From contig NZ_MAOC01000091.1 of the NCBI RefSeq assembly GCF_001884135.1, positions 62,001-126,000 of the forward strand: a stretch of DNA of 64,000 bases. Reading direction: 5' to 3'. Origin of the DNA: Bacillus nitratireducens. GTDB taxonomy: Bacteria > Bacillota > Bacilli > Bacillales > Bacillaceae_G. Position numbers and translations under genes: made by a program. Shown here one piece after another: positions 1 to 64,000 of the stretch; the first letter of the stretch is position 1, and each line of letters begins with the position of its first letter. The notes beneath the pieces are model-generated. The model had not been told where the DNA came from. It worked only from the letters and a program-made list of their open reading frames with translations, and made no database searches.

Positions 1-508
1 CTGCATATTCCATATTCACGAAATTAGAAGCGATCTTGAGTCCATACACATTGTATTTACTAGTAATGGAATCAAAAATATCTTGTAAAACAACCGTTTT
101 CCAATTCCAGAAAAAATCGTTAATATTACTCGGGTTCCATTCCGTCTCTCCAATATTTCCTTGCTGAATAAATGGGAATGGTTCCACTATAACTTGAATA
201 TTACGCTTTAATAATTCTTGAATTAAAATAATAGCTTGTTGCTTTTGCGCCTGATTAATTACCATATTAGCAGAATTCACATTCGGAATATCAACTTGGA
301 CCGGTACATTCACCGTATTTAAATTCAAACGTTCTACATCTGCTAACACTTTCTCTACATTGCCTACTTCCCATACCGTTACGTTTCCTGATTTTATTTT
401 TCCGGATTGAACAGTATTTACATCTGCCTGTACATTTCCCTGGAAACAAAAAGAAAACAACATGATACACACTCCTAAAAAACTTATTAAACTCTTATTT
501 TTTTTCAC
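1..508 (-). CDS. Secreted glycoside-hydrolase-like protein, C-terminus beyond window
   Basis: The reading frame opens at a GTG (506-508) just downstream of a GGGGGAAAG ribosome-binding site and runs off the left edge, so about 169 residues are visible. Residues 1-29 form a typical signal peptide: VKKNKS, then a hydrophobic stretch, with probable cleavage after VQA. The rest has an alternating strand/helix feel. Phrases such as VTVWEVGNVEKVLADVERLNLNT and IQVIVEPFPFIQQGN suit the first beta-alpha units of a TIM-barrel glycosidase, where a helix precedes a conserved Glu-Pro strand. I infer a secreted sugar-cleaving enzyme; the exact family cannot be read from this part. Alternatives include another secreted TIM-barrel protein. 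The catalytic acid pair is not visible. Confidence 0.6.
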   Translation of the reverse strand, partial: MKKNKSLISFLGVCIMLFSFCFQGNVQADVNTVQSGKIKSGNVTVWEVGNVEKVLADVERLNLNTVNVPVQVDIPNVNSANMVINQAQKQQAIILIQELLKRNIQVIVEPFPFIQQGNIGETEWNPSNINDFFWNWKTVVLQDIFDSITSKYNVYGLKIASNFVNMEYA

Positions 509-642
509 AACTTTCCCCCATAATTTTTGACTTTCTTGATTATTTTATACAACATTTCACATATATTCCAGAAAAAAATTAAATACATTTCCATTAATAA
601 AAGTGTTATCCATATAATTCCCCTAAAAATAGTAAGGTAAAT

Positions 643-672
643 AAAAAAGGAGCGTATTTCCGCTCCTTTTTT
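643..672. terminator. Bidirectional intrinsic terminator
   Basis: Twelve-base arms AAAAAAGGAGCG (643-654) and CGCTCCTTTTTT (661-672) flank a 6-base loop. The A-run and T-run make it usable in both directions. It lies upstream of the minus-strand glycosidase-like gene, so it probably ends transcripts arriving from an older neighbour. Confidence 0.8.
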
Positions 673-899
673 ATCTTTTCACAATTGAAGTTATTGAATT
701 TTCTCTGATAATCTAATCACATCTATTTTTTTCGTATAAATAAATTTTTATCTATATTCGCTTTTGTTTGTATTACTTTTATATTTACTTCATTATTTAC
801 CTTTATAGTTAATAATTTCTTTGTTCTTTTTTCAAAAATCACACCATCATACAAATAAATTCATAATTGTGTGCAAAGTACTAATTACTTCTTTAAGAA

Positions 900-943
900 G
901 TACCCATTTTCTTGTCTCAATATATGGACAAGAAAATGGGTAC
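900..943. repeat. Perfect 17-bp inverted repeat without T-tract
   Basis: GTACCCATTTTCTTGTC (900-916) is followed after 10 bases by its exact complement (927-943). Neither side continues into a T-run, so it is not an ordinary terminator. It sits in a gene-free stretch (509-1023) that otherwise holds only the terminator at 643-672 and AT-rich DNA. Confidence 0.7.
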
Positions 944-1023
944 CAAATGAAAGGTGTCTATAGTTAATTCAGCATTCTACACTGTATAATTAGTTCCTAC
1001 TTTCATGTCTTTCTACATCACAG

Positions 1024-1167
1024 TTATTGACTTTCTTGAATCCATATTGTTTCCGTATCTCCAGTAATCTTGTTTAAAGCTCGTTCAGCTACAATAACTG
1101 TTGATGCTGTAATATAAAGGTAATCCAAAAAAGTAATCGTAATTAAACTTGAGAAAGCGGATGATGG
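1024..1167 (-). pseudogene. C-terminal remnant of an unidentified protein
   Basis: A 47-codon open stretch on the minus strand reads like the end of a real protein: a hydrophobic part (SSLITITFLDYLYITASTVI), then a charged tail ending WIQESQ and a stop. A stop codon lies directly upstream in frame, and there is no start codon or ribosome-binding site. It lies downstream of the immunity/toxin remnant, so it may be more debris of the same polymorphic-toxin locus. I do not recognise the family. Confidence 0.35.
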
Positions 1168-1187
1168 TTAGAAAATTAGTAAATCAT

Positions 1188-1219
1188 AAAAAACGTCCTA
1201 GAATTCTAGGACGTTTTTT
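1188..1219 (-). terminator. Terminator of the SMI1-like gene
   Basis: A perfect 32-base palindrome (AAAAAACGTCCTAGAA and its complement) centred on an EcoRI-like GAATTC. It starts 9 bases after the stop of the minus-strand immunity gene and supplies a T-run on that strand. Confidence 0.85.
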
Positions 1220-1227
1220 TAGTTCCC

Positions 1228-1680
1228 TCAATCTTCTTCTTCGAAATCACGTAGACTAGCAAGCAATTCTGTAAATGTTGAGCAAACAGGATATATTGCT
1301 TCCTCTATGTTTTCTTCCTCATGATCCCAGAATACGATTATTGGTGAATCAGTGTTGTTTCGATAATCAAAGCATAGAAGATTGCCGAATGGATCTCTAG
1401 CAAAAGGATATATTTTGTCAGGTAATCTATCTTTCGTACTATTATATGTTTCTAGAATTGAATATTTTCTATCAGAATCTAAGGTTAAAAGATTATTAAG
1501 TGAATTTTCATCTTGATTTGGAATGTTAAATGTATCTGGCGTTGGATATCCACCATCATATTTTTGTACACAATCAATAAAATCATTAGGAAATTTAATA
1601 TTTAAGTATTGTTCTAATTGTTTTATTTGGTCATCTGTTACTCTTTTTTCATTTACATTAATCCATGTAATGTGACTCAT
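1228..1680 (-). CDS. SMI1/KNR4-family immunity protein
   Basis: A 150-residue cytoplasmic protein with the SMI1/KNR4 (SUKH) signature. It starts with an N-terminal helix of the form DDQIKQLEQYLNIKFPNDFIDCVQKYDGG, then a strand-rich middle with PFARDPFGNLLCFDYR (the hallmark 'FG.dg.Gd.lcfDY' stretch), and ends in a WDHEEE acidic segment. SUKH proteins neutralise nuclease toxins of bacterial polymorphic toxin systems. The gene directly downstream of an HNH-type toxin C-terminus (14 bases apart, same strand) is the textbook toxin-immunity order, so it is probably the antidote to that toxin. The start ATG follows GGGAGGTATTTAGCC. It is intact, unlike its toxin partner. Confidence 0.85.
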   Translation of the reverse strand: MSHITWINVNEKRVTDDQIKQLEQYLNIKFPNDFIDCVQKYDGGYPTPDTFNIPNQDENSLNNLLTLDSDRKYSILETYNSTKDRLPDKIYPFARDPFGNLLCFDYRNNTDSPIIVFWDHEEENIEEAIYPVCSTFTELLASLRDFEEED

Positions 1681-1694
1681 GGCTAAATACCTCC

Positions 1695-2189
1695 CTATTT
1701 ATCGCTATCTTTTCCCCAAATTTTATATCCACCTGTATGACCAGTATCATGATGAGTCTGATAATCTACAAGTTGCATCCTTCCAGTGTCTTGATGATGA
1801 TGCCATGTATAATGCTCTGGAGTTTTTCCCATTTTAAATAATTGAATTTCTTCATCCGTAAATTTTAAAGCTAATTCAGGATTTCCCATTATTTGTTCAT
1901 ATAATGCCTTACTACACTTTCTAGACTGTGTTGTTCTAGACTTTTTGAAATCTGCCTCTTTTAACATTACCTCGCCTTTTGATTCAAAAATAGGAAATCC
2001 TTCAGCATCATACGGAATACCTGTAACAGGGTGCTTATCTCCTGCTAAGTCTCCTTTACGCAAACGAATCGTTTTTGGTCCATTTGCACCTTCATAAGTA
2101 TACGTAGCTGCTTTCTGTAAATATTGTTGTGTACTACCGACACCTGCATATATTTCACCAGTTGAATTTGAAACACATCCGTATGCTAT
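1695..2189 (-). pseudogene. Orphan C-terminus of a polymorphic HNH/WHH-type nuclease toxin
   Basis: The frame is open from a stop at 2190-2192 down to 1695, about 164 codons, and the protein clearly continues upstream in ancestry. It begins in mid-sequence (TGEIYAGVGSTQQYLQKAA), has a pre-toxin linker (DLAGDKHPVTGIPYDAEGFP), and ends in a nuclease domain with YTWHHHQDTGRMQLVD followed by HHDTGHTGGYKIWGK. That is the W-H-H / G-H-x-G-G pattern of the HNH/endonuclease VII superfamily toxins. A TTG at 2061-2063 could start a 122-residue piece, but there is no good ribosome-binding site. Full-length toxins of this class carry a long secretion or repeat region in front, which is missing: the stop and end of the CPBP gene abut the break. 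Probably a stranded remnant, though the nuclease domain itself looks complete. Confidence 0.7.
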
Positions 2190-3067
2190 TTAGTAAGATT
2201 TACTATTCGAGACGTAATTATTGCAGTAATTAATATAATAATAGCGGTTATCAAGCCAGATTCTCCAATCCAAATCTCAGTTTGATACCCTGTACTTGCA
2301 CGTGTGAAAGGTCCTTGAATAATGGCATTCCAAGTAGCATGGATGATAACCGAAGGCCAAATGCTACCTGTGATAAGTCGTAAATAAGCTATAATATAAC
2401 CGAATGGTACAATACAAAGATAGATACCAAGTACTGAAAGAACGACAGATGGTCCCGCTACATATAGACCAGCAATAACTATTGGAACATGCCACGTTGC
2501 CCAAATCAATCCACTAATAAGGATGGGCCGTGAAAACTCTGCATCGACTAGCCTTGTGAGCATATAACCTCGCCAACCCATTTCTTCTCCCAAAACTGGG
2601 ATTAAGTTAAGCAAACTTCCGAAAATGCCGCTCAATACCACTAGATAAATGAAGCTGAATGGTGCCGTTACATACTGAAGCCCAAGCATATTGTAGATCG
2701 GTTCTAACATCATACCACCTTCGGGATGCTGAAACCCTGCAATTCCACTCAACCAGGCGATAGAATAAGTAATTCCACAAATAATCATAGGTATTAGCAG
2801 AGCAAAACCGATCCCCTTCCATATCTTTAAGTTACCGAGACTAAAAGATACATCTTTAAACCCTTCTTTCAGTATTATGCGAGTCAAAATAGAAGATAAT
2901 GCTGGGGTAAACATATATACCACAATAAGCGTCTTACTTTTCGTAATCATTACTACTACATTTAGGATAATAGAAGTAATGATTAAGATACTCAGAAAGA
3001 GTTGAAGTCCTATTTTAGCACGTTGGATTTTATCTTTATTGTGGAACGGTTTTGCGTGTAATATCAT
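2186..3067 (-). CDS. CPBP-family intramembrane metalloprotease (Abi/CAAX type)
   Basis: A 293-residue membrane protein with about eight hydrophobic segments. It carries the three CPBP/Rce1 motifs: EEMGWRGYML (Glu161-Glu162...Arg166), WATWHVP (His193) and IIHATWN (His243, Asn247), which together form the membrane-embedded catalytic site. Family members process prenylated proteins, process bacteriocins or give self-immunity, or act in unknown membrane proteolysis. The ATG follows GGAAGGGCGGATTACA. The stop overlaps the broken left end of the toxin remnant, so this gene marks the edge of a later rearrangement. The substrate is unknown; the family call is secure. Confidence 0.9.
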   Translation of the reverse strand: MILHAKPFHNKDKIQRAKIGLQLFLSILIITSIILNVVVMITKSKTLIVVYMFTPALSSILTRIILKEGFKDVSFSLGNLKIWKGIGFALLIPMIICGITYSIAWLSGIAGFQHPEGGMMLEPIYNMLGLQYVTAPFSFIYLVVLSGIFGSLLNLIPVLGEEMGWRGYMLTRLVDAEFSRPILISGLIWATWHVPIVIAGLYVAGPSVVLSVLGIYLCIVPFGYIIAYLRLITGSIWPSVIIHATWNAIIQGPFTRASTGYQTEIWIGESGLITAIIILITAIITSRIVNLTK

Positions 3068-3346
3068 TGTAATCCGCCCTTCCCCTATAATTCACTTGTT
3101 TATCGAATTTACTTCTTGTCATTTCTACAGACACAACTTAGAATAAAAATATTTTTGTATACAGATTCATTCATCTTTAAAATCCCTCCCAAATTTATAG
3201 TCTAGTCTTACTTACGACTCATCAATGTAATTATTATTTATAAGTTGTCATGGCCGATAGTACAAAAGTGTAATGATTAGTCTATGACCTGTGTCAATTA
3301 ACCTTATGACAATATGTAACTAGAAAATATGATATGGGATAGATAA
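3068..3346. other. Gene-free divergent interval
   Basis: AT-rich DNA between the minus-strand CPBP gene and the plus-strand esterase gene. I see no convincing small gene. It must contain both promoters, but no hexamer pair is strong enough to name. Confidence 0.5.
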
Positions 3347-3421
3347 CAATTGAATTAAGGCAATTGATTCGTGCAAGTACATGAATCAATCTTGCTTTTA
3401 CAAATAATTCAATTGAGGTGG
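3347..3421 (+). promoter_or_regulatory. Structured leader hiding the ribosome-binding site of the esterase gene
   Basis: CAATTGAATT (3347-3356) is exactly complementary to AATTCAATTG (3406-3415), which directly abuts the Shine-Dalgarno AGGTGG (3416-3421). Nested inside is a second perfect hairpin, ATTGATTC (3363-3370) with GAATCAAT (3383-3390). An 8-codon mini-ORF (ATG 3381, stop 3405-3407) runs through that hairpin. The layout resembles translational attenuators that control antibiotic-resistance genes, but the mini-ORF lacks a clear ribosome-binding site, so this is a suggestion only. Confidence 0.4.
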
Positions 3422-3426
3422 AAAAA

Positions 3427-4752
3427 ATGAATAAGAAAAGCATAATTGCAATGGTTAGTACAGCTTTATTAGTCACAGGATGTGTAGAAGTAGGAAAGGC
3501 TCAAACAGTAGCAGTCGAAAATTCAGGTCAATCAATCCAAAAAAATATAGTTAAATCAATACAATCACAGGCTTACCCATTAAAAACGATAGAGCCGTCA
3601 AAATCATTTGAGGATTTAAAACCACTTAAGAAAATGATTGGGAGCGCACAATATGTAGGATTAGGAGAGAATACTCATGGAAGCTCTGAAATTTTCACTA
3701 TGAAGTTTCGCCTTGTGAAATATTTGGTTACTGAGATGGGTTTTACAAATTTCACAATGGAAGAAGATTGGGGAAACGGCTTAAAACTAAATGAATATAT
3801 CCAAACAGGAAAAGGAAACCCTAGGGAATTTTTAAACTTGTTATATCCTACTGATGAAATTATAGCCATGGTTGAGTGGATGAAAGATTATAATGCTGAT
3901 CCATCCAATAAAAAAAAGATCCAATTTATTGGGCTCGACTTCAAGGAGTTGGACCAAGGTTGCTTTAATAAAGTAATTGATTATGTAAGGCTGCATCGAC
4001 CAGATTTGCTGGCAGAAGTAGAAGAAAATTATAAAGAATTGTCGGCTTTTAATGGAGGTTTACAGGAATATATGGACCTTGCTCCTGAAATAAAGGAAAA
4101 GTTCAAAGCAAACGCTGAGAGAGTAGCCCAATTACTAAAAGATGAGAATGGGCAAGCCAAAACAGAATTAGTTTCACCCGAGTACATCTGGGCGAAAGCA
4201 ACGGCAAGTGTAATAGAGAAATATACCACAATGCTAATTCCTAACGACTATCCAAGTGTGTTAAAGCTACATGAGCAATACTTGGCCGATCATGCAATGT
4301 GGGCGCAAGAGACATTGGGTGGTAAAACGATGGTATGGGGACACAATATTCATATAGCTAAAGGAATTATCGATGAGAAATTATACCCTTATGTTGCGGG
4401 GCAGTATTTAAAGGAACGTTTAGACAATAATTATGTCACAATTGGCAGTACAACTACGGAGGGGAATTTCACCTTATACAACGACACCCAAGATAAAATT
4501 ATAACGGATCCGATTCCACAAAATGTAAATAGTTTCAATTATACCCTCGGAAAAGTACCATATAAAATGTTTTTATTGGATAACCGTCACCTTAAAGGAC
4601 CAGCAGAGAAATGGGTTAAAGCAAAAAGACCATTACTAAGTATAGGAGCACGACTCTTACCGAACGAATCGGCATACTTTGATACGTCATTGCTTGAGCA
4701 ATTTGATATTATTTTTCATATTCGAAAAACAAGTCCATCTCATATTAAATAA
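3427..4752 (+). CDS. Erythromycin-esterase-family lipoprotein
   Basis: A 441-residue protein beginning at the ATG at 3427; a GTG at 3418 is part of the Shine-Dalgarno region. The N-terminus MNKKSIIAMVSTALLVTGC is a lipoprotein signal with lipobox VTGC. The body matches the erythromycin esterase family: GLGENTHGSSEIFTMKFRL near residue 80, an EEDWGNG stretch, FIGLDFK, and VWGHNIHIAKG near residue 300 with the conserved histidines. EreA/EreB hydrolyse the macrolide lactone ring; most chromosomal Bacillus relatives have untested substrates. Membrane anchoring outside the cell is unusual compared with the cytoplasmic Ere enzymes. Resistance is therefore possible but not shown. A repeat/terminator region follows directly. 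Confidence 0.8.
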   Translation: MNKKSIIAMVSTALLVTGCVEVGKAQTVAVENSGQSIQKNIVKSIQSQAYPLKTIEPSKSFEDLKPLKKMIGSAQYVGLGENTHGSSEIFTMKFRLVKYLVTEMGFTNFTMEEDWGNGLKLNEYIQTGKGNPREFLNLLYPTDEIIAMVEWMKDYNADPSNKKKIQFIGLDFKELDQGCFNKVIDYVRLHRPDLLAEVEENYKELSAFNGGLQEYMDLAPEIKEKFKANAERVAQLLKDENGQAKTELVSPEYIWAKATASVIEKYTTMLIPNDYPSVLKLHEQYLADHAMWAQETLGGKTMVWGHNIHIAKGIIDEKLYPYVAGQYLKERLDNNYVTIGSTTTEGNFTLYNDTQDKIITDPIPQNVNSFNYTLGKVPYKMFLLDNRHLKGPAEKWVKAKRPLLSIGARLLPNESAYFDTSLLEQFDIIFHIRKTSPSHIK

Positions 4753-4753
4753 A

Positions 4754-4802
4754 GTGAAACTTTAATCAGTGGGGATTTTCTTCATCCCCCACTGATTATT
4801 AG
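4754..4802. repeat. Dispersed palindromic repeat, copy 1
   Basis: About 49 bases running from GTGAAACTTTAATCAG to CCCACTGATTATTAG, folding by AATCAGTGGGGAT against ATCCCCCACTGATT. An almost identical copy lies at 63775-63824. It may also terminate the esterase gene. Confidence 0.75.
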
Positions 4803-4821
4803 TTGAACCAATCGGACTTTT

Positions 4822-4891
4822 ATGGGCAGTTGATCCCCCACCTAAATTCTTTACTTTCGCTGCATTTTGAGGTGGGGGTCTTACTGCCCAT
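4822..4891. repeat. Imperfect inverted repeat, likely group-specific intergenic repeat
   Basis: ATGGGCAGTTGATCCCCCACCT (4822-4843, first 20 bases given in the pairing ATGGGCAG...CCCCCACCT) pairs with AGGTGGGGG...CTGCCCAT (4870-4891) around a 26-base loop. It resembles the short dispersed repeats known from B. cereus-group genomes (bcr elements), but I cannot assign a family by eye. Confidence 0.5.
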
Positions 4892-4910
4892 TAAAGTGGG
4901 ATAAAAGTAC

Positions 4911-4952
4911 AAAACAATCCCGTTCTTGCAGATGCAAGAACGGGATTGTTTT
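4911..4952. terminator. Strong bidirectional terminator-like hairpin
   Basis: Perfect 20-base arms AAAACAATCCCGTTCTTGCA (4911-4930) and its complement (4933-4952) are separated by two bases. The stem ends in TTTT on the plus strand and also on the minus strand. Confidence 0.75.
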
Positions 4953-5106
4953 ATGGTGATTCATATAAGCATCTTTTTTAACCAGAAGTAGGTTACTCTC
5001 CCCTTTTTAGCATCATTTAAAAATGTCATATGACACTTTTACACTAGTGAGAATGACAAAAAAAGCAGTACAATTCGGTTATTACATAGATAGGAGCGAG
5101 AACTTT

Positions 5107-5685
5107 ATGAAGTCAAGATTCATCCAGAATGGTTATTTTTTATTGCTAACTTTCGTTACAGGATTGTTTTATTTTTGTTTTTATCTAATAGCTCTGCTAT
5201 TCAGTTTCACCCTTTCATTTACGGTAATTGGGATTCCACTAGTTATACGCGTACTACAGACTACGACACCTTTTATCCAATTCGAGCGCATACAGACGAA
5301 AATTTATACAGATATTTCGACCGACACTTACGATAGAAGTATAAAAATGGATACATCAAACTGGGCTCAGGTGAAATTAGTGCTTACAGATCGTCGTACT
5401 TGGTCTGCTGTCTTTTGGTTAATGCAGAAATTAGTGATTGGCATTTTCAGTCTCATTAGTGCAATCATTTTTTATGTAATGCCACTTATGTTGCTGTTGG
5501 CGCCACTACTGTATCGCTACATTGAAATGAATATTATATTCATACAGATAGATACGTTTGCTAAGTCACTCTTTGTAATGTTTATAGGTATAGCATTTAC
5601 CGCCATAAGTATTAAAATAGTAGATCGTTTGACTAAGAAACTTGGGGGCTATACACGTAGCATGATTCGGCAACTAAATCGATAG
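5107..5685 (+). CDS. Membrane sensor-domain protein (PF13796-like) paired with the downstream kinase
   Basis: A 192-residue membrane protein from the ATG at 5107, chosen because AGGAG (5092-5096) sits 10 bases upstream; an ATG at 5023 has no such site. There are two hydrophobic hairpins, residues 8-50 (LLTFVTGLFYFCFYLIALLF, then FTVIGIPLVI) and about 112-175. Between them lies a soluble part rich in T and D (IYTDISTDTYD). The pattern VIGIPLV with a later APLLYRY segment is that of the 'putative sensor' domain often fused in front of LiaS/DesK-type kinases. Here it is a separate gene 114 bases ahead of such a kinase, so the two probably form one sensing unit. The stimulus is unknown, perhaps cell-envelope stress. 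Confidence 0.65.
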   Translation: MKSRFIQNGYFLLLTFVTGLFYFCFYLIALLFSFTLSFTVIGIPLVIRVLQTTTPFIQFERIQTKIYTDISTDTYDRSIKMDTSNWAQVKLVLTDRRTWSAVFWLMQKLVIGIFSLISAIIFYVMPLMLLLAPLLYRYIEMNIIFIQIDTFAKSLFVMFIGIAFTAISIKIVDRLTKKLGGYTRSMIRQLNR

Positions 5686-5799
5686 AAGTTTGCCTTTTGT
5701 GAGAGAATTGCAGTGTAAAATTAAAAAGTATAACAATGTATGAAGGATTAATTTATAATATAGGAAGTAAAAAGGTAGGCTACTTAGGGGGTAAATGAC

Positions 5800-7587
5800 T
5801 TGTTAGATATGGTTAAGTATTGGTTTTGGTACGATTGGATTATGTTAGGAGTCCGTATACTTGTTAGTGTCTCTATCGCCATAACCACATTCGATTTTCA
5901 GAATAGTTTAACATTACCACTTTGGATTATTATTCTTTGGGAAATTATTGCCTTCTCTGTTCCATGGGTAGCCTTACTATTCAATTATAAATATTATTTG
6001 TTCACAGAAATACTGCTATATGGTGGACTGTGTATATATTTAACTTCTTTATTTCCGGGAGCTAACGTTACATTTCTTATATCGGCTTTTCTGATTGCTG
6101 CGAATAGTCAGCATTTGTCCTATTATTGGACAGCTCCAACAACAGTTTTTATAACAACTGGAATTTTCTATGCGGTTGCGCCAAGTAATAGCTATTGGAT
6201 TATGGTTACCTACTATGGACTTGCTTATGTAATGGGCTTCGCTTTCCATTTATTAATCGTCAATCATAAGCAAAATGAAGCGATTCGTAAACAAAACGCG
6301 GTACTTGAACAATATATGTCTCAGATTGAACGCATTACACTGGCAGAAGAACGGAACAGACTGTCGAGTGAGCTTCATGATACAGTTGGTCACGCTTATA
6401 CTTCTATTATTATGGGGATGGAAACGTTGCGTACCGAACTTGCTACTGAAATGGGTATACAGAGGCTAGATTCTCTGCTTGAAATGGGACGTAAAAGCAT
6501 CGAGGACGTGAGAGGTTACCTACATCAAATGGATTCTCCGTGTCAATCGTCTTCCTTGATTCAATCTCTACAAAATCTTGGAGCCGAATTTCAGGAGCAC
6601 GCTCAGGTAAATGTAAGTTTTAGGACATTCGGAGAGGAATATCAACTATCTCGGCAAGCGAAGATCGCATTCATTCGTTGCTTACAAGAGTCCCTTACGA
6701 ATGCAGTACGTCATGGTCAGGGGACTGAAATTATAGTTTCATTGCAGTTTGAACAACAATATACGAGGTTAGAAGTTCAAGATAACGGAAAAGGAAATGT
6801 AGAATGGCAGGAAGGCTTCGGTATGAATGCGATGAAAGAACGGGCAATAAACTTGCAAGGTCAATTGTCTGTATATACAAAGCCAGAGGAAGGAATGCTT
6901 GTTACATGTACCATACCGCGACAAACTGAAATAAAAGATGGACTTATTCGTTTGTTAATTGTAGACGATCAACCATTTGTTCGGGAAAGTTTGAAGACAC
7001 TACTCGATAGATATGAAGATTTAAATGTAGTCGGTTTAGCTGAGGATGGCAATCAAGCCATCGATTTGTGCGGGCGCCTTCAACCCCATGTTATACTTAT
7101 GGATTTAGATATGCAGCACATGGATGGAATCGAAGCAACCAAAAAGATTAAGCAACAATGGCCACATATCCGCGTATTGATTTTTACAACGTTTCAAGAT
7201 ACCGAACAGGCATTGGAATCACTTCGCAACGGTGCGGATGGTTTTTTACTTAAATCTATTGAAACGTTGGAGCTAGCTAATACGATCCGACTTATTCACA
7301 AAGGTGGGACACTAATTGATCAGGGAATGTCTCACAAAATATTTGAGAAGTTTGATGAGCAAAAAGAGACACCACAATCAAAAGCAACCGCTTATGAGCT
7401 AACAGCTAGGGAGATAGAAATATTGCAGCTAGTAGCAAAAGGACTTCGATACACTACCATAGCATCAAGGTTATATTTATCGAATGGTACGGTCAGAAAT
7501 TATGCTTCCACAGCTTATACAAAGCTAGGAGTTCGTAACAAGGAAGAAGCTATCCTCAAGGCTCTAGAAATTGGAATTATTGAATAA
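5800..7587 (+). CDS. Fused NarL-type histidine kinase and response regulator in one polypeptide
   Basis: 595 residues starting at a TTG eight bases after GGGGG (5787-5791). Residues 10-155 hold about five membrane segments. Residues 180-245 are a HisKA_3 dimerisation domain with His193 in SSELHDTVGH. A GHKL ATPase domain follows to about 373 (Asn301 in ESLTNAVRHG, DNGKG at 328-332). A receiver domain follows at about 383-500 (DD389-390, phospho-acceptor Asp435, Lys485), then a LuxR-type HTH at 533-595 (LTAREIEILQLVAKG). Related LiaS/LiaR or DesK/DesR pairs are normally two genes; here the linker at 374-384 runs straight from the kinase into LIRLLIVDDQ, as if the stop and start between two genes had been lost. 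It is a membrane-bound transcription factor unless cleaved. Partner: the upstream sensor protein. Confidence 0.88.
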   Translation: MLDMVKYWFWYDWIMLGVRILVSVSIAITTFDFQNSLTLPLWIIILWEIIAFSVPWVALLFNYKYYLFTEILLYGGLCIYLTSLFPGANVTFLISAFLIAANSQHLSYYWTAPTTVFITTGIFYAVAPSNSYWIMVTYYGLAYVMGFAFHLLIVNHKQNEAIRKQNAVLEQYMSQIERITLAEERNRLSSELHDTVGHAYTSIIMGMETLRTELATEMGIQRLDSLLEMGRKSIEDVRGYLHQMDSPCQSSSLIQSLQNLGAEFQEHAQVNVSFRTFGEEYQLSRQAKIAFIRCLQESLTNAVRHGQGTEIIVSLQFEQQYTRLEVQDNGKGNVEWQEGFGMNAMKERAINLQGQLSVYTKPEEGMLVTCTIPRQTEIKDGLIRLLIVDDQPFVRESLKTLLDRYEDLNVVGLAEDGNQAIDLCGRLQPHVILMDLDMQHMDGIEATKKIKQQWPHIRVLIFTTFQDTEQALESLRNGADGFLLKSIETLELANTIRLIHKGGTLIDQGMSHKIFEKFDEQKETPQSKATAYELTAREIEILQLVAKGLRYTTIASRLYLSNGTVRNYASTAYTKLGVRNKEEAILKALEIGIIE

Positions 7588-7620
7588 CAAAATGTTTTGC
7601 GGTGTATAAAAATGAGTACC

Positions 7621-7656
7621 AAAGAACCAGAACAAACGCTTTGTGTGGTTTCTTTT
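7621..7656 (+). terminator. Imperfect terminator after the fused kinase/regulator
   Basis: AAAGAACCAGAACAAA pairs with TTTGTGTGGTTTCTTT through small bulges and runs into TTTT, 33 bases beyond the stop codon. Confidence 0.55.
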
Positions 7657-7756
7657 GTAACAGAGTAAATAAAGCCCGTTATCGTATAAGTAAATGTTAA
7701 AACATTTACTGTTTTGTAATAATAAAATCATTGAATCTTATCCTCTAAAATACAAA

Positions 7757-7787
7757 AGCCTACTATCCATTTAACTGATAGTAGGCT
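7757..7787 (-). terminator. Terminator of the penicillin acylase gene
   Basis: AGCCTACTATC (7757-7767) and GATAGTAGGCT (7777-7787) form an 11-bp stem. On the minus strand the stem is followed by TTTTGTATTTT. Confidence 0.8.
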
Positions 7788-7850
7788 ATTAAAATTATTT
7801 AAGAACTGGGTTATGCTCTAATTTATAAGCTTTCATCAGAGGAAATATTA

Positions 7851-10247
7851 TCACTTCGGCTCTAAAGTTAACACTTTCCCCTCTATCCCCTCCGTATTCA
7901 ATGTAGTCGTATGATACTCACCATTTACCCAATCATCTATTTGATCGTGATACCAATCGCTTCTAAAGTTTCCTGATTGTCCTGGTCCTACTATATGATA
8001 ACCGTTTGACATATCTTTCGTATCAATAACGAATCGCCAAGATGCCCCGTGATTGACAATACCGTTATCTCCGTAACTCGCTGCTTGAACAGTAACTTGA
8101 CTTCCGCCTATTGGAACTGGTTTCTCACGATTAAATGCGAGTAATGCTAATATACTAGATGATCTCGAAATTGGATGTGTAAAAGCAAGTTGATGGTAAT
8201 CGCCCCACTTCCACTCCGCAACATCGGGTCCATATTCCTTCTGCAATTTCTTCATTACATTTTCATACGATGTATGCACAACTTTTGTGAATCCTCCGTA
8301 CTTCGTAAACCAAGCGCTATTTTCTCCTGCTACTTGTTTTCGAATTAATTCATCAACTACTTGTGACTTCCCTTCAAATAACTCCATCACATCTTTCGGT
8401 ATTTCTTTTGAAAATAACGTATTCGAAATTTCTTTCATTAACAAATGGAATATTAATGGTGCCGCTTCATCTTTACTATCGTAAAAATTCCACTTTGTTA
8501 ATTGTTTTACGCCTTCTTTCTCTACTTCATTTAAAGATGTTTTATTTAACTCTTTTAAAAATATAGGAGCAAATTCTTTCCCGTATAAATTTTTTTGATC
8601 CATCTGTAAATCTTCTAAATCTTTCACCGTATACTTATCCTTCTCTTGCAAAAACTCTTGAATACGCATTTGCCTATACGGTTGCGCCCACGTATTACTA
8701 ATATGGTACGGATAATTATCATCAACAATTTTATTATTGGCAGTTGAAATAAACCCTTGTTTTGGATTTATTACTTTTGGAAGCTGATCAAACGGAATAT
8801 ATCCTTCCCATTCATATTCATCTGTCCATCCGGGAACTGGCAAACTCCCATCGCCTTTTTTACGCACTGGTATATTTCCGTTCGCTTTGTAAGCAATGGT
8901 TCCGTCATTTGATGCATATACAAAGTTTTGAGTTGGTGTATGAAAATCTTGAAGAGCAGTTTCAAACTCATTCCAGTCTTTCGCTTTATTCATATTTAAT
9001 ACAGCCTTTAATTCAGCGGAAGGTTCCAAAGCAGTCCATTTCAAAGCGAATACTGTTTTCGTTTTCTCTTTCCCTTTATCAGCAAACTCTGAAATGACTG
9101 GACCATGCCTCGTAACCGTCACGTTATACGGAATTGTTTTCCCGCCTTTTACTTTAATAGATTCATCAACAACCGTAGCTTTTTCCCACTTATCGTTATA
9201 CAAAAATTCATTTTCATTATTAGGATTTCGCTTCTCAATATATAAATCTTGCACATCAGGACCAGTATTCGTAACACCCCATGCTATTTTGTCATTGTGG
9301 CCTAATATAACACCTGGCACTCCCGCGAAAATAACGCCACTTACATTTAAATCTTTCATTTCAAGTTTCGATTGATACCATATGGAAGGCGTCGCAAGCG
9401 ATAAATGAGGATCATCCGCTAAAATCGGCTTACCAGACGCACTCTTTTCACCACTTATGACCCAGTTATTACTACCATTAAACTCTGGTGGAATGATCGT
9501 TTTTGCAAAACTCTGTGCTACATTCACATTTGTATTTTTCAGTTCAGCTAGCAATCTAGGTGCATCTTTCGGATATGTAGGAAATAACTCATTTGCTTGC
9601 TCTTTCGAAAGATTTTTCAGCGCCCAATATCGAAACGCCTGTCCATGCCAATGTCCGCCTAAATCAAACGCCATATACTTTCCAATTGTTAGAGAATCCA
9701 CGATTGACCATTCAGCAGGCTCATAACCTAATATAGTAAACTCAACCGGCAATCTCTTTTCCTCTTTTGCCTCGCGTATAAAAGCGTTCACTCCATCAGC
9801 AAATGACTGCAGGGCATATTTCGCTTCCCCATCATATTGACTAACAGACGCTTCGGCTGCTCGCCGTAAACCGAGCGTTCGAAACAACTTATCTCGATCA
9901 ACAGCTGCTTCCCCAACAACCTCACTTAACATACCAGAAGCTTGTCTTCTACTTAAATCCATTTGAAACAAACGATCTTGCGCTTGTACATACCCTTGCG
10001 AGAAATATAAATCATGCGCATTTTCCGCTTTAATATGCGGTACACCTTTACCATCCCGCTTCACCGTAACAGCATGTTGTATATCCTCTAGCTTTATCGT
10101 TCCATCTATCTTTGGCATAGATCTCAGCGTATATATGTTCAAAAAAATCGCTGTACAGATAACTAACAAAAGAACGATACTACTAGACCAAATAAAAATT
10201 CTCTTACCCCTAGTTCGTTTCTTCTTTATGACGACTTCCATATCCAT
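7851..10247 (-). CDS. Penicillin acylase-family N-terminal nucleophile hydrolase
   Basis: 798 residues with an N-terminal membrane anchor (about 15-40, RIFIWSSSIVLLLVICTAIF), so an extracytoplasmic enzyme. The family hallmarks are present: GVPHIKAENAHDLYFSQGYVQAQDRLFQMD near 68-97 in the alpha chain; then FNGSNNWVISGEKSASGKPILADDPH, where Ser259 is the predicted nucleophile exposed by autocatalytic cleavage after Gly258; then YQSKLEMKDLNVSGVIFAGVPGVILGHN. The length matches the roughly 800-residue class. Such enzymes hydrolyse amide bonds of acylated substrates, including penicillins and acyl-homoserine lactones in some members; the physiological substrate here is unknown. The ATG follows AAGGAGGGG at good spacing. 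Monocistronic, with its own terminator. Confidence 0.92.
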   Translation of the reverse strand: MDMEVVIKKKRTRGKRIFIWSSSIVLLLVICTAIFLNIYTLRSMPKIDGTIKLEDIQHAVTVKRDGKGVPHIKAENAHDLYFSQGYVQAQDRLFQMDLSRRQASGMLSEVVGEAAVDRDKLFRTLGLRRAAEASVSQYDGEAKYALQSFADGVNAFIREAKEEKRLPVEFTILGYEPAEWSIVDSLTIGKYMAFDLGGHWHGQAFRYWALKNLSKEQANELFPTYPKDAPRLLAELKNTNVNVAQSFAKTIIPPEFNGSNNWVISGEKSASGKPILADDPHLSLATPSIWYQSKLEMKDLNVSGVIFAGVPGVILGHNDKIAWGVTNTGPDVQDLYIEKRNPNNENEFLYNDKWEKATVVDESIKVKGGKTIPYNVTVTRHGPVISEFADKGKEKTKTVFALKWTALEPSAELKAVLNMNKAKDWNEFETALQDFHTPTQNFVYASNDGTIAYKANGNIPVRKKGDGSLPVPGWTDEYEWEGYIPFDQLPKVINPKQGFISTANNKIVDDNYPYHISNTWAQPYRQMRIQEFLQEKDKYTVKDLEDLQMDQKNLYGKEFAPIFLKELNKTSLNEVEKEGVKQLTKWNFYDSKDEAAPLIFHLLMKEISNTLFSKEIPKDVMELFEGKSQVVDELIRKQVAGENSAWFTKYGGFTKVVHTSYENVMKKLQKEYGPDVAEWKWGDYHQLAFTHPISRSSSILALLAFNREKPVPIGGSQVTVQAASYGDNGIVNHGASWRFVIDTKDMSNGYHIVGPGQSGNFRSDWYHDQIDDWVNGEYHTTTLNTEGIEGKVLTLEPK

Positions 10248-10313
10248 ATAACCCCTCCTTTCTCAAACTATTCGCTTCTATTTAAGGAAGAACCTTTTAG
10301 AAAAGTTGAAAAA

Positions 10314-10343
10314 CCCCCTTCATTTTCCTACAAATGAAGGGGG
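10314..10343 (-). terminator. Terminator of the DUF4132 gene
   Basis: CCCCCTTCATTT (10314-10325) and AAATGAAGGGGG (10332-10343) form a 12-bp stem, followed on the minus strand by TTTTTCAACTTTT. Confidence 0.88.
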
Positions 10344-10348
10344 ACTTC

Positions 10349-13300
10349 TTAACGTTTGTTACGCCAGCTTTCATTATGACCAAGATTTGACTCGGTCGCT
10401 AATTGCACATCATATAATACTTCACTAAAGAAGCGCTTATCTACTTGTTTTGGTACAATGCGTCTCTCATCATCAATTTCGTCATATTCATATGAACCAC
10501 GGTTCACTGTACCCGCTTTATAAAATTGAATCTCAAATACACATACATCTTCTTCACCTTCATATCCAATCGGCGCTCCGCTAAATGAAAGCTCTGCCCC
10601 TAATCCAGTGCGAGTATCTTCTTTATAAAATGTATAATAAACACCGCCATCTTGAACCGATCCGCGAGTCCATCCAAGTTTCGTCATCTTACCAAATAAC
10701 GAGCGACCATTTAACAAAATACCGCCAAATCTCTCAACATCAATCTTATCATTTTCCTCTACTACAAACACTGGACGTTCAATTTGTAGAAATGGCTGCA
10801 CAATTCCGGAATTTGTCAGTTGCTCTTTCCATAGCTCCTTTTCCGTTCCTGATAATTCTAACGGATGAATTAAACCAATAACATTTCCAGGTGAAAGTTC
10901 AGGGTTCTCTCCTATCATTGAATAAAATGTATCATCCGCCGCATAACGGAACATTTTCCGCAACGTTCCTTCCGTATATTCACCCCAAACAAGCGAAATA
11001 GCAAATTGCTTCATAATTGGATTTTCCAAAAATACCGATTTCCACGTATCATATGACCAGTAGCGTTTTCGTGATAGAGCGTCTTCCAAACGTTGTTTCT
11101 GCATAGAAAGAGCACTTCGAAGTTCTTTCTTTAATACGGCTAACTCTTTCTTAGCCTCTTCAGCTTTTTCTATATCATCTTTTGCATTCGGCTTTGGAAG
11201 TGACTTCATACGTTTTCCTTCTTCTGTCTCTAATTCAATTTTCGACTCAGAAGTTAAAATAGCAGTAAAACATCTATTCCCAAAATCAATCTCCTTCTCA
11301 CCACTTATATTGAAGCCAAGATCTGGTGCCAGTTGATCTTCCAACTCTTCTTCTGTTATACCACGTGTTTTCGCAGCAAGACTTAGTGCTTCTTTTGCCG
11401 CATTACGCACTAACTTATGCTTATATTTAAATGCCATCGCATGAATAGACACAAGTGCAAGCTTAGATGAGGACAACCCTAGAGCCCGAACAGCATCTGC
11501 TGCAATCTTCCCTCTCATATCAAGCACCCATTCATCAATTTGCTTTTTAAGTATACCGACCATTTTATCATCACTATACATGCCATATAACGAAAGAATA
11601 CCACGTTTCTTCACATCTGCATCTTGAGAAATCCATACTTGATATATTTCTTGTACATATTCCTTCAAGTCTTGTTCATTCAAAATAGTACTAATTACTT
11701 CAGCCGCATCTTTCTTCTCAATAACGGAATCTGATACATACTGATTTACATATGCTAGCGGAAGTTTTACATCGGCTATTTCATTTGAATTACGAAGACG
11801 AATTTGTGGTTCGTTCCCAATCCATTGCACAAATGAATTTCTTTTTTGTTCCGTTACTATACGACTGCAAAGTTCTTCTATATTTTCTGAATCTCCACCC
11901 ACTTCAAGTAACGGAGCAAATTTCCCAACAAAGGAAGCATTCTTCTTTTCTTGTAAAGCTTCCTGTACAAGTTGTATATATTTTTCAATCTTATACTCTA
12001 TTAGTATCTTCATCACATTTTCACGAACAATTTTCTTTTTATTATGAAGTTCAGCTGCTACATCTACCGCAGCTCCTACATCTTTTGAAAGAATTTCCAC
12101 TACAGACTCACGCATTTTTTTAGATGAATCTCCTAAGCATTTGATCAAAATGGGACGCATTTTGATCATGTTATCCTTTGCTAACTCTTCTAAAATATAC
12201 GCTTTGGCCACAGCAGAATACTCATCAAATCGTTCAATTATGTACGCTTGTTCTTTTACAATGACATGAACAAGCGCTTCCTTCGCCTTGTTTCTCTCTT
12301 CACTGTAGCATGCAGCTTGTTCAACTGCATAAGTGATAAGCTTTTCCTTACTTAATCCATACGAAAGAAGATCTTCTAATACTTGTTTCGGTTCTATCCC
12401 TCTGACAGAACATTCGTACAGAAGTTCGTATAAATTAACGTTATATTCATCTCCGAATTGCAGTGTAAGTACAGCTTCCCTCTTCGCTACATCATCTACA
12501 TCCCAAAGGAGCGCAACCTCTACTACTGGCATCCCCCAATACATACTTCTATACTTAGGATTTTTAAGTATTTGCTCCATATCCTCAAGTGACAATTTCC
12601 CTAGTAAATAATCACGATATGTATCACGTATTGTAGACAATTTAATTTGCAAAGCAGCGACAAAAAATTCTTCTCGCATTCTCCCTCTATTTAACTCATA
12701 CCCTTTTTCAGCTAACGTTCGTGCGATAATGAGATAATTAATTTTACTTACATATTGCAAAGTACGTTGAACAAATTCAGGATTTTCTTCCGCCATGAAG
12801 CATAGCAATTCATATTCATACGTCTTACAAAATTCTCCATTATTTAAATCATGTTGCCTCAAGCGATGTGCAAAAAAACGTTCCTCAGAAATCCAAAACT
12901 GTTTACAAAAACTTTGAATTTCATCATAGGTTTTCTTATTTACACTCCCTGTTCGTTTATGGTTTTGAGGCTGATTGAGAGCTTGGCACACATAACGCGT
13001 AGCATAGTTTATAAAACCCCAAACATTTTTCTTCGCTACTATTTCAACATATCGCTTCGCAACATTTGAATACTTATGAATACTAAATAATAGCCGCCAA
13101 ATGTATTCTGGTAAGCTTCCACCTAAAAATAATTCCCTATCACTTTCACCTTTTATATATCTTTCAACTGCTTCAATCTTTTCCTTTTCTCCATTCAAAT
13201 TCAATATAAATTCAGCATGTTCTTTTAATCTCTCGTCCAATAAAGAGCTATATGTACAGAATCTCTCATAATCTACTTCAAACATTACGAGAAGTAAAGA

Positions 13301-13768
13301 TAATTGCTGCTGATTTGGTAAAGTGTGTAATTGTTCCTCTATATAGTTCGGATTCTCTTTTGTTAGCCCTTTAAGAAAAACATACGCTTCATCCACATAA
13401 CTTGAAATATTAGTTAAATATTTACATGCAATTCCTACAAGTTTATCTAAAGGCAGTGCACTTTTTTCTAAATAAATCTTCATATTAGCAAAATCCACAT
13501 ATTTAAACCTTATTATAAGAACATTTAACAATTGCTCCCCTAGCAAATAATAAAATAATCGAAAGAAAGCCGGATCTTGTTTATATACTTTTCTAAAATC
13601 GCTTATAAACTGCTCTGCAAAATCGGCTCTCTTTTGATCTCTAATTGTCGTTAGTTGAATAGCTTTTAAAATTGCTTCTTCTCTCGATTCTAAATATCGC
13701 AGCGCTAATTGTTTCTGCTCTTCTGTCATATTAATATATTGAAACAACTTTGATGTACTGTTTGTCAA
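10349..13768 (-). CDS. Large HEAT-repeat protein with C-terminal DUF4132 domain
   Basis: A 1,139-residue soluble protein from a TTG at 13766-13768, eight bases after GGAGG; an ATG six codons earlier overlaps that ribosome-binding site. The first 900 residues are helical and repetitive. HEAT-like repeats are clear around 520-640 (EELAKDNMIKMRPILIKCLGD, KKMRESVVEILSKDVGAAVD) and 740-830. A coiled coil lies at about 885-920 (EKAEEAKKELAVLKKELRSALSMQKQRLEDAL). The last 200 residues carry the DUF4132 pattern (RKRYWSYDTWKSVFLENPIMKQFAISLVWG, then FYKAGTVN). DUF4132 proteins include E. coli YehI; their function is unknown, and scaffold-type binding is inferred from the repeats. Monocistronic. Confidence 0.78.
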   Translation of the reverse strand: MTNSTSKLFQYINMTEEQKQLALRYLESREEAILKAIQLTTIRDQKRADFAEQFISDFRKVYKQDPAFFRLFYYLLGEQLLNVLIIRFKYVDFANMKIYLEKSALPLDKLVGIACKYLTNISSYVDEAYVFLKGLTKENPNYIEEQLHTLPNQQQLSLLLVMFEVDYERFCTYSSLLDERLKEHAEFILNLNGEKEKIEAVERYIKGESDRELFLGGSLPEYIWRLLFSIHKYSNVAKRYVEIVAKKNVWGFINYATRYVCQALNQPQNHKRTGSVNKKTYDEIQSFCKQFWISEERFFAHRLRQHDLNNGEFCKTYEYELLCFMAEENPEFVQRTLQYVSKINYLIIARTLAEKGYELNRGRMREEFFVAALQIKLSTIRDTYRDYLLGKLSLEDMEQILKNPKYRSMYWGMPVVEVALLWDVDDVAKREAVLTLQFGDEYNVNLYELLYECSVRGIEPKQVLEDLLSYGLSKEKLITYAVEQAACYSEERNKAKEALVHVIVKEQAYIIERFDEYSAVAKAYILEELAKDNMIKMRPILIKCLGDSSKKMRESVVEILSKDVGAAVDVAAELHNKKKIVRENVMKILIEYKIEKYIQLVQEALQEKKNASFVGKFAPLLEVGGDSENIEELCSRIVTEQKRNSFVQWIGNEPQIRLRNSNEIADVKLPLAYVNQYVSDSVIEKKDAAEVISTILNEQDLKEYVQEIYQVWISQDADVKKRGILSLYGMYSDDKMVGILKKQIDEWVLDMRGKIAADAVRALGLSSSKLALVSIHAMAFKYKHKLVRNAAKEALSLAAKTRGITEEELEDQLAPDLGFNISGEKEIDFGNRCFTAILTSESKIELETEEGKRMKSLPKPNAKDDIEKAEEAKKELAVLKKELRSALSMQKQRLEDALSRKRYWSYDTWKSVFLENPIMKQFAISLVWGEYTEGTLRKMFRYAADDTFYSMIGENPELSPGNVIGLIHPLELSGTEKELWKEQLTNSGIVQPFLQIERPVFVVEENDKIDVERFGGILLNGRSLFGKMTKLGWTRGSVQDGGVYYTFYKEDTRTGLGAELSFSGAPIGYEGEEDVCVFEIQFYKAGTVNRGSYEYDEIDDERRIVPKQVDKRFFSEVLYDVQLATESNLGHNESWRNKR

Positions 13769-13903
13769 ACCCTGTTCCTCCCGCATCTTTTTATCTATTT
13801 ATAAAAAATAAAATACCCATATATAATTCCTCTATCATTCAAAAATAGTATAGCATATAATCCACCTAATACGAACGTATATTCTATATCGTATTTATAT
13901 AAA

Positions 13904-14674
13904 TTAAAAAACACTACTCAAAATACTTCTCCTTCGCTCTAAATTTCCCATCACACTCTTTTCTTCACCAGCATTCTCCGCCTTTTTATTACACCAATTC
14001 CTCAAAATCCCCTGCACATAATCGAACGTCCCCTTATTATTCTCAAACGCAATTTTAAGTGCCTCTAGTACTTTATCTCCTGAAACTCTTTGTATCCACC
14101 CCTTTAATCCCTTCACGATATATGGAGATAAACTACTAATATTTTGTTCGTAAAACTTGTAAACTTCACTATGCAGAGTGACCTCCTCTACTATTTCTAC
14201 CTCTTCCTTCTCTTGAATAATTACTTGTTGTGAATTACTACTAATCTCTTCCTCTGGCATTCCAAAATACTGAAGTAATAACGGAATCTTGCGTCCTTCT
14301 TCAAGACATTTACGCAAAAACTTATGTAGGAACTCTTTACTTTTTACCATCTTTAGCTCACGTAATACACATTTCTCTATGTTCGTATTAAAAATAGGAT
14401 TATATTGTAACCAATTTATAATGAATAACTCTTTCGTTTCCGCATCATATAAAATCTTCCCGTATTCCACAAACCGGTTCAATAACTTCTCAACAGTTTC
14501 CATACTGTAACCAGTTTCAAGCTCTGCCAAACGCTTTGGTAATATGTAAATACCACATTGCTTCGTTTTCGTACCAGTTAACAAATATATGTAAAAATAA
14601 CGCTCTTCTGGCGTTAAATCTAAAATGAATTCATCTTGCCAAAAGTTCACTTGCACATTACGGTACACCGCCAT
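13904..14674 (-). CDS. DnaD-domain replication-type protein
   Basis: 256 residues. The N-terminal 110 residues resemble the winged-helix DnaD-N/phage replication fold (MAVYRNVQVNFWQDEFILDLTPEERYFYIYLLTG, then ETGYSMETVEKLLNRFVEYGKI). Residues 165-235 form the DnaD C-terminal helical domain with VYKFYEQNISSLSPYIVKGLKGW and a final GTFDYVQGILRNWCNK, the YxxxIxxxW motif that contacts DNA. DnaD-like proteins remodel DNA and help load the replicative helicase; many copies in Bacilli are of phage or plasmid origin. It stands alone here, without replication neighbours, so it may be a chromosomal paralogue or prophage leftover. The ATG follows GGGAGGGAAACTG. Confidence 0.85.
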   Translation of the reverse strand: MAVYRNVQVNFWQDEFILDLTPEERYFYIYLLTGTKTKQCGIYILPKRLAELETGYSMETVEKLLNRFVEYGKILYDAETKELFIINWLQYNPIFNTNIEKCVLRELKMVKSKEFLHKFLRKCLEEGRKIPLLLQYFGMPEEEISSNSQQVIIQEKEEVEIVEEVTLHSEVYKFYEQNISSLSPYIVKGLKGWIQRVSGDKVLEALKIAFENNKGTFDYVQGILRNWCNKKAENAGEEKSVMGNLERRRSILSSVF

Positions 14675-15115
14675 CAGTTTCCCTCCCGCTCTTTACTAGC
14701 AAATAGGAAAATTCCAATCCTTCAATATAAATATAGGAATGAGCAAAAGGTTTTGGCATTCGAGTTCCAATTTTTTTACTACTACCACGCCGGTTTTATT
14801 TTTTCGCACTTGTTTTGTTCTTGTAGTTGTTTTTGTTTTGTTTTTTCTTAGTGATTTATTACTTGGTAGGTGCTTATGAGGGGCTTTGAAAGGGCTTATA
14901 TTGTTTTCATTCCCCTCTTGTCTGATGTCTAATTACAAATGTCGCCAACAATCTTCATACATTGCAGGCCATCATTATGATTCACCTACTCATATTTACC
15001 CGAAAACAAAAAGCACCCGTTGCCTTCGTAGACAATTCAGTGCTTTAAGGTTGAAAGTTTATAAATAAAAGTGTCTATAATCGTAATAGTTGATTGAAAT
15101 ACAATTCTGTTACAT
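14675..15115. other. Gene-free interval with T-rich tract
   Basis: A plus-strand T/G-rich stretch (about 14800-14850, repeated TTGTT units) and unremarkable AT-rich sequence. A weak AAAGCAC...GTGCTTT hairpin lies at about 15010-15046. No convincing gene. Confidence 0.5.
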
Positions 15116-15697
15116 TTATTTTAGTAACGATAATATGATACATACCGTATTATCTACAACTGAACGTTCTGGGCGAGATTTCATTAACACTGTTAATCCA
15201 ATTAATGAAGTGACTAGCGTTTGCGCCAATGCTTTAGCATTCACATCACTTTGTAATTCTCCAGACTGAATACCTTTGGCAATCAATTCTTGAAATATAA
15301 CTGAAAGATACATTTGATGTTCTCTAGTCAACACTTCAAATTTTTCATTATGAGGAGAAAGCTCCACCATTGTGTTAATACAAAAACAGCCTTTATTTGA
15401 TTCTCTTTTATATTCCTCTTCCACCATATCTTCAAAAAATGTACGAATGGCCTCTTTTACAGATTGTTCCTTTTGAAGTTTTGTTCGAATGCTAGTCGCA
15501 TGTATATTTGTGTATCTCCGTAGTGCAGCTTCAAACAGCCCTTCTTTATCACCAAATGCTGCATATAAACTCGGTCTTTGTATTTCCATTTTAGCAGTTA
15601 GATCGCTTAATGAAGTAGCGGCGTATCCTTTTTCCCAAAAAAGTTGCATAGCAGCATCCAAAGCTTTTTCTTTATCAAATTCACGTAGTCGAGCCAT
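15116..15697 (-). CDS. TetR/AcrR-family repressor of the divergent efflux gene
   Basis: 193 residues. The N-terminal HTH (residues 7-53) has the TetR pattern FDKEKALDAAMQLFWEKGYAATSLSDLTAKMEIQRPSLYAAFGDKEGLFEAAL. The C-terminal region is helical ligand-binding, with GCFCINTMVELSPHNEKF typical of the YxaF/LmrA-like branch. It is divergent from an MFS transporter with 221 bases between. A perfect TACCG-TT-CGGTA dyad between that gene's promoter and its start is the likely operator, so this protein probably represses the pump and is released by an unknown drug or metabolite. The ATG follows AGGAGGGATTAA. Confidence 0.9.
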   Translation of the reverse strand: MARLREFDKEKALDAAMQLFWEKGYAATSLSDLTAKMEIQRPSLYAAFGDKEGLFEAALRRYTNIHATSIRTKLQKEQSVKEAIRTFFEDMVEEEYKRESNKGCFCINTMVELSPHNEKFEVLTREHQMYLSVIFQELIAKGIQSGELQSDVNAKALAQTLVTSLIGLTVLMKSRPERSVVDNTVCIILSLLK

Positions 15698-15828
15698 TTA
15701 ATCCCTCCTCTTTCTTCACCTGTTTTCTAACTTATACATCACGTTTTTATGTACTAATCAGTATATTATATATTGTATTAAATTATAAATGATATGTCAA
15801 AATAAACTAAAAATTATCCACAATTCAC

Positions 15829-15887
15829 TTGACACAATAACTTATCCCTGATTATATTTTAATTAAGAAATAAAATACCGTTCGGTA
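15829..15887 (+). promoter_or_regulatory. Promoter and TetR-type operator of the MFS gene
   Basis: TTGACA (15829-15834), a 17-base spacer and TTATAT (15852-15857) form a good sigma-A promoter. TACCGTTCGGTA (15876-15887), a perfect dyad, lies about 20 bases beyond the -10 box, where a bound repressor would block transcription. Confidence 0.7.
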
Positions 15888-15918
15888 CATTATTTTAAAA
15901 ACAAAAGGAGATGATATT

Positions 15919-17166
15919 ATGGATGCTAAAGAAAAAATGACAACCGCTCTTACACAGAATAATGATCAGTTCCAATCAACTATCAATACAATCATGCCCC
16001 GCTATATAACTCTATTATTTTCAATAGCTTGCGGGATGGCTGTGGCGAATATATACTTCGCTCACCCTCTACTTGATTCTTTATCAAATGAGTTTAAGAT
16101 CAACCATTCAACTATTGGTGTCGTTATTACTATTACTCAAGTTTGTTATGCACTCGGATTACTTTTATTAGTTCCACTTGGTGATTTGTTAAACCAAAAA
16201 AGACTTATTATTGTTCAAATGCTTTTATCCGTTTTCGCTTTAATTGTGATCGGATTCGCTCCTTCAAGCACCGTACTTTTTATAGGTATGGCCTTAGTCG
16301 GAATCCTTGCGACTGTTACGCAGACACTCGTCGCATACGCATCCATTTTAGCTAATCCAAAAGACCGTGGGCGAATAGTAGGTTTCGTCACGAGTGGTGT
16401 CGTAATAGGAATTCTACTTGCACGTACATTTGCCGGAACATTAACAGATCTAGCCGGATGGCGTTCCGTTTATCTTACCTCTGCTGTACTTATGCTCTTC
16501 GTAATTGGTTTGTTATATCGTAATTTACCTAATTTTGAACATAAAAAAACAGCTATGACCTATCGTAAATTATTACATTCCGTTCTCTTATTATTTGTAG
16601 AAGAGCGCCACTTACGCATTCGCGGAATATTAGCATTGCTCATTTTCACTTCATTCAGTATTTTATGGACTTCATTAGTTTTACCTCTAAGTGCTGCACC
16701 ATATAATCTATCACATACAGCTATCGGAGTATTTGGTCTTGCTGGAGTTGCTGGTGCATTAGCTGCCACTAAGGCCGGACAACTTGCTGATCGCGGATTC
16801 GGAGAAAGAACTACTGGCATAGCCTTATCCTTATTATTACTTTCATGGCTCCTAATTAAATTAATGAACCATTCTCTATTCCTACTAGTTATCGGTGTTA
16901 TCCTTTTAGATTTAGCTGTGCAAGCTGTACATGTCACCAATCAAAGTATGCTTTTCACAGTGCGTCCAGAAGCGAGAAGTCGCCTCACTGCCAGTTACAT
17001 GATTTTCTATTCTATCGGCAGTGCAACAGGTGCGATTCTTTCAACCAACATTTATGCAAGCTACGGATGGAACGGAGTTTGTATATTAGGTGCATCCGTT
17101 AGTGCTTGTGCTCTTTTATTTTGGGCAATGACCTTACGGCGATCATCACAGCTGAACGAAGAATAA
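15919..17166 (+). CDS. MFS drug/metabolite efflux transporter
   Basis: 415 residues, 12 predicted membrane segments. The MFS signature after TM2 reads GLLLLVPLGDLLNQKRLIIVQML (motif A, G-x-L-x-D-x-x-x-x-K/R). N-terminal motif: ACGMAVANIYFAHPLLDSL, characteristic of the AraJ/YdhP-like branch of drug:H+ antiporters. The start ATG follows AAAGGAGATGATATT. Divergent from, and presumably repressed by, the TetR protein. Substrate not predictable. Confidence 0.88.
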   Translation: MDAKEKMTTALTQNNDQFQSTINTIMPRYITLLFSIACGMAVANIYFAHPLLDSLSNEFKINHSTIGVVITITQVCYALGLLLLVPLGDLLNQKRLIIVQMLLSVFALIVIGFAPSSTVLFIGMALVGILATVTQTLVAYASILANPKDRGRIVGFVTSGVVIGILLARTFAGTLTDLAGWRSVYLTSAVLMLFVIGLLYRNLPNFEHKKTAMTYRKLLHSVLLLFVEERHLRIRGILALLIFTSFSILWTSLVLPLSAAPYNLSHTAIGVFGLAGVAGALAATKAGQLADRGFGERTTGIALSLLLLSWLLIKLMNHSLFLLVIGVILLDLAVQAVHVTNQSMLFTVRPEARSRLTASYMIFYSIGSATGAILSTNIYASYGWNGVCILGASVSACALLFWAMTLRRSSQLNEE

Positions 17167-17230
17167 TTCATTTATGTTTAAATACGTGTTTTTCTACAAG
17201 ACTATAAAATAGTATTTACTTTTTAACACA

Positions 17231-17267
17231 AATCAACGGCATTTTTATATGAAAAATGCTGTTGATT
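17231..17267. terminator. Hairpin between convergent genes
   Basis: AATCAACGGCATTTTT (17231-17246) pairs with AAAAATGCTGTTGATT (17252-17267), 15 of 16 Watson-Crick plus one G-T. It lies between the convergent MFS and lipoprotein genes; the T-run after the stem is short. Confidence 0.6.
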
Positions 17268-17311
17268 CACAATTTCATGATAAAAGATCCTATACTATCG
17301 AAATACATCTA

Positions 17312-17770
17312 CTACAAATTCCCTTTAACGTTTTCGACAATCTCATTTATTGTATTTCGATCAAACTTATCACTAATTTCGTATGTATCACGATCTCCTA
17401 CTAGTTGTACGCCTACGATATCGTTGCGGTCCTTACCAAATTGCACTTCAATAATAGACCCCTGCTCTATCTGTTTCCAAATGTAACCTGCTTCCTCTTT
17501 ATTATCTAAAATAATACAATCCTCAATATTTTCATCAATTCCAATTAACTTGTTATCATCTATAAACCCAACCTCATATTGTTGACGTTCTTTCGCTTTG
17601 CCGCTTACTAATATACCTTTGCTACCATATGAATAATCCATATAGTTCTTTTTCTCAGATTGTACCGCTTTTGTCTCTTGTGTTTTAGTTTTTTCAGCAT
17701 TCCCACAACCCATGATAAGACTAATTGGCATCACCATAGTTAGTACTACCCTAGTAAACTTCTTTATCAT
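17312..17770 (-). CDS. Uncharacterised lipoprotein
   Basis: 152 residues with a lipoprotein signal (MIKKFTRVVLTMVMPISLIMGC, lipobox IMGC, Cys22). A charged linker follows (KTKTQETKAVQSEKK), then a beta-rich C-terminal domain of about 100 residues (KGILVSGKAKERQQYEVGFIDD). I do not recognise the family. It is expected to be anchored on the outer face of the membrane. The start ATG follows GAGGTTGATTCTAA. It stands alone and is convergent with the MFS gene. Confidence 0.75.
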   Translation of the reverse strand: MIKKFTRVVLTMVMPISLIMGCGNAEKTKTQETKAVQSEKKNYMDYSYGSKGILVSGKAKERQQYEVGFIDDNKLIGIDENIEDCIILDNKEEAGYIWKQIEQGSIIEVQFGKDRNDIVGVQLVGDRDTYEISDKFDRNTINEIVENVKGNL

Positions 17771-18101
17771 TTAGAATCAACCTCACATATTTAATGTAAA
17801 ACTCCATTTATTACCTTATTAAAGGATAACATGATACTAAAGCAAAAGCGTCAAAGAGAAAGCATTATTTACATCCCCTCACTATGTGGAGAGCCATACA
17901 TCCGTATTGTTTCTTCTCCCTTTTATCTTAATGTTGTATCTTCACAACAATAAAGAACTAACTGAATTATCAAGAAATTACAGAAAGTAGACATCCTACT
18001 CACATAAGATTTAAAATTGGAAAGTATGGAAGACATGATAAAAGATATAGGTTAACTCGCAATTAAAATGGTCTTTATATTAAGGAAGAAAGTGCACAGC
18101 T
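17771..18101. other. Gene-free interval
   Basis: Between the divergent lipoprotein and alkylation-repair genes. AT-rich; no repeat or small ORF that I would defend. Confidence 0.5.
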
Positions 18102-18792
18102 TTGGATTTTAAAACAGTTATGCAAGAGCTTGAAGCCCTCGGTAAGGAACGAACGAAAAAAATATACATATCTAACGGTGCACATGAGCCAATTTTCGGC
18201 GTTGCTACGGGCGCTATGAAAATAAAATTAAATCAAGAGTTAGCTGAGGAACTTTATTCCACAGGTAACTACGATGCTATGTACTTTGCAGGCATTATTG
18301 CCGATCCAAAAGCTATGAGTGAATCGGATTTTAATCGTTGGATGGATGGGGCGTATTTTTTATATGCTATCTGATTATGTTGTAGCAGTAACTTTATCGG
18401 AGTCAAATATTGCACAAGACGTTGCTGATACATGGATTGCAAGTGGGGACGATCTTACAATGTCTGCAGGCTGGCGTTGCTACTGCTGGCTTTTAGGCAA
18501 TCGTAAAGACAATGAATTTTCCGAAAGCAAAATTTCCGCTATGCTTGAAATGGTGAAAAATACGATTCATGATTCGCCAGAACGAACAAAATCCGCTATG
18601 AATAATTTCCTAAACACTGTAGCAATTTCATATGTGCCACTACACGAAAAAGCAGTCGAAATTGCAAAAGAAGTTGGTATAGTTGAAATAAAACGTGAAA
18701 ATAAAAAGAGCAGTTTGCTAAATGCTACAGAGAGTATTCAGAAAGAACTTGATAGAGGAAGACTTGGTTTCAAACGTAAATATGTTAGATGA
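18102..18792 (+). pseudogene. DNA alkylation repair (AlkD-like HEAT) gene, frameshifted
   Basis: Starts at a TTG (18102) nine bases after AAGGAAGAAAG. The first frame reads MDFKTVMQELEALGKERTKK...NRWMDGAYF, then meets a stop 90 codons in. The next frame resumes at once with YMLSDYVVAVTLSES and continues to the end (FKRKYVR). The switch is at the six-T run at 18356-18361: removing one T restores GAYFYMLSDY. The protein resembles the roughly 230-residue Bacillus DNA-alkylation-repair HEAT family that excises alkylated bases. The GAMKIKLNQ stretch also looks a few residues short from memory of relatives. Either a true polymer-slippage mutation or a sequencing error in a homopolymer. Confidence 0.8.
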
Positions 18793-18794
18793 TC

Positions 18795-18833
18795 AAAAAA
18801 GGTGTCAATCTAAGCAAGATTGACACCTTTTTT
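18795..18833. terminator. Bidirectional terminator
   Basis: Perfect 17-bp arms AAAAAAGGTGTCAATCT (18795-18811) and its complement (18817-18833). The T-runs serve the repair gene on the plus strand and the small gene from 18888 on the minus strand. Confidence 0.9.
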
Positions 18834-18887
18834 GATGAGAAAAACGAATGAACTCCCCTAGGAAATTATTCATCCCCCCTGTACACC

Positions 18888-19220
18888 TTATCCGTTAAAA
18901 ACTTCTTCATTCAATTTATAAACCCTATCTCTTTTCTCATCACTTTTGACAAAAATAAGCTTTCCTTCTTTAACAAAACCTTCTAATAGTAAGCATACTT
19001 GTCCATATGCTTTCGGCTTATCCGTAGTGAATCTTTCATCGGGTATTTTACCAGCTCGTATTAATTGTTCGCACAGCTCCAGTGCACTTATTTCTTCAGA
19101 ATTAAATAATCCTAATATATCTTGTTGCAACGGCGATAAAGGTACTGGTTTTTCAGCTACCTCCACCTTTTCTTTTTCGTTTTCTTCTTCAAATAAATCT
19201 TCAAATGAAATTTGATTCAT
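18888..19220 (-). CDS. Small winged-helix-like protein (possibly DUF3895)
   Basis: 110 residues. The N-terminal third is acidic (FEDLFEEENEKEKVEVAEK). The remainder reads like a small winged-helix domain: LSPLQQDILGLFNSEEISALELCEQLIRAGKIP, then AYGQVCLLLEGFVKEGKLIFVKSDEKRDRVYKL, with the last part fitting helix plus beta-wing. From memory it resembles the DUF3895 family of Bacillus; this is unverified. Function unknown. The ATG follows AAAGGAAAAGAAGTA. Confidence 0.7.
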   Translation of the reverse strand: MNQISFEDLFEEENEKEKVEVAEKPVPLSPLQQDILGLFNSEEISALELCEQLIRAGKIPDERFTTDKPKAYGQVCLLLEGFVKEGKLIFVKSDEKRDRVYKLNEEVFNG

Positions 19221-19653
19221 TACTTCTTTTCCTTTCTAACGATTGATTTGTATAACATGAACTGAATCCTATAAAGAGTAGTTATTGTTATGTATTACTT
19301 ACCTTATTACATAAATCTCAAACTCATGTACATCGTTTCATATAGTATATTTTGATTATACCAAATATACGTTCTGTCTTCTATCGTAGATTGAAAAAAG
19401 AAGCATTTTACTGTCCACAAATAGCGAAAAGGTATCTAGATGTTTTTGTTGAATGGATTTATAAAAGTAAATTAAGCAAAAATAACTTCAAAATCAACTT
19501 TTATTGTATATTTTTGAGTTACTTTACAGTTCACTCTATATACCATTTTTAAATAGAGATGAATATTTATAGATATTATGATTAAGTTTCATGCAGATTA
19601 GTAAAATAGATATTTATTCCATAGAAATTTATGGTAAATACTTATCGTTTACA
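19221..19653. other. Gene-free AT-rich interval
   Basis: Between divergent genes; very AT-rich with no defensible ORF. The right end carries the SLH-gene promoter. Confidence 0.5.
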
Positions 19654-19662
19654 TGTTATAAT
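19654..19662 (+). promoter_or_regulatory. Extended -10 promoter of the SLH gene
   Basis: TGTTATAAT: an ideal TATAAT (19657-19662) with the TG extension. The -35 region is poor, as often seen with extended -10 promoters. Confidence 0.6.
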
Positions 19663-19700
19663 CACGATGTAAATATCTAATATAACAGGGGGGTTCCAAA

Positions 19701-20801
19701 ATGGTCTTTAAAACAAGTAAAGTTAAAAAAATTTTCGGATTAGTAATAACTGCAGCACTAGCAACTACAACGATGGTAGGCACAGTAAATGCAGAAACAA
19801 CTACGAAAACAAACTTTAATGAAAATAGCTATAAGGTAGTTAGCAATAATGACAATGTATTTACAGATGTACCAAAGGACCACTGGTCAAAAGTTGCTAT
19901 CGATTACTTAGCGTCAGCAGGGATTTATAAGGGATATGGAAATGGGAAATTTGGTTTTGGGGACAATGTTACTAGAGGACAGGTAGCTTCTTTAGTCAAT
20001 CGACATTTAGGTTTAATAGCAGACGATAAACAGGCGAATATGTTTAGTGACATTACAAATCATATGTTTGAAAAGGATATTAAAGCCATTGCGCAAGCTG
20101 GAATTATGACAGGTGATGGAACAGGTACATTTCGTCCAGATGATGTATTAACTCGGTATGAGATGGCAGTAGTGTTACAAAAAGCATTTCATTTAGAATC
20201 AAAAGGACAAGGGAACTTTAAAGATGTACCAAAAGGTCATTGGGCCTACGAATCTGCCAATGCACTGCGTAGTAACCGTATAGCACAAGGTGACGAGGCA
20301 GCTAATTTTAATGGCAACATGCTTGTGAAGCGTGAACAATATGCACAATTTTTCTATAATGCAATAGCAAAGAACAGATCTTATAATTTCAACATCAATT
20401 CCAAAGAAGAACTGAAACAAATGTTAACAACAGCTTTACAGAATGGGACGTTTGGTCCATTTAAATTAGATGCACTAGGTAAAGATATATCTGAGGTAAA
20501 AAAAGAATTTGGAGCGCCTGATGTTTGGAAGCAAGCACCATGTACAGAATGTGATGCACCTACAACAGCGGTATACGGAGATTATAATATTGATATGTAC
20601 CCTTCGGACGCTAGATATATATGGGTGAAAATGGATATCTCTATCAACGAATTAAAAGAGTGGTTTGGTGAACCAGATGGAATCGGAGAGGATATGACTA
20701 GTGAAGGCTTTATATATAATCGAGGAAGCTATTCTCTTTATTTCAGCTTCTCTGATGGTTATATTCAACGCGCTGAAATATCTAAAATTGAACATCATTA
20801 A
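19701..20801 (+). CDS. Surface protein with three SLH domains and a DUF4309-like C-terminus
   Basis: 366 residues. Signal peptide (KIFGLVITAALATTTMVGTVNA, cleavage before ETT). Three S-layer-homology repeats at about 53-95 (FTDVPKDHWSKVAIDYLASAGIYKGYGNGKFG), 113-160 (FSDITNHMFEKDIKAIAQAGIMTGDGTGTFRPDDVLTR) and 173-215 (FKDVPKGHWAYESANALRS). SLH domains hold the protein to pyruvylated secondary cell-wall polymer. The C-terminal 130 residues (FGPFKLDALGKDISEVKKEFGAPDVW, then YGDYNIDMYPSDARY) have the DUF4309 pattern seen in Bacillus surface proteins. The start ATG follows GGGGGG at 7 bases. Role unknown beyond surface attachment. Confidence 0.9.
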   Translation: MVFKTSKVKKIFGLVITAALATTTMVGTVNAETTTKTNFNENSYKVVSNNDNVFTDVPKDHWSKVAIDYLASAGIYKGYGNGKFGFGDNVTRGQVASLVNRHLGLIADDKQANMFSDITNHMFEKDIKAIAQAGIMTGDGTGTFRPDDVLTRYEMAVVLQKAFHLESKGQGNFKDVPKGHWAYESANALRSNRIAQGDEAANFNGNMLVKREQYAQFFYNAIAKNRSYNFNINSKEELKQMLTTALQNGTFGPFKLDALGKDISEVKKEFGAPDVWKQAPCTECDAPTTAVYGDYNIDMYPSDARYIWVKMDISINELKEWFGEPDGIGEDMTSEGFIYNRGSYSLYFSFSDGYIQRAEISKIEHH

Positions 20802-20838
20802 TACATTACAAGCAATATAAAATATATACAGCATAAAA

Positions 20839-20876
20839 AAATCCTTCAAGAACACCCTTATTCTTGAGGGATTTTA
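20839..20876 (+). terminator. Terminator of the SLH gene
   Basis: AAAATCCTTCAAGAA pairs with TTCTTGAGGGATTTT around an 8-base loop, then ATTTTGTT. Confidence 0.8.
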
Positions 20877-21248
20877 TTTTGTTCCTATCTATTTTACATA
20901 ATACAAAGTTATAAAAACGCCCCAAAGAACGCGATCAAGAGTAAAATTGGTCAATCTCAAGAATATCTACTATTTCATTCAACCAATCTATTATTAACAA
21001 AATATCTCTTCACCCTACTCAACTCCTAAAATATTTTCCTTACACCAACTATTTCACCCTGACAAAATTCACAAGATTCTAACAAATAAAAAACACTACC
21101 AATCGCAGTGTTTGGGCTACCTCTACATGTCTATCAAGCTAAGAAAATCCAACATCCAAAACAAAAATGATAGCGAGGTTAATATTGTAGCACCAGGAAA
21201 ACAGGCCGTCTCTAAAGCCTAGTTAAGCAGATTCAGTAGGCAATTATT
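20877..21248. other. Decayed intergenic stretch
   Basis: Contains scraps of open frame on both strands (for example NDSEVNIVAPGKQAVSKA, plus strand, about 21150-21220) but nothing with a start and ribosome-binding site. Probably degenerated coding DNA. Confidence 0.4.
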
Positions 21249-21425
21249 CTATGTTACGAATGAAAAAGGATCTGATATGAATATCAGATCCTTTTTCACT
21301 GCTTCTTTTATAAATTTAATTCCTTGATACATAGGTTCATACGTGCTTACATTATCATACACAGTTTTCGCAATACTAGGAGGAAGATTAACACATCCTC
21401 CAGATCCACCTTTTCCGCTGGCTTT
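21249..21425 (-). pseudogene. Fragment resembling an L,D-transpeptidase C-terminus
   Basis: A 58-codon open stretch without start: ASGKGGSGGCVNLPPSIAK, then TVYDNVSTYEPMYQG. The S-G-G-C-V-N-L-P core is like the catalytic-cysteine motif of YkuD-type L,D-transpeptidases (S-x-G-C-[VI]-R/N-L). The end is a terminator-like hairpin read through in frame. It lies directly downstream of a peptidoglycan carboxypeptidase gene, which fits cell-wall ancestry. Weak call. Confidence 0.35.
21263..21296 (-). terminator. Terminator of the CapA/carboxypeptidase operon
   Basis: AAAAAGGATCTGATA (21263-21277) and TATCAGATCCTTTTT (21282-21296), a 15-bp perfect stem with a 4-base loop; T-runs on both strands. Confidence 0.75.
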
Positions 21426-21447
21426 TTAATAGAATCAAAGTGTATTT

Positions 21448-22203
21448 TTATTTGTCGGACTTAATTTTTTCGCAATACTCTTCTAAAGTTAACCCTTTTT
21501 CTTTTAGATAAACAGCAACTTCTTTTCCTACGTAACGATAGTGCCATGGCTCATACTTAATGCCAGTAATATTCTCTTTATCTTTTGGATAGCGGAGAAT
21601 AAACCCATACTCTGCAGCATTCTTATCTAACCATTTGAATGCATCGGTAGTTTCAAATTTTGCATTTAAATCTTCTACAGTATTCTGCCATTCAACTGAA
21701 ATAATGTCTAATGCTAATCCAGTATGATGTTCACTTGCGCCAGGATACTGAAGATATTCCAATGCCTTAGCACTAGCCTCTTTATCCGACAAACCTTGAG
21801 ATTTATAGCTTTTAACTGAAGCATCATAATAAGTTTGTTGTAATTTTATAGCTCGATAACCTGATCTTAAATAAAGATTAATTCCCTCTTTTTTTGCAGC
21901 TGTTACCATATCCTGATAGGAAGTTGCAATTCTGCTATCGATTTTCATATTTGGCTTAGCATTTTGGGTGATACTTGTTAATTCAATCCCTAGTTCCTTT
22001 GGTAACATATGCTCTCTATTTACAAGGATAATTCTCCAATCATTAAGATCAGAGATAGGTAAAACATCTTTTTTATTCGCATTTATCTCATTTTTATTTT
22101 TATCGTTATTATTAGTAGTTTCCTGAGATGTTTGCTTTCCACTACAAGCAGCAAGGCTCCATCCCAATGTCAATACCAATGCTAAAATTATAAATTTTTT
22201 AAT
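21448..22203 (-). CDS. D-Ala-D-Ala carboxypeptidase, M15/VanY type, lipoprotein
   Basis: The mature part is clear: Y-x-x-M-V...LYLRSGYRAIKLQQTYYDASV, then GASEHHTGLALDII (zinc ligands His and Asp), and GFILRYPKDKENITGIKYEPWHYRYVG (catalytic Glu-Pro-Trp-His). This is the LAS/VanY peptidase fold that trims the last D-Ala from muropeptides. The N-terminus is odd. A normal lipoprotein signal, KKFIILALVLTLGWSLAAC, is in frame, but the codon where Met should stand is ATT (22201-22203), nine bases after AAAGGAATGA, and a TGA lies two codons upstream. The only standard alternative is TTG at 22179, which would cut the positively charged signal start off. I place the start at ATT. Downstream of capA-like gene by 24 bases, same operon. 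Confidence 0.8.
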   Translation of the reverse strand: MKKFIILALVLTLGWSLAACSGKQTSQETTNNNDKNKNEINANKKDVLPISDLNDWRIILVNREHMLPKELGIELTSITQNAKPNMKIDSRIATSYQDMVTAAKKEGINLYLRSGYRAIKLQQTYYDASVKSYKSQGLSDKEASAKALEYLQYPGASEHHTGLALDIISVEWQNTVEDLNAKFETTDAFKWLDKNAAEYGFILRYPKDKENITGIKYEPWHYRYVGKEVAVYLKEKGLTLEEYCEKIKSDK

Positions 22204-22227
22204 TGTATCTCATTCCTTTTTTGTTTA

Positions 22228-23463
22228 TTAGTCTTTATACCAATTTCCCAACACATCTCTAGGAATATCCTTGAAATCCTCTAAAGAAACGGGTCCGACA
22301 AATTTTTTAATCCCATGATTTTTAGAATTTTCATCCGAATAATCTTTTAAAAATTGAATTTTAAACTGTTTCTTACCATCAGCATAGTCGGTTACTGTCG
22401 GTACGAGTGCCGCTTGTCGTATACCAAAAGTTTTATCTTCATACTTAACAAATTGTATATAAGATAATCCTCCAACCAATGTTTCTAATTTTTCTTGAGC
22501 AGAAATAAGATTTCCAAGAGAATAATAGATTAGCGTTTGATGTCCATCTTTATTTTGTTTCCACTCAATTGGTTGAATTACATGTGGATGATTTCCAATT
22601 ACTACATCTACACCTAAATCTGTTAAATATTGAGCAACTTCTTTTTGTTGTTTTGAAGGTGTAGAGGTATATTCTACTCCCCAATGCACCATAACAATCA
22701 CCATATCAGAACTACTCTTTGCCTTTTCCACATCATTTTGTATCGCTTTTTTATCAATTAAATTTAATGCCCAAGACTTATCAGATGGAATTTTAATTCC
22801 ATTCGTACCATATGTATAATTAAGTAATGCAAAACGAATCCCATTTTTTGTAATCGTTTTTATTTCATTGCGCTCGTTTTGACTCTCATTAATGCCTACC
22901 GGGATAACATTTGGATATTTCTTCCAGTATTCTCTTGTATTCGCAACACCTTTAATACCCATATCCATAGCGTGATTTGTCGCTTGAGTCACTATATTGA
23001 ATCCAGTATCCACTAAAGATTGACCCACTTCTTCAGGTGTATTGAAAGTAGGATATCCCTGTACTTTTAAATTATTTCCTGCAATCGGGGTCTCCTGGTT
23101 CACTATAGCAAGATCACTTGATTTAACAGCTTTTTTGATATTTTCATAAATATAGTTATAATCATATGAACCGTCTTTTTGTTTGCCATCTTTAATTACT
23201 GCGTCATGGTATAAATTATCACCCGTTGCTAATAAATTCACAACCGATTTTACTTTTTTATCTTCCGTAAAATTAGGAGACTGTTGGATAGGACTTTTAT
23301 CTACCCAATTTGGTGCTTTTAATGATGTATCTATATTGGATTGAGCCGGTGGTAATGAAGCTTTAGATGTCTTAACATCTGTATTACCACAAGCGGTTAA
23401 AAGCACTAAAAAAATAAGACATAATAAAAAAAACTTTTTACTTCTTTGTAAAGTATCTAACAT
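22228..23463 (-). CDS. CapA-family (poly-gamma-glutamate synthesis-like) lipoprotein
   Basis: 411 residues. Lipoprotein signal FFLLCLIFLVLLTAC (lipobox LTAC, Cys25). The PGA_cap metallophosphatase-like domain follows: NLLATGDNLYHDAVI, NQETPIAGN near 121, FNIVTQATNHAMDMG, VIVMVHWGVEYTSTPSKQQ and VDVVIGNHPHVIQPIEW, the metal-binding D/N/H set of the family. CapA proteins take part in poly-gamma-glutamate capsule export or anchoring, but many stand-alone copies have no known role. No capB/capC/capE nearby. Paired with a VanY-type peptidase 24 bases downstream, which suggests a cell-wall task. The ATG follows AGAGGATCAC. Confidence 0.88.
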   Translation of the reverse strand: MLDTLQRSKKFFLLCLIFLVLLTACGNTDVKTSKASLPPAQSNIDTSLKAPNWVDKSPIQQSPNFTEDKKVKSVVNLLATGDNLYHDAVIKDGKQKDGSYDYNYIYENIKKAVKSSDLAIVNQETPIAGNNLKVQGYPTFNTPEEVGQSLVDTGFNIVTQATNHAMDMGIKGVANTREYWKKYPNVIPVGINESQNERNEIKTITKNGIRFALLNYTYGTNGIKIPSDKSWALNLIDKKAIQNDVEKAKSSSDMVIVMVHWGVEYTSTPSKQQKEVAQYLTDLGVDVVIGNHPHVIQPIEWKQNKDGHQTLIYYSLGNLISAQEKLETLVGGLSYIQFVKYEDKTFGIRQAALVPTVTDYADGKKQFKIQFLKDYSDENSKNHGIKKFVGPVSLEDFKDIPRDVLGNWYKD

Positions 23464-23976
23464 GTGATCCTCTTTTCTGTTTTATTACTTATAACCAGTT
23501 CTAACAAATCATTCTTTAAAACAACGTATTTTGGTTTTACCCTTAATTATGGAAGGACACTTTGTTACATCAGCTTCGGAATATACGGATAATCATTTTC
23601 CATTTTCTAGCAATCTATCAATTCCATCAGAATTGATAGATTGCTAGAAAAACATGATCCATCAGGATGTCGACTAGATTCTAATCAATCCTCCAGATAT
23701 TGAGTTTCATATACCTGTTCCAATTGCAGTAACTGATTTAATCTAAACAAGATAGGAGAATAGTTCATATAGCCTCTTCTCTTGCTTTACGTTCGTGAGT
23801 GGCTCCAAAAAGAGGGGGTCGTTGCTGTACCCCCTTTGAATATTATGGAATCTTTGTAACTAATTTCTTTACGTTAAGCGACAAATATTATACCGATAAA
23901 AACAAGTAAGACCCAAGAACTTATTTTACCAATATACAAAAAAAGTAGCAATCTTTTCTCCGCCCAATATAAAGAA
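23464..23976. other. Gene-free interval with decayed coding scraps
   Basis: 512 bases. Contains the perfect hairpin at 23604-23650 and a short plus-strand frame (NPPDIEFHIPVPIAVTDLI, about 23685-23745) that reads like the tail of a lost protein. Confidence 0.4.
23604..23650. repeat. Perfect 20-bp inverted repeat flanked by A-runs
   Basis: TTTCTAGCAATCTATCAATT (23604-23623), 7-base loop, exact complement (23631-23650). Followed by A rather than T on both strands, so it does not fit an intrinsic terminator. Confidence 0.75.
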
Positions 23977-24005
23977 ACCATCCAACTCAAACGAATTGGA
24001 TGGTT
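23977..24005 (-). terminator. Terminator of the MFS/NETI operon
   Basis: AACCATCCAA (23977-23986) with TTGGATGGTT (23996-24005); on the minus strand it runs into TTTCTTTATA. Confidence 0.75.
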
Positions 24006-24035
24006 GTATACGATAAAGAGGATTTATTATTTGTA

Positions 24036-24236
24036 TTACTTCAATTTCCCCTCAAAAACAATCTTTCTACCACATGGTTCAACTTCTGTTTTCCCGTCTT
24101 TCTTCACTTCATGAAAGATTGGCTCTTCCATGCGACGAGATGGTGCGTATCCTTCTTGTTCCATGCGTGCTAAGCAATCTGTAATTGTTTCATTTTCTAG
24201 TACTTCAAATTTTTTCTTATTAGGTTGTTTTGTCAT
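24036..24236 (-). CDS. NETI-motif small protein
   Basis: 66 residues: basic start ([14 protein letters not shown]), the diagnostic NETI tetrad at 15-18 ([28 protein letters not shown]), and a short end with [10 protein letters not shown] small conserved Bacillus family of unknown function. Its start overlaps the end of the MFS gene by 17 bases, so the two are translationally coupled. Confidence 0.85.
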
Positions 24237-25416
24237 GCCCTAACCTACTTTCTATTTTTCTTGATGCGAATTGATTTTTCATGTAAATAATATAAAACAT
24301 TGCGAGAATACCCATTATAATCATAACTGCAATAAAAAAGCTTGTATACTGTATTTTTTCTATAAATACGCCTCCTAATACAGGACCCATAATACTTCCT
24401 AAACTAAAGGCGATTCCAGATAATATATTTCCTGCTGGTAGTAAGTGTCTCGGTAATAAGTCAGTCATAAATCCAAGACCTAATGAGAAGCACGATCCAA
24501 TTACCATACCAGCTAGAAGCATACAGGCAAAGACGATCCAATAATATTGATCAAATACTGCTGCAAGCAGGAAAATGCCTGTACTTACACTGAACGTCCA
24601 CGTTAAAATACGGTCTCTCCCGTATTTATCACTTAATATACCGAGTGGAATTTGTGTAATAATACCCCCAACTGCAAACGCTGGTAATAAGAAGGATACA
24701 TCTGAAACAGACCATCCTTTACGAAGCGCGTATACTGGTAAGTTGCTATTTAACATTGCTTCAAGTACGCCGTATGCAAGTGGTCCTAGTAATGCAATCC
24801 AACCTAATCCAACAACTTGTTTATAACGAGAAAATGATGATTCACTCTTCATTTCTTTTTCATCTTGTGCCGGGAATGCATTTTTCGTTGGTAGTAATAA
24901 AAGCCATCCTATTAAGCAGAGTATAGTAGATATGATAAATGGTGTTGCAAGACCATACTGAACAGTGCTTGCTAAATACGGACCAACGGCGAAACCAATT
25001 CCGAAGAATACACCGTATATCGACACTTGTCTACCTATTTTACTCGGGTCCGATGTTGTCGTAATCCATGTTTGCGTTCCAACATGAAGCATATGATCTC
25101 CAACACCAACTAGGAACCTAAGAATAAACCATACCCAAAATGAAAATGTTTGTGTAAAAAAGAATAATGAAATAATAACTAGAAACCCACCAATTACGAT
25201 AATTGGCTTCATTCCAAACTTTTGCATCGGTTTTTCAAGAAACGGTGAAATAAATAATATCCCAATGTATAATGCCGTCGCATGAATACCGTTAATACTT
25301 GAACTAACCCCTTCTTGTTCAAAAATCATTGCAATGGCAGGTAAGAGCATCCCTTGTGACAAACCTGAGATTGCAACAATCCCAACCATAATCCAAAAAG
25401 TAAAACGCATCGACAT
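24220..25416 (-). CDS. MFS transporter
   Basis: 398 residues from the ATG at 25416 ([12 protein letters not shown]), preceded by GGAAGGG; an in-frame TTG 20 codons earlier would add an implausible KREKEREGKR tail in front of TM1. Twelve membrane segments. Motif A reads [20 protein letters not shown] after TM2, and the second half has [18 protein letters not shown]. The profile is of small-molecule efflux antiporters of the YfmO/YitG-like kind; substrate unknown. Operon with the NETI gene. Confidence 0.86.
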
Positions 25417-25504
25417 CCTTTTCCCTTCCCTCTCCTTTTCACGCTTTCCACTTTTCATTATAAACTGTTTTTTCAAATGCGTGTACGAATATTGACATAA
25501 AAAA

Positions 25505-25537
25505 AAGAAGCTAAAAGAAGTTACTTTTTAGCTTCTT
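25505..25537 (-). terminator. Terminator overlapping a stop codon
   Basis: AAGAAGCTAAAA (25505-25516) and TTTTAGCTTCTT (25526-25537) with a 9-base loop. The stem includes the stop codon of the 25536-25763 gene and is followed by T7 on the minus strand. Confidence 0.8.
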
Positions 25538-25763
25538 ATCCTTCCCAAACTTGTGCTTTCACATGGTAATGAAAATGTTTAAAATATGGATTTTCATAAA
25601 ATGAAGGACCATATAAGTATTGATGTGAATGAGCTATTGATGGCTGCTGCACTTGTAAAGGAACTACAGCTGATGCAACTTGCATATACATCGGATTAAT
25701 AATAATTTTTATATATTGATGATTATTATATGGAGAATGATATATTAAAAACGGTTTATGCAT
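25536..25763 (-). CDS. Small His/Tyr-rich protein of unknown function
   Basis: 75 residues from the ATG at 25763, preceded by AAGGGGAGAG; an upstream alternative lacks spacing. MHKPFLIYHSPYNNHQY at the start and QPSIAHSHQYLYGPSFYENPYFKHFHYH near the end make it rich in His, Tyr, Pro and Asn, a composition common in spore-coat or exosporium-associated proteins. No membrane segment or known domain. The spore link is only a guess from composition. Confidence 0.65.
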   Translation of the reverse strand: MHKPFLIYHSPYNNHQYIKIIINPMYMQVASAVVPLQVQQPSIAHSHQYLYGPSFYENPYFKHFHYHVKAQVWEG

Positions 25764-25823
25764 TGACTCTCTCCCCTTATACATACAAATGCTATAGTAT
25801 ATGCACGGTTTATATTTCGGGAA

Positions 25824-26726
25824 TTATTTATTGTCTAACCAATCCTCTACATGCTGTATAAATACATCTAAACAATCAATAAACGGTGAATGCCCGCAAT
25901 CTTCTAACACCTTCAACTCCGCATTTGGCAAATGTTTCGCTAATTCCTCACCAACTACTTGTGGTACGACATAATCGCGGTCACCTTGTATAACGAGAGT
26001 TGGAGCTTGGATACGGTGAATGTGTCCATTTCCTCGCACAACACCATTATGTTCATCTGAAATATTAAATGTAACTAATGAATAATTCACATCAACGAAA
26101 TTGCGCTGTGTTAACATATCATCTAAATACTTTTCATAACGATCCGGTTCAGGTTGATTATGTGTATATATTAATAGATTCCACACTGTACGGTAGTATA
26201 CTTTATTCATATTTTTTATTGCATCTAGTACTGGTGCAATTTGCACTGGGTCTTGCGCAATTTCTTCTTTCGTTTTTAATAAACTCGATACGATTGGTTG
26301 CCCGTTAATATCTTTTTTAAATATCGGGTATCCTTTCATCCCTACCGATTCTACTAATATTAGTTTTTCTACAAAAGTTGGGTGGCTCGCTGTAAACTCC
26401 ATCGCAACACCGCCGCCCATTGACCATCCCATTAATGAAAATTTCTTCAAATTTAATTTATCTATAAAAAGTTTCACATCTTCTGCAAAGTCTTGTAAAG
26501 AATCTATCGCCTTATTATACGTCGATTGTCCAAATCCTCTTAAATCAATTGCGTAAATATGATATTGCTTTTGTAATTTCTCAATAACTAAATCAAAGTG
26601 TTGTGACGATGTCATATTCCCATGAATGAGTACGAGCATTTCTTCATTTTGCCTTCCAACTTCTTGATACGCAATCGTTTCTCCGTTCGATAGTGAAACA
26701 AACTCCATTGTTGCAGGCTTAATCAT
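25824..26726 (-). CDS. Alpha/beta hydrolase
   Basis: 300 residues from the ATG at 26726, which sits 7 bases after GGGGGAA. Canonical alpha/beta hydrolase: oxyanion-hole motif LVLIHGNMTSS, nucleophile elbow GWSMGGG (Ser102), acid in VIQGDRDYVVP, and His279 in CGHSPF. A cap domain lies between about 130 and 215. Cytoplasmic; no signal. Resembles lactonase/esterase-type family members; substrate not readable. Divergent from the MarR/MFS operon. Confidence 0.9.
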   Translation of the reverse strand: MIKPATMEFVSLSNGETIAYQEVGRQNEEMLVLIHGNMTSSQHFDLVIEKLQKQYHIYAIDLRGFGQSTYNKAIDSLQDFAEDVKLFIDKLNLKKFSLMGWSMGGGVAMEFTASHPTFVEKLILVESVGMKGYPIFKKDINGQPIVSSLLKTKEEIAQDPVQIAPVLDAIKNMNKVYYRTVWNLLIYTHNQPEPDRYEKYLDDMLTQRNFVDVNYSLVTFNISDEHNGVVRGNGHIHRIQAPTLVIQGDRDYVVPQVVGEELAKHLPNAELKVLEDCGHSPFIDCLDVFIQHVEDWLDNK

Positions 26727-26879
26727 CACAAGTTCCCCCATTCTTTTAATAGAAAGAAAATTCTTTACTTATTTAAAGAATACCATGTAGAATGTACGTT
26801 CTCAATACAAAATCTATACGAAATTCCCCCATAAAACAACATGTCTATTACTAGACAATTAAAATAAAAAGGTATATAG

Positions 26880-26895
26880 TTAGCTAGGTAACTAA
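26880..26895 (+). promoter_or_regulatory. Likely MarR autoregulatory operator
   Basis: TTAGCTAGGTAACTAA is a 16-base dyad with 6 of 8 paired positions, 19 bases before the MarR start codon. Its size and AT-rich arms match MarR-family operators. Confidence 0.5.
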
Positions 26896-26914
26896 TTTGA
26901 AAGGATCAAAATAC

Positions 26915-27334
26915 ATGGACGAAAAACAACATTTTTTCCACATTGTCAGTCAAACTTCTCGTAAGTTTACGAAGAAATTTAATGAACGTGTATCTCCAAC
27001 AGGATTATTTAGTGCGCAATGGGCCGTTATTTTCCGCATTAATCAAACCGGTTCTTGTACGCAAACAGAATTATGTCAGTATTTAAATGTTGAATCACCA
27101 ACGATGACTCGTACATTAACACGTATGGAAACGATGGGTTGGATTATTCGTACAGAAGGAAAAGACCGCCGTGAGAAGCTCATTTCATTATCGGAAACAG
27201 CACTAGAAATGATTCCAGTATGGCAAGAAGAAGTTGATGCTTTCGAAGAAAAGACGCTAGAAAATATTAACGAAGAAGATTTACATCAAGCATTTGAAGT
27301 ACTACAAAAAATTATAAAAAATTTAGATGATTAA
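26915..27334 (+). CDS. MarR-family regulator
   Basis: 139 residues from ATG 26915 (GAAAGGA at 9 bases upstream; an in-frame TTG at 26897 overlaps that site). Winged HTH: LFSAQWAVIFRINQTGSCTQTELCQYLNVESPTMTRTLTRMETMGWIIRTEGKDRREKLISL, with the D-R-R wing residues typical of MarR. Co-transcribed with the MFS gene 15 bases downstream, so it most likely represses its own operon and responds to the pump's substrate. Confidence 0.92.
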   Translation: MDEKQHFFHIVSQTSRKFTKKFNERVSPTGLFSAQWAVIFRINQTGSCTQTELCQYLNVESPTMTRTLTRMETMGWIIRTEGKDRREKLISLSETALEMIPVWQEEVDAFEEKTLENINEEDLHQAFEVLQKIIKNLDD

Positions 27335-27349
27335 ATTGGAGGGATGACG

Positions 27350-28549
27350 ATGCAAAGTGAAAAACTTTGGACGAAGGATTTCCTCGGAACTTGTTTTAGT
27401 AGTCTGTTTCTCTTTTTAACATTTTACATGCTTATGACTACTCTGCCCGTCTACGTTATAGACGGCCTAAAAGGAAAACCTGAGGAAATTGGTTTAGTTG
27501 CAACTGTTTTTCTTATTTCATCTGTTTTATGTAGACCATTCACAGGAAAATGGCTCGATGATTTAGGAAGAAAGAAAATATTATTTATTTCACTTTCACT
27601 ATTTTTAGCCGCTACTGTTATGTATTTCGGTACGCAAAGTTTATTTTTATTACTTGCCCTTCGCTTCTTACATGGTATTGGATTCGGAATGGCAACAACA
27701 GCTACTGGAACAATTGTAACTGATGTAGCACCAGCTCATAGACGCGGTGAAGCACTTGCTTATTACGGTGTATTTATGAGTCTACCGATGGTAATTGGTC
27801 CTTTTTTAGGTTTAACAATTATTTCTCATTTTTCATTTACTGTATTATTTATCGTTTGTTCAGTATTTTCATTACTCGCATTTTTATTAGGATTAATAGT
27901 GAATATTCCTCATGAAAAACCAGTAAGTAAACAAACACGAGAAAAAATGAAATGGAAAGACTTAATTGAACCATCTTCTATTCCGATTGCTCTAACAGGA
28001 TTTGTTTTAGCCTTTTCTTATAGTGGTATTTTATCCTTTATTCCTATTTATGCAAAAGAACTCGGTTTAAGCGAAGTTGCTAGTTATTTCTTTATTTTAT
28101 ACGCACTTGTTGTTGTAATTTCTCGTCCATTCACAGGAAAAATCTTTGATCGTTTCGGTGAAAATGTACTTATTTATCCAGCTATCATTATTTTCACAAT
28201 TGGAATGTTCATTTTAAGCCAAGCGCAAACTTCATTTTGGTTCCTTGGCGCAGGTATGTTAATTGGTTTAGGATACGGAACATTAATTCCAAGTTTCCAA
28301 ACGATTGCAATTTCTGCCGCTCCAAACCATCGACGTGGTTCTGCGACAGCTACTTACTACTCGTTCTTTGATAGTGGTATTGGCTTCGGTTCTTTCATTT
28401 TAGGTATAGTCGCTGCCAAATCAAGTTATCATAATATGTATTTTATCGCAGCTATTATCGTTGCGTTCACTTTACTTCTATATTATGGATTACACGGACG
28501 AAAACAAAAATTCAAAAAGCAAAGTACAGATGGACAACTATCTGCTTAA
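27350..28549 (+). CDS. MFS transporter (YwoG-like)
   Basis: 399 residues from ATG 27350; an ATG at 27344 directly abuts GGAGGG, so the second one is better spaced. Twelve membrane segments. Motif A: SSVLCRPFTGKWLDDLGRKKILFISLSLF; repeat-half motif SRPFTGKIFDRFGENVLIYPA. The R-G-E-A-L-A-Y-Y-G stretch (HRRGEALAYYG) is typical of drug-efflux MFS. Expression is controlled by the preceding MarR gene. Confidence 0.88.
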   Translation: MQSEKLWTKDFLGTCFSSLFLFLTFYMLMTTLPVYVIDGLKGKPEEIGLVATVFLISSVLCRPFTGKWLDDLGRKKILFISLSLFLAATVMYFGTQSLFLLLALRFLHGIGFGMATTATGTIVTDVAPAHRRGEALAYYGVFMSLPMVIGPFLGLTIISHFSFTVLFIVCSVFSLLAFLLGLIVNIPHEKPVSKQTREKMKWKDLIEPSSIPIALTGFVLAFSYSGILSFIPIYAKELGLSEVASYFFILYALVVVISRPFTGKIFDRFGENVLIYPAIIIFTIGMFILSQAQTSFWFLGAGMLIGLGYGTLIPSFQTIAISAAPNHRRGSATATYYSFFDSGIGFGSFILGIVAAKSSYHNMYFIAAIIVAFTLLLYYGLHGRKQKFKKQSTDGQLSA

Positions 28550-28556
28550 CGTTCAT

Positions 28557-28588
28557 AAGGAAAGTAAACTTACCCGTTTACTTTCCTT
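28557..28588 (+). terminator. Terminator of the marR-MFS operon
   Basis: AAGGAAAGTAAAC (28557-28569) pairs with GTTTACTTTCCTT (28576-28588), then ATTTTGTATTT. Confidence 0.85.
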
Positions 28589-28648
28589 ATTTTGTATTTC
28601 TTTTAAGACGAGCGTATACTTATAATAGAAACTAAAGGAGGTACATGC

Positions 28649-29908
28649 ATGAATGTAAAGAAATCTCCCCTGCTATTACTGTTACTAGTATTACTATTCG
28701 TAGTTACAGGGCTTGGGTTTACTTTTTTAAAAAATAATAAAACGACCCCCACTAAAGATAATGTCACAAAAGAAAACTGGTTAGATGATCCATACTTACG
28801 TTGGTCGTATACACATATGAAAGAATTCACTTTAATTAATGAAGTAAAAAACAATCCTGACCAAGTTGCTCACTTCCCTACCGCGTTACAAAACTTAGAC
28901 GATTTTGCAGTCCAACGTGGATTTGGAAATACGACTCCTCTAAAAATACTTTTAGATGAAAACAAAACAGATGCTTTTGTCGTTGTACAGAATGGTCAAC
29001 TTGTTTATGAACGATACTTCAATGAATATAACGAGAGTGATCCTCATGGCATGGCATCATTAGCAAAGGTGTTCACTGGTGCCATCATACAATCTCTCGC
29101 TGAAGAAAATTTTATTGATGTAGAGAAAACAGCTGACACTTACATAAAAGAATTAAAAAACACACCGTTTGGTAAGGCAACACTTCAGCAATTACTGGAC
29201 ATGCAAGTTTCCGCTGAATACCCTACTCACGGATATATGCAGCTAGGACTAGAAAATCAAGATGCACAACTATATTTAGCTAGTAATATTTTACCCCGAG
29301 GAAAAAACTACGAGGGCCCTATGAAAATTTATGATATGTTACTAGAAGCAGAAGAAACTGCACCACCCGGTTCCGCTTTTTCTTACAATAACGGATCAAC
29401 AGAAACACTCGCTTGGATTATCCGAACCATTACAGGGAAATCGTTAGCTGAAAATGTAAGCGAACGAATTTGGTCTCAAATTGGTATGGAAGAAAACGCG
29501 TATTACGTTACAGATGAAACAAAAGTAGAACAAGCAAGCGCTGGCTTAAATGCAACTGCTAGAGATATGGCGAGGTTCGGACAATTACTATTAAATAATG
29601 GTCAATATAACGGAAAACAAATCGTCCCTTCTTCTATTACAGAAAGTGTGAAAAATGTACAAGAAGGTGAGCTCGCAATTGGTCGTGGTGCTTCCATTTC
29701 TTATCATAATCAATGGTGGATTCCGCACAATGAACAAGGTGCTTTCGAAGTGTTAGGCAGTTATGGACAAACTCTTTACATCGATCCGAAAGCAAATATG
29801 GTAATCGTCCACTTCTCTTCTAACGCTGCGCCTAGTAATGAAATTCATTCGGTTTATTCCGATATGTATATTGATATTGCACATCATTTGGAGAAGCTTC
29901 CACAGTAG
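28649..29908 (+). CDS. Serine hydrolase, beta-lactamase class C / NylB-like
   Basis: 419 residues with an N-terminal membrane anchor (residues 6-27). Catalytic SxxK is Ser137-Lys140 in GMASLAKVF; the tyrosine motif Y-x-N is Tyr246-Asn247-Asn248 in FSYNNGS. The stretch around PPGSAFSYNNGSTETLAWIIRTITGKSL is close to the 6-aminohexanoate-dimer hydrolase (NylB)/esterase branch of the family. It acts outside the membrane on amide or ester bonds of unknown substrate. Monocistronic; the ATG follows AAAGGAGGTACATGC. Confidence 0.88.
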   Translation: MNVKKSPLLLLLLVLLFVVTGLGFTFLKNNKTTPTKDNVTKENWLDDPYLRWSYTHMKEFTLINEVKNNPDQVAHFPTALQNLDDFAVQRGFGNTTPLKILLDENKTDAFVVVQNGQLVYERYFNEYNESDPHGMASLAKVFTGAIIQSLAEENFIDVEKTADTYIKELKNTPFGKATLQQLLDMQVSAEYPTHGYMQLGLENQDAQLYLASNILPRGKNYEGPMKIYDMLLEAEETAPPGSAFSYNNGSTETLAWIIRTITGKSLAENVSERIWSQIGMEENAYYVTDETKVEQASAGLNATARDMARFGQLLLNNGQYNGKQIVPSSITESVKNVQEGELAIGRGASISYHNQWWIPHNEQGAFEVLGSYGQTLYIDPKANMVIVHFSSNAAPSNEIHSVYSDMYIDIAHHLEKLPQ

Positions 29909-29922
29909 TGGAGGCTTTTTTT
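29894..29922 (+). terminator. Terminator overlapping the serine hydrolase stop
   Basis: AAGCTTCCAC and GTGGAGGCTT form a stem spanning the stop codon, followed by T7. Confidence 0.8.
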
Positions 29923-30067
29923 ATTTACCCAACTCCTACTCCAGTTAGCACTTAGTTAGTAGGATTTGCCGAAAGAATTACTATTTGAACCACTCCTAAC
30001 CCCCATTTATATTGATAATATTTTAGTAATTTGAAAACACTAGTGCTTAGGAAAGGAGGGATTACGA

Positions 30068-30439
30068 ATGTCTGTGAAAAAGCTATTAACTGGATTAATC
30101 ATTTCACTTGCGATGATTGTAGGTATGACTACTTTAGGTTCGCTCCGTGTATTTGCCGAATCCGACGCTGTGAGACAGCCTATTGAGGTTGAATTGAATG
30201 ATGATTACTTTAATCCGAGTACCATCACTGTTCCGGTTGGGAAAACGACAACGTTGCTATTGAAAAACAAAGGAAATAGAGAACATACCTTCACGGTGAA
30301 AAAACTCGGAATTGATGCCGAAGTCCCGTCAGGAAAAGAAATAACAATTACCGTAAAACCTGAAACTCCCGGTACATATGAACTAATATGTCGGTTCCAC
30401 TACTTGAAAGGAATGGATGGGAAAGTAATAGTCAAATAA
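30068..30439 (+). CDS. Secreted cupredoxin-like protein
   Basis: 123 residues. Signal peptide to about residue 30 (cleavage FA-ESD). The beta-sandwich that follows has type 1 copper ligands in the right order: His73 (NREHTF), then Cys108, His111 and Met116 in CRFHYLKGM. This is a plastocyanin/nitrosocyanin-like electron-transfer or copper-binding domain. The start follows AAAGGAGGGATTACG. Compared with soluble plastocyanins it has only the minimal loop between Cys and Met. Partners are unknown; no oxidase neighbours. Confidence 0.85.
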   Translation: MSVKKLLTGLIISLAMIVGMTTLGSLRVFAESDAVRQPIEVELNDDYFNPSTITVPVGKTTTLLLKNKGNREHTFTVKKLGIDAEVPSGKEITITVKPETPGTYELICRFHYLKGMDGKVIVK

Positions 30440-30532
30440 CGAGCGGTACCGGTCCTTACAAGACAGAATTATCAATTACTGAGTATTAATATTCTATAAT
30501 TGGGTAACAGCTCCAAAACTGATTTTCAATAG

Positions 30533-30566
30533 AAAAAAGGTTACAAATTCGATTGTAGCCCTTTTT
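30533..30566 (+). terminator. Terminator region after the cupredoxin gene
   Basis: AAAAAGGTTACAA pairs imperfectly with TTGTAGCCCTTTTT around ATTCGA. Confidence 0.6.
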
Positions 30567-30601
30567 CCAAATGTTTTTGTTTTATGCAATTCCTATAATA
30601 A

Positions 30602-31156
30602 TTATAGGAGTGAAGTATGGTTCGAAATAGCGCTGATTGTATGAATCCAATCGTCGCAATGAATCTCGTGCCCCGATCCTTCTAGGGTTAGTAATACAGC
30701 ATGGAGAATTTCATTAACAAGAGCAAGACCAAAACCATGCTCGTATGGGAGCACTGTATCTTCTGTACCGTGGATAACCAAAGTAGGTATATTAATTTCT
30801 TTTAACTTCCCCTCATAAGAATCATCGCCTTTAAGAAGTGAGTGATTAAACATACTGAGTAGGTTATTTGCTCGTTTTATTTCTTTTTCTACCTGCTTAT
30901 AAGCCCTCTTCTCATCGAACTTATGCTTTGAACCACAGAGTAACACTGATCCTGTAACCAAGTAATTTGCAACAGATTCTTCATCCGACGAATTTAGTTT
31001 GGCCCCATTAGCATGGTAAGTGAGTATCTTCTCATCGATCGGAGGCAAATTCCGTTTGTTGTCTTCAGAGCCAAAAATACTTGATGCAATCAAAGTTATA
31101 CTTAGAAATCTCTGAAGGTTCCTCAAGGCTACAATTTGAGCAATCATTCCACCCAT
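30602..31156 (-). pseudogene. Alpha/beta hydrolase lacking its N-terminal half
   Basis: The frame starts at what should be the middle of the protein: MGGMIAQIVALR is the part after the nucleophile serine in a G-H-S-M-G-G elbow, so the oxyanion-hole strand and the catalytic Ser are missing. The rest looks normal, with LVIHGTEDTVLP (acid) and GSGHEIH (histidine). There is no ribosome-binding site before the ATG, and upstream DNA (FLLFL) bears no hydrolase sequence. A truncated copy, consistent with rearrangement at the left edge of the island zone. Confidence 0.75.
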
Positions 31157-31273
31157 TAGAAAAAGCAGGAAAATAATATTAAATTGGCTTCCATTCGCAG
31201 GAGTTTAGGCCTTGCATTTATGACTATTTGGTTGAGCAATCGATATGTTGTGCTGAAACGTCAATATATTTAA

Positions 31274-31307
31274 AAAAGGATCTCTCTTGATAAAGAGAGA
31301 TCCTTTT
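31274..31307 (-). terminator. Terminator of the 34-residue gene
   Basis: AAAAGGATCTCTCTT (31274-31288) and its complement (31293-31307), 4-base loop, T-run on the minus strand. Confidence 0.85.
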
Positions 31308-31308
31308 C

Positions 31309-31413
31309 TTATTTCTTCTTCTTTTCTGTCGGTTGGCTTTGTTTAGCGAAATTAGATGAATCATCGAAATTCGGTTGCTTTTTACCAGCATTATTACTTC
31401 TACCTTTTCCCAT
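31309..31413 (-). CDS. Small basic 34-residue protein
   Basis: Too short for most gene finders but convincing: GGAGGTG eight bases before the ATG (31411-31413), 34 codons (MGKGRSNNAGKKQPNF then DDSSNFAKQSQPTEKKKK), and a terminator two bases past the stop. Strongly basic, no hydrophobic core. Composition (Lys, Asn, Gln, Ser) is like minor small acid-soluble or other forespore proteins of Bacillus, but I do not recognise a specific family. Confidence 0.7.
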   Translation of the reverse strand: MGKGRSNNAGKKQPNFDDSSNFAKQSQPTEKKKK

Positions 31414-31445
31414 ATGTAATGCACCTCCCCTCACCCTTACTATTC

Positions 31446-31489
31446 CCAAATAAAAAATCCTCTTACATCCAAGAGGATTTTTTATTTGG
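31446..31489. terminator. Long terminator hairpin
   Basis: CCAAATAAAAAATCCTCTT (31446-31464) and its exact complement (31471-31489) around ACATCC. It can end the GC-rich esterase transcript on the minus strand. Confidence 0.8.
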
Positions 31490-31631
31490 CTCTTATTAAT
31501 AATGCCAAACTGTTCTCATAGCATTTCCAACACTTCCCGTCCTGCCATACCTTTTAACCATGGTGTTGATGGTGGCCATCATGCGTATAATTGTCTTGGA
31601 GTTCTCCTTTAAACAATACCTAAGTTCGGTT

Positions 31632-32861
31632 TCAGTCTTCGATTGCTTGGTAGACTGTGGTCCAGAAGTCTTGGATAAGATGCGATGAGGCCGGAGTGGA
31701 CATCCCAACCTGGGTGAACAGAATTCCAATAAACTGTTTGTCTGGATCAGCGTAAGCTGTAGTGCCAGTTCCGCCATCCCAGCCGAATTGACCGATAGAC
31801 GCGTAATCTCCAAGATAGGTACGCACCGCCATCCCAAAGCCCCAGCCACCTTGTATCCCTTGTCCAAACGACAAATGGACGTTGTTTTTGGCCAAATCGT
31901 CTCGGTATACTTGTTGTTCAAGAGTAAGACGGTTGGTGGTCATCAACTGGACTGCGGGCCTAGACAGAATCCGTTTGGTTCCGTGCATCCCTTTGTTCAA
32001 CAGCATCTGCAAATACGCATGATAATCGTCGATGGTTGCGAGCAGCCCACCACCGCCTGCTTGAAATGCTGGAGGTTTGCTGTAACGTCCGCCTGCACCC
32101 TCATCCCACACGATGAACTCACCTGTCTGCGGATCGGGATTGAAGGCAGGTGGAAGCCGATCAATCTTGAGCTCAGGCACATAGAAACCAGTGTCCTTCA
32201 TTCCCAGTGGATTGAATATGCGTTCGCGCAAGAACGACTCGAATGTCTGACCCGTGATCCTGGCAACAAGAATGCCGAGCACTTCAATACTGATATGATA
32301 CTGCCACCGCTCTCCGGGCTGGTAGCTTAGCGGAAGTGCACCTAGGCGACACATAAACTCATCTGGATCGGGCATATCCTGCCCTGGCGTGTCGAATATC
32401 CCACTCTCGAAGAACGCGTTCATGATCGGAGAACCCATCAACGTGAGATCCACTCCGAGCCCGAATGTGGAGGTCAACAGGTCTCGTACAGTGATAGGAC
32501 GCCGTGCTGGGACGGTCTCTTCCAATGGACCATCGGGTTGTTTCAACACCTGCCGGTCAGCGAGTTCGGGCAGCCATTTGTCTACTGGGTCGTCTAAATG
32601 CAGTTTGCACTCGTCGAGCAGAACCATTACTGGTGAAACTGCGATCGGCTTGCTAGTGGACGCCAATCGAAAGATCGTGTCCCGACGCATTGGTGCACCA
32701 CCATCATGCCTCATTGTTCCAAGCGCTTCGACGTGCGTCTCGCCGTTTCGGCTGACTAAGGCGACGAGCCCAGGAATCTTTCCAGAATCGACATGCTGCG
32801 CCAGTACATTGCGCATTTTGCGCAATCCTGTTTCAGAAAAGCCTTTATTGTTTTGTCCCAT
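31632..32861 (-). CDS. GC-rich beta-lactamase-fold esterase (class C / family VIII type)
   Basis: 409 residues. SxxK nucleophile Ser68-Lys71 in FRLASTSKPIAV; Tyr-containing motif WQYHISIEVLG corresponding to Y-x-N/S; late GGWGFGM and W-D-G-G-T-G-T motif of EstB-like enzymes. No signal peptide, so cytoplasmic, as usual for family VIII esterases. The base composition stands out: codons such as CGG, GCC, CTG and GGC are frequent and the gene is visibly above 50% GC, against about 35% for its neighbours. This is strong evidence of recent transfer from a GC-richer donor. The ribosome-binding site (AAAGGAG, 6 bases from ATG) is Bacillus-like. An overlapping open frame at 31496-31921 is a shadow. 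Confidence 0.88.
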   Translation of the reverse strand: MGQNNKGFSETGLRKMRNVLAQHVDSGKIPGLVALVSRNGETHVEALGTMRHDGGAPMRRDTIFRLASTSKPIAVSPVMVLLDECKLHLDDPVDKWLPELADRQVLKQPDGPLEETVPARRPITVRDLLTSTFGLGVDLTLMGSPIMNAFFESGIFDTPGQDMPDPDEFMCRLGALPLSYQPGERWQYHISIEVLGILVARITGQTFESFLRERIFNPLGMKDTGFYVPELKIDRLPPAFNPDPQTGEFIVWDEGAGGRYSKPPAFQAGGGGLLATIDDYHAYLQMLLNKGMHGTKRILSRPAVQLMTTNRLTLEQQVYRDDLAKNNVHLSFGQGIQGGWGFGMAVRTYLGDYASIGQFGWDGGTGTTAYADPDKQFIGILFTQVGMSTPASSHLIQDFWTTVYQAIED

Positions 32862-33286
32862 TTTGTTCTCCTTTAGTTTAGATTGAGATTTCTAATACAT
32901 ATCGACAATCAATTATTAGTTCTTCAAATAGAAAAATTCCCCTTTTTAATAATTTCGACAAAATGCATTTATGTATATGGAGGCATCATACATCACTATC
33001 AACCTAAGATAAACTTATATCCATACTTCATAAAGAACGTTATTCTTTTTGTAGACATATACAGAAAGGATGGCGATGTATTGCTATCCCATTGTAGATT
33101 AAGTAGGAAGAGGCACTTTGAGGATAGTGCCTTTTCTTTATAAAAAATCCAAATGCTGATACATAATGAATTAATAAAGATAGGCTAATTTAAATTTATA
33201 GAGATTTAATAATAAGGATAGTAGACTTATAAAATCTTAGTTAAGAGCGTCTCATAAGACTTAATCTCAAAAAAGGGGGTGATGTT
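32862..33286. other. Gene-free interval with a remnant and hairpin
   Basis: No real gene. Near 33060-33100 there is a scrap of frame ending RKDGDVLLSHCR, resembling a scrap at 54803-54860 on the far side of the island. AGGCACT (33111-33117) and AGTGCCT (33126-33132) form a terminator-like stem followed by TTTTCTTT. Confidence 0.45.
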
Positions 33287-33571
33287 TTGCGGAAAATCGG
33301 TTATATACATGTCAGTTCGACTAGCCAGAACCCTTCGAGGCAATTTCAGCAACTGAACGAAATTGGAATGGATATTATTTTTGAAGAAAAAGTTTCTGGA
33401 GCAACAAAGGATCGCGAGCAACTTCAAAAAATGTTAGAGGATTTACAGAAATGTGACATTATTTATGTTACAAACTTAACTCGGATCACTCGTAACACAC
33501 AGGATTTAATTAAATTAATTGAGTTTATACGAGGTAAAAAAGCGAGCTTAAAATCACTAAAGGATACATAG
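33287..33571 (+). pseudogene. Broken serine recombinase (resolvase) N-terminal domain
   Basis: Starts at TTG 33287 after GGGGGTGATG. The catalytic domain begins RKIGYIHVSSTSQNPSRQFQQL, with the expected VS-S serine, but His replaces the usual Arg of the Y-x-R-V-S motif. It continues through EEKVSGATKDREQLQKMLEDL and YVTNLTRITRNTQDLIKLIE. After KSLKDT the expected Trp is a TAG stop, then LDLAD in frame, and then the sequence turns into the end of a spore-protein gene on the other strand. The DNA-binding HTH is missing. So only about 100 of roughly 185 residues survive. Probably a relic of a transposon or plasmid resolvase. Confidence 0.85.
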
Positions 33572-33579
33572 CTAGATTT

Positions 33580-33708
33580 AGCAGATGTTTCTGGACCAAG
33601 TGTAATCCCTAGTTCACGAGCAAATTCACATTTCATCTGCTCGATTGCACTTGCAACAGCGGAAATATGAATTTCATTATTATTATTTTCGTGTCTTTGA
33701 ATATTCAT
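33580..33708 (-). pseudogene. Truncated alpha/beta-type small acid-soluble spore protein
   Basis: The minus-strand frame from 33708 reads MNIQRHENNNNEIHISAVA, then AIEQMKCEFARELGITLGPETSA, the GPR-protease site and first DNA-binding helix of alpha/beta SASPs (normally E-I-A-x-E-L-G-V-x-L-G-x-D-T-T-S-R-x-N-G-S-V-G-G-E). After TSA the typical second half is gone and the frame runs into the reversed recombinase fragment. SASPs coat and protect spore DNA. The gene is cut at about 33575-33590. Confidence 0.75.
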
Positions 33709-33836
33709 AATTACACCGCCATTTTATTCGTATATAACATGTGCGTGATTATGATATTTATACATAACACGATTCATTTCTGTCTCATATTCTGTCTAGT
33801 AAATTGCTTTTCTTTTTTATACTCGATTAGATGAAT

Positions 33837-33962
33837 TTAGAACGCATCCGAATCTTTGATTCCTAAAACATTCATTTCTTCTTTAAATAAACGCCATGGC
33901 TCTACTATTATTGCTTTTTCACGACCATCCCTTAAGGTGAAAACTCTTAAATATCCCATCAT
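33837..33962 (-). CDS. Small 41-residue protein
   Basis: ATG at 33960-33962 (second ATG directly after) preceded by AGGAGAG; 41 codons reading MMGYLRVFTLRDGREKAII, VEPWRLFKEEMNVLG, IKDSDAF. Compact, beta-then-helix in appearance, no membrane segment. Not recognised. It lies just upstream (same strand) of the truncated SASP gene. Confidence 0.55.
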   Translation of the reverse strand: MMGYLRVFTLRDGREKAIIVEPWRLFKEEMNVLGIKDSDAF

Positions 33963-34368
33963 ACACTCTCCTAAATATTTAAATTCACATCTCATTTTTA
34001 TTGCTATTGCTATACATATTTATAACCTTCAAATACAAAAACAATAAGTTTTCTACTGAATAAAGACCTAAATACAGATACTCCCTATTTACTTTAGGAT
34101 ACTTTTTTAATTTCATTCACTCATTAGAACAAAAAAATTGATGGCTTCTCCACCAAAAGAATTATGCTTCTGTTTTTAAAGTAACTCCAAAGAAAGTAAT
34201 ATTGCGCTAAATACCACTTATATGTACGGTATATACAGATTTGAAATTCTGAATGATTTGTTACCTTATTTATAGGATCTAAGTGGAATTATAAAGTGGG
34301 CAATAGGGCCTTGTTCTGCGGTTCATCTTCAAATTCCAACTCCAATTTATAAAAGTAAGGGGATAATT
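33963..34368. other. Gene-free interval at the left island border
   Basis: AT-rich DNA between the small minus-strand gene and lanP. No repeat, integrase or att-like duplication that I can recognise. Confidence 0.45.
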
Positions 34369-35784
34369 ATGAAAAAACAAGCAATCACTGTCATTTCAAC
34401 CGCGTTAACATGTTTTTTACTTTCTAATGTAGGACATGCTCAGGAAAAACCTAAGCAATATTACACCGTTTTATTAAAAGACCCATCAAAATTTGAGCAA
34501 GGCATCACTGAGATAAAAAAGGAGAATGGAGAAATTACTTATACTGTCCCGGAGATAGGACTCATTCAATTCAAAGGAGATACACAAATTTCTAAAAATC
34601 AATCTCCCTTATTTGAATCAGTTAATCCTTCTTTGCAAGTCGAAAAACCAGAGGTTCCTCATTCCATAAAAATGCCTAATTTATCAACTCTTTCAACAAA
34701 AACATTAGATACAAACCTACCTCCCTTATGGGATATGCAATGGGACATGAAGGAAATTACTCATAATGGAGAAAGTTATAAAAAAGAAACTGGCTCTCAT
34801 AATGTGGTTGTTGGAATTATTGATTCAGGAGTCGATGTGGATCATCCTGACTTAGTAAAAAACCTTATTCCTGGATCTAAAAACTTCGTTCCAAAGGGAG
34901 GATTGAGAGGTACTGAACCTGAAGAGACAGGTGATATTAATAATATAAATGATATCAATGGCCATGGAACTCTCGTTTCAGGATCTATTGCTGCAAATGG
35001 GGAATTAAAAGGCGTTGCTCCTGATACGGGAATCAGAGCATATCGTGTATTTGGAAATAAATCAGCTGATGCAGCCTGGGTCATTAATGCCATCATCGAA
35101 GCAGCTAAGGATGATGTAGATGTTATCAACCTTAGTCTTGGTTCCTATTATGTAAATGGAAAAGTCTATGAAAATGGAAAACTTGTAGACAATGGATGGG
35201 CAGAAGTAGAAGGTTACAAACGTGCTATAGAATATGCCAATCAGCATGGTAGTGTAGTAGTAGCTTCTGCAGGAAATGATTCTGTAAACGTGGCTAATAA
35301 ACAAGAGCTAAATAACTTTCTTAAACAAAAATATGAAAAAGAGGGGAAAATATTTACTGGTGTAGGAATAGAAGCACCTGGGGAATTACCAGGTGTAGTA
35401 ACAGTGTCATCAACTGGTCCAACCGGACAACGTTCTGTATTCTCTAATTACGGAGAAGGGGTCATTGACATATCTGCTCCAGGAGGAGATTATCGTTTAT
35501 GGCAACAATATGGCGAAGAGGTATGGTGGAATACTGGTCTTTTCCGACAAGAGGAAGTACTGACAACTTTTAATACTGGAAGATACTTATTTGCCGCTGG
35601 TACATCAATGGCAGTTCCGAAAGTATCCGCTACACTAGCTCTAATTATCAATCACTATAATTTTAAAAATCAACCGAAAAGATCAATTTCACACCTTTAC
35701 AAAAACGGAATAAAGAAAGATATAGCACCTGATAAAGCCTCTTGGGGGAACGGACAGCTGGACGTATATAATGCTATTAAATAA
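34369..35784 (+). CDS. lanP: LanP-type subtilase, lantibiotic leader peptidase
   Basis: 471 residues. Signal peptide to about residue 24 (GHA-QEK), pro-region to about 120, then a subtilisin domain with Asp152 (GIIDSGVDVDHPD), His199 (NGHGTLVSG), oxyanion Asn303 (SAGNDS) and Ser413 (GTSMAVPK; Val replaces the usual Ala). The catalytic domain has the inserted loop (GSYYVNGKVYENGKLVDNGWAEVEGYKRAI) typical of EpiP/NisP-like lantibiotic proteases. It ends without a wall-sorting motif, so it is released like EpiP. The role is to remove the precursor's leader after export, here predicted after Pro-Gln. It is convergent with lanK, and the nearest downstream element is a terminator. Start ATG after AAGTAAGGGGATAATT. 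Confidence 0.88.
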   Translation: MKKQAITVISTALTCFLLSNVGHAQEKPKQYYTVLLKDPSKFEQGITEIKKENGEITYTVPEIGLIQFKGDTQISKNQSPLFESVNPSLQVEKPEVPHSIKMPNLSTLSTKTLDTNLPPLWDMQWDMKEITHNGESYKKETGSHNVVVGIIDSGVDVDHPDLVKNLIPGSKNFVPKGGLRGTEPEETGDINNINDINGHGTLVSGSIAANGELKGVAPDTGIRAYRVFGNKSADAAWVINAIIEAAKDDVDVINLSLGSYYVNGKVYENGKLVDNGWAEVEGYKRAIEYANQHGSVVVASAGNDSVNVANKQELNNFLKQKYEKEGKIFTGVGIEAPGELPGVVTVSSTGPTGQRSVFSNYGEGVIDISAPGGDYRLWQQYGEEVWWNTGLFRQEEVLTTFNTGRYLFAAGTSMAVPKVSATLALIINHYNFKNQPKRSISHLYKNGIKKDIAPDKASWGNGQLDVYNAIK

Positions 35785-35786
35785 TG

Positions 35787-35818
35787 AAAAGGAACTATGA
35801 CAATTCATAGTTCCTTTT
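35787..35818 (+). terminator. Terminator of lanP
   Basis: AAAAGGAACTATGA (35787-35800) and TCATAGTTCCTTTT (35805-35818), then TT. It overlaps the last codons of the convergent kinase gene. Confidence 0.85.
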
Positions 35819-37249
35819 TTCGTTACTAAAAAGAGAATGTATCGTGAATGAAATGCATGCCCCTTGAATCTCATTATTTTCAGCATGAATTTCTCCACCG
35901 TGTTTTTTAACCAATTTTTCCACGATATACAAACCAAGTCCATGATGTAGTTGATTTGACCTTGAAAGGTCACCCTGGTAGAATTTGCTAAATAAAAACG
36001 GAATATCTTTTGTATTAAATCCAACCCCAGAATCCGAGATAGAAAAAGACATAACGTCTTTTTCTATCTCCACTTGCACATCAATTCTTCCTTTTTTTGG
36101 AGTAAAACGAATGCTATTAGAAATAATATTCGTAAGAATTTGATGCAAACGATTCGGATCAAGTGCAAACTTAAGATTTTTTTCTTCTGATTTAATAAGT
36201 AAAGTATAGGTTAATTGTATATCTTCATTTTCTGCCAATTCCTTAAACTCTTCAAGCATTTCTGGAATCATTTCAGCTGGAGCTATATTGCAAATCATAA
36301 GAGTGAAATCAGGGTTGTCCACTTCAGAGACTCTCCTCATTTCTTCTGTTAAATGCAATACTCTTTCTGTATTATTCTTAATTGTTTGCAAGTAGTGATG
36401 AATCCGTTTTTGATTATTCGGCATGGGTTCCATTAATACTTCTACATGAGACAAAATAATAGTTAACGGTGTTCGCAAATCATGTGCAATGGAAGCAACT
36501 ATATCCCGACGTTCCTGTTCTAATTTCCATTGAACATACAATGAATTTTTTAATTCTTCCTTCATACTATTGAAAGAATCAATTAATATACCTATTTCAT
36601 TTTCACTTTCATATTTTATTTCAAAGTCTAAATCCTTGTTTTTAATTTTTTGTGAGGCCATTACTACCTCTTTGATAGGTTTATTCAACTGTTTTCCTAA
36701 ACGCTTAGCTAATAAATAAGAATAAAGCGTTAAAAATATAAAAGGAACAAGAAAAGCAATAATAAATACATATTCTATGTAATAATCAATAGATGCAGCT
36801 AATATGTATCGTGCAGCAAGCACACCAACTAGTTTACCATGACTTATAATTGGAATGTATTTTGTAATTAGTTTACCATTTTGAGTAGATGTATTTATTT
36901 TATGATACACTTCTTTATCATTTTTCAATAATTCATCGCTTAATGTACCATATAATCTATTTCCATTCGTATTCATAACTTGATAAGTAATTCCTTGCAT
37001 TGGAATCACTTTCTCTAGTTTTTTTTGATAGGATAAATCTACTATTTTATCCCCATTCATTTCTACAAATTTTTCAATGCTAGGCACTTGTTTTTCATAA
37101 TGGTTGGCAGGTAAAACAGATTTTTCATTATAAATAAAAAGAAACGAGTATATTAAAATTAACGTACAAACCGTACTGACAATACTTAAAAATATTACAG
37201 CTGCAAATGTTAGAATAAATTGGTTTTTCAACGATAATTTTTTTAACAT
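35795..37249 (-). CDS. lanK: LanK-type sensor histidine kinase
   Basis: 484 residues from the ATG at 37249, which shares its A with the regulator's stop (TAATG); an ATG two codons earlier is too close to GGAG. TM1 at about 10-40, an extracytoplasmic sensor of about 110 residues, TM2 at 160-185, HAMP, then HisKA with His256 in ASIAHDLRTPL, and HATPase with NIISNSIRFTPKKG, DSGVGF and HGLGLYIVEKL. The large outside domain is like SpaK/NisK rather than the tiny-loop BceS kinases, although a BceAB-like transporter sits upstream in the same run. Likely senses the mature lantibiotic or a related envelope signal. Confidence 0.85.
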   Translation of the reverse strand: MLKKLSLKNQFILTFAAVIFLSIVSTVCTLILIYSFLFIYNEKSVLPANHYEKQVPSIEKFVEMNGDKIVDLSYQKKLEKVIPMQGITYQVMNTNGNRLYGTLSDELLKNDKEVYHKINTSTQNGKLITKYIPIISHGKLVGVLAARYILAASIDYYIEYVFIIAFLVPFIFLTLYSYLLAKRLGKQLNKPIKEVVMASQKIKNKDLDFEIKYESENEIGILIDSFNSMKEELKNSLYVQWKLEQERRDIVASIAHDLRTPLTIILSHVEVLMEPMPNNQKRIHHYLQTIKNNTERVLHLTEEMRRVSEVDNPDFTLMICNIAPAEMIPEMLEEFKELAENEDIQLTYTLLIKSEEKNLKFALDPNRLHQILTNIISNSIRFTPKKGRIDVQVEIEKDVMSFSISDSGVGFNTKDIPFLFSKFYQGDLSRSNQLHHGLGLYIVEKLVKKHGGEIHAENNEIQGACISFTIHSLFSNEKRNYELS

Positions 37250-37929
37250 TAACATTTCTCCAACTTATAGCCAACTCCCCATACGGTTTTAATATGGTAA
37301 GTTGACATACCTAAACTTAACTTAGCTCTTAAGTTATTAATATGTACTATTATTGTATTGAGATCCCCAACTGCATCCAGCCCCCAAATTTTTTCATAAA
37401 TTTGTTCCTTAGAAAAGATTTGTCCTAGATTTACCGTTAAAAGCTCTAATATTTTAAACTCTTTACTCGTTACATCTATTTTTACTCCATCAATGAAAAC
37501 ATCATGCTGTGAATAGTTAATGGTCAAGTTTCCTAAGAAACGTTGATTTTGCAAGTTTACACGTTCTCTTTTCTCACGCCTCAAGTGGGCCTCAACACGT
37601 GCAATTAGCTCCCTAACTTGGAATGGTTTTGTAATATAGTCATCTCCACCTAAAGTAAAGCCTTTTACTTTATCTATTTCTGAATGTTTAGCACTCAAAA
37701 ATAGAATCGGGCATTTTATTTGTTCACGAACGACCTTACAAAATTCAAAACCGTCCATTTTAGGCATCATAATATCTAAAATGACTAAATCAACTTGTGT
37801 TTTTAAATGATCTAGCGCTTGTTCTCCATTGTAGGCCTTGAGAACTTTATAATCACGATCAGAGAATATATCAGAGAGTACATCTACTATTTCTGACTCA
37901 TCATCTACAACAAGAATCGTTCCATTCAT
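37249..37929 (-). CDS. lanR: LanR-type OmpR-family response regulator
   Basis: 226 residues. Receiver 1-115 with Asp9-Asp10 (VVDDES), phospho-acceptor Asp52 (VILDIMMPKMDG) and Lys103. OmpR/PhoB winged helix follows at 130-226 (DVTSKEFKILELLTVNLGQIFSKEQIYEKIWG and HIKTVWGVGYKL). Partner of the overlapping LanK. Expected to switch on production and/or immunity genes. RBS AAAGGAG before the ATG; 63 bases separate it from the end of the BceB-like gene. Confidence 0.9.
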   Translation of the reverse strand: MNGTILVVDDESEIVDVLSDIFSDRDYKVLKAYNGEQALDHLKTQVDLVILDIMMPKMDGFEFCKVVREQIKCPILFLSAKHSEIDKVKGFTLGGDDYITKPFQVRELIARVEAHLRREKRERVNLQNQRFLGNLTINYSQHDVFIDGVKIDVTSKEFKILELLTVNLGQIFSKEQIYEKIWGLDAVGDLNTIIVHINNLRAKLSLGMSTYHIKTVWGVGYKLEKC

Positions 37930-37992
37930 AAAAAAACACTCCTTTCTAGTTTAGATTAAAAATCTTATTATTTCGTAAAATATATTTTCTTG

Positions 37993-39840
37993 TTAATTAA
38001 TATTCTTTTCATGAACAACTTTTTTATAGTAATAGTGGTTTGAAATGAAGAAAAATATCAATTGGAAGACTAAGAAAATAAAAAATATTAATATTATTGA
38101 GTAAATTTTAATTCCTCCCAATATATTTTGCAAGGCATAGATTGCTATAAACAGATTTATCCCCCCCAGAATAATTGGTACAAAGAAAATTATAGCAATT
38201 TGAACCCTTAATGTTTTTTTTATTTCATTGAAATTCAAACCAATTTTTCTTAAAGAGTGAAATATTTTTCTATCATTAGATATATCTTCATATAACTTAA
38301 ACCAAAGAAGACTGGATAAAGCAATTAACAAGATAAAACCGATAAATAATGCTATTATCCATAAAACTGAAGTTAATTGAACTGTATTTTCATAATGTAG
38401 AAGACGAACACTGGACTGTTCCTTTATCTCTAAAGGGAGTGTCTCAAATAATTTTTTTAGTGCACTATAACCTTTATTATTTTCCTTGAAATCTAATGTG
38501 TAAAATGAAACATGTTGAGTAGGTAATGATCCCTTCTCTAATTCATTAAAAGTATCTGCTGGTACAAAAGCTACATTATCTATCCAAGATACCGAGTTAA
38601 TCGCCTGTTTTTCGACCATATTTTTTACTATCAATTTTGTATTACCGTTATTTGTTTGGATATGCAACTTATCGATATTCTCATTTTTTTTACTAAATAA
38701 CAGGTTATCTTTTTTTGTTTCTGTCCAGTCCTTTATAAAGAATGAATCTGTTTGTAGTATAAAGGTTTTACCTTCTCCCTTTGATGAATTCAGTAATATA
38801 CCTTCCCATTTTTTCTTATGAAATCCCTCAACCTCTCCTTTGAAGTTTTTCTCTAAAGCAGATTCTAGTGTATTCTCTTGTTTTTTATCAACAATAAATA
38901 TAGCTGGCTGTGGGTGGCTATTTCGCATTCTTTGATCATTCAACTCTGAATATAAATATATGGAGCTGATTAATATCATTATCATTGATAAGAGTATTGA
39001 AACAAGGAAGATAATTTTAGCATTATAATAAAGCTTTTTCCTTAGACTTATAAATATTAGCATTCGAATGCCATTTAAATGCTTTTTTTCTTTATTGATT
39101 AAATAGGATACAGTCCCTACTAATCCGTGCGAACAAAAAAGGTACGTTCCTAATAATAAAAGAGTAGCTACAGGTAGAAAAGAGAATAATAGTACGGGTA
39201 AAGATGCATTAAGGATAAAAACATAAGAAATAACCAAAATTAACAGGGAAATAATGAATTTCTTCTTTGAAAACCTAGGTAAATCCTTTGGTTTTCTTGT
39301 CTCTTGAAATAATTCCAAAACAGAAATGCGTCCGATTTTATAATAACTACGCAATGAAACAAAAAAGAACAGAACTCCAAACAAAATAACTGTAAAAAAG
39401 GTAGCAATTGGAGAGAAGAAATAGGAAAATGACTCGCTTAAGAAGAGCGATTTCCCGATGAAATCAAAAAAGCTTTTGGATAGTACTATACCAATCATAA
39501 TCCCAATTAAGATAGAAATTGCTCCAATTATCGAATTTTCTAAAACTATGATAATAAATAATTGTTTTTTTGAAGCTCCGAATGTTTTCCAAATACCAAT
39601 TTCCTTTTTCCGTTCAGTAAGAAAATGGTCATAAGAATATGAAATGAAAAAGCATGAAAATAGCAAGATGATGAATTCACACGCAATTAACAGTTGCTCT
39701 ATTCCAGAAACTTTTGGATATGCAAGAAATGCTGCGTACATATAAAAAATTGTAACTGATAGAATACAACTTACAAGATACACTATATACAGTGAAAGAT
39801 TGCGAGTTATATTTTTAAGTGCGAGTGAAAATATTGACAT
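37993..39840 (-). CDS. BceB/FtsX-like ABC permease, antimicrobial-peptide resistance
   Basis: 615 residues from the ATG at 39840 (MSIFSLALKNITRNLSLYIVYLVSC); upstream in-frame starts lie inside the ATPase gene. About ten membrane segments arranged 1 + 3 + 2 + 1 + 3, with an extracytoplasmic domain of roughly 190 residues between TM7 and TM8 (EKNFKGEVEGFHKKKW to NTVQLTS), which is the BceB signature. FtsX-like stretch near the start (YDHFLTERKKEIGIWKTFGASKKQL). BceAB-type exporters free lipid II intermediates from bound peptides, so this probably gives extra self-protection beyond LanFEG. Overlaps the ATPase gene by 26 bases. Confidence 0.85.
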   Translation of the reverse strand: MSIFSLALKNITRNLSLYIVYLVSCILSVTIFYMYAAFLAYPKVSGIEQLLIACEFIILLFSCFFISYSYDHFLTERKKEIGIWKTFGASKKQLFIIIVLENSIIGAISILIGIMIGIVLSKSFFDFIGKSLFLSESFSYFFSPIATFFTVILFGVLFFFVSLRSYYKIGRISVLELFQETRKPKDLPRFSKKKFIISLLILVISYVFILNASLPVLLFSFLPVATLLLLGTYLFCSHGLVGTVSYLINKEKKHLNGIRMLIFISLRKKLYYNAKIIFLVSILLSMIMILISSIYLYSELNDQRMRNSHPQPAIFIVDKKQENTLESALEKNFKGEVEGFHKKKWEGILLNSSKGEGKTFILQTDSFFIKDWTETKKDNLLFSKKNENIDKLHIQTNNGNTKLIVKNMVEKQAINSVSWIDNVAFVPADTFNELEKGSLPTQHVSFYTLDFKENNKGYSALKKLFETLPLEIKEQSSVRLLHYENTVQLTSVLWIIALFIGFILLIALSSLLWFKLYEDISNDRKIFHSLRKIGLNFNEIKKTLRVQIAIIFFVPIILGGINLFIAIYALQNILGGIKIYSIILIFFIFLVFQLIFFFISNHYYYKKVVHEKNIN

Positions 39841-40594
39841 CATTCTCCCCCACTTCTTTAGATATATAGAGTAGTATACGTTGATTGAAACTGAATTGCT
39901 TTTCTTCATGGGAACGTTGCATCTCATGAACAATCTTGCCATCTTTCAAAAATATGACCCTGTTGCAAAAACTAGCAGCTACAGAGTCGTGAGTTACCAT
40001 TAAGATTGTTGATTTATGTGTTTCATTCAATGTTTTTAGTATATTCAATACATCATAAGCAGATTTTGAATCTAGATTTCCCGTCGGTTCATCAGCAAAT
40101 AACAGATAAGGATCGTTAATTAACGAACGAATAATAGCAGCTCTTTGCTGTTGTCCCCCAGAGATCTCATAGGGATACTTTGGCAAAAGCGGTTCAATAT
40201 TTAGTTCATTCACTAATGTTTCGAGTTTATCCCTAACACCCTTTTTGCTCCCCATTCTTAAAGCTGCGGGTAGAAGAATATTTTCTTCAATTGTTAAGTG
40301 ATCTAACAAATTGTAATTTTGGAAAATAAAACCAATATTTTCACGACGATAATTGCTTAATTGATCACTATTCATATTAGTTAAATTCTGTCCCTTAATT
40401 GTAATTTCTCCATTTGAAGGAAAATCAAGAGAGGAAAGCACATTTAAAAGTGTAGACTTTCCACTCCCTGAAGGTCCCATAATCCCTACAAAATCTCCTT
40501 CATGAACAGTTAAGTTGACATTGTTTAAAACTGGATATTCTTGGAAATTAGTTTTATAAACTTTCTCAATTCCTTTAGCTTCTAACATAATCAT
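39815..40594 (-). CDS. BceA-like ABC transporter ATPase
   Basis: 259 residues. Walker A GPSGSGKST (about 40-48), Q-loop FIFQNYNLL, signature SGGQQQRAAI, Walker B YLLFADEPTGNLD, H-loop TILMVTHD. Closest in look to MacB/BceA-type ATPases that pair with FtsX-like permeases, and the permease follows in overlap. GGGAGG six bases before the ATG fixes the start. Powers antimicrobial-peptide detoxification. Confidence 0.9.
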   Translation of the reverse strand: MIMLEAKGIEKVYKTNFQEYPVLNNVNLTVHEGDFVGIMGPSGSGKSTLLNVLSSLDFPSNGEITIKGQNLTNMNSDQLSNYRRENIGFIFQNYNLLDHLTIEENILLPAALRMGSKKGVRDKLETLVNELNIEPLLPKYPYEISGGQQQRAAIIRSLINDPYLLFADEPTGNLDSKSAYDVLNILKTLNETHKSTILMVTHDSVAASFCNRVIFLKDGKIVHEMQRSHEEKQFSFNQRILLYISKEVGENDVNIFTRT

Positions 40595-40619
40595 GGTAAA
40601 CCTCCCTTCTATCCTTTTA

Positions 40620-41378
40620 TTAACATGTAAATTCTTTTTTATTCCAAATGCTTATACAAACGCTAACACTAATAATCATGATACCTAGAATCAGGACGTA
40701 TAAAGTGTTACTTCCTGTGCTGAGAGCATGGAAGATACTTTGAACGGATAATAAAAAGAACGATAACTGACTTATGTACAAGCAGCCGATGTAAATTCCA
40801 ATCAGAAGGAAAAAGCTAATAACTGCATTTGAAATTATGATACTTATTAAACTAGCAATAGCTAAACCACACATTTGAATAACAAAAAACAATCCATATA
40901 CTTGTACCGTATAGAATATTGCTTCTATAGAGGTCTTTTGTTGACCGTAGAAAGTAAAAGCATCATCTGCTTTAAAAAACACCAACCCAAGTACTATGCC
41001 AATAAAAAGAACAACAAATAAGTAGAGTAATACCATTACAGAAAGAGAAAACCATTTTGACATAAGAAAGGTTAATCGTTGAAAAGGCCTAATTAAAAAT
41101 AGACGATATGCTCCTGAGTTGTATTCTACATTTAAGCTATTCAAGAAACATACAGGCATGAAAATCAAAGTAATTAAGAAAGAAGATTCCTTTAATAAAA
41201 ACCATGAAAAATTCCAAGAATTTAGTGGCACTTGTTGCCCATCATTATAAATCCCAACCCCATAGTACTTCAAAAACCAAGCTTGAAGAAAAACAATAAC
41301 AGTAAAAATCCCCAACATCCATTTACTTTTTTTCTGATTCCATAGTCGTTCCCATTCACTTATAACTAATGCTTTCAA
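40620..41378 (-). CDS. lanG: LanG-type immunity ABC permease
   Basis: 252 residues from a TTG start (41376-41378) seven bases after GGAGGG. Six membrane segments; the N-terminal signature LVISEWERLWNQKKSKWML matches the first segment of the preceding permease (LFISEFERLWTQKITWIIL), the usual relation of LanE and LanG. Contains the E-Y-N-S-G-A-Y-R-L coupling stretch. With LanF and LanE it forms the exporter that expels the mature lantibiotic from the membrane. Confidence 0.85.
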   Translation of the reverse strand: MKALVISEWERLWNQKKSKWMLGIFTVIVFLQAWFLKYYGVGIYNDGQQVPLNSWNFSWFLLKESSFLITLIFMPVCFLNSLNVEYNSGAYRLFLIRPFQRLTFLMSKWFSLSVMVLLYLFVVLFIGIVLGLVFFKADDAFTFYGQQKTSIEAIFYTVQVYGLFFVIQMCGLAIASLISIIISNAVISFFLLIGIYIGCLYISQLSFFLLSVQSIFHALSTGSNTLYVLILGIMIISVSVCISIWNKKEFTC

Positions 41379-41397
41379 TTGAACTCCCTCCTAGTTT

Positions 41398-42228
41398 TCA
41401 AATAAAATAATCTCTTTTCACAAATGATAAGTATGCGAACACTCCAAATAGGAAAATATAAATCGCTTCCACTATAACAATGTAAATGTTTATACTATTA
41501 CTTGATGAAAGTAGAAATGCTATACCTGTATGCTGAATTTTAACGATTGACATGTACATAAGATGTAGTACAGTATTAGCGCTAATTATCGTTTGGCTAG
41601 AGAATTCTAAAATCTGTGGAATTGCAATAGCAAAGAAAATAAAGGCCACCCCTGATCCAAGAGTAATCATCGTACTTCTACTTAACGCCCCTATTAATGT
41701 AAATACAGAAACAATACAAATCATAGTAATGAAACATGCAAAGAAATACTTTAAGTTATATAGTATCGCCCCTGCAATAGAAACCTTGGTTTCATCTATA
41801 AATGTTATTAATGTATCTACTTTTGGAAAGAATAAATAGCCTGCTATGGAATTAAAAATCCAAAACAAAGTTAAATATAGGAACATGGTAGTTAATATAG
41901 TAGCAAGCTTAGCTACAAAAAGTTGTGAGGTAGAAAATGGACGAATCAAAATCATTCTTAATTGTCCATTTTCTACTTCATGCGCTATAACAGTAGAAAT
42001 CAGTATTATAGCAATAATATTAAACGAAACCACAAGATGCTCAGAAATACTTATTATAGGAAAATTTAAAGCAGTAACGTAATCTGGTCTTCCAGGAGAA
42101 GTATGTTGATTCCAGTTTAGATAATATTTAACTGACGCAACTACCATTAAAGGTAAGAAAAACAAGATTATCCAAGTTATTTTTTGCGTCCAAAGCCTTT
42201 CAAATTCAGAAATAAAAAGCCCCCTCAT
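41398..42228 (-). CDS. lanE: LanE-type immunity ABC permease
   Basis: 276 residues, six membrane segments. Same family as LanG, with the coupling segment EVENGQLRMILIRPFSTSQL after TM2. Its ATG overlaps the LanF stop (ATGA), so F-E-G are translationally coupled. ABC-2 type permease of the LanFEG immunity transporter. Confidence 0.87.
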   Translation of the reverse strand: MRGLFISEFERLWTQKITWIILFFLPLMVVASVKYYLNWNQHTSPGRPDYVTALNFPIISISEHLVVSFNIIAIILISTVIAHEVENGQLRMILIRPFSTSQLFVAKLATILTTMFLYLTLFWIFNSIAGYLFFPKVDTLITFIDETKVSIAGAILYNLKYFFACFITMICIVSVFTLIGALSRSTMITLGSGVAFIFFAIAIPQILEFSSQTIISANTVLHLMYMSIVKIQHTGIAFLLSSSNSINIYIVIVEAIYIFLFGVFAYLSFVKRDYFI

Positions 42229-42959
42229 GATGTCATCATCTCCACAAACACATCTTCCAACCTTTTTGTTGGATCTGTAATTAACTCTTCTTTCCTTCCT
42301 TGGGTGATAAGCTTTCCATTTCTAATTATGACAAGGCGGTCACACATTTGCTGAATTTCATCTAGTAAATGGCTTGAAATAAAAAAGGTTAAATTTTTCT
42401 TTTCACGAAGTTCAAGAATTAATTCCCTTAGCTCTCTCATGCCCATAGGATCCAGACCATTGGCTGGCTCATCCAATAAAATAACATCTGGATCACCTAG
42501 AAGAGCTTGTGCAATCCCGAGTCGCTGTCTCATTCCTAATGAATAATTTTTAATTTTCACATCTGCATCTTCAGTTAACCTTACAATAGATAGTATTGCT
42601 TCTACTTGTTCCAATTGCTCCTTTCGAGAAAGAGCAGGGTATAATCTCGCTAAATTTTGTAGCATTTTTCTACCCGTCATATATGGGAAGAATATTGGTG
42701 ATTCGATAATTGCGCCCATATTCATCAAAGCCTGTTGTCTATTTTGATTTACATCTTGACCACTTATTTTTATGACTCCTTTTGTCGGGCGAATTAATCC
42801 TGTAAACATACGCATAACAGTTGTTTTTCCTGCCCCATTCGGCCCCAGAAAACCACAAATATCTCCTTTATATATTTTAGTTGAAAAATCATTTACTATT
42901 GTCTTGCCACCTACAGTTTTTGTTAAGTAATTTGCTTCTAAAACTATTTCATTATTCAT
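42225..42959 (-). CDS. lanF: LanF-type immunity ABC ATPase
   Basis: 244 residues from the ATG at 42959 (AAGGAGGGA six bases upstream), not from the longer frame. Walker A GPNGAGKTT, signature YSLGMRQRLGIAQALLG, Walker B VILLDEPANGLDPMG, H-loop FISSHLLDE. The Q-loop residue region reads MGAIIESPIFFP, with Glu in place of Gln, a hallmark of lantibiotic immunity LanF proteins (E-loop). This clinches the immunity assignment. Confidence 0.9.
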   Translation of the reverse strand: MNNEIVLEANYLTKTVGGKTIVNDFSTKIYKGDICGFLGPNGAGKTTVMRMFTGLIRPTKGVIKISGQDVNQNRQQALMNMGAIIESPIFFPYMTGRKMLQNLARLYPALSRKEQLEQVEAILSIVRLTEDADVKIKNYSLGMRQRLGIAQALLGDPDVILLDEPANGLDPMGMRELRELILELREKKNLTFFISSHLLDEIQQMCDRLVIIRNGKLITQGRKEELITDPTKRLEDVFVEMMTS

Positions 42960-42998
42960 ATAAAATCCCTCCTTATGGACTAATATAGAAGACAAATA

Positions 42999-43050
42999 TT
43001 AAAAAAAAATAAAGAAAAGAAAAAAAATAAAGAAAAGAATAAAGAAAAGA
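42999..43050. repeat. Low-complexity A/G tract
   Basis: About 50 bases composed only of A, G and T in units like AATAAAGAAAAG, repeated three times. It extends the T-rich tail after the lanD terminator on the minus strand and separates the lanABTCD and lanFEG blocks. Confidence 0.65.
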
Positions 43051-43052
43051 AA

Positions 43053-43076
43053 AAAACTCACAATAATGTGAGTTTT
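43053..43076 (-). terminator. Terminator after lanD
   Basis: AAAACTCACA (43053-43062) and TGTGAGTTTT (43067-43076), 4-base loop, then T6 on the minus strand. It begins within the lanD stop codon. Confidence 0.85.
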
Positions 43077-43683
43077 AGTACATTTCAACCGTTTCATGTA
43101 CAGTTACTGACTTTCTTTTCTCAAATTCCTTAAAGAGTATATGCAATACTTCTTGATTATTAGGTAAAACATAGTTCGGTTTCAAAGACATAGTCGCAAT
43201 TTCAAAAGCTGTTGTTTTCAAAGGCGGAATCACTATATGATCATATTCTTTTAAAAGTTTAACATTATTCTGAACTACTTTTTTCTCCCACATTAATTTG
43301 TTCATATTAGGAAAAAAGAGAACTGGTTTATCATGAGCAAGAATGACTGTACTTAATAAATCATCAGCTAAACCATGAGCTACTTTTGAAATAGTATTTC
43401 CTGTAGCTGGTAATACCATTAGTAAGTCTGCCCATCTAGCCAATTCCACATGACCTGGTTTACCACTTAGGGTAAGTTCCTCATCGATAAATACCTCATT
43501 ACAATATAATTTCACGGTTTCTGCAGGGATAAGTTTTATTGCACTTTTTGTCATGATAACCTTTACTTCACTAAAATTCGCTTTCAATATAGCTAAATAT
43601 TGAAAAATTCCAGCTACTGCAATAGAGCCGCTTACTCCTACTAATATTTTCTTAGAATTAAGCAATTGATTCATTTGGTTCAT
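43075..43683 (-). CDS. lanD: LanD, oxidative cysteine decarboxylase (EpiD/MrsD type)
   Basis: 202 residues from the ATG at 43683, with GAGAGG upstream. HFCD flavoprotein family: nucleotide-binding ILVGVSGSIAVAGI (13-26), catalytic His78 in GHVELARWADLL, a PATGNT block at 92-97 equal to the PASANT motif, and PNMNKLMW at 125-132, the substrate-clamp P-x-M-N-x-x-M-W. EpiD removes CO2 and two electrons from the C-terminal Cys of its precursor, giving an enethiol that closes an S-aminovinyl-cysteine ring. The precursor here ends in Cys-Cys, so the same chemistry is expected. Gap to lanC 25 bases. Confidence 0.93.
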   Translation of the reverse strand: MNQMNQLLNSKKILVGVSGSIAVAGIFQYLAILKANFSEVKVIMTKSAIKLIPAETVKLYCNEVFIDEELTLSGKPGHVELARWADLLMVLPATGNTISKVAHGLADDLLSTVILAHDKPVLFFPNMNKLMWEKKVVQNNVKLLKEYDHIVIPPLKTTAFEIATMSLKPNYVLPNNQEVLHILFKEFEKRKSVTVHETVEMY

Positions 43684-43708
43684 ACTGTAACATCCTCTCA
43701 ATTCTTGA

Positions 43709-45064
43709 TTAGGAAATTAGAAATACTCCGTCCCACCATGGTTCCTCTATTGCGCTTAGACTTAATAATGTTAAAAGTACACCACTTACACCTTCCAATA
43801 GTCCTACCTTGTTTAGCTCGTTTGAAGTCTGCTCATTGGATTGTAAGTCTTTAAAGCCAAATGGTGCTTGAGGATCATATGCATCCATTACATAATCTAT
43901 TAATTTTGTAATGGATTGCATCGATATTTCCCCGTCTTCATCTTTTGCCATCCTAATAGACATTTGTAATAATCCCGCTCTTCCATGACAAAATGTTGGA
44001 GACGATAAATCCCATTCTTCCTCACTTTGTAAAAGTGTATCTTGATAAGAACTTAATGCAACTTTCATGGCCTTCTGATCCTTCAAGGATCTCCCAGCCA
44101 GATAGAGAGCTCTTGCTACTCCTGGATTTCCATAGCACCAGCCTTTTCGCTTCGGATACACGTGGTATGATTGGTCATTGACCACTTCTTTAAAACTAAG
44201 CCTCGCAGGCCACGAACCTTCATCTTGCCATTTTATTAGCCAATCTATCATTTTACGAATCGCTTGCTTTTGTCCAGGAACTTCAATTCCTTGTTCGATA
44301 GCCAACGCCATCAAGGAAAGTGGGCCAGGCATTCCATGAGCATGGCCGCAATTGAAATTCCCATCCGGAAATAGTATCTTATCTGTTTCCAAAAACTGAT
44401 TGGTGTACGGTACGTACCAACCAGGTAGAACTTCTCCATTCACCTCAATGTCATTAGACATATTAATAAAACAATTGAGAATTTGTTTGAGTGCTTCCAA
44501 ATTTGATTCAAGTTGAATATTTTGCAGCAAATAACGCCCTACTCCAGTAGCACCTTGGATAGTATCGTACATAAATGGATGAACACCACATTCTTCTTTC
44601 CCGTAGTTCAATACAAGATGTAACTGCGAAAGTACAAATTCATTTAACTTTTGCAAAAATATATGATATCTTTCATAGTTACGCGAAGCATATGATGTCG
44701 CATACGCAATACCAGAAACACCGCCAAACATAGAAATACTATTCACACCTTGTTTTTCTATTGCCTTTTGTATTTCTACCAAGTGACTATGTGCAATAAG
44801 ATCCCATCCCTCTTTTGGAAACTGTCGATCTAATTCTGCAAATAACATTATAGTACCTGGATAGCCATGGGATAAAGTAATGGGGTCCCATGGATGAAGT
44901 GTTCCTCCATTTGGTATATTATCAGGCTCCATAACAATTTTTTCTACATACATCGGATCCTTTAATTGCTCTGCTATATCACGAACTAACTTTAATGCTT
45001 TATTTCTTTTTTCAATACTAATTCCCTGTAACCAAAATGACTTTTTTTCTGTAGTTAATTGCAT
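43709..45064 (-). CDS. lanC: LanC, lanthionine cyclase
   Basis: 451 residues. Zinc ligands Cys310 (KGWCYGNPG), Cys359 and His360 (PTFCHGRAG) are present, as is GHAHGMPGPLSLMA (240-253) with the acid/base His. The double-barrel helical repeats show as G-x-x-G motifs (LSHGYPGT, MFGGVSGIA, IQGATGVG, NCGHAHGMPG, YGNPG, CHGRAG, LEGVSGV). It adds Cys thiols to dehydrated Ser/Thr of the precursor stereospecifically. Sits 18 bases from lanT. Start after GAGAGGAGAAAACT. Confidence 0.94.
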   Translation of the reverse strand: MQLTTEKKSFWLQGISIEKRNKALKLVRDIAEQLKDPMYVEKIVMEPDNIPNGGTLHPWDPITLSHGYPGTIMLFAELDRQFPKEGWDLIAHSHLVEIQKAIEKQGVNSISMFGGVSGIAYATSYASRNYERYHIFLQKLNEFVLSQLHLVLNYGKEECGVHPFMYDTIQGATGVGRYLLQNIQLESNLEALKQILNCFINMSNDIEVNGEVLPGWYVPYTNQFLETDKILFPDGNFNCGHAHGMPGPLSLMALAIEQGIEVPGQKQAIRKMIDWLIKWQDEGSWPARLSFKEVVNDQSYHVYPKRKGWCYGNPGVARALYLAGRSLKDQKAMKVALSSYQDTLLQSEEEWDLSSPTFCHGRAGLLQMSIRMAKDEDGEISMQSITKLIDYVMDAYDPQAPFGFKDLQSNEQTSNELNKVGLLEGVSGVLLTLLSLSAIEEPWWDGVFLIS

Positions 45065-45081
45065 AGTTTTCTCCTCTCTAA

Positions 45082-46965
45082 TTAAACATTCACTTGAATT
45101 TTGGAATAATCTATAAAGTTTTTAGCTTGTAACTCAAATAGTCTTGCGTATATTCCTTTTATCTTTAATAGTTCATTATGAGTACCTAGTTCCACGACTC
45201 TACCTTTATCAAGGACCATAATTTTTGTAGCATGCCTTACAGTTGAATACCGATGGGATATAAAGAGCCCCATACAATTCTTTGTAATTTCTTTAAAATC
45301 TCTAAAAACCTCTTCTTCTGCTTCTGGATCTAATGCGGCAGTAGGTTCATCTAGAATATATAGGCTCGCATCCCTCATGTATGCTCTTGAAATGGCGATT
45401 CTTTGCCATTGCCCTCCAGATAACTGAATTCCGTTCGCAAAAGTTTTCCCAAGTTGTGTATCCATTTGGTTAGGCAAACTATTAATCATCTTTAATGCTC
45501 CAGATTTTTTAGCAGCAGCTTGTATAGCCATTACTTGATCGGCTTTTTTATAGTCACCATAGCCAATATTATCTTTAACATCTAGTTCATATCTAACAAA
45601 GTCTTGGAAAATAGCACTAATCTTATCCTGCCATTCGTTTGTACTGTATTGATGAATGGGTTTTCCATCTAATAGAATAATCCCTTCAAAGTCCGTATAA
45701 AGTTTTGTAATTAACTTTACAATCGTAGATTTACCCGAACCATTAGATCCGACAAGAGCCAATGTTTCACCTGGTTTTATGTGAAAATTCACTTTTTTTA
45801 ATGTATACTCTTTTTGACCAGGATACTTAAAAGAGACATTTATAAATCGAATACCTTTTTCCTCAAAAGAGATGCTATCTAAATAAGTATTGTCTCCATT
45901 ATTTGAAACATCCCTTTCTTCAGGAACGTCCAAAAATGAGAATAGTTGAGTCATATAAAGATTGTTTTGGTGCATATTAAAAATCATATACATTAATTCA
46001 TTAGATGTTTTTTGTGTAGTATTTACAGCTTGAAAATAAGCGATAAGACTTCCAATAGCAATAATCCCTGTTACAGCATCCATAACCACCATAAACTGCA
46101 CAAACATTACAAAAGCCACGCTGATTAATTGAAAAAATAGGTCAATCCTCATCTTTTTTAAAAGCAGACGTCTATCTTGCAGATAAAATCGATTGAACAT
46201 ATTTGAATAATTTTTTAGAAGTAAATTGCCCAATCCAAATAATTTCACTTCTTTTACTGTGATGTCTGTCGTTAGCAAATAGTAGTAGTAAAATTGTTTT
46301 CTTGTTTCTTCGGCACGCTTATGACTAATTAAAAAAATTTCTTTTCCAATTTTCATGATTGACCAGGAAGAGATTAGTGGTAATAGAATTAAAATTAGGG
46401 TAAACTGCCAGTTCCAAATCATTAAGATACCGGAAATAGAAATCACAGTTATTCCACTTTTTATAATCCCCATAAGTTCTTCAAAAATAGCAAATGGTTT
46501 ATATGTGGAATCTTGGCGCGCCCTTTGAAGTTTATTGTAAATTTCTGGGTTCTCGAAACTGGAATAAGGTAATCTTTTTGCTTTTTCTATTAATTTTACA
46601 TTGATTTTATTAGAAAGAAGATTTCGGTAAAGCTGTTTATATGTTTCCAAAACTGATCCTGTAACACCCGTTAAAATTGTAACTAGTGCAAAGGCTATAA
46701 AAAACGGTAAAACATGAGTAAAATAATCATCCTTGTACCCATTCTGGTAGATGTTTTGTACTGTATTAACAAGGTATTGGATTGTCAAAATCAATGCTGC
46801 AGGTAATAATCCATTTAAAAAATTTAAGGTAAGCACACAGAAGAAATATCCTCTGTGCGTTTCCCATAAAAGTTTAAATAAACCAGGCCAATAATGAAAA
46901 GACTTTAAAATATTTGAAAATGATAGTTTCTCATCTTCAGGTGTGTGATTGAGTATCTGTTTCAT
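45082..46965 (-). CDS. lanT: LanT, lantibiotic ABC exporter
   Basis: 627 residues from the ATG at 46965, seven bases after GGAGG. Six-helix membrane domain (about 45-330), then one ATPase domain: Walker A GSNGSGKST, signature LSGGQWQRIAISRAY, Walker B LYILDEPTAALDP, H-loop LFISHR. There is no N-terminal C39 peptidase domain, so it is the NisT/EpiT class: it exports the modified precursor with leader attached, leaving cleavage to LanP. Its start lies inside the 3' end of lanB (29-base overlap), giving coupled translation. Confidence 0.92.
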   Translation of the reverse strand: MKQILNHTPEDEKLSFSNILKSFHYWPGLFKLLWETHRGYFFCVLTLNFLNGLLPAALILTIQYLVNTVQNIYQNGYKDDYFTHVLPFFIAFALVTILTGVTGSVLETYKQLYRNLLSNKINVKLIEKAKRLPYSSFENPEIYNKLQRARQDSTYKPFAIFEELMGIIKSGITVISISGILMIWNWQFTLILILLPLISSWSIMKIGKEIFLISHKRAEETRKQFYYYYLLTTDITVKEVKLFGLGNLLLKNYSNMFNRFYLQDRRLLLKKMRIDLFFQLISVAFVMFVQFMVVMDAVTGIIAIGSLIAYFQAVNTTQKTSNELMYMIFNMHQNNLYMTQLFSFLDVPEERDVSNNGDNTYLDSISFEEKGIRFINVSFKYPGQKEYTLKKVNFHIKPGETLALVGSNGSGKSTIVKLITKLYTDFEGIILLDGKPIHQYSTNEWQDKISAIFQDFVRYELDVKDNIGYGDYKKADQVMAIQAAAKKSGALKMINSLPNQMDTQLGKTFANGIQLSGGQWQRIAISRAYMRDASLYILDEPTAALDPEAEEEVFRDFKEITKNCMGLFISHRYSTVRHATKIMVLDKGRVVELGTHNELLKIKGIYARLFELQAKNFIDYSKIQVNV

Positions 46966-49900
46966 TCTGATTCCTCCAATATCGCTGGCTTGATAAGATA
47001 TGCCGCGTAAAGGCAAGTGCTTTTTTTTCTAGTTCCCGATTAGCTCCCAATAGTCGATTACAATGCATATGAATAATTGCTCCCATAATTGTTTGCTGTT
47101 TATTCCAGAGCTTGTCTTCATTTTTATATTGTTTAATACTGGAAACATATTCTTTTAATGATTCTCTCCGAACTAATAGACTTTTATAAATCTCTAGTCC
47201 AATTGATGAATTGTAATTACGTAAATTATTCCAATCACCTTCAGGATTTCCAATGTTACTTAATAATTTTCTCATTGGTCTAAATTCATCCATGAATTCA
47301 TATTTATCTGTATTTCTTTCAATAGTTTCCAATTGTTGTTCATAAGTTAAACCAAAATTCTCCATAATCTCAATTATGTTTAAGGATGCCAGTGCATGTA
47401 CTGGCAGTTCAGCTTGTTGTCCGATCACATTAAGAAGCATTGTTACTGACCTACTATCGTAATGGAAGAAATTCTCGGCCAATTCTATCAGATACGGACC
47501 ACCATATCGCTCTACTTCTCGTTCATACGTATCAATCGTCATTTTGTGAATAAATCCAGAGTTCATTAAATTATTTGCCCAATCCCTTAAATGAGTAAGA
47601 ACAGATGCATTCAACTTCTTGGGATCTCCATAAAATCGCAAACGAATATGAGCATCTGGATCACGATATCGCATGAAGAACCATGATTGAGCCAAACCAT
47701 TTTGTACAATATTATTAGCAAATGATGTCATATATTTTGAAATAAATTCATTTTCTCTTGCTTGTGGAACATATAGCTTAACATATAGCCATTCACTTCC
47801 GGGCAAACGATAAATCATTTTCTCACTAACCATCTCTTTTTTTCCGTCTTCAACAGCTCCTAAACTCTTCCTTTTAGCGACATCGTTCATTTTTTTCAAC
47901 GGAAATACAACTTCCATTGCATGACTACCCAGCGGGCTGCTAAGGCAATTTTTATTGATGTCATGTAATGATTCCCTCAACTGTAATCTACCCTGCTTAA
48001 AAAGTTCATTCTTTAATTCTCGAAGATGAAGAATATTTTCAAGATCAATTAAAATTCTATTGTCACTATACGTCATAAATACATAGCGTGGAACAGCCCA
48101 TTTCACTCTCCATTTTTCAAATAGGATTAAAAATTCATCATCACTTTTAGGTTTATTTTTCATACCAATAGTTTCTCTATTTAACTTCCAAATTGCAGGA
48201 GACAGAATGATATTTTTGTAACGAATCCTTGGATAATAAGGTGAAGATGTCATATTACCCCAATTGAATGTTCTCCAGTGGTCTAAATCATTTAGGGAAA
48301 CTTCTCTCATAAAGCGATAAATATTAGGGCCACTTTGGTAATTTAGTACATTACCAGCTACCACCTTAATTCTTTTCCCTAATTTTTTAGATTTCAGATA
48401 AAAGTTTTCTAATGATGCTCCAACGACAATATCATCAATTGGAATTTGCAAAGTATCTTCATCTCCATTTGTTCCAAGGGTTACAGTTACTTCTCTTGTA
48501 GTTTTTCCAATTGCCACATTCGCTGAACGGCCAGTTGCCGGAAGAAAACTTCCCTCTACCATAACGACATCATTATTAAATTGATGGTCAATCTCCACTT
48601 CTTGTTGCTGAATTTCACGTCTAACATTTGGATCTAAGATATCTAAAAATCGACCAAATGTGCTTCCTGCTGCATGAGACCCTGGATTTGGGCTTAGGCA
48701 TAAATTATACTTTCCATTGTCTAATTCCTTTTGCGAAGTAGCATACAATTCTCCATATACTTCAAATGAATCTGGAGCGTATCGAGTATCTTTTTCTATT
48801 CCAATTCTGCTAATTATTTCATCAGTAATTTCAATTTCTTTTTGCTGATTATGAATAGCTTCAATAAGCATATATGATAATTGGACATTACGTTCTTCAT
48901 CTAAAGGCGGCGTAAAATTTTCTCCATCCCTATTTCCTTTTGGATTTTTATATGTCGCGGGTGCTCCAAGCCCTAATTCCTCACTTAAAAGTTCTACCAA
49001 TGGAACCTCCCTAGTTGTTCCGTATTTTTCTAAAAATTCAATATGATATTTTTGGAGATGAGGAAATCCAACTCCGCTATCGGCTATGCTCCATAACACT
49101 TGAGCTGCTTTACTAACATCATTTGCTACGTTTTTTCCTATAGCTAAATCATGCATATTTAAAGCGAAATCTACTTGAAGAGGCGTTGAAACTTCATAAA
49201 TCCCCTTCATTAATAGGATAAGATCGTTGTATATAGAAAGCCCCTTTCCAAGCTGTAATTGATCATAAACAAGTATTAAATCTTTTACCTTCAATAAATC
49301 TTCCCATATTTGATTTTCACCAACTCTTACTTTTAACTTGTCAATCACATAATCAAATGGGGAGTCATATGTAAGTGGCGGTCTTAGCTCAGTTATAAGG
49401 TATTCTTGCTCTACCAACTGGAGAATAAAGTTTTCCATTACCTTTATATCTGTGCCTGGATAGTCATTATTCAACTTTTGGAGAAGCTCTTTCACTGTAA
49501 TATGTGTTTCAGCTAAATCTAAAACTTTCTTAACAACTTCACTATATGTAATTGAAATATTTTCTTTTTTCTCCATATCTTTCTTACGAAGTTGTCCACA
49601 TTCAGTTGAAAAAGGTAAATATAGGCGGTTTCCGACACGATAAGTAGCATGATTTTTACTAACCATTAAAAATTGGAGAATACAAGGATTTTTTTCAAGT
49701 GATGAAACCACTCCCAATAACCATTCCATATCAGGCCGAGTTCTTTTCTTAAATTGTTCAAAATGGCTCATTTCAAGTAAAGATTTTTCTTTAAACTCTC
49801 CGGATGCTACCCCGGAAAAAGCTCCAAAAGGTGTTGGGCGTGTTGTCATTCTTAACATATATCGTAATACAGAAGATATTACTTGTTGTGTTTTCCTATT

Positions 49901-50152
49901 ACTTAAATCACCATGTATATATTTAAGAGATTCAAGCAATGAAGGACTTGCAATGGCAATGGCTTCCTTAATGTAATCCATTTCTGCATATTCCCTTAAT
50001 TTTTCAATCAATAATTCTTGATCCTTAATTTGATATAGTGCGTTAAATGGTAAAAACGGGGATCTAATCATAAAAAATGGTAGAGGTTCAAATATATTAT
50101 TACATGCGGTTTTATTTGATGTATGAATAGTCTTCCTTTTTTCTGTAATCAT
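46937..50152 (-). CDS. lanB: LanB, lantibiotic dehydratase
   Basis: 1,071 residues, slightly longer than EpiB/NisB (about 990). The N-terminal part (to about 740) is the glutamylation domain: FFMIRSPFLPFNALYQ, VISSVLRYMLRMTTRPTPFGAFSGVASG, and NLCLSPNPGSHAAGSTFGRF. The C-terminal SpaB_C elimination domain begins near 765 (EWLYVKLYVPQARENEFISKYMT; RYRDPDAHIRLRFYG). It activates Ser and Thr of the core with glutamyl-tRNA and eliminates to Dha/Dhb. It follows lanA after a partial terminator, the typical arrangement that gives excess precursor. The last 29 bases overlap lanT. Confidence 0.95.
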   Translation of the reverse strand: MITEKRKTIHTSNKTACNNIFEPLPFFMIRSPFLPFNALYQIKDQELLIEKLREYAEMDYIKEAIAIASPSLLESLKYIHGDLSNRKTQQVISSVLRYMLRMTTRPTPFGAFSGVASGEFKEKSLLEMSHFEQFKKRTRPDMEWLLGVVSSLEKNPCILQFLMVSKNHATYRVGNRLYLPFSTECGQLRKKDMEKKENISITYSEVVKKVLDLAETHITVKELLQKLNNDYPGTDIKVMENFILQLVEQEYLITELRPPLTYDSPFDYVIDKLKVRVGENQIWEDLLKVKDLILVYDQLQLGKGLSIYNDLILLMKGIYEVSTPLQVDFALNMHDLAIGKNVANDVSKAAQVLWSIADSGVGFPHLQKYHIEFLEKYGTTREVPLVELLSEELGLGAPATYKNPKGNRDGENFTPPLDEERNVQLSYMLIEAIHNQQKEIEITDEIISRIGIEKDTRYAPDSFEVYGELYATSQKELDNGKYNLCLSPNPGSHAAGSTFGRFLDILDPNVRREIQQQEVEIDHQFNNDVVMVEGSFLPATGRSANVAIGKTTREVTVTLGTNGDEDTLQIPIDDIVVGASLENFYLKSKKLGKRIKVVAGNVLNYQSGPNIYRFMREVSLNDLDHWRTFNWGNMTSSPYYPRIRYKNIILSPAIWKLNRETIGMKNKPKSDDEFLILFEKWRVKWAVPRYVFMTYSDNRILIDLENILHLRELKNELFKQGRLQLRESLHDINKNCLSSPLGSHAMEVVFPLKKMNDVAKRKSLGAVEDGKKEMVSEKMIYRLPGSEWLYVKLYVPQARENEFISKYMTSFANNIVQNGLAQSWFFMRYRDPDAHIRLRFYGDPKKLNASVLTHLRDWANNLMNSGFIHKMTIDTYEREVERYGGPYLIELAENFFHYDSRSVTMLLNVIGQQAELPVHALASLNIIEIMENFGLTYEQQLETIERNTDKYEFMDEFRPMRKLLSNIGNPEGDWNNLRNYNSSIGLEIYKSLLVRRESLKEYVSSIKQYKNEDKLWNKQQTIMGAIIHMHCNRLLGANRELEKKALAFTRHILSSQRYWRNQNETDTQSHT

Positions 50153-50195
50153 TTGGAATCTTCCCTTCTGTTCTAATCAAATATTATAATAGGAG

Positions 50196-50227
50196 AAAAA
50201 GAGGGACACATCTGTGTTCCCTCTTTT
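50196..50227 (-). terminator. Attenuator-like terminator between lanA and lanB
   Basis: AAAAAGAGGGACACA (50196-50210) and TGTGTTCCCTCTTTTT (50212-50227) form a stem with one bulge, 12 bases past the lanA stop. T5 follows on the minus strand. Leaky termination here would set a high lanA:lanB ratio, as in other lantibiotic operons. Confidence 0.75.
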
Positions 50228-50238
50228 TGGGCATTCAA

Positions 50239-50379
50239 TTAGCAACAGAAGCTATTGAATGAACCTGTGTTTCCACAGCCAGGCGTACAAGCTGAAATAC
50301 TTGTAATTTGTGGATCTACATCACCTGAAGCTGTTGTTACTTGAACATCTAAATCAAAAAGGTTTTTTTCGTTAATCAT
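50239..50379 (-). CDS. lanA: LanA, epidermin-like lanthipeptide precursor
   Basis: 46 codons with AGGGGG eight bases before the ATG. Leader residues 1-24 (MINEKNLFDLDV, ending DVDPQ) carry the F-D-L-D-V version of the class I FNLD box and a Pro-Gln cleavage site as in subtilin (epidermin has Pro-Arg). Core residues 25-46, 22 residues: Ile25-Thr26-Ser27, CTPGC at 31-35, TGSFNSFCC at 38-46. Mapping on epidermin predicts rings Ser27-Cys31, Thr32-Cys35, Ser40-Cys45, and Ser43-Cys46 with decarboxylated Cys46 (S-aminovinyl-cysteine); Thr38 becomes Dhb. Thr26 and Ser29 could also dehydrate. The first two rings form the lipid II cage conserved in nisin and epidermin. Differs from epidermin at several core positions, closest by memory to clausin. 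Confidence 0.95.
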   Translation of the reverse strand: MINEKNLFDLDVQVTTASGDVDPQITSISACTPGCGNTGSFNSFCC

Positions 50380-50618
50380 TTTCTTTTCCCCCTAAAATTT
50401 TTATTAAGACGTTATGTCTTATGTGTCTAATTTATCAGATAAATATCCTAGTAGAATCCGTATATTCCGCAAGTTTATATTGTAAATTCACGCATAATAA
50501 AAAAAATATATGTAAATTAAGTATTAAAAATTTAAGGACTATATTGAAAATATCCCGTTTTTATTGTATTTTTTTATATAGAACTAAAATACAGAATATT
50601 TGGAAAGAGGGTTTTTTT
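50380..50618. promoter_or_regulatory. Divergent control region between lanA and the quorum-sensing genes
   Basis: 239 AT-rich bases must carry both promoters. On the minus strand, toward lanA, TTGCGG (50472 to 50467) equals one half of the ComA box TTGCGG-N4-CCGCAA of B. subtilis; the second half is not conserved. AAGAC-GTTAT-GTCTT (50406-50420) is a short dyad 27 bases before the lanA start and could be an operator. No convincing -10 box for lanA was found. Confidence 0.45.
50544..50572 (+). promoter_or_regulatory. Promoter of the comX-like operon
   Basis: TTGAAA (50544-50549), 17-base spacer, TATTTT (50567-50572), 46 bases ahead of the pheromone-precursor ATG. Confidence 0.5.
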
Positions 50619-50792
50619 ATGAATAAAGCAATATGGGAATTTTTAATGGAGATGAAAAAAAACAAACTTACCTTTGAAACTTATGAATTATGTCCTTCAT
50701 TGGAGACACTATCAGTTGAAGAGCGAATTGTATTAGATGAGTATGCAAAGGATTTCCGGGTGAAAATTGATGGTGGAAATCAGTGGGTTTAA
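50619..50792 (+). CDS. comX: ComX-like quorum-sensing pheromone precursor
   Basis: 57 residues. GGAAAGAGGG lies seven bases before the ATG. Soluble, helical N-terminal region (MNKAIWEFLMEMKKNKLTF, LSVEERIVLDEYAKDF) and a C-terminal tail KIDGGNQWV with Trp56 next to last. ComX of B. subtilis is 55 residues with its isoprenylated Trp53 two residues from the C-terminus; length, hydrophobic N-terminal region and a lone C-terminal Trp match, but sequence identity is low, as always in this fast-evolving family. It overlaps the ComQ-like gene by 23 bases and comes before it, whereas in known operons comQ precedes comX. Identification rests on context and the Trp; there is another Trp6 at the N-terminus. 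Confidence 0.75.
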   Translation: MNKAIWEFLMEMKKNKLTFETYELCPSLETLSVEERIVLDEYAKDFRVKIDGGNQWV

Positions 50793-51735
50793 AGATTGTT
50801 TAATCAATCATATTGATTACCATATCTCCTACCGTAATCAAAGTGATGAATCTGAAATACTTCTACTTATTCAGAAATGTCTTTCTCATAAAGGAAAGAT
50901 TTTAAATCCTGAATCTTCTGGCTTCTCATGGGGAGAGCTATATCTAGCTCTTTCTTTTTTGACCAAACGACAACCAATAACAAAAAGAGAATTAGATAAG
51001 GCAATGGGGGTTGAATTTATCTTTTTATCAGCGGATATAATAGATGATTTGTGTGATGGAGACGTATTAGATCCATTATATTTTAAAAACGAATATCCTC
51101 GTTTTTTGTTAGTTTCTCAATATTTACTTATGCAAGGACTGATATACTTAACTTATAAGACAAAAGATACTGCAACACGAGATCTTCTCCAACAATTGAT
51201 ACATTCGTGTTGTGGAGAATGGAAAGATATCCAATTTTGTTTTTCAATAGATAAAAAAATAATTTTAAGTGAAGAAGAATATATGAAACTTATTGAAAAG
51301 AAATCTGGTCTACTCACAGAAATTATCTTTCGAACTATTAATCCTGAAAATAGATTTTTAAAAGAAATCACATCTTATATAGGGATAGCTGGTCAGCTAA
51401 GAAATGATGCTAATGATGCCATGACAGATAATAAAAATGACCTTCAGGACTTAAAGGCTTATCTTCCTTTTTTAAAAGCTTATGAATATAGTTGCAAAAC
51501 ACAGGATAATTTTTTTGAAAATTTAACGGATAAACAAATATCTTCTTCACCTGAAGTTCGGGCATTAGTCCGGGATTACATAGAACAATCTGGAGCACTA
51601 CACTATTGTCGTATCCTATCTCAACTATATTATAGAAAAGCATTTGCACTCTTAGAAATGCATTTTGTTCTTTCTAAAGACGAAATGACTTATTTTCAAA
51701 TGATGGTTATGGGCAGAGGTCACTCCTATGCGTAA
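50770..51735 (+). CDS. comQ: ComQ-like polyprenyl synthetase (pheromone isoprenyltransferase)
   Basis: 321 residues from the ATG at 50770; GGTGA six bases upstream. An all-helical isoprenyl synthase with a first Asp-rich motif DIIDDLCDGD (about 89-98) and a second region NDANDAMTDNKND (about 212-224), both in the places used by ComQ to bind Mg2+ and prenyl diphosphate. ComQ attaches a geranyl or farnesyl group to the ComX tryptophan and helps release the pheromone. Short for a chain-elongating synthase and embedded between pheromone, kinase and regulator genes, so the quorum-sensing assignment is strong. Overlaps comP-like by 8 bases. Confidence 0.87.
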   Translation: MVEISGFKDCLINHIDYHISYRNQSDESEILLLIQKCLSHKGKILNPESSGFSWGELYLALSFLTKRQPITKRELDKAMGVEFIFLSADIIDDLCDGDVLDPLYFKNEYPRFLLVSQYLLMQGLIYLTYKTKDTATRDLLQQLIHSCCGEWKDIQFCFSIDKKIILSEEEYMKLIEKKSGLLTEIIFRTINPENRFLKEITSYIGIAGQLRNDANDAMTDNKNDLQDLKAYLPFLKAYEYSCKTQDNFFENLTDKQISSSPEVRALVRDYIEQSGALHYCRILSQLYYRKAFALLEMHFVLSKDEMTYFQMMVMGRGHSYA

Positions 51736-53869
51736 TATTTGGTTCTGTATACCTTTAAGCATTTTATATTTATTAATACTTTTAATAAATAACTACTATT
51801 TTCACTCTAGTAATTTTAAAGAAAGCGTTAACTCTTTATTAATTAGTCATTTTTATATGATCAGCGTTATTAGTCTTATTTTTTTTACTATAGGATTAAT
51901 TAGCTTTTTAAAAAAAAGACAATCTATTGTAGCAAAAAAATTCTTTTCTCTAACATCAGTCTTTGGGATAGCTATTTTAACATCCTTATTATCTAGCTAT
52001 GATATAAATATTTTTAAAGCTATAGAGGTGAGTAGTATTTTTATGCTTTCTTATCTCTTAATAAGTTTTTTCTCTAATTTCCCTGTATCTACCAAACCAA
52101 AATATGTAAAAATATTCAACCTTGTATCATTTGTAATTTCAACAGGATTGACAATTATTTATATAATTTTTTGTTGTTTTGGATATATGTCTAACAATAA
52201 TTTTAGCTTTTTATTTAAAGTTTTACTAATTACTAACCTATTTCTGAGTATTAGCATCTGTGTTTTTCTTGTTTCATTACATTTACGAGAAAATAATCTT
52301 AAGGTGAAAAGTCAATTATATATTCTGATTTTTGGTATTATTCTTAGTTTTTTACCTATTGTTCTACTTAATCTGATTCCCGGTCTACTTTTTGGGGAAT
52401 CTAAAATTCCATTTACATATTGTTTACCTAGTATTATTATATTTCCTTTAACTATTTCTTATTTATTAATAAAGCAAGAAGTTATCGAATTTGAGATTAG
52501 AATTTCTAAATGGCTAACAAACTTACTCTTTTACTTGCTCAATTTCTTATTTTTTAATTTTTCAGTTGAGCAATTCATAGATTTGTCACAAAAAGAAATA
52601 TTTATACTATGCAGCTTAAGTGTATTATCTGTTGTACTCTCTGTATATATATATAAACTTATTCTCTCATTATTTAGGTATTTAAACATAAAAAAGGATG
52701 CACAATCAGGTTTACATAAGATTGAGCTTTTTCAAACACTCTCGAAGGAAAAACATGCTAAAGAGCTTGCGAAATTAGTCGGACAGCTTATTAACCAGAT
52801 GTTTAACATTAACGGCGTTTCCGTAATATGGAACTCAAATAGTATTTATCATTCATTATATGAGACAGGTATTTTTCAGGATATGGATAAATTTGAGCTG
52901 TTTAACCAATTGAATCAACTTGAACAGAATTACTTACTAAAGGAAGGTACTACTCCAATTCATATTCAGTTTGAAAAATACCACTTAATTTGTTTTCCAA
53001 TACTCATTTACCAAGGCATGCAGGGAGCTATTATTATTGGTGAAAAAAATGATTATACATTATTTAAACCTCAAGAAATTAATGAACTTGAAGAGGTTGT
53101 AATAAACTCGGCAAATTTACTATTAAGTGTTAATACTCTCAATAGTAATAAAAAAGAAATTCGAAAAGCAAAGGTAAAAGCTCAAAACTGGAAACAATTT
53201 AATTATCAGATTATTCAATCTCTAGAGAGTGAAAGGAAAAGGCTTTCGATTTTCTTACATGATGAAATTCTTCAAATTCTTATTTTGCAATTAAACGAAA
53301 TAAGAATGCTTCAGACCAAAAGAAACTTTTCTATAGACATATTAAATTCAATGGATGAGCAACTTGAAGATATTATCTATAGTATTAGAAAAATGTGTCA
53401 TAATCTTCACCCTATTATCGTAGAAGATTTAGGTTTAGAAGCGAGTTTACACACACTAAAACGCGAGTTCGAATTAAATTATCGCATTCTCATTCATATA
53501 CAATTTAATTGCAAATTAAAAATTCTCTCGAAAAATATCGAAATACAGATTTATCGTATTATAAAAGAGCTACTGAATAATGCTATAAAGCATTCCAAGG
53601 GGAATAATGTTCAAATACATATCATAGAAGAAAGAGGCTGCTATGTTTGTACTGTAGAAGATGACGGCATAGGCTTTTGTGTTCCGAACAGTTTTTCTGA
53701 ATTTAGTACAAGCAACCACCTTGGTCTAATGACCATCCAGCGTCAAATTTCCGAGTTGAACGGAAATTTGAGGATATCTTCTGAAAAAGAACATGGAACA
53801 TTAGTCACATTTACCATACCAGTAAATTGGGAGGAAAATAATGAGTATACATACACTACTAGTGGATGA
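51728..53869 (+). CDS. comP: ComP-like membrane sensor histidine kinase
   Basis: 713 residues. The N-terminal 310 residues hold about eight to ten hydrophobic segments, as in ComP, then a GAF-like middle (about 340-465) and a HisKA_3 domain with His511 in SERKRLSIFLHDEILQI. The HATPase has ELLNNAIKHSKG (Asn618), DDGIGF and TSNHLGLMTIQRQI. ComP is the receptor for isoprenylated ComX. AGAGG eight bases before the ATG. Overlaps both neighbours, consistent with a single translationally coupled operon. Confidence 0.9.
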   Translation: MRNIWFCIPLSILYLLILLINNYYFHSSNFKESVNSLLISHFYMISVISLIFFTIGLISFLKKRQSIVAKKFFSLTSVFGIAILTSLLSSYDINIFKAIEVSSIFMLSYLLISFFSNFPVSTKPKYVKIFNLVSFVISTGLTIIYIIFCCFGYMSNNNFSFLFKVLLITNLFLSISICVFLVSLHLRENNLKVKSQLYILIFGIILSFLPIVLLNLIPGLLFGESKIPFTYCLPSIIIFPLTISYLLIKQEVIEFEIRISKWLTNLLFYLLNFLFFNFSVEQFIDLSQKEIFILCSLSVLSVVLSVYIYKLILSLFRYLNIKKDAQSGLHKIELFQTLSKEKHAKELAKLVGQLINQMFNINGVSVIWNSNSIYHSLYETGIFQDMDKFELFNQLNQLEQNYLLKEGTTPIHIQFEKYHLICFPILIYQGMQGAIIIGEKNDYTLFKPQEINELEEVVINSANLLLSVNTLNSNKKEIRKAKVKAQNWKQFNYQIIQSLESERKRLSIFLHDEILQILILQLNEIRMLQTKRNFSIDILNSMDEQLEDIIYSIRKMCHNLHPIIVEDLGLEASLHTLKREFELNYRILIHIQFNCKLKILSKNIEIQIYRIIKELLNNAIKHSKGNNVQIHIIEERGCYVCTVEDDGIGFCVPNSFSEFSTSNHLGLMTIQRQISELNGNLRISSEKEHGTLVTFTIPVNWEENNEYTYTTSG

Positions 53870-54449
53870 CCATTTGTTGGTTATGCTAGGCATCCAAAGA
53901 CTACTAGAATCTGAGGAAGATATTGAGGTGATTAATACCGTTCACGATCCTTCCATATTAATTAAAACTGTGGAAGATACCCGTCCTGATGTAATTGTTA
54001 CAGACATCAGGATGAAGCAGTATAATGGTATTGAACTTACAAAAGATTTATTGTCAAAATTTCCGGATGTAAAGGTTGTAATTCTATCAGGATATGATCA
54101 TGAAGAATATTATAATGCGGCCTTTGAAGCTGGAGCAAGTGCATACATTACGAAAGAAAGATCAGCATTTGACCTAGCTAACGCAATTCGTCAAAGTCAC
54201 ATGGGATATATACTATTTTCTAAGAATCAGATTATAGGAAATAATATTGAAGCACTAACTTCTGCTGAACAAAGAATATTACTCTTAATCTCAAAAGATA
54301 AAACAAATTATGAGATTAGTACGGACCTTTCAATCAGTAAAAGAACTGTAGAATATCACATTTCTTCAATTATTAGAAAACTGGGTGTAGATTCAAGAGT
54401 TGGAGCAGTCGTAAAAGGGATTAAAAAAGGATTAATTGAAGGTTTTTAA
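53841..54449 (+). CDS. comA: ComA-like NarL-family response regulator
   Basis: 202 residues; GGAGG six bases before the ATG, inside the end of the kinase gene. Receiver 1-120 with Asp9-Asp10 (LLVDDHLL), phospho-acceptor Asp55 (VIVTDIRMKQYNG) and Lys105. LuxR HTH 138-200 (SAEQRILLLISKDKTNYEISTDLSISKRTVEYHISSIIRKLG). Likely target: the divergent lanthipeptide promoter 3.4 kb upstream, where one TTGCGG half-site is present. Last gene of the operon. Confidence 0.9.
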   Translation: MSIHTLLVDDHLLVMLGIQRLLESEEDIEVINTVHDPSILIKTVEDTRPDVIVTDIRMKQYNGIELTKDLLSKFPDVKVVILSGYDHEEYYNAAFEAGASAYITKERSAFDLANAIRQSHMGYILFSKNQIIGNNIEALTSAEQRILLLISKDKTNYEISTDLSISKRTVEYHISSIIRKLGVDSRVGAVVKGIKKGLIEGF

Positions 54450-54540
54450 GGATAAGGGGACATTGCAGAACTGTTATGTCTAAAAGTTTATTGATAAATA
54501 CAGAGAAACAGAATCATAGTATATAACCACCAATACCTGC

Positions 54541-54584
54541 AAATGAAGAAATAGGACTCATGATTGGGTCCTATTTCTTCATTT
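54541..54584. terminator. Long hairpin after the quorum-sensing operon
   Basis: AAATGAAGAAATAGGAC (54541-54557) and its exact complement (54568-54584). T-rich arms but no T-run beyond; it probably still acts as the terminator of the comA-like gene. Confidence 0.65.
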
Positions 54585-54913
54585 GAGATAACTTTAACCA
54601 GATAAAAATTACAATCTTTTATTATATTCATAAATTCCCTCCCCATTATATTTTAAATTCATTCTGTATATGTTCCCACCACATTTCTCTCAGGCTGGAA
54701 AAGCAAAATCTTGCTCAAAATGAAAACACGCCATCCTTTCCTATGATTCTACAGAAAGAATAGCGTATTTATTCATTTTAGGGGGATTTTATTTTGTTAG
54801 CTTGATAGCGATGTGACGCTACCCCATTATGCAAAAGACAAAAATTGGAAGATAATAGATGAAAAATAATAATTCCTTATTCAACTAACGCATGCATGAG
54901 TTGAATAACCTAA

Positions 54914-54936
54914 GGCTGCTTCGGTAGCCATTTTTT
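54914..54936 (+). terminator. Hairpin with UUCG tetraloop and T6
   Basis: GGCTGC-TTCG-GTAGCC followed by ATTTTTT: a very stable cUUCGg-capped terminator. No intact gene precedes it closely, so it probably marks the end of a lost one. Confidence 0.7.
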
Positions 54937-55036
54937 CGTACCAACTGGCAGTTTAGTTTTCAATATGTGAAAAGGGATTTCTAAGTGATGAATTGAATAT
55001 ATATTTATTGTTTACTAATTTTTGGGATGTCCCTTT

Positions 55037-55186
55037 ATGGGAGATAAGTTTTACTGTATTGCTGTATATCAAGTTCTTAATGAAGAAAGACTAGGAGCTT
55101 CGCACGGTTCTATAATAACTTATAGTGATGCTGTGACAGGATTTCTTGTTAGTGAGATAGGGTATTTTTTAATTTATTTATTATAG
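55037..55186 (+). CDS. Doubtful 49-residue ORF
   Basis: ATG at 55037, 49 codons (MGDKFYCIAVYQVLNEERLG, then a hydrophobic end VSEIGYFLIYLL). No proper ribosome-binding site and no recognised domain. It may be a fragment of a lost gene in the decayed border. Confidence 0.2.
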   Translation: MGDKFYCIAVYQVLNEERLGASHGSIITYSDAVTGFLVSEIGYFLIYLL

Positions 55187-55303
55187 TAACGTACCACGAA
55201 ATTGCAACTCTCGTCCTCAAGAATTATTTCTTTTGGGTGAAAGTTTTTTTATTATATAAGTTTCATTCTGTCATAATTTAAAGTTTTCGAGAGGAGAAAT
55301 GAT

Positions 55304-55867
55304 ATGCATCCTATTTTATTAGATGTTCCGTTACAAATAGAAACAGACAGACTAATTCTTCGATCACCACTTCAAGCTGGTGACGGGAATGTCGTACACC
55401 AAGCTATTAAGGATTCAATTAGTGAGTTAAAGCAATGGTTGCTTTTATTCCAGTCAATCCCCACTGTTGAAGAAACGGAAATTATCCTGAGAAATGCCCA
55501 TATAGATTTTTTAAAAAGAGAAAGCTTTCGCTATCTTATCTATCATAAGGATACTAATGATTTTATTGGAACTGCTAGCCTTCACCGAATTAATTGGAAG
55601 ATTTCTAAATGTGAAATCGGATACTGGATTAACACGCAATTTAGTGGCAATGGATATATGACAGAGGTAGTAAGTGAGTTAACAAACCTTGGATTTCAGT
55701 TACTTAAATTTAGAAGGATTGAAATAAGATGTGAATCTACTAACACGAAAAGTCGTGCGATCCCTGAAAAACTAGGTTTTGAGCTTGAGGGGATATTACG
55801 TAATGAAGATCTTTCAGCTGACGGTAAAAAACTAATTGATACCTGCATCTTTGCAAAGGTAAATTAG
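55304..55867 (+). CDS. GNAT acetyltransferase, RimJ/RimL type
   Basis: 187 residues. Starts LQIETDRLILRSPLQAGDG, the usual RimL-like entry; middle FIGTASLHRINWKISKCEIGYWINTQFSGNGYMTEVV, where the acetyl-CoA-binding Q/R-x-x-G-x-G/A loop reads FSGNGYM; end IEIRCESTNTKSRAIPEKLGFELEGILR. Acetylates a protein N-terminus or small molecule with acetyl-CoA; substrate unknown. GAGAGGAGAAATGAT before the ATG. Monocistronic, with a terminator at 56095. Confidence 0.92.
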   Translation: MHPILLDVPLQIETDRLILRSPLQAGDGNVVHQAIKDSISELKQWLLLFQSIPTVEETEIILRNAHIDFLKRESFRYLIYHKDTNDFIGTASLHRINWKISKCEIGYWINTQFSGNGYMTEVVSELTNLGFQLLKFRRIEIRCESTNTKSRAIPEKLGFELEGILRNEDLSADGKKLIDTCIFAKVN

Positions 55868-56094
55868 GTTAAAATTTTAATACTCAATTGAGTCTGTGTA
55901 CATAGTTTATCCCCTTCTAATCCGTTATTGTGATTTGTTTAGAACTATAGTACATCAATATGTTTAAAATGTAATGTACTGAAATGGGTATTTTCTATTA
56001 AAACAAGAAGATTTACTTCTCATAATAATATCAGTATTATATACAAATGTTACAATCATTTTATAAATAAATTGCTTCATGAAATGATAAAATT
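55868..56094. other. Gene-free interval
   Basis: Nothing beyond AT-rich sequence leading to the shared terminator. Confidence 0.5.
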
Positions 56095-56134
56095 AGGACC
56101 GTACATATTAGACATATCTAAAATGTACGGTCCT
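56095..56134. terminator. Bidirectional terminator between convergent genes
   Basis: AGGACCGTACAT (56095-56106) and ATGTACGGTCCT (56123-56134) with a 16-base loop, then TTTGTTT. Confidence 0.8.
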
Positions 56135-56186
56135 TTTGTTTACTAGTGGTTCACTTATCTAACCTAAAGATACGTATGTGGGCCTT

Positions 56187-56846
56187 TTACAATTTGAATT
56201 TCTTTTTAAGCTTCTTATATTTTCTATATGAACGTCTAACAATGTTTAACATGAAATATGGTATTTTAACAGGGAAAGGCAATCTATAAATAAAAGGCAA
56301 GTAAAATGTAAAATACGCCTTTTCTAAGTCTCCCCACTTACTATCTTCTTTTGTTTTTAAGAAATCAGATACATCGACTACATATCCCCTTCCGTTTTCC
56401 ATCATCACATTTTTCCCGTGAACATCACAAGGAGTTAATCCTTGCTCCCTTGCATACTCTATAGCCTCATTGATATCAAGGATTACCTGCTTAGGAATTT
56501 TAATCCCCTTATGGATAGCATCATATAAGGTAATTTCTTTTAAACGTTTCAATACTATGAAATTTTCTCCTTTATATATAAGCTTTGAATAAGAAGGATG
56601 ATTTCCGATTCTTCGGTATACTTCTGACTCTTTTTCAATTCCTTCTCCTTCTCGCGCGTAAACTTTCACTACCCAATCTTTGTATTTTTTGTGCATAAAT
56701 ACTGCGGCATAATTACCTGTCCCTAAACACTTCCAAAGTCTAGGAATATCTTTAACTACTACAGGTTCGAATTCATCCTCGCTTCTTATGCTTACCTCTT
56801 TTAATAATTCGTCCTTTATCAATCTCACAAAACTATTTATACTCAT
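56187..56846 (-). CDS. YrzF-like Ser/Thr protein kinase
   Basis: 219 residues. Kinase landmarks in compact form: glycine loop CLGTGNYAAVF, Lys in WVVKVYARE, Glu in KESEVYRR, catalytic loop LTPCDVHGKNVMM (Asp and Asn in HRD-x-x-x-x-N place), and DVSDFL in place of DFG. This is the small kinase type of B. subtilis YrzF/YbdM, which lacks much of the C-lobe; the last 40 residues are basic and hydrophobic (FPVKIPYFMLNIVRRSYRKYKKLKKKFKL). Start set at the second of two ATGs for best spacing from GGAG. Physiological targets unknown. Confidence 0.82.
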   Translation of the reverse strand: MSINSFVRLIKDELLKEVSIRSEDEFEPVVVKDIPRLWKCLGTGNYAAVFMHKKYKDWVVKVYAREGEGIEKESEVYRRIGNHPSYSKLIYKGENFIVLKRLKEITLYDAIHKGIKIPKQVILDINEAIEYAREQGLTPCDVHGKNVMMENGRGYVVDVSDFLKTKEDSKWGDLEKAYFTFYLPFIYRLPFPVKIPYFMLNIVRRSYRKYKKLKKKFKL

Positions 56847-57135
56847 CATTTCCACTCCGGTTTTGCTAAAAGGTGTACTACCCCATACCCATCAAGTTAA
56901 AAAGTACATCCTTCCCTAATACGAAAAAAATGAGCAAACTTCACTAAGTAACTAACTTTAGAGAAATTAAATTTTCATTTAGGGGGGGTACTTCAAAAAC
57001 CTTAAAATGGATATTCTACGCAAATATATACTATTGATACAATATGTTAACTTCACATGATTATATTATACAAAAACTCAGCAAATACCGTTACAAAAAG
57101 TGTACAAGCTACATTTATTAATAATATACAACTTA
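56847..57135. other. Gene-free interval
   Basis: A G-rich GGGGGGG-like stretch near 56980 and AT-rich DNA. The missing N-terminus of the metalloprotease remnant probably lay here. Confidence 0.4.
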
Positions 57136-57594
57136 TACAAGTTGTTCAATGAAGAATATTTCGCAGATAAAATTGACTGTTTTAAACCAGAAACTTTTAA
57201 AAATTCACTCCCATATACTCAAGGAGTTAACGAATGGATTGGCTTATTTTTTGCCTAAGGAAATAGATTAGCAGATGGAGAAAGCACTGGGTGCACTTTA
57301 TGTGTACTGATTGTTCAGAATGGTGAAATAACCGATTCCCAAGCTAATATTGTTGTCACTGATGAAGCAGATCATTTGTTACTTGCTCATGAAATCGGAC
57401 ATGCACTATTTGCTAGAATAGTAAGGAACAATATAGAAAGCACAGCACCTTGTTGTCAAAATGATCCTACAGGTCATAGTAACGAAGAAAATGATCTAAT
57501 GCTTCCGATAGTACCAGCAATTCCTAATCCTATTCTCACACAAAAAGAGGTAGAAAAAGTTCTGCAAAGCCCTAAAGCTTTTTATGTTCAATAA
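57136..57594 (+). pseudogene. Zinc metalloprotease remnant with in-frame stop
   Basis: One continuous frame of 152 codons, broken by a TAA at 57256-57258 (after GVNEWIGLFFA). The part after the stop has a metzincin-like zinc site, LLLAHEIGHALFARIV (HExxH), a later GHSNEEN His and NDLMLP (Met-turn-like), and ends LTQKEVEKVLQSPKAFY. Without the stop it would read GNRLADGESTGCTLCVLIV. No start codon or ribosome-binding site in front. A decayed secreted-type protease; the exact family is unclear. Confidence 0.65.
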
Positions 57595-57727
57595 TTAATA
57601 TAAAAAAGAGGACAAGAAAATTCTTACATCACAATTTTCTCCCCTTTCTCTACTTATCAAGTAACATTAATAAATGAGGTACCGTCACATTCTCATAAAA
57701 CTAAGGCTTCACACTATTCATTCAGCA

Positions 57728-57757
57728 AAAAAAGACCGTATTATTACGGTCTTTTTT
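57728..57757. terminator. Bidirectional terminator
   Basis: AAAAAAGACCGTA (57728-57740) and TACGGTCTTTTTT (57745-57757). Ends the RocB-like gene on the minus strand and the protease remnant on the plus strand. Confidence 0.88.
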
Positions 57758-57777
57758 CTATCACCCTTACACAGAAA

Positions 57778-59418
57778 CTATGACTGTGTAACTTTATTAG
57801 AAACAAGTAATTTTTCAATACATATAGGTAACATATCTAATAGCGTTTCAAATGCGTAATTTACGTCCAGACGCTCCGTCCATTGATGTGCATCTTTTCC
57901 TACTGGCCCCATATTTAATACTGGAACGTCAAACTCTTCTAATTCCTGAAGTGGAATCGAATAACCTTTATCCCATAATGGCATATTGTCTACAAGGGAA
58001 CTCATTGAATCCAATGGGTTTTGTAAGCCCACATAGCTCAAATCTGAAATTCCTCCAAAATAATTTTGATTTTCAAATGTAATACTATGATTATAGTAGG
58101 CATACTTTTCCATTTCTACAACTACCTCTTTAATGAAAGGATTGTTGCGTGAACTCACAGCTGGATAGTATGGCGGCGCAAAGAAAAGTACAATCATCGG
58201 AGCCTTTTCTTTACATAAGATAGATAATTTGTCTACTAAATCAATAGTTACCGCACGATCATCTTTATCTTCTCTATTTTTTATAATATCGGATTGAATT
58301 TCATCTATTTTTCCTTGCCCATGTTGTTCAATTGCATATGCAATAAGCTCTTCATACGTTAATACATTTACTTTAAGATTAGGCGGTATGAACGGATTAT
58401 GCTTAGAAAAATGATACGCTCGCTCCTCATACGATTCTTCAATTTTCTCTGCTACTTTCGTTACCTTTTGACGTAACAACGAAACTACATCTGTCATCGT
58501 TTTTTCTAGTAAAAACAAATTAAATAATGTAACAGCACGATGAGGAATTTGTACAGAATAATCCTCCTTTAAATCTCTTTGAAGCAAGTTAGTTGGTGGT
58601 GGACTCGCTTCACCATCTACAATATCACAAAGGTCAGTATTCAACTCTAATTCTGCTGTTAATAATGCAGCCATATAACTCCCATTTAATCCTGCAAAAG
58701 GTTCGCCTACATGTGTCTCTTTTCCATAGCAAAGGAAACCAGGTAACACCTTACCAATAGAACCAGTATAAATATACTTATTTTGGTCACCAGGATGTCT
58801 TGAAAACATAGGCTCTGAATTTAAGACCGTTTTATACTCTAAGTCATGTTCTTTTGCTAAATCTAATAATCTCGGAACTGCAGCTCTCATCCCTACAGAG
58901 TTCACTTCTTCATCTGGAACAGCCAATAAAAGAACATTCCCATCAAATCTTCCTTCACAAGCTTGCTCAACCATCGCCATTTGTAAAGCTAGACCACATT
59001 TCATATCCATCGTTCCTCTACCAAAGAGCCAATCTCCTTGCTCTATATCTTCACGTACATGATCTGGTAGCTCATCTTTATGAGAATAAAACATTGATGT
59101 TAATTTTTTAGGGTTAAATGCATCTTCTTTCCACACTCCATAATCTTGTACATCTACAACATCAAAGTGGCTAACAAGAATTACGGTATTTTTCGTACTA
59201 TCGCTTTTCTTTACTAGGGCTGTAACAAAATATCGTCCATCCCCCGTCGGATTTTTTTGCAAATGATGTGGATTTTGTTTGAAATACTGTAAGTCAGATA
59301 ATTGTTCTACAACAAAGTCTGGCAATATAACTTCAGCTTCTGAACCTGTAATACTAGGAATTTCAACAAGATTGCTTAATAATTGCACCAATTGTTCTTT
59401 AGATTGCCACTTTGACAT
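57778..59418 (-). CDS. RocB-like M20-family peptidase
   Basis: 546 residues from the ATG at 59418 (AGGGGGATTTAT before it; the longer frame adds a meaningless MELIFIMRKNRGIY). M20 zinc sites: VILVSHFDVVDV (His-x-Asp), GRGTMDMKCGLALQMA (bridging Asp), AVPDEEVNS (Glu-Glu), and later NMGPVGKDAHQW (His). Length and the stretch HDLEYKTVLNSEPMF point to the RocB branch (arginine degradation protein of unknown reaction in B. subtilis). Together with the IclR regulator and amino-acid permease beside it, it probably takes part in amino-acid or acyl-amino-acid use. Confidence 0.88.
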   Translation of the reverse strand: MSKWQSKEQLVQLLSNLVEIPSITGSEAEVILPDFVVEQLSDLQYFKQNPHHLQKNPTGDGRYFVTALVKKSDSTKNTVILVSHFDVVDVQDYGVWKEDAFNPKKLTSMFYSHKDELPDHVREDIEQGDWLFGRGTMDMKCGLALQMAMVEQACEGRFDGNVLLLAVPDEEVNSVGMRAAVPRLLDLAKEHDLEYKTVLNSEPMFSRHPGDQNKYIYTGSIGKVLPGFLCYGKETHVGEPFAGLNGSYMAALLTAELELNTDLCDIVDGEASPPPTNLLQRDLKEDYSVQIPHRAVTLFNLFLLEKTMTDVVSLLRQKVTKVAEKIEESYEERAYHFSKHNPFIPPNLKVNVLTYEELIAYAIEQHGQGKIDEIQSDIIKNREDKDDRAVTIDLVDKLSILCKEKAPMIVLFFAPPYYPAVSSRNNPFIKEVVVEMEKYAYYNHSITFENQNYFGGISDLSYVGLQNPLDSMSSLVDNMPLWDKGYSIPLQELEEFDVPVLNMGPVGKDAHQWTERLDVNYAFETLLDMLPICIEKLLVSNKVTQS

Positions 59419-59493
59419 ATAAATCCCCCTATTTTTCCGCATTATGAAAATCAATTCCAATATATGAATAAAAAATGACGACAGTTATCAAAA

Positions 59494-60243
59494 TTATACT
59501 TCTGATGTTCTGCCGATTTTTATTGATATTTCATGAGCAGCTTGTTTTACCTTACTAATAAGAAAAGATAGTCGATCATCATTAATGCGATGACTAATCA
59601 ATCCGATACTTAATGCTCCTACTACTTTATGATTAAATCCTATAATAGGTGCTGCTACTGAAGCTGTCCCTTCTGTTTTTTCACCATAACTCACAGCATA
59701 TCCTTCGTTTCTTATCTGCTTTATTTGATCGAAAAGAATTTGCTTTTGTTCTGGTAAAGAAGAAAGTAAATGTTCTACAATGTGTTCCATTTCATTCGTG
59801 TTCATATTGGCAAGCATCGTTTTATTTGCGGCGCCAATCGAAAGTGGAATCTGCTCCCCTAAGTTATCGATAACTCGAATTTTTAAAGGGCTATCAATTC
59901 TTTCAATGATAATAGAATGTGTTCCATTTGGAATGTTCAAATAAACACTCTCTTCAACTTCAGAGGCCAAACGCTTCATCACTTCTCTTGCAACAGATCT
60001 GTAGTCTACCTTCTCCAATTGACGTAATCCTATTTCCATCCACATTGGTCCAATCTTGTACTGTTTTGTCTCTGAAATTTGCGTAACTAATCCATGCTCC
60101 ATTAGAGAGTTCAGTAACCTATGTACTGTACTAACCGGGAGATGTGTTCTATCAGCTATATCAGAAATAGCCCAATACTCTTTTTCATTTGTAGAATTCA
60201 ACAACTTAATAATACCTATCGCTCGATCAATGGACTGTACCAT
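59494..60243 (-). CDS. IclR-family regulator
   Basis: 249 residues from the ATG at 60243 (GAGGCGAG upstream). Winged HTH: VQSIDRAIGIIKLLNSTNEKEYWAISDIADRTHLPVSTVHRLLNSLMEHGLV. Effector domain with the family's GTASVAAPIIGFNHKVVGALSIGLI near 205-230. Lies between the peptidase (same strand, 75 bases) and the divergent permease; probably controls both. A GGAAT-AC-ATTCC dyad between the divergent genes is the likely operator. Confidence 0.92.
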   Translation of the reverse strand: MVQSIDRAIGIIKLLNSTNEKEYWAISDIADRTHLPVSTVHRLLNSLMEHGLVTQISETKQYKIGPMWMEIGLRQLEKVDYRSVAREVMKRLASEVEESVYLNIPNGTHSIIIERIDSPLKIRVIDNLGEQIPLSIGAANKTMLANMNTNEMEHIVEHLLSSLPEQKQILFDQIKQIRNEGYAVSYGEKTEGTASVAAPIIGFNHKVVGALSIGLISHRINDDRLSFLISKVKQAAHEISIKIGRTSEV

Positions 60244-60440
60244 AACTCGCCTCAACTTTACTTGTAGTATGTTTAGCCTAATTACCTATCAATTTAACAA
60301 AAATTTAAACTGAAATCAATTAATTTATTTAATTTTCTAAAAATAGAGATATAACACTATCAAAAAAATGAAAACGCAAACAAAAAAATATTGACTTTTC
60401 TTTTTAATTATCTGAAAATTAGAACAAGATTTCACATCAC

Positions 60441-60452
60441 GGAATACATTCC
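60441..60452. promoter_or_regulatory. Candidate IclR operator
   Basis: GGAATACATTCC, a perfect 5+5 dyad, overlapping a second imperfect one (TCCATAATACGGA, 60450-60462) in the IclR-permease interval. Size and sequence fit IclR-family sites. Confidence 0.55.
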
Positions 60453-60507
60453 ATAATACGGAAAAACATCAATTTTCATACTACCAATTATGAAAGTGAG
60501 GAAAACA

Positions 60508-61932
60508 ATGACGCAAGTAAACAATACAAACAATGAATTAAAGCGCACGATGAAAGGTAGACATTTATTCATGATTGCACTCGGTGGTGTGATTGGAACG
60601 GGGTTATTTAACGGATCTGGCTTTATTATTAGTCAAGCTGGACCTGGTGGATCCGTACTTGCCTTTATGGCCGGTGGATTATTAATGTATCTTGTTATGT
60701 TATGTCTTGGTGAGCTTGCTGTAGCAATGCCTGTTTCAGGATCTTTCCAGGAATATGCTACCAAATTCATTAACCCTGCAACTGGGTTTACAATCGGCTG
60801 GTTGTATTGGCTAAGCTGGGCGAATACGACTGGTCTTGAATTTACCACTGCTGGTATTACAATGCAGCGCTGGTTTCCTGATATCCCTGTCTGGGTTTGG
60901 TGTTTAATATTTGGTGTTACAATATTTACTATTAACGCATTATCCGCTCGTAGTTATGCAGAAACAGAATTTTGGTTTTCAAGTATAAAAGTATCTGCCA
61001 TTATTGCTTTCATTATTCTTGGCGGCGCCGCTATGTTCGGCTTTATTGATTTAAAAGGAAACGAACCCGCTCCGCTTCTTTCAAATTTCGTAAATCATGG
61101 TGGTTTATTCCCAAATGGACTTGCCGCTATCTTATTAACAATGGTTACAGTCAATTATTCCTTCCAAGGTACAGAACTTGTTGGAATCGCAGCAGGTGAA
61201 AGTGAAGATCCAGCAAAGACTTTACCTCGTTCTATTAGAAATATAATATGGCGCACGATGTTTTTCTTCGTTTTAGCAATCTTTATTCTTGTGGCCTTAA
61301 TTCCTTGGGAAGAGGCAGGATTAACTAAGAGTCCGTTTGTTGCTGTATTTGATAATATCGGTATTCCATATGCAGCTGATATTATGAACTTTGTTATTCT
61401 TACTGCTGTTCTTTCTGTCGCAAACTCAGGACTGTACGCTGCAACTCGAATGCTTTGGTCATTATCAAAAAATGATATGGCTCCAGCCTTTTTAAAGAAA
61501 TTATCATCACGAGGGATACCTCTAAACGCTTTAATCTTAACGATAGCTATTTCTGCTTTTTCTCTTTTGACAAGCGTTGTAGCTGCTGAAACTGTTTACT
61601 TATGGCTCATTTCAATTTCTGGAGTCATTACAATTATTGTTTGGATGTCAATTTGTGTTTCTCAATTCTTTTTCCGTAAACATTATTTAGCCGACGGTGG
61701 AAAATTAGAAGACTTAAAATTTAAAACTCCACTTTATCCTCTTGTACCAATTCTTGGTTTTGGATTGTATGGCATTATATTAATAAGTCTTATCTTTATC
61801 CCAAGTCAAAGACTAGGAATCTATTGCACTGTACCATTTATCATCTTTTGCTACATCTACTATCACTTTAAGGTAAAGAAAAGAATTGCTACTAACACTC
61901 ATACAGAGACTAAAATTAGCGAAACTTCGTAA
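60508..61932 (+). CDS. Amino-acid permease, APC superfamily (RocC/RocE-like)
   Basis: 474 residues from the ATG at 60508 (GTGAGG six bases upstream; the ATG at 60490 overlaps nothing useful). Twelve membrane segments. N-terminal consensus LKRTMKGRHLFMIALGGVIGTGLFNGSGFIISQAGPGG is the substrate/sodium-site region of the AAT family; GELAVAMPVSGSFQEYATKFINPATGFTIGW follows. Imports an amino acid, perhaps arginine/ornithine given the RocB-like neighbour, by proton symport. Own terminator at 61948. Confidence 0.93.
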   Translation: MTQVNNTNNELKRTMKGRHLFMIALGGVIGTGLFNGSGFIISQAGPGGSVLAFMAGGLLMYLVMLCLGELAVAMPVSGSFQEYATKFINPATGFTIGWLYWLSWANTTGLEFTTAGITMQRWFPDIPVWVWCLIFGVTIFTINALSARSYAETEFWFSSIKVSAIIAFIILGGAAMFGFIDLKGNEPAPLLSNFVNHGGLFPNGLAAILLTMVTVNYSFQGTELVGIAAGESEDPAKTLPRSIRNIIWRTMFFFVLAIFILVALIPWEEAGLTKSPFVAVFDNIGIPYAADIMNFVILTAVLSVANSGLYAATRMLWSLSKNDMAPAFLKKLSSRGIPLNALILTIAISAFSLLTSVVAAETVYLWLISISGVITIIVWMSICVSQFFFRKHYLADGGKLEDLKFKTPLYPLVPILGFGLYGIILISLIFIPSQRLGIYCTVPFIIFCYIYYHFKVKKRIATNTHTETKISETS

Positions 61933-61947
61933 TACTGTACGATATTT

Positions 61948-61987
61948 AAAAGACCGCACATTGCTTTTACTTCATGTGCGGTCTTTT
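61948..61987 (+). terminator. Terminator of the permease gene
   Basis: AAAAGACCGCACAT (61948-61961) and ATGTGCGGTCTTTT (61974-61987), then ATC. Confidence 0.88.
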
Positions 61988-62106
61988 ATCATTGCTTTAT
62001 TCATTTTTCCAGGCCCCCTATTTCCCACTTACTATTACTCTTTTGTTTTGATATATTGAATACATAGTCACATTAAAAATTAAAAGACAGACAGGAGTTA
62101 AATACA

Positions 62107-62454
62107 ATGATAAAAGGTTTCGGAGGAATATTTTGGAGAACTAAAAATCTTGATGTTATAAAAAAATGGTACAGTGAAGTGTTGAAGATTGAAATAGAAA
62201 ATTGGAATGGGACTGTGATTAAACCCGAATTAGGAACAGAGACTATCTTTTCTTTCTTTACTGAGAATGACAGTTATTTTCCAACAGAACAACAAGTAAT
62301 GCTGAATTTCCAAGTACATAATCTAAACGAGACTATTCAGCATCTTGAACATATTGGTGTACCTCTTGAAAAGAAAGAAGAGATTAGTGAATTTGGAAAG
62401 TTTATTTGGATTAAAGATCCTGAAGGTCGATTGATTGAACTTTGGGAGAAATAG
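62107..62454 (+). CDS. VOC-family (glyoxalase fold) protein
   Basis: 115 residues: two beta-alpha-beta-beta-beta modules. FGGIFWRTKNLDVIKKWYSEVLKIEIE opens the first; VMLNFQVHNLNETIQHLEHIGVPLEKKEEISEFGKFIWIKDPEGRLIELWEK closes the second, with the typical D-P-E-G-x-x-I-E-L-W metal-ligand end. The first module lacks the usual metal His. May be a dioxygenase-like enzyme, a lyase or a drug-binding protein. AGGAGTTAAATACA before the ATG. Confidence 0.9.
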   Translation: MIKGFGGIFWRTKNLDVIKKWYSEVLKIEIENWNGTVIKPELGTETIFSFFTENDSYFPTEQQVMLNFQVHNLNETIQHLEHIGVPLEKKEEISEFGKFIWIKDPEGRLIELWEK

Positions 62455-62510
62455 TGGATTTTAATCCTTTGCTATTAAGCTAACAGATGCCTTAGTTCAA
62501 TAAGGTAAAT

Positions 62511-62567
62511 AAAAAAGTGCATCTCCGTTTATTAGACACAGTCTAACAATCGGAGATGCACTTTTTT
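62511..62567. terminator. Nested terminator hairpin
   Basis: AAAAAAGTGCATCTCCG (62511-62527) pairs with its exact complement (62551-62567); the loop itself contains TTAGAC-ACA-GTCTAA. T-runs in both directions. Confidence 0.85.
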
Positions 62568-62672
62568 ATGGATTAACACTTCTTAGTGTTGTAAATCCGT
62601 AGTTCCCTGATTCTACCCCTTGTAGAGATTGATTATCAAAATGATTATATTCATTGAATAGTGCTTATTTAC

Positions 62673-63443
62673 TCAAAAGCTAGAATTAGAACCGATAATG
62701 ACAGTAGCGTCCATTTCCTTGTTTCTAGCCACTTTTGCGCTAAGCCCAGCAGCAGCAAAGATTTCACAGGCCTGAGGTGCCTGAACTTCGCTCGCCTCTA
62801 TCAAAAGATGTCCATCCAAAGCTAACCAGAGTAAAGCTTCTTCTGCGACTCTTCGCAGAATGTTAAGACCATCCTCACCTCCGTCAAGCGTCACATTTGG
62901 TTCATGTAGGCGTGCCTCCCGGGGGAGAAACTTTATTATTTCGGTAGGAACATAAGGTACGTTCGCGACTAGGATATTTACATGGCCCTTAAGTGAGTCT
63001 GGTAGAGCTTTATACAAGTCACCTTCAAAAGCATGACCGCCAAAATTCGTTACATTACGGCTAGCGCATTGTACTGCGATAGGGTCAATGTCAACAGAAT
63101 ATAATTCAACTCGTCCCAAAGCTGATGCCAGTGCGGCACCCACAGCACCTGATCCACAACATAGATCAACAATGATATCGCTAGAACGTGACAGAGCCTC
63201 TGTTTGATGAACAAGGAACTCGGTACGTTTACGCGGTACAAAAACGCCTCGATCCACTTCTATTCGTAGACCACAAAACTCCGTGTATCCAACAACGTAT
63301 TCCAGAGGTAAACCGTTGACTCGCATTTCTACCATTTTCATAAGGTCCTCTGGAGTTAGTGCCTCTGACATAAGTAACCGGGTCTCATCTTCTGCAAAAA
63401 CACAACCGGCACTTCGAAGCTTGCTAACTATATATTTTTCCAT
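62673..63443 (-). CDS. PrmC/HemK-related SAM methyltransferase
   Basis: About 256 residues. The PrmC-like N-terminal helical domain is short. Core: VDRGVFVPRKRTEFLV, SAM-binding IIVDLCCGSGAVGAAL, acidic end ELYSVDIDP, and ANVPYVP in place of the N-P-P-Y motif that positions glutamine in PrmC (as in the 'PrmC-related' subgroup). So a protein-N5-glutamine or related N-methyltransferase; the true release-factor PrmC normally sits beside prfA, which is not here. Start uncertain (ATG at 63443 or 63449, weak ribosome-binding site). GC content looks higher than its neighbours, hinting at transfer. Confidence 0.78.
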   Translation of the reverse strand: MEKYIVSKLRSAGCVFAEDETRLLMSEALTPEDLMKMVEMRVNGLPLEYVVGYTEFCGLRIEVDRGVFVPRKRTEFLVHQTEALSRSSDIIVDLCCGSGAVGAALASALGRVELYSVDIDPIAVQCASRNVTNFGGHAFEGDLYKALPDSLKGHVNILVANVPYVPTEIIKFLPREARLHEPNVTLDGGEDGLNILRRVAEEALLWLALDGHLLIEASEVQAPQACEIFAAAGLSAKVARNKEMDATVIIGSNSSF

Positions 63444-63455
63444 TTTCATATCCAA

Positions 63456-63774
63456 AAAGAAATTTGTTTTATTCTCTATATTATCTCACCACTTTTGATA
63501 AAGTTTGTTTGTAATTCAAAATTCGTTAAAAATAGCTAATATCCTTCTTCAATAATCCGGCTCTTACATCAACTTTAATCTGATGGACATATTCATCTAT
63601 GACCACCTCTTTCCCTTGTATATAGAGCATTGTTTTCAATTTCAGTTCAAAATGAAATAACATTTCAACATAGACTATCAATCTACCTATTCATTACGAA
63701 AACCAACTATTAAATATCTGAATTTTCTATATATTGAAAGGTATTACTCAAACAACCTCGAATATTGTAATACA
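63456..63774. other. Gene-free interval
   Basis: Between divergent genes; AT-rich, no ORF or repeat until the palindromic repeat at 63775. Confidence 0.5.
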
Positions 63775-63824
63775 GTGAAACTTTAATCAGCGTGGGGCTT
63801 TGTTCATCCCCCACTGATTATTAG
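63775..63824. repeat. Dispersed palindromic repeat, copy 2
   Basis: Nearly identical to 4754-4802: both open GTGAAACTTTAATCAG and end CCCACTGATTATTAG; this copy has one extra base and TTTG for TTTC in the loop. Immediately followed by a second small hairpin CCCGC-AAATA-GCGGG (63825-63839). Confidence 0.75.
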
Positions 63825-63868
63825 CCCGCAAATAGCGGGATAAACATACATAAGGAGGTTGATCTATT

Positions 63869-64000
63869 TTGTTTCGTTCATTTACAAATGGATGTGTTGC
63901 CCTTGTGCAGCGTTTCTTGCCAGAACCGTTTATTTTATCATGTTTATTAACTGTTTTCGTTATCTTCTTCGGCATGTTTGCCACGCACCAAACACCGGTA
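63869..64000 (+). CDS. Short-chain fatty-acid transporter (AtoE-like), N-terminal part
   Basis: TTG start ten bases after AAGGAGG. The 44 visible residues, LFRSFTNGCVALVQRFLPEP then FILSCLLTVFVIFFGMFATHQTPV, match the N-terminus of AtoE-type short-chain fatty-acid carriers: an amphipathic lead with the conserved F-L-P-x-x-F and the first membrane helix. Cut by the window's right edge. Confidence 0.75.
   Translation, partial: MFRSFTNGCVALVQRFLPEPFILSCLLTVFVIFFGMFATHQTPV

Follow-up and report, generated by a model that had tools for sequence, protein, structure and literature searches.

Described ComX Circuits and Lantibiotic Clusters

The ComQXPA system of Bacillus subtilis comprises a prenyltransferase, a Trp-containing prepeptide, a membrane kinase, and a NarL-type regulator encoded on one strand, and the ComA half-site TTGCGG occurs in its target promoters (PMC4797271). 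The locus described here has each of these elements, but its gene order is comX-comQ-comP-comA (X-Q-P-A), not the canonical comQ-comX-comP-comA; its ComQ represents a sister clade; its ComX falls outside PF05952 and has a penultimate Trp; its box is TTGCGGWAWATACGGA, not TTGCGG-N4-CCGCAA; and, in contrast to the dispersed B. subtilis regulon, the module faces an adjacent predicted target operon. Unusual comQXPA-like loci were reported in a 2014 census, which includes ComX-like ORFs (B. cereus among their sources) without homology to known ComX save a C-terminal Trp (PMC4008528), a description that fits our ComX-like ORF. There, comQ and comP flank the hypothetical comX, which in some cases is on the opposite strand, whereas ours comes first, an order not described in the parts of the census covered; the terms "megaterium," "bacteriocin," and "lantibiotic" are absent from its main text (PMC4008528).

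The pairing of com genes with a lantibiotic is not unprecedented: ComX or comQXPA genes have been published beside cerecidin and other class II clusters in B. cereus and relatives, with a regulatory role suggested (PMC12715929, PMC10456417). Those clusters are class II (LanM) with a PF05952-type ComX, whereas ours is class I, and the parts of the two papers covered show no cis-element. Plasmid pBM700 of Priestia megaterium QM B1551 carries a class I lanthipeptide cluster with two identical lanA genes (PMC6165006) that is the same island as ours; that paper's main text nowhere uses "comX," "polyprenyl," "isopren," or "LuxR." In the open-licence PMC literature, no paper was found that links a ComX circuit to class I clusters or to Priestia.

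The gallidermin-type clusters retrieved for comparison, which we take to be of the clausin/gallidermin/epidermin type, share gallidermin-type LanA, LanB, and LanC with our island, and part of them also LanD and FEG. They differ in their surroundings: ComQ is not found nearby in any of the 11 loci retrieved, and in the DNA examined around each LanA relative ComP and ComA were unmatched in 10 of the 11, the exception being Alkalihalobacillus macyae.

Lanthipeptide Island and com-Like Genes

The window (the whole stretch of DNA analyzed, 64,000 nucleotides from Bacillus nitratireducens) holds, at 34369-54449, a full class I island for a lanthipeptide of the gallidermin/nisin family, together with comX-, comQ-, comP-, and comA-like genes. 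The lanA precursor (50239..50379, minus strand; 46 aa) has a gallidermin-like core with the C-terminus TGSFNSFCC and scores above cut-off for Gallidermin PF02052 and TIGR03731; the C-terminal Cys and LanD are both present. Also on the minus strand are genes for the LanB dehydratase (46937..50152; PF04738 and PF14028), the LanT exporter (45082..46965; ABC transporter models under their cut-offs, Priestia copy 77% identical), the LanC cyclase (43709..45064; PF05147, 239.5 bits), and the LanD flavoprotein (43075..43683; PF02441, 98.7 bits), presumably an EpiD-type flavoprotein cysteine decarboxylase. Immunity genes encode an ATPase, LanF (42225..42959; Priestia copy 88%), and the permeases LanE (41398..42228; 79%) and LanG (40620..41378; 76%). 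A BceA-like ABC ATPase (39815..40594; Priestia copy 71%) overlaps an ABC permease (37993..39843; 57% to an annotated Priestia ABC permease) for which we retain the label "BceB-like" of the initial annotation. The same strand also carries lanR (37249..37929), an OmpR/VanR-type response regulator whose best NCBIfam matches are VanR models under their cut-offs, and lanK (35795..37255), a HAMP-type sensor histidine kinase 73% identical to a Priestia copy annotated as such; lanP (34369..35784, plus strand) encodes a 471-aa subtilase-type leader protease (PF00082, 166.9 bits; Priestia copy 71% identical).

LanB, LanC, the LanD-type flavoprotein, and the subtilase LanP all exceed Pfam cut-offs, and the class I set is complete by family models (LanA/B/C/D/P) and by likeness to annotated Priestia copies (LanT/F/E/G), and the full locus proposed in the initial annotation is confirmed, all its genes lying where stated. 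Its 239-base gap between divergent gene sets is likewise exact (50380-50618, between lanA and comX). No flanking repeats of at least 20 nt were found at the island ends, and an Rfam scan (30000-58000) and a tRNA scan gave no match.

The four com-like genes are adjacent, overlapping, and on the plus strand. The putative pheromone precursor ComX (50619..50792) has 57 aa, within the prepeptide range of 52-73 aa, and ends in GGNQWV with Trp at position 56; it was unmatched by PF05952 at E 0.1, the Priestia record gave 0 matches, and hhalign of the ComX-like profile against canonical ComX was not significant. The comQ-like isoprenyl transferase gene (50770..51735) starts at the ATG at 50770, ComQ alignments beginning at the next codon (50773); its product scores 38.4 bits against Pfam polyprenyl_synt (PF00348; cut-off 27) and keeps both Asp-rich motifs, DDxxD as DDLCD and NDxxD as NDAND. 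ComP (51728..53869) is a polytopic membrane histidine kinase with a NarX-type kinase domain and about 9-10 hydrophobic segments by hydropathy; HATPase_c (PF02518) is above cut-off and HisKA_3 below it (16 versus 24 bits), and H511 and N617 are invariant in a three-row alignment. ComA (53841..54449) is a NarL/LuxR-type response regulator with Response_reg (PF00072) and GerE (PF00196) domains, 85% identical to its counterparts in the four Priestia loci compared and 50% to that of A. macyae. A 21-bp inverted repeat 3′ of comA (54540..54585) is a possible terminator.

Phylogenetic analysis places the 12 ComQ rows together (support 100/99), apart from ordinary prenyl synthases, among which the initial annotation had allowed that the enzyme might fall; the X-Q-P-A rows (99/98), including the window ComQ, form their own clade, sister to canonical ComQ. 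The module is accordingly ComQXPA-like, as had been claimed, but of a distinct X-Q-P-A clade and not canonical. Wherever a ComX of this type is present (18 loci, the window and Priestia included), comX precedes comQ, and comQ is abutted by a small gene for a penultimate-Trp peptide in 18 of the 19 ComQ-bearing loci examined. A broad ComQ model gave one strong match in each of 11 lan genomes, three of which also had weak ones; the strong matches were rejected as ComQ in the three genomes inspected (L029, L030, and L032), where they adjoin a ubiE/menG-type methyltransferase gene (recognized by eye) and fall in the prenyl-synthase clade. Searching the genome and viral contigs with patterns from short stretches of the ComQ alignment yielded no relative, a weak sign of absence.

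The island recurs intact on 12 Priestia plasmid records (DNA identity about 70-73%; ComX 60-61%, ComQ 53-56%, and ComP 61% identical), a location that fits the "travelling" circuit envisaged earlier. In all 13 genes compared, of 17 in the island, dN is well under dS, and dS exceeds 1 in 11.

Promoters of lanA and lanP

A 16-mer search and promoter comparison identified a ComA-type box oriented to lanA, TTGCGGAATATACGGA (50457..50472, minus strand), with an extended -10, TGATAAATT (50429..50437, minus strand), 19 nt past it. By eye, a weak upstream element, ATGCGTGAATTTACAA (50480..50495, minus strand), lies 23 bp from the main box, and same-spacing elements occur in Priestia and A. macyae. At the other end of the island, a weaker box with three mismatches, GTACGGTATATACAGA (34224..34239, plus strand), lies 5′ of lanP, with TGTTACCTT (34259-34267) 19 nt beyond it; the Priestia lanP box is TTGCGG[GA]ATATACTAG, where the -10 is absent at that spacing (2/5 letters). 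The inverted repeat TTGCGG-N4-CCGCAA was not found near lanA within two mismatches, the half-site TTGCGG being present there inside a different 16-mer.

Box and spaced -10 are common to the lanA promoters of the window, Priestia, and A. macyae, and also precede circular bacteriocin and lactococcin-972-type genes; in seven loci of one family the gene behind the box encodes a small non-bacteriocin protein. At a spacing of 19-20, the -10 has at least 4/5 letters in 24 of the 29 non-lanP promoters listed and just 3/5 in the remaining five. In 19 of 21 loci, the box is found 5′ of the com genes and on the strand directed away from them; many of the loci are close relatives, so that locus counts are not independent. 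In the window, composite sites (box plus spaced -10, a spacing picked after the first sites had been seen) number three, against a mean of 0.05 and a maximum of 1 in 60 shuffles; the box alone, at up to three mismatches, has three matches (one outside the island) versus 0.79 expected, a number equalled in 3 of 100 shuffles. The 199 kb of 11 lantibiotic loci that lack ComPA contain no box within two mismatches and one three-mismatch composite site.

A dyad, TAAGAC-N5-GTCTTA (50405..50421), follows directly after the lanA -10 and is conserved in Priestia. It was rejected as a possible operator: no excess over shuffles was seen in the window or the Priestia loci, and the dyad script placed another dyad first in the window. 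The equivalent dyad clearly beats shuffles in a few loci (L055, L060, L064, L068, and L070).

Predicted Circuit and Its Relatives

Our analysis makes it probable, on the evidence of gene content and promoter comparison, that this ComQXPA variant is a complete private circuit of a distinct ComXQPA clade controlling the adjacent bacteriocin. As in its family, ComQ would prenylate the penultimate Trp of ComX, whose released C-terminal peptide would accumulate with cell number; ComP, judging from its domains, would sense the peptide and phosphorylate ComA. ComA is predicted to bind TTGCGGWATATACGGA, which adjoins the -35 region and precedes the extended -10 by exactly 19 bp, and to activate the lanA operon and, probably, lanP as well. 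LanRK and the BceAB-like transporter may supply a second, product- or stress-sensing input. Prenylation and density control of the lantibiotic are thus inferred; the earlier proposal of com-circuit control gains support from the box and fixed-spacing promoter at lanA and, more weakly, at lanP.

An alternative is that ComPA controls lanA but responds to the lantibiotic or another cue rather than to a prenylated ComX, the ComQ-like enzyme having a different role. The lack of a PF05952 match in ComX is consistent with this, as are A. macyae, in which ComP and ComA are divergent from lanA, and L061; both loci have comP, comA, and the box but neither comQ nor comX. The A. macyae box is the exact Priestia box in an otherwise little similar promoter, and the single strong ComQ-model match in that genome is HepT-like; there, ComPA may work without a prenylated signal. 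We nevertheless consider this reading unlikely: ComQ retains both motifs and groups with ComQ, the near-constant pairing of comQ with an abutting Trp-peptide gene also argues against it, and the PA-only loci may have lost their signal genes. It is improbable that the module is a genuine signalling system but a mere neighbour, with lanA under LanRK alone as in nisin-type autoinduction: the separate LanRK pair and the many LanA relatives without ComPA would suit this, but the box and spaced promoter at lanA and the window lanP are not seen in loci without ComPA, the linkage is kept despite near-saturated synonymous sites, and the X-Q-P-A clade also adjoins unrelated bacteriocins.

Extending the private-circuit reading, the circuit, or ComA alone, may serve other bacteriocins and at least one small protein in related bacteria. 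We lean slightly toward a family of X-Q-P-A Trp-peptide quorum systems across Bacillales, unannotated so far, that acts mainly as a movable bacteriocin switch; a single ComA box and promoter layout is common to the lanthipeptide, circular bacteriocin, and lactococcin-972-type genes, and the small non-bacteriocin target in seven loci makes this less likely. If correct, ComX-type prenylated-peptide signalling would be a movable bacteriocin control unit, not mainly a B. subtilis competence device; the box with its 19-bp spacing would be a sequence rule predicting targets, and silent lantibiotic clusters might be inducible. PA-only strains, or those with an orphan comA next to a bacteriocin, may eavesdrop on a signal made by others, and such partial loci would allow direct tests of cheating and eavesdropping in a quorum system for bacteriocins. 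A ComA profile matched one of 15 genomes of the A. macyae family, namely A. macyae itself, which indicates that the trait is patchy there.

Gene content and history of the lantibiotic-com island

The genes and coordinates proposed in the initial annotation for the island (34369-54449) were borne out by an ORF list, the ComX reading frame and family scans. The 46-aa lanA product belongs to the gallidermin/nisin family of precursors; lanB, lanC, lanP and a LanD-type flavoprotein gene exceed Pfam cut-offs, and lanD is followed on the same strand by lanFEG, a BceAB-like pair and lanRK. A gap of 239 bp separates the lan and com halves, and the four com genes, in the order comX, comQ, comP, comA, share 23, 8 and 29 bp at their successive junctions. 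Directly left of lanP is a short serine-recombinase-like ORF (33287-33571), seemingly truncated as judged by eye and perhaps a trace of the island's arrival; elsewhere, a single 595-aa ORF (5800-7587) appears by eye to fuse a histidine kinase to a NarL-type response regulator.

Canonical loci are described with comQ before comX (PMC4008528); in the island comX comes first. The ComX-like peptide has no match to PF05952 or to any NCBIfam model, nor did it score significantly when profiles were compared with those of four canonical ComX. ComQ retains both DDxxD and NDxxD. The initial annotation would have given up its quorum-sensing reading had ComQ clustered with ordinary prenyl synthases; in a 19-row tree, the 12 ComQ rows separate from seven such synthases (three HepT-like proteins, E. 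coli IspA and IspB, and two others) with support of 100/99, long branches being flagged by the program, and that objection therefore falls. The eight rows with the order comX-comQ-comP-comA (X-Q-P-A) form a single group in the same tree (99/98, with the same flag).

Both the com half and lanA-lanC recur on 12 plasmid records (11 Priestia megaterium, one P. aryabhattai) at about 70% and 73% DNA identity, respectively, and tblastn with ComX returned the identical 12 records and none besides. Gene order from lanP to comA is that of the window in all four annotated plasmid regions compared, which carry one to three lanA copies each; at L005 (L-numbers denote compared loci) the lanB annotation is split into two pieces. 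Between the window and pBM700 (P. megaterium QM B1551), whose lanthipeptide cluster was already known (PMC6165006), dS is 1.1 to infinite among the 13 of 17 island genes compared, except in lanA (0.56) and comX (0.61), and dN is only 0.07-0.35. Retention of the lan/com linkage despite that dS divergence argues against chance neighbours.

A LanA search of genome contigs yielded 11 loci, some of them short (L024 and L027). With window genes as tblastn queries, lanB was found at all 11, ComQ at none, and ComP and ComA at one, L019 of Alkalihalobacillus macyae, where they are divergent from lanA and 26% and 50% identical to those of the window. In the A. macyae genome a broad ComQ model has a single match, a HepT-like gene adjoining a ubiE/menG-type gene; a close ComA occurs in one of 15 genomes of its family, A. 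macyae itself.

A ComA-type box at the lanA promoter

Aligned lanA upstream regions from the window, Priestia and A. macyae share a 16-mer, TTGCGGWATATACGGA (the box), that is the same in Priestia and A. macyae and deviates in the window at the W position only; the B. subtilis ComA half-site is given as TTGCGG (PMC4797271). All three also have a second, weaker element, chosen by eye, 23 bp further upstream. The exact 16-mer occurs once in the window (50457-50472). Allowing up to three mismatches gives three matches where 0.79 would be expected, a total of three also being reached in 3 of 100 shuffles; one match precedes lanP and another is well outside the island. Composite sites, with an extended -10 (TGnTAnnnT, four of five letters) 19-20 bp downstream, a spacing fixed only after the first promoters had been inspected, number three in 64 kb (lanA, lanP and the lanB interior, the last taken as chance), against a mean of 0.05 and a maximum of one in 60 shuffles. 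A 199-kb control set, made up of ten loci that have a LanA relative but no ComPA together with a plasmid locus from Staphylococcus arlettae, contained no box at two or fewer mismatches and one three-mismatch composite, in L026.

In three Priestia records lanP is preceded by TTGCGG[GA]ATATACTAG with no -10 at the 19-20 bp spacing, which makes the case for control of lanP weaker than that for lanA. By eye, the box stops at the point where a -35 would start, the position expected of an activator. The window (50405-50421) and L055, L059, L060, L064, L068 and L070 also have, roughly 6-10 nt beyond the -10, a short dyad of varying sequence that may be an operator or 5' hairpin.

Related loci and the genes behind the box

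A profile search for close ComA relatives (E <=1e-45) across 397 genomes of the order to which A. macyae belongs was positive in 22, A. macyae among them. These supplied 20 further loci (L019 counted separately, one genome left out), six with comQ by tblastn and 13 with a box within three mismatches; those lacking one at that threshold are L054, L056 (cut by a contig end), L062, L065 and L067 (both with scant DNA before comA), L069 and L072. With a ComQ profile at E <=1e-35, 7 of 398 class-level genomes had a match, as had 8 of the 41 in one family; in a second family, searched at E <=1e-45, 6 of the 26 did. These sets overlap.

In a 21-locus set that includes the window and two Priestia loci and leaves out three weaker class-level ComQ matches, ComQ is present in 19; a small ORF with a penultimate Trp abuts comQ in 18 of these, the exception being L098. 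A ComX profile built from nine such peptides recovered the remaining nine, L097 weakly (E 0.0066). In 19 of the 21 the box lies 5' of the com genes and is oriented away from them; L097 has an exact copy immediately beyond comA instead, and L098 has no box at the locus. At least four of five -10 letters occur at spacing 19 or 20 in 24 of 29 non-lanP promoters; L061, L063, L097, L100 and L103 match three only. Loci with neighbours similar by eye carry full X-Q-P-A (L057 and L063), comP-comA only (L061) or comA only (L065 and L067), as if signal genes were lost stepwise. A degraded second comX-like remnant lies beside another boxed promoter (L096:13548-13804), and comQ is in two pieces with another ORF between them in L059 (5920-8431).

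Several loci are near-copies, so target counts among the 19 box-bearing loci are not independent. The box precedes lanA in four and small or secreted-looking proteins in seven (L053, L055, L059, L060, L093, L094 and L096); family scans of L053, L055, L059 and L060 identified a circular bacteriocin in L055 (above the TIGR03651 cut-off) and DUF2712 in L060, and matched nothing in the other two. Seven others (L057, L061, L063 and L100-L103) have a 64-83-aa protein of one kind, carrying ..SSYDQYSATYLTELYYVIKKNIENGFLSSAM.. and recurring within one bacterial family; it does not look like a bacteriocin, and its L057 and L063 versions match nothing above Pfam or NCBIfam cut-offs. No ORF was found near the L095 box. 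In L064, L066, L068, L070 and L071 an orphan comA and a gene for a lactococcin-972-type or similar secreted peptide are oriented divergently on either side of a box; the L064 protein is above the PF09683 cut-off, and sequences similar to it lie beside comA in L066, L068 and L070.

Proposed control and other com loci

The observed gene content, ComQ clade membership, conserved box, spacing, orientation and long-term linkage suggest a circuit in which ComX would be prenylated and exported, ComP would sense the signal, and ComA would be phosphorylated and bind the box; control would be density dependent, and LanRK may provide a second input. Since the box points to its target and not to comX, there is no evident positive feedback on production of the signal; such feedback is also described as missing in B. 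subtilis ComQXPA (PMC7794433).

In 22 genomes ComX has been reported close to class II lanthipeptides (PMC12715929), and comQXPA control has been predicted for cerecidins (PMC10456417), so the general com/lantibiotic idea is, from these class II reports, already in print. In the literature searched we found no description of the clade with comX first, of its ComX family, of a link to class I clusters or of the shared promoter rule.

Other com loci were also seen. The ComQ-like ORF of L011 (CP065518.1), accompanied by ComP/ComA-like matches, closely resembles by eye that of a Lysinibacillus fusiformis plasmid (L008); its label, Stenotrophomonas rhizophila, looks doubtful. An Anoxybacillus amylolyticus plasmid (L003:1-16543) carries canonical-order comQXPA between a lantibiotic-dehydratase/thiopeptide-type cluster and an skf sporulation-killing-factor cluster, as well as a second ComX match. 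On a P. megaterium plasmid (L009:8896-21244), canonical comQXPA lies within a natural-product-like cluster encoding a D-Ala ligase, an acyl carrier protein (ACP) and an amino acid-ACP ligase.
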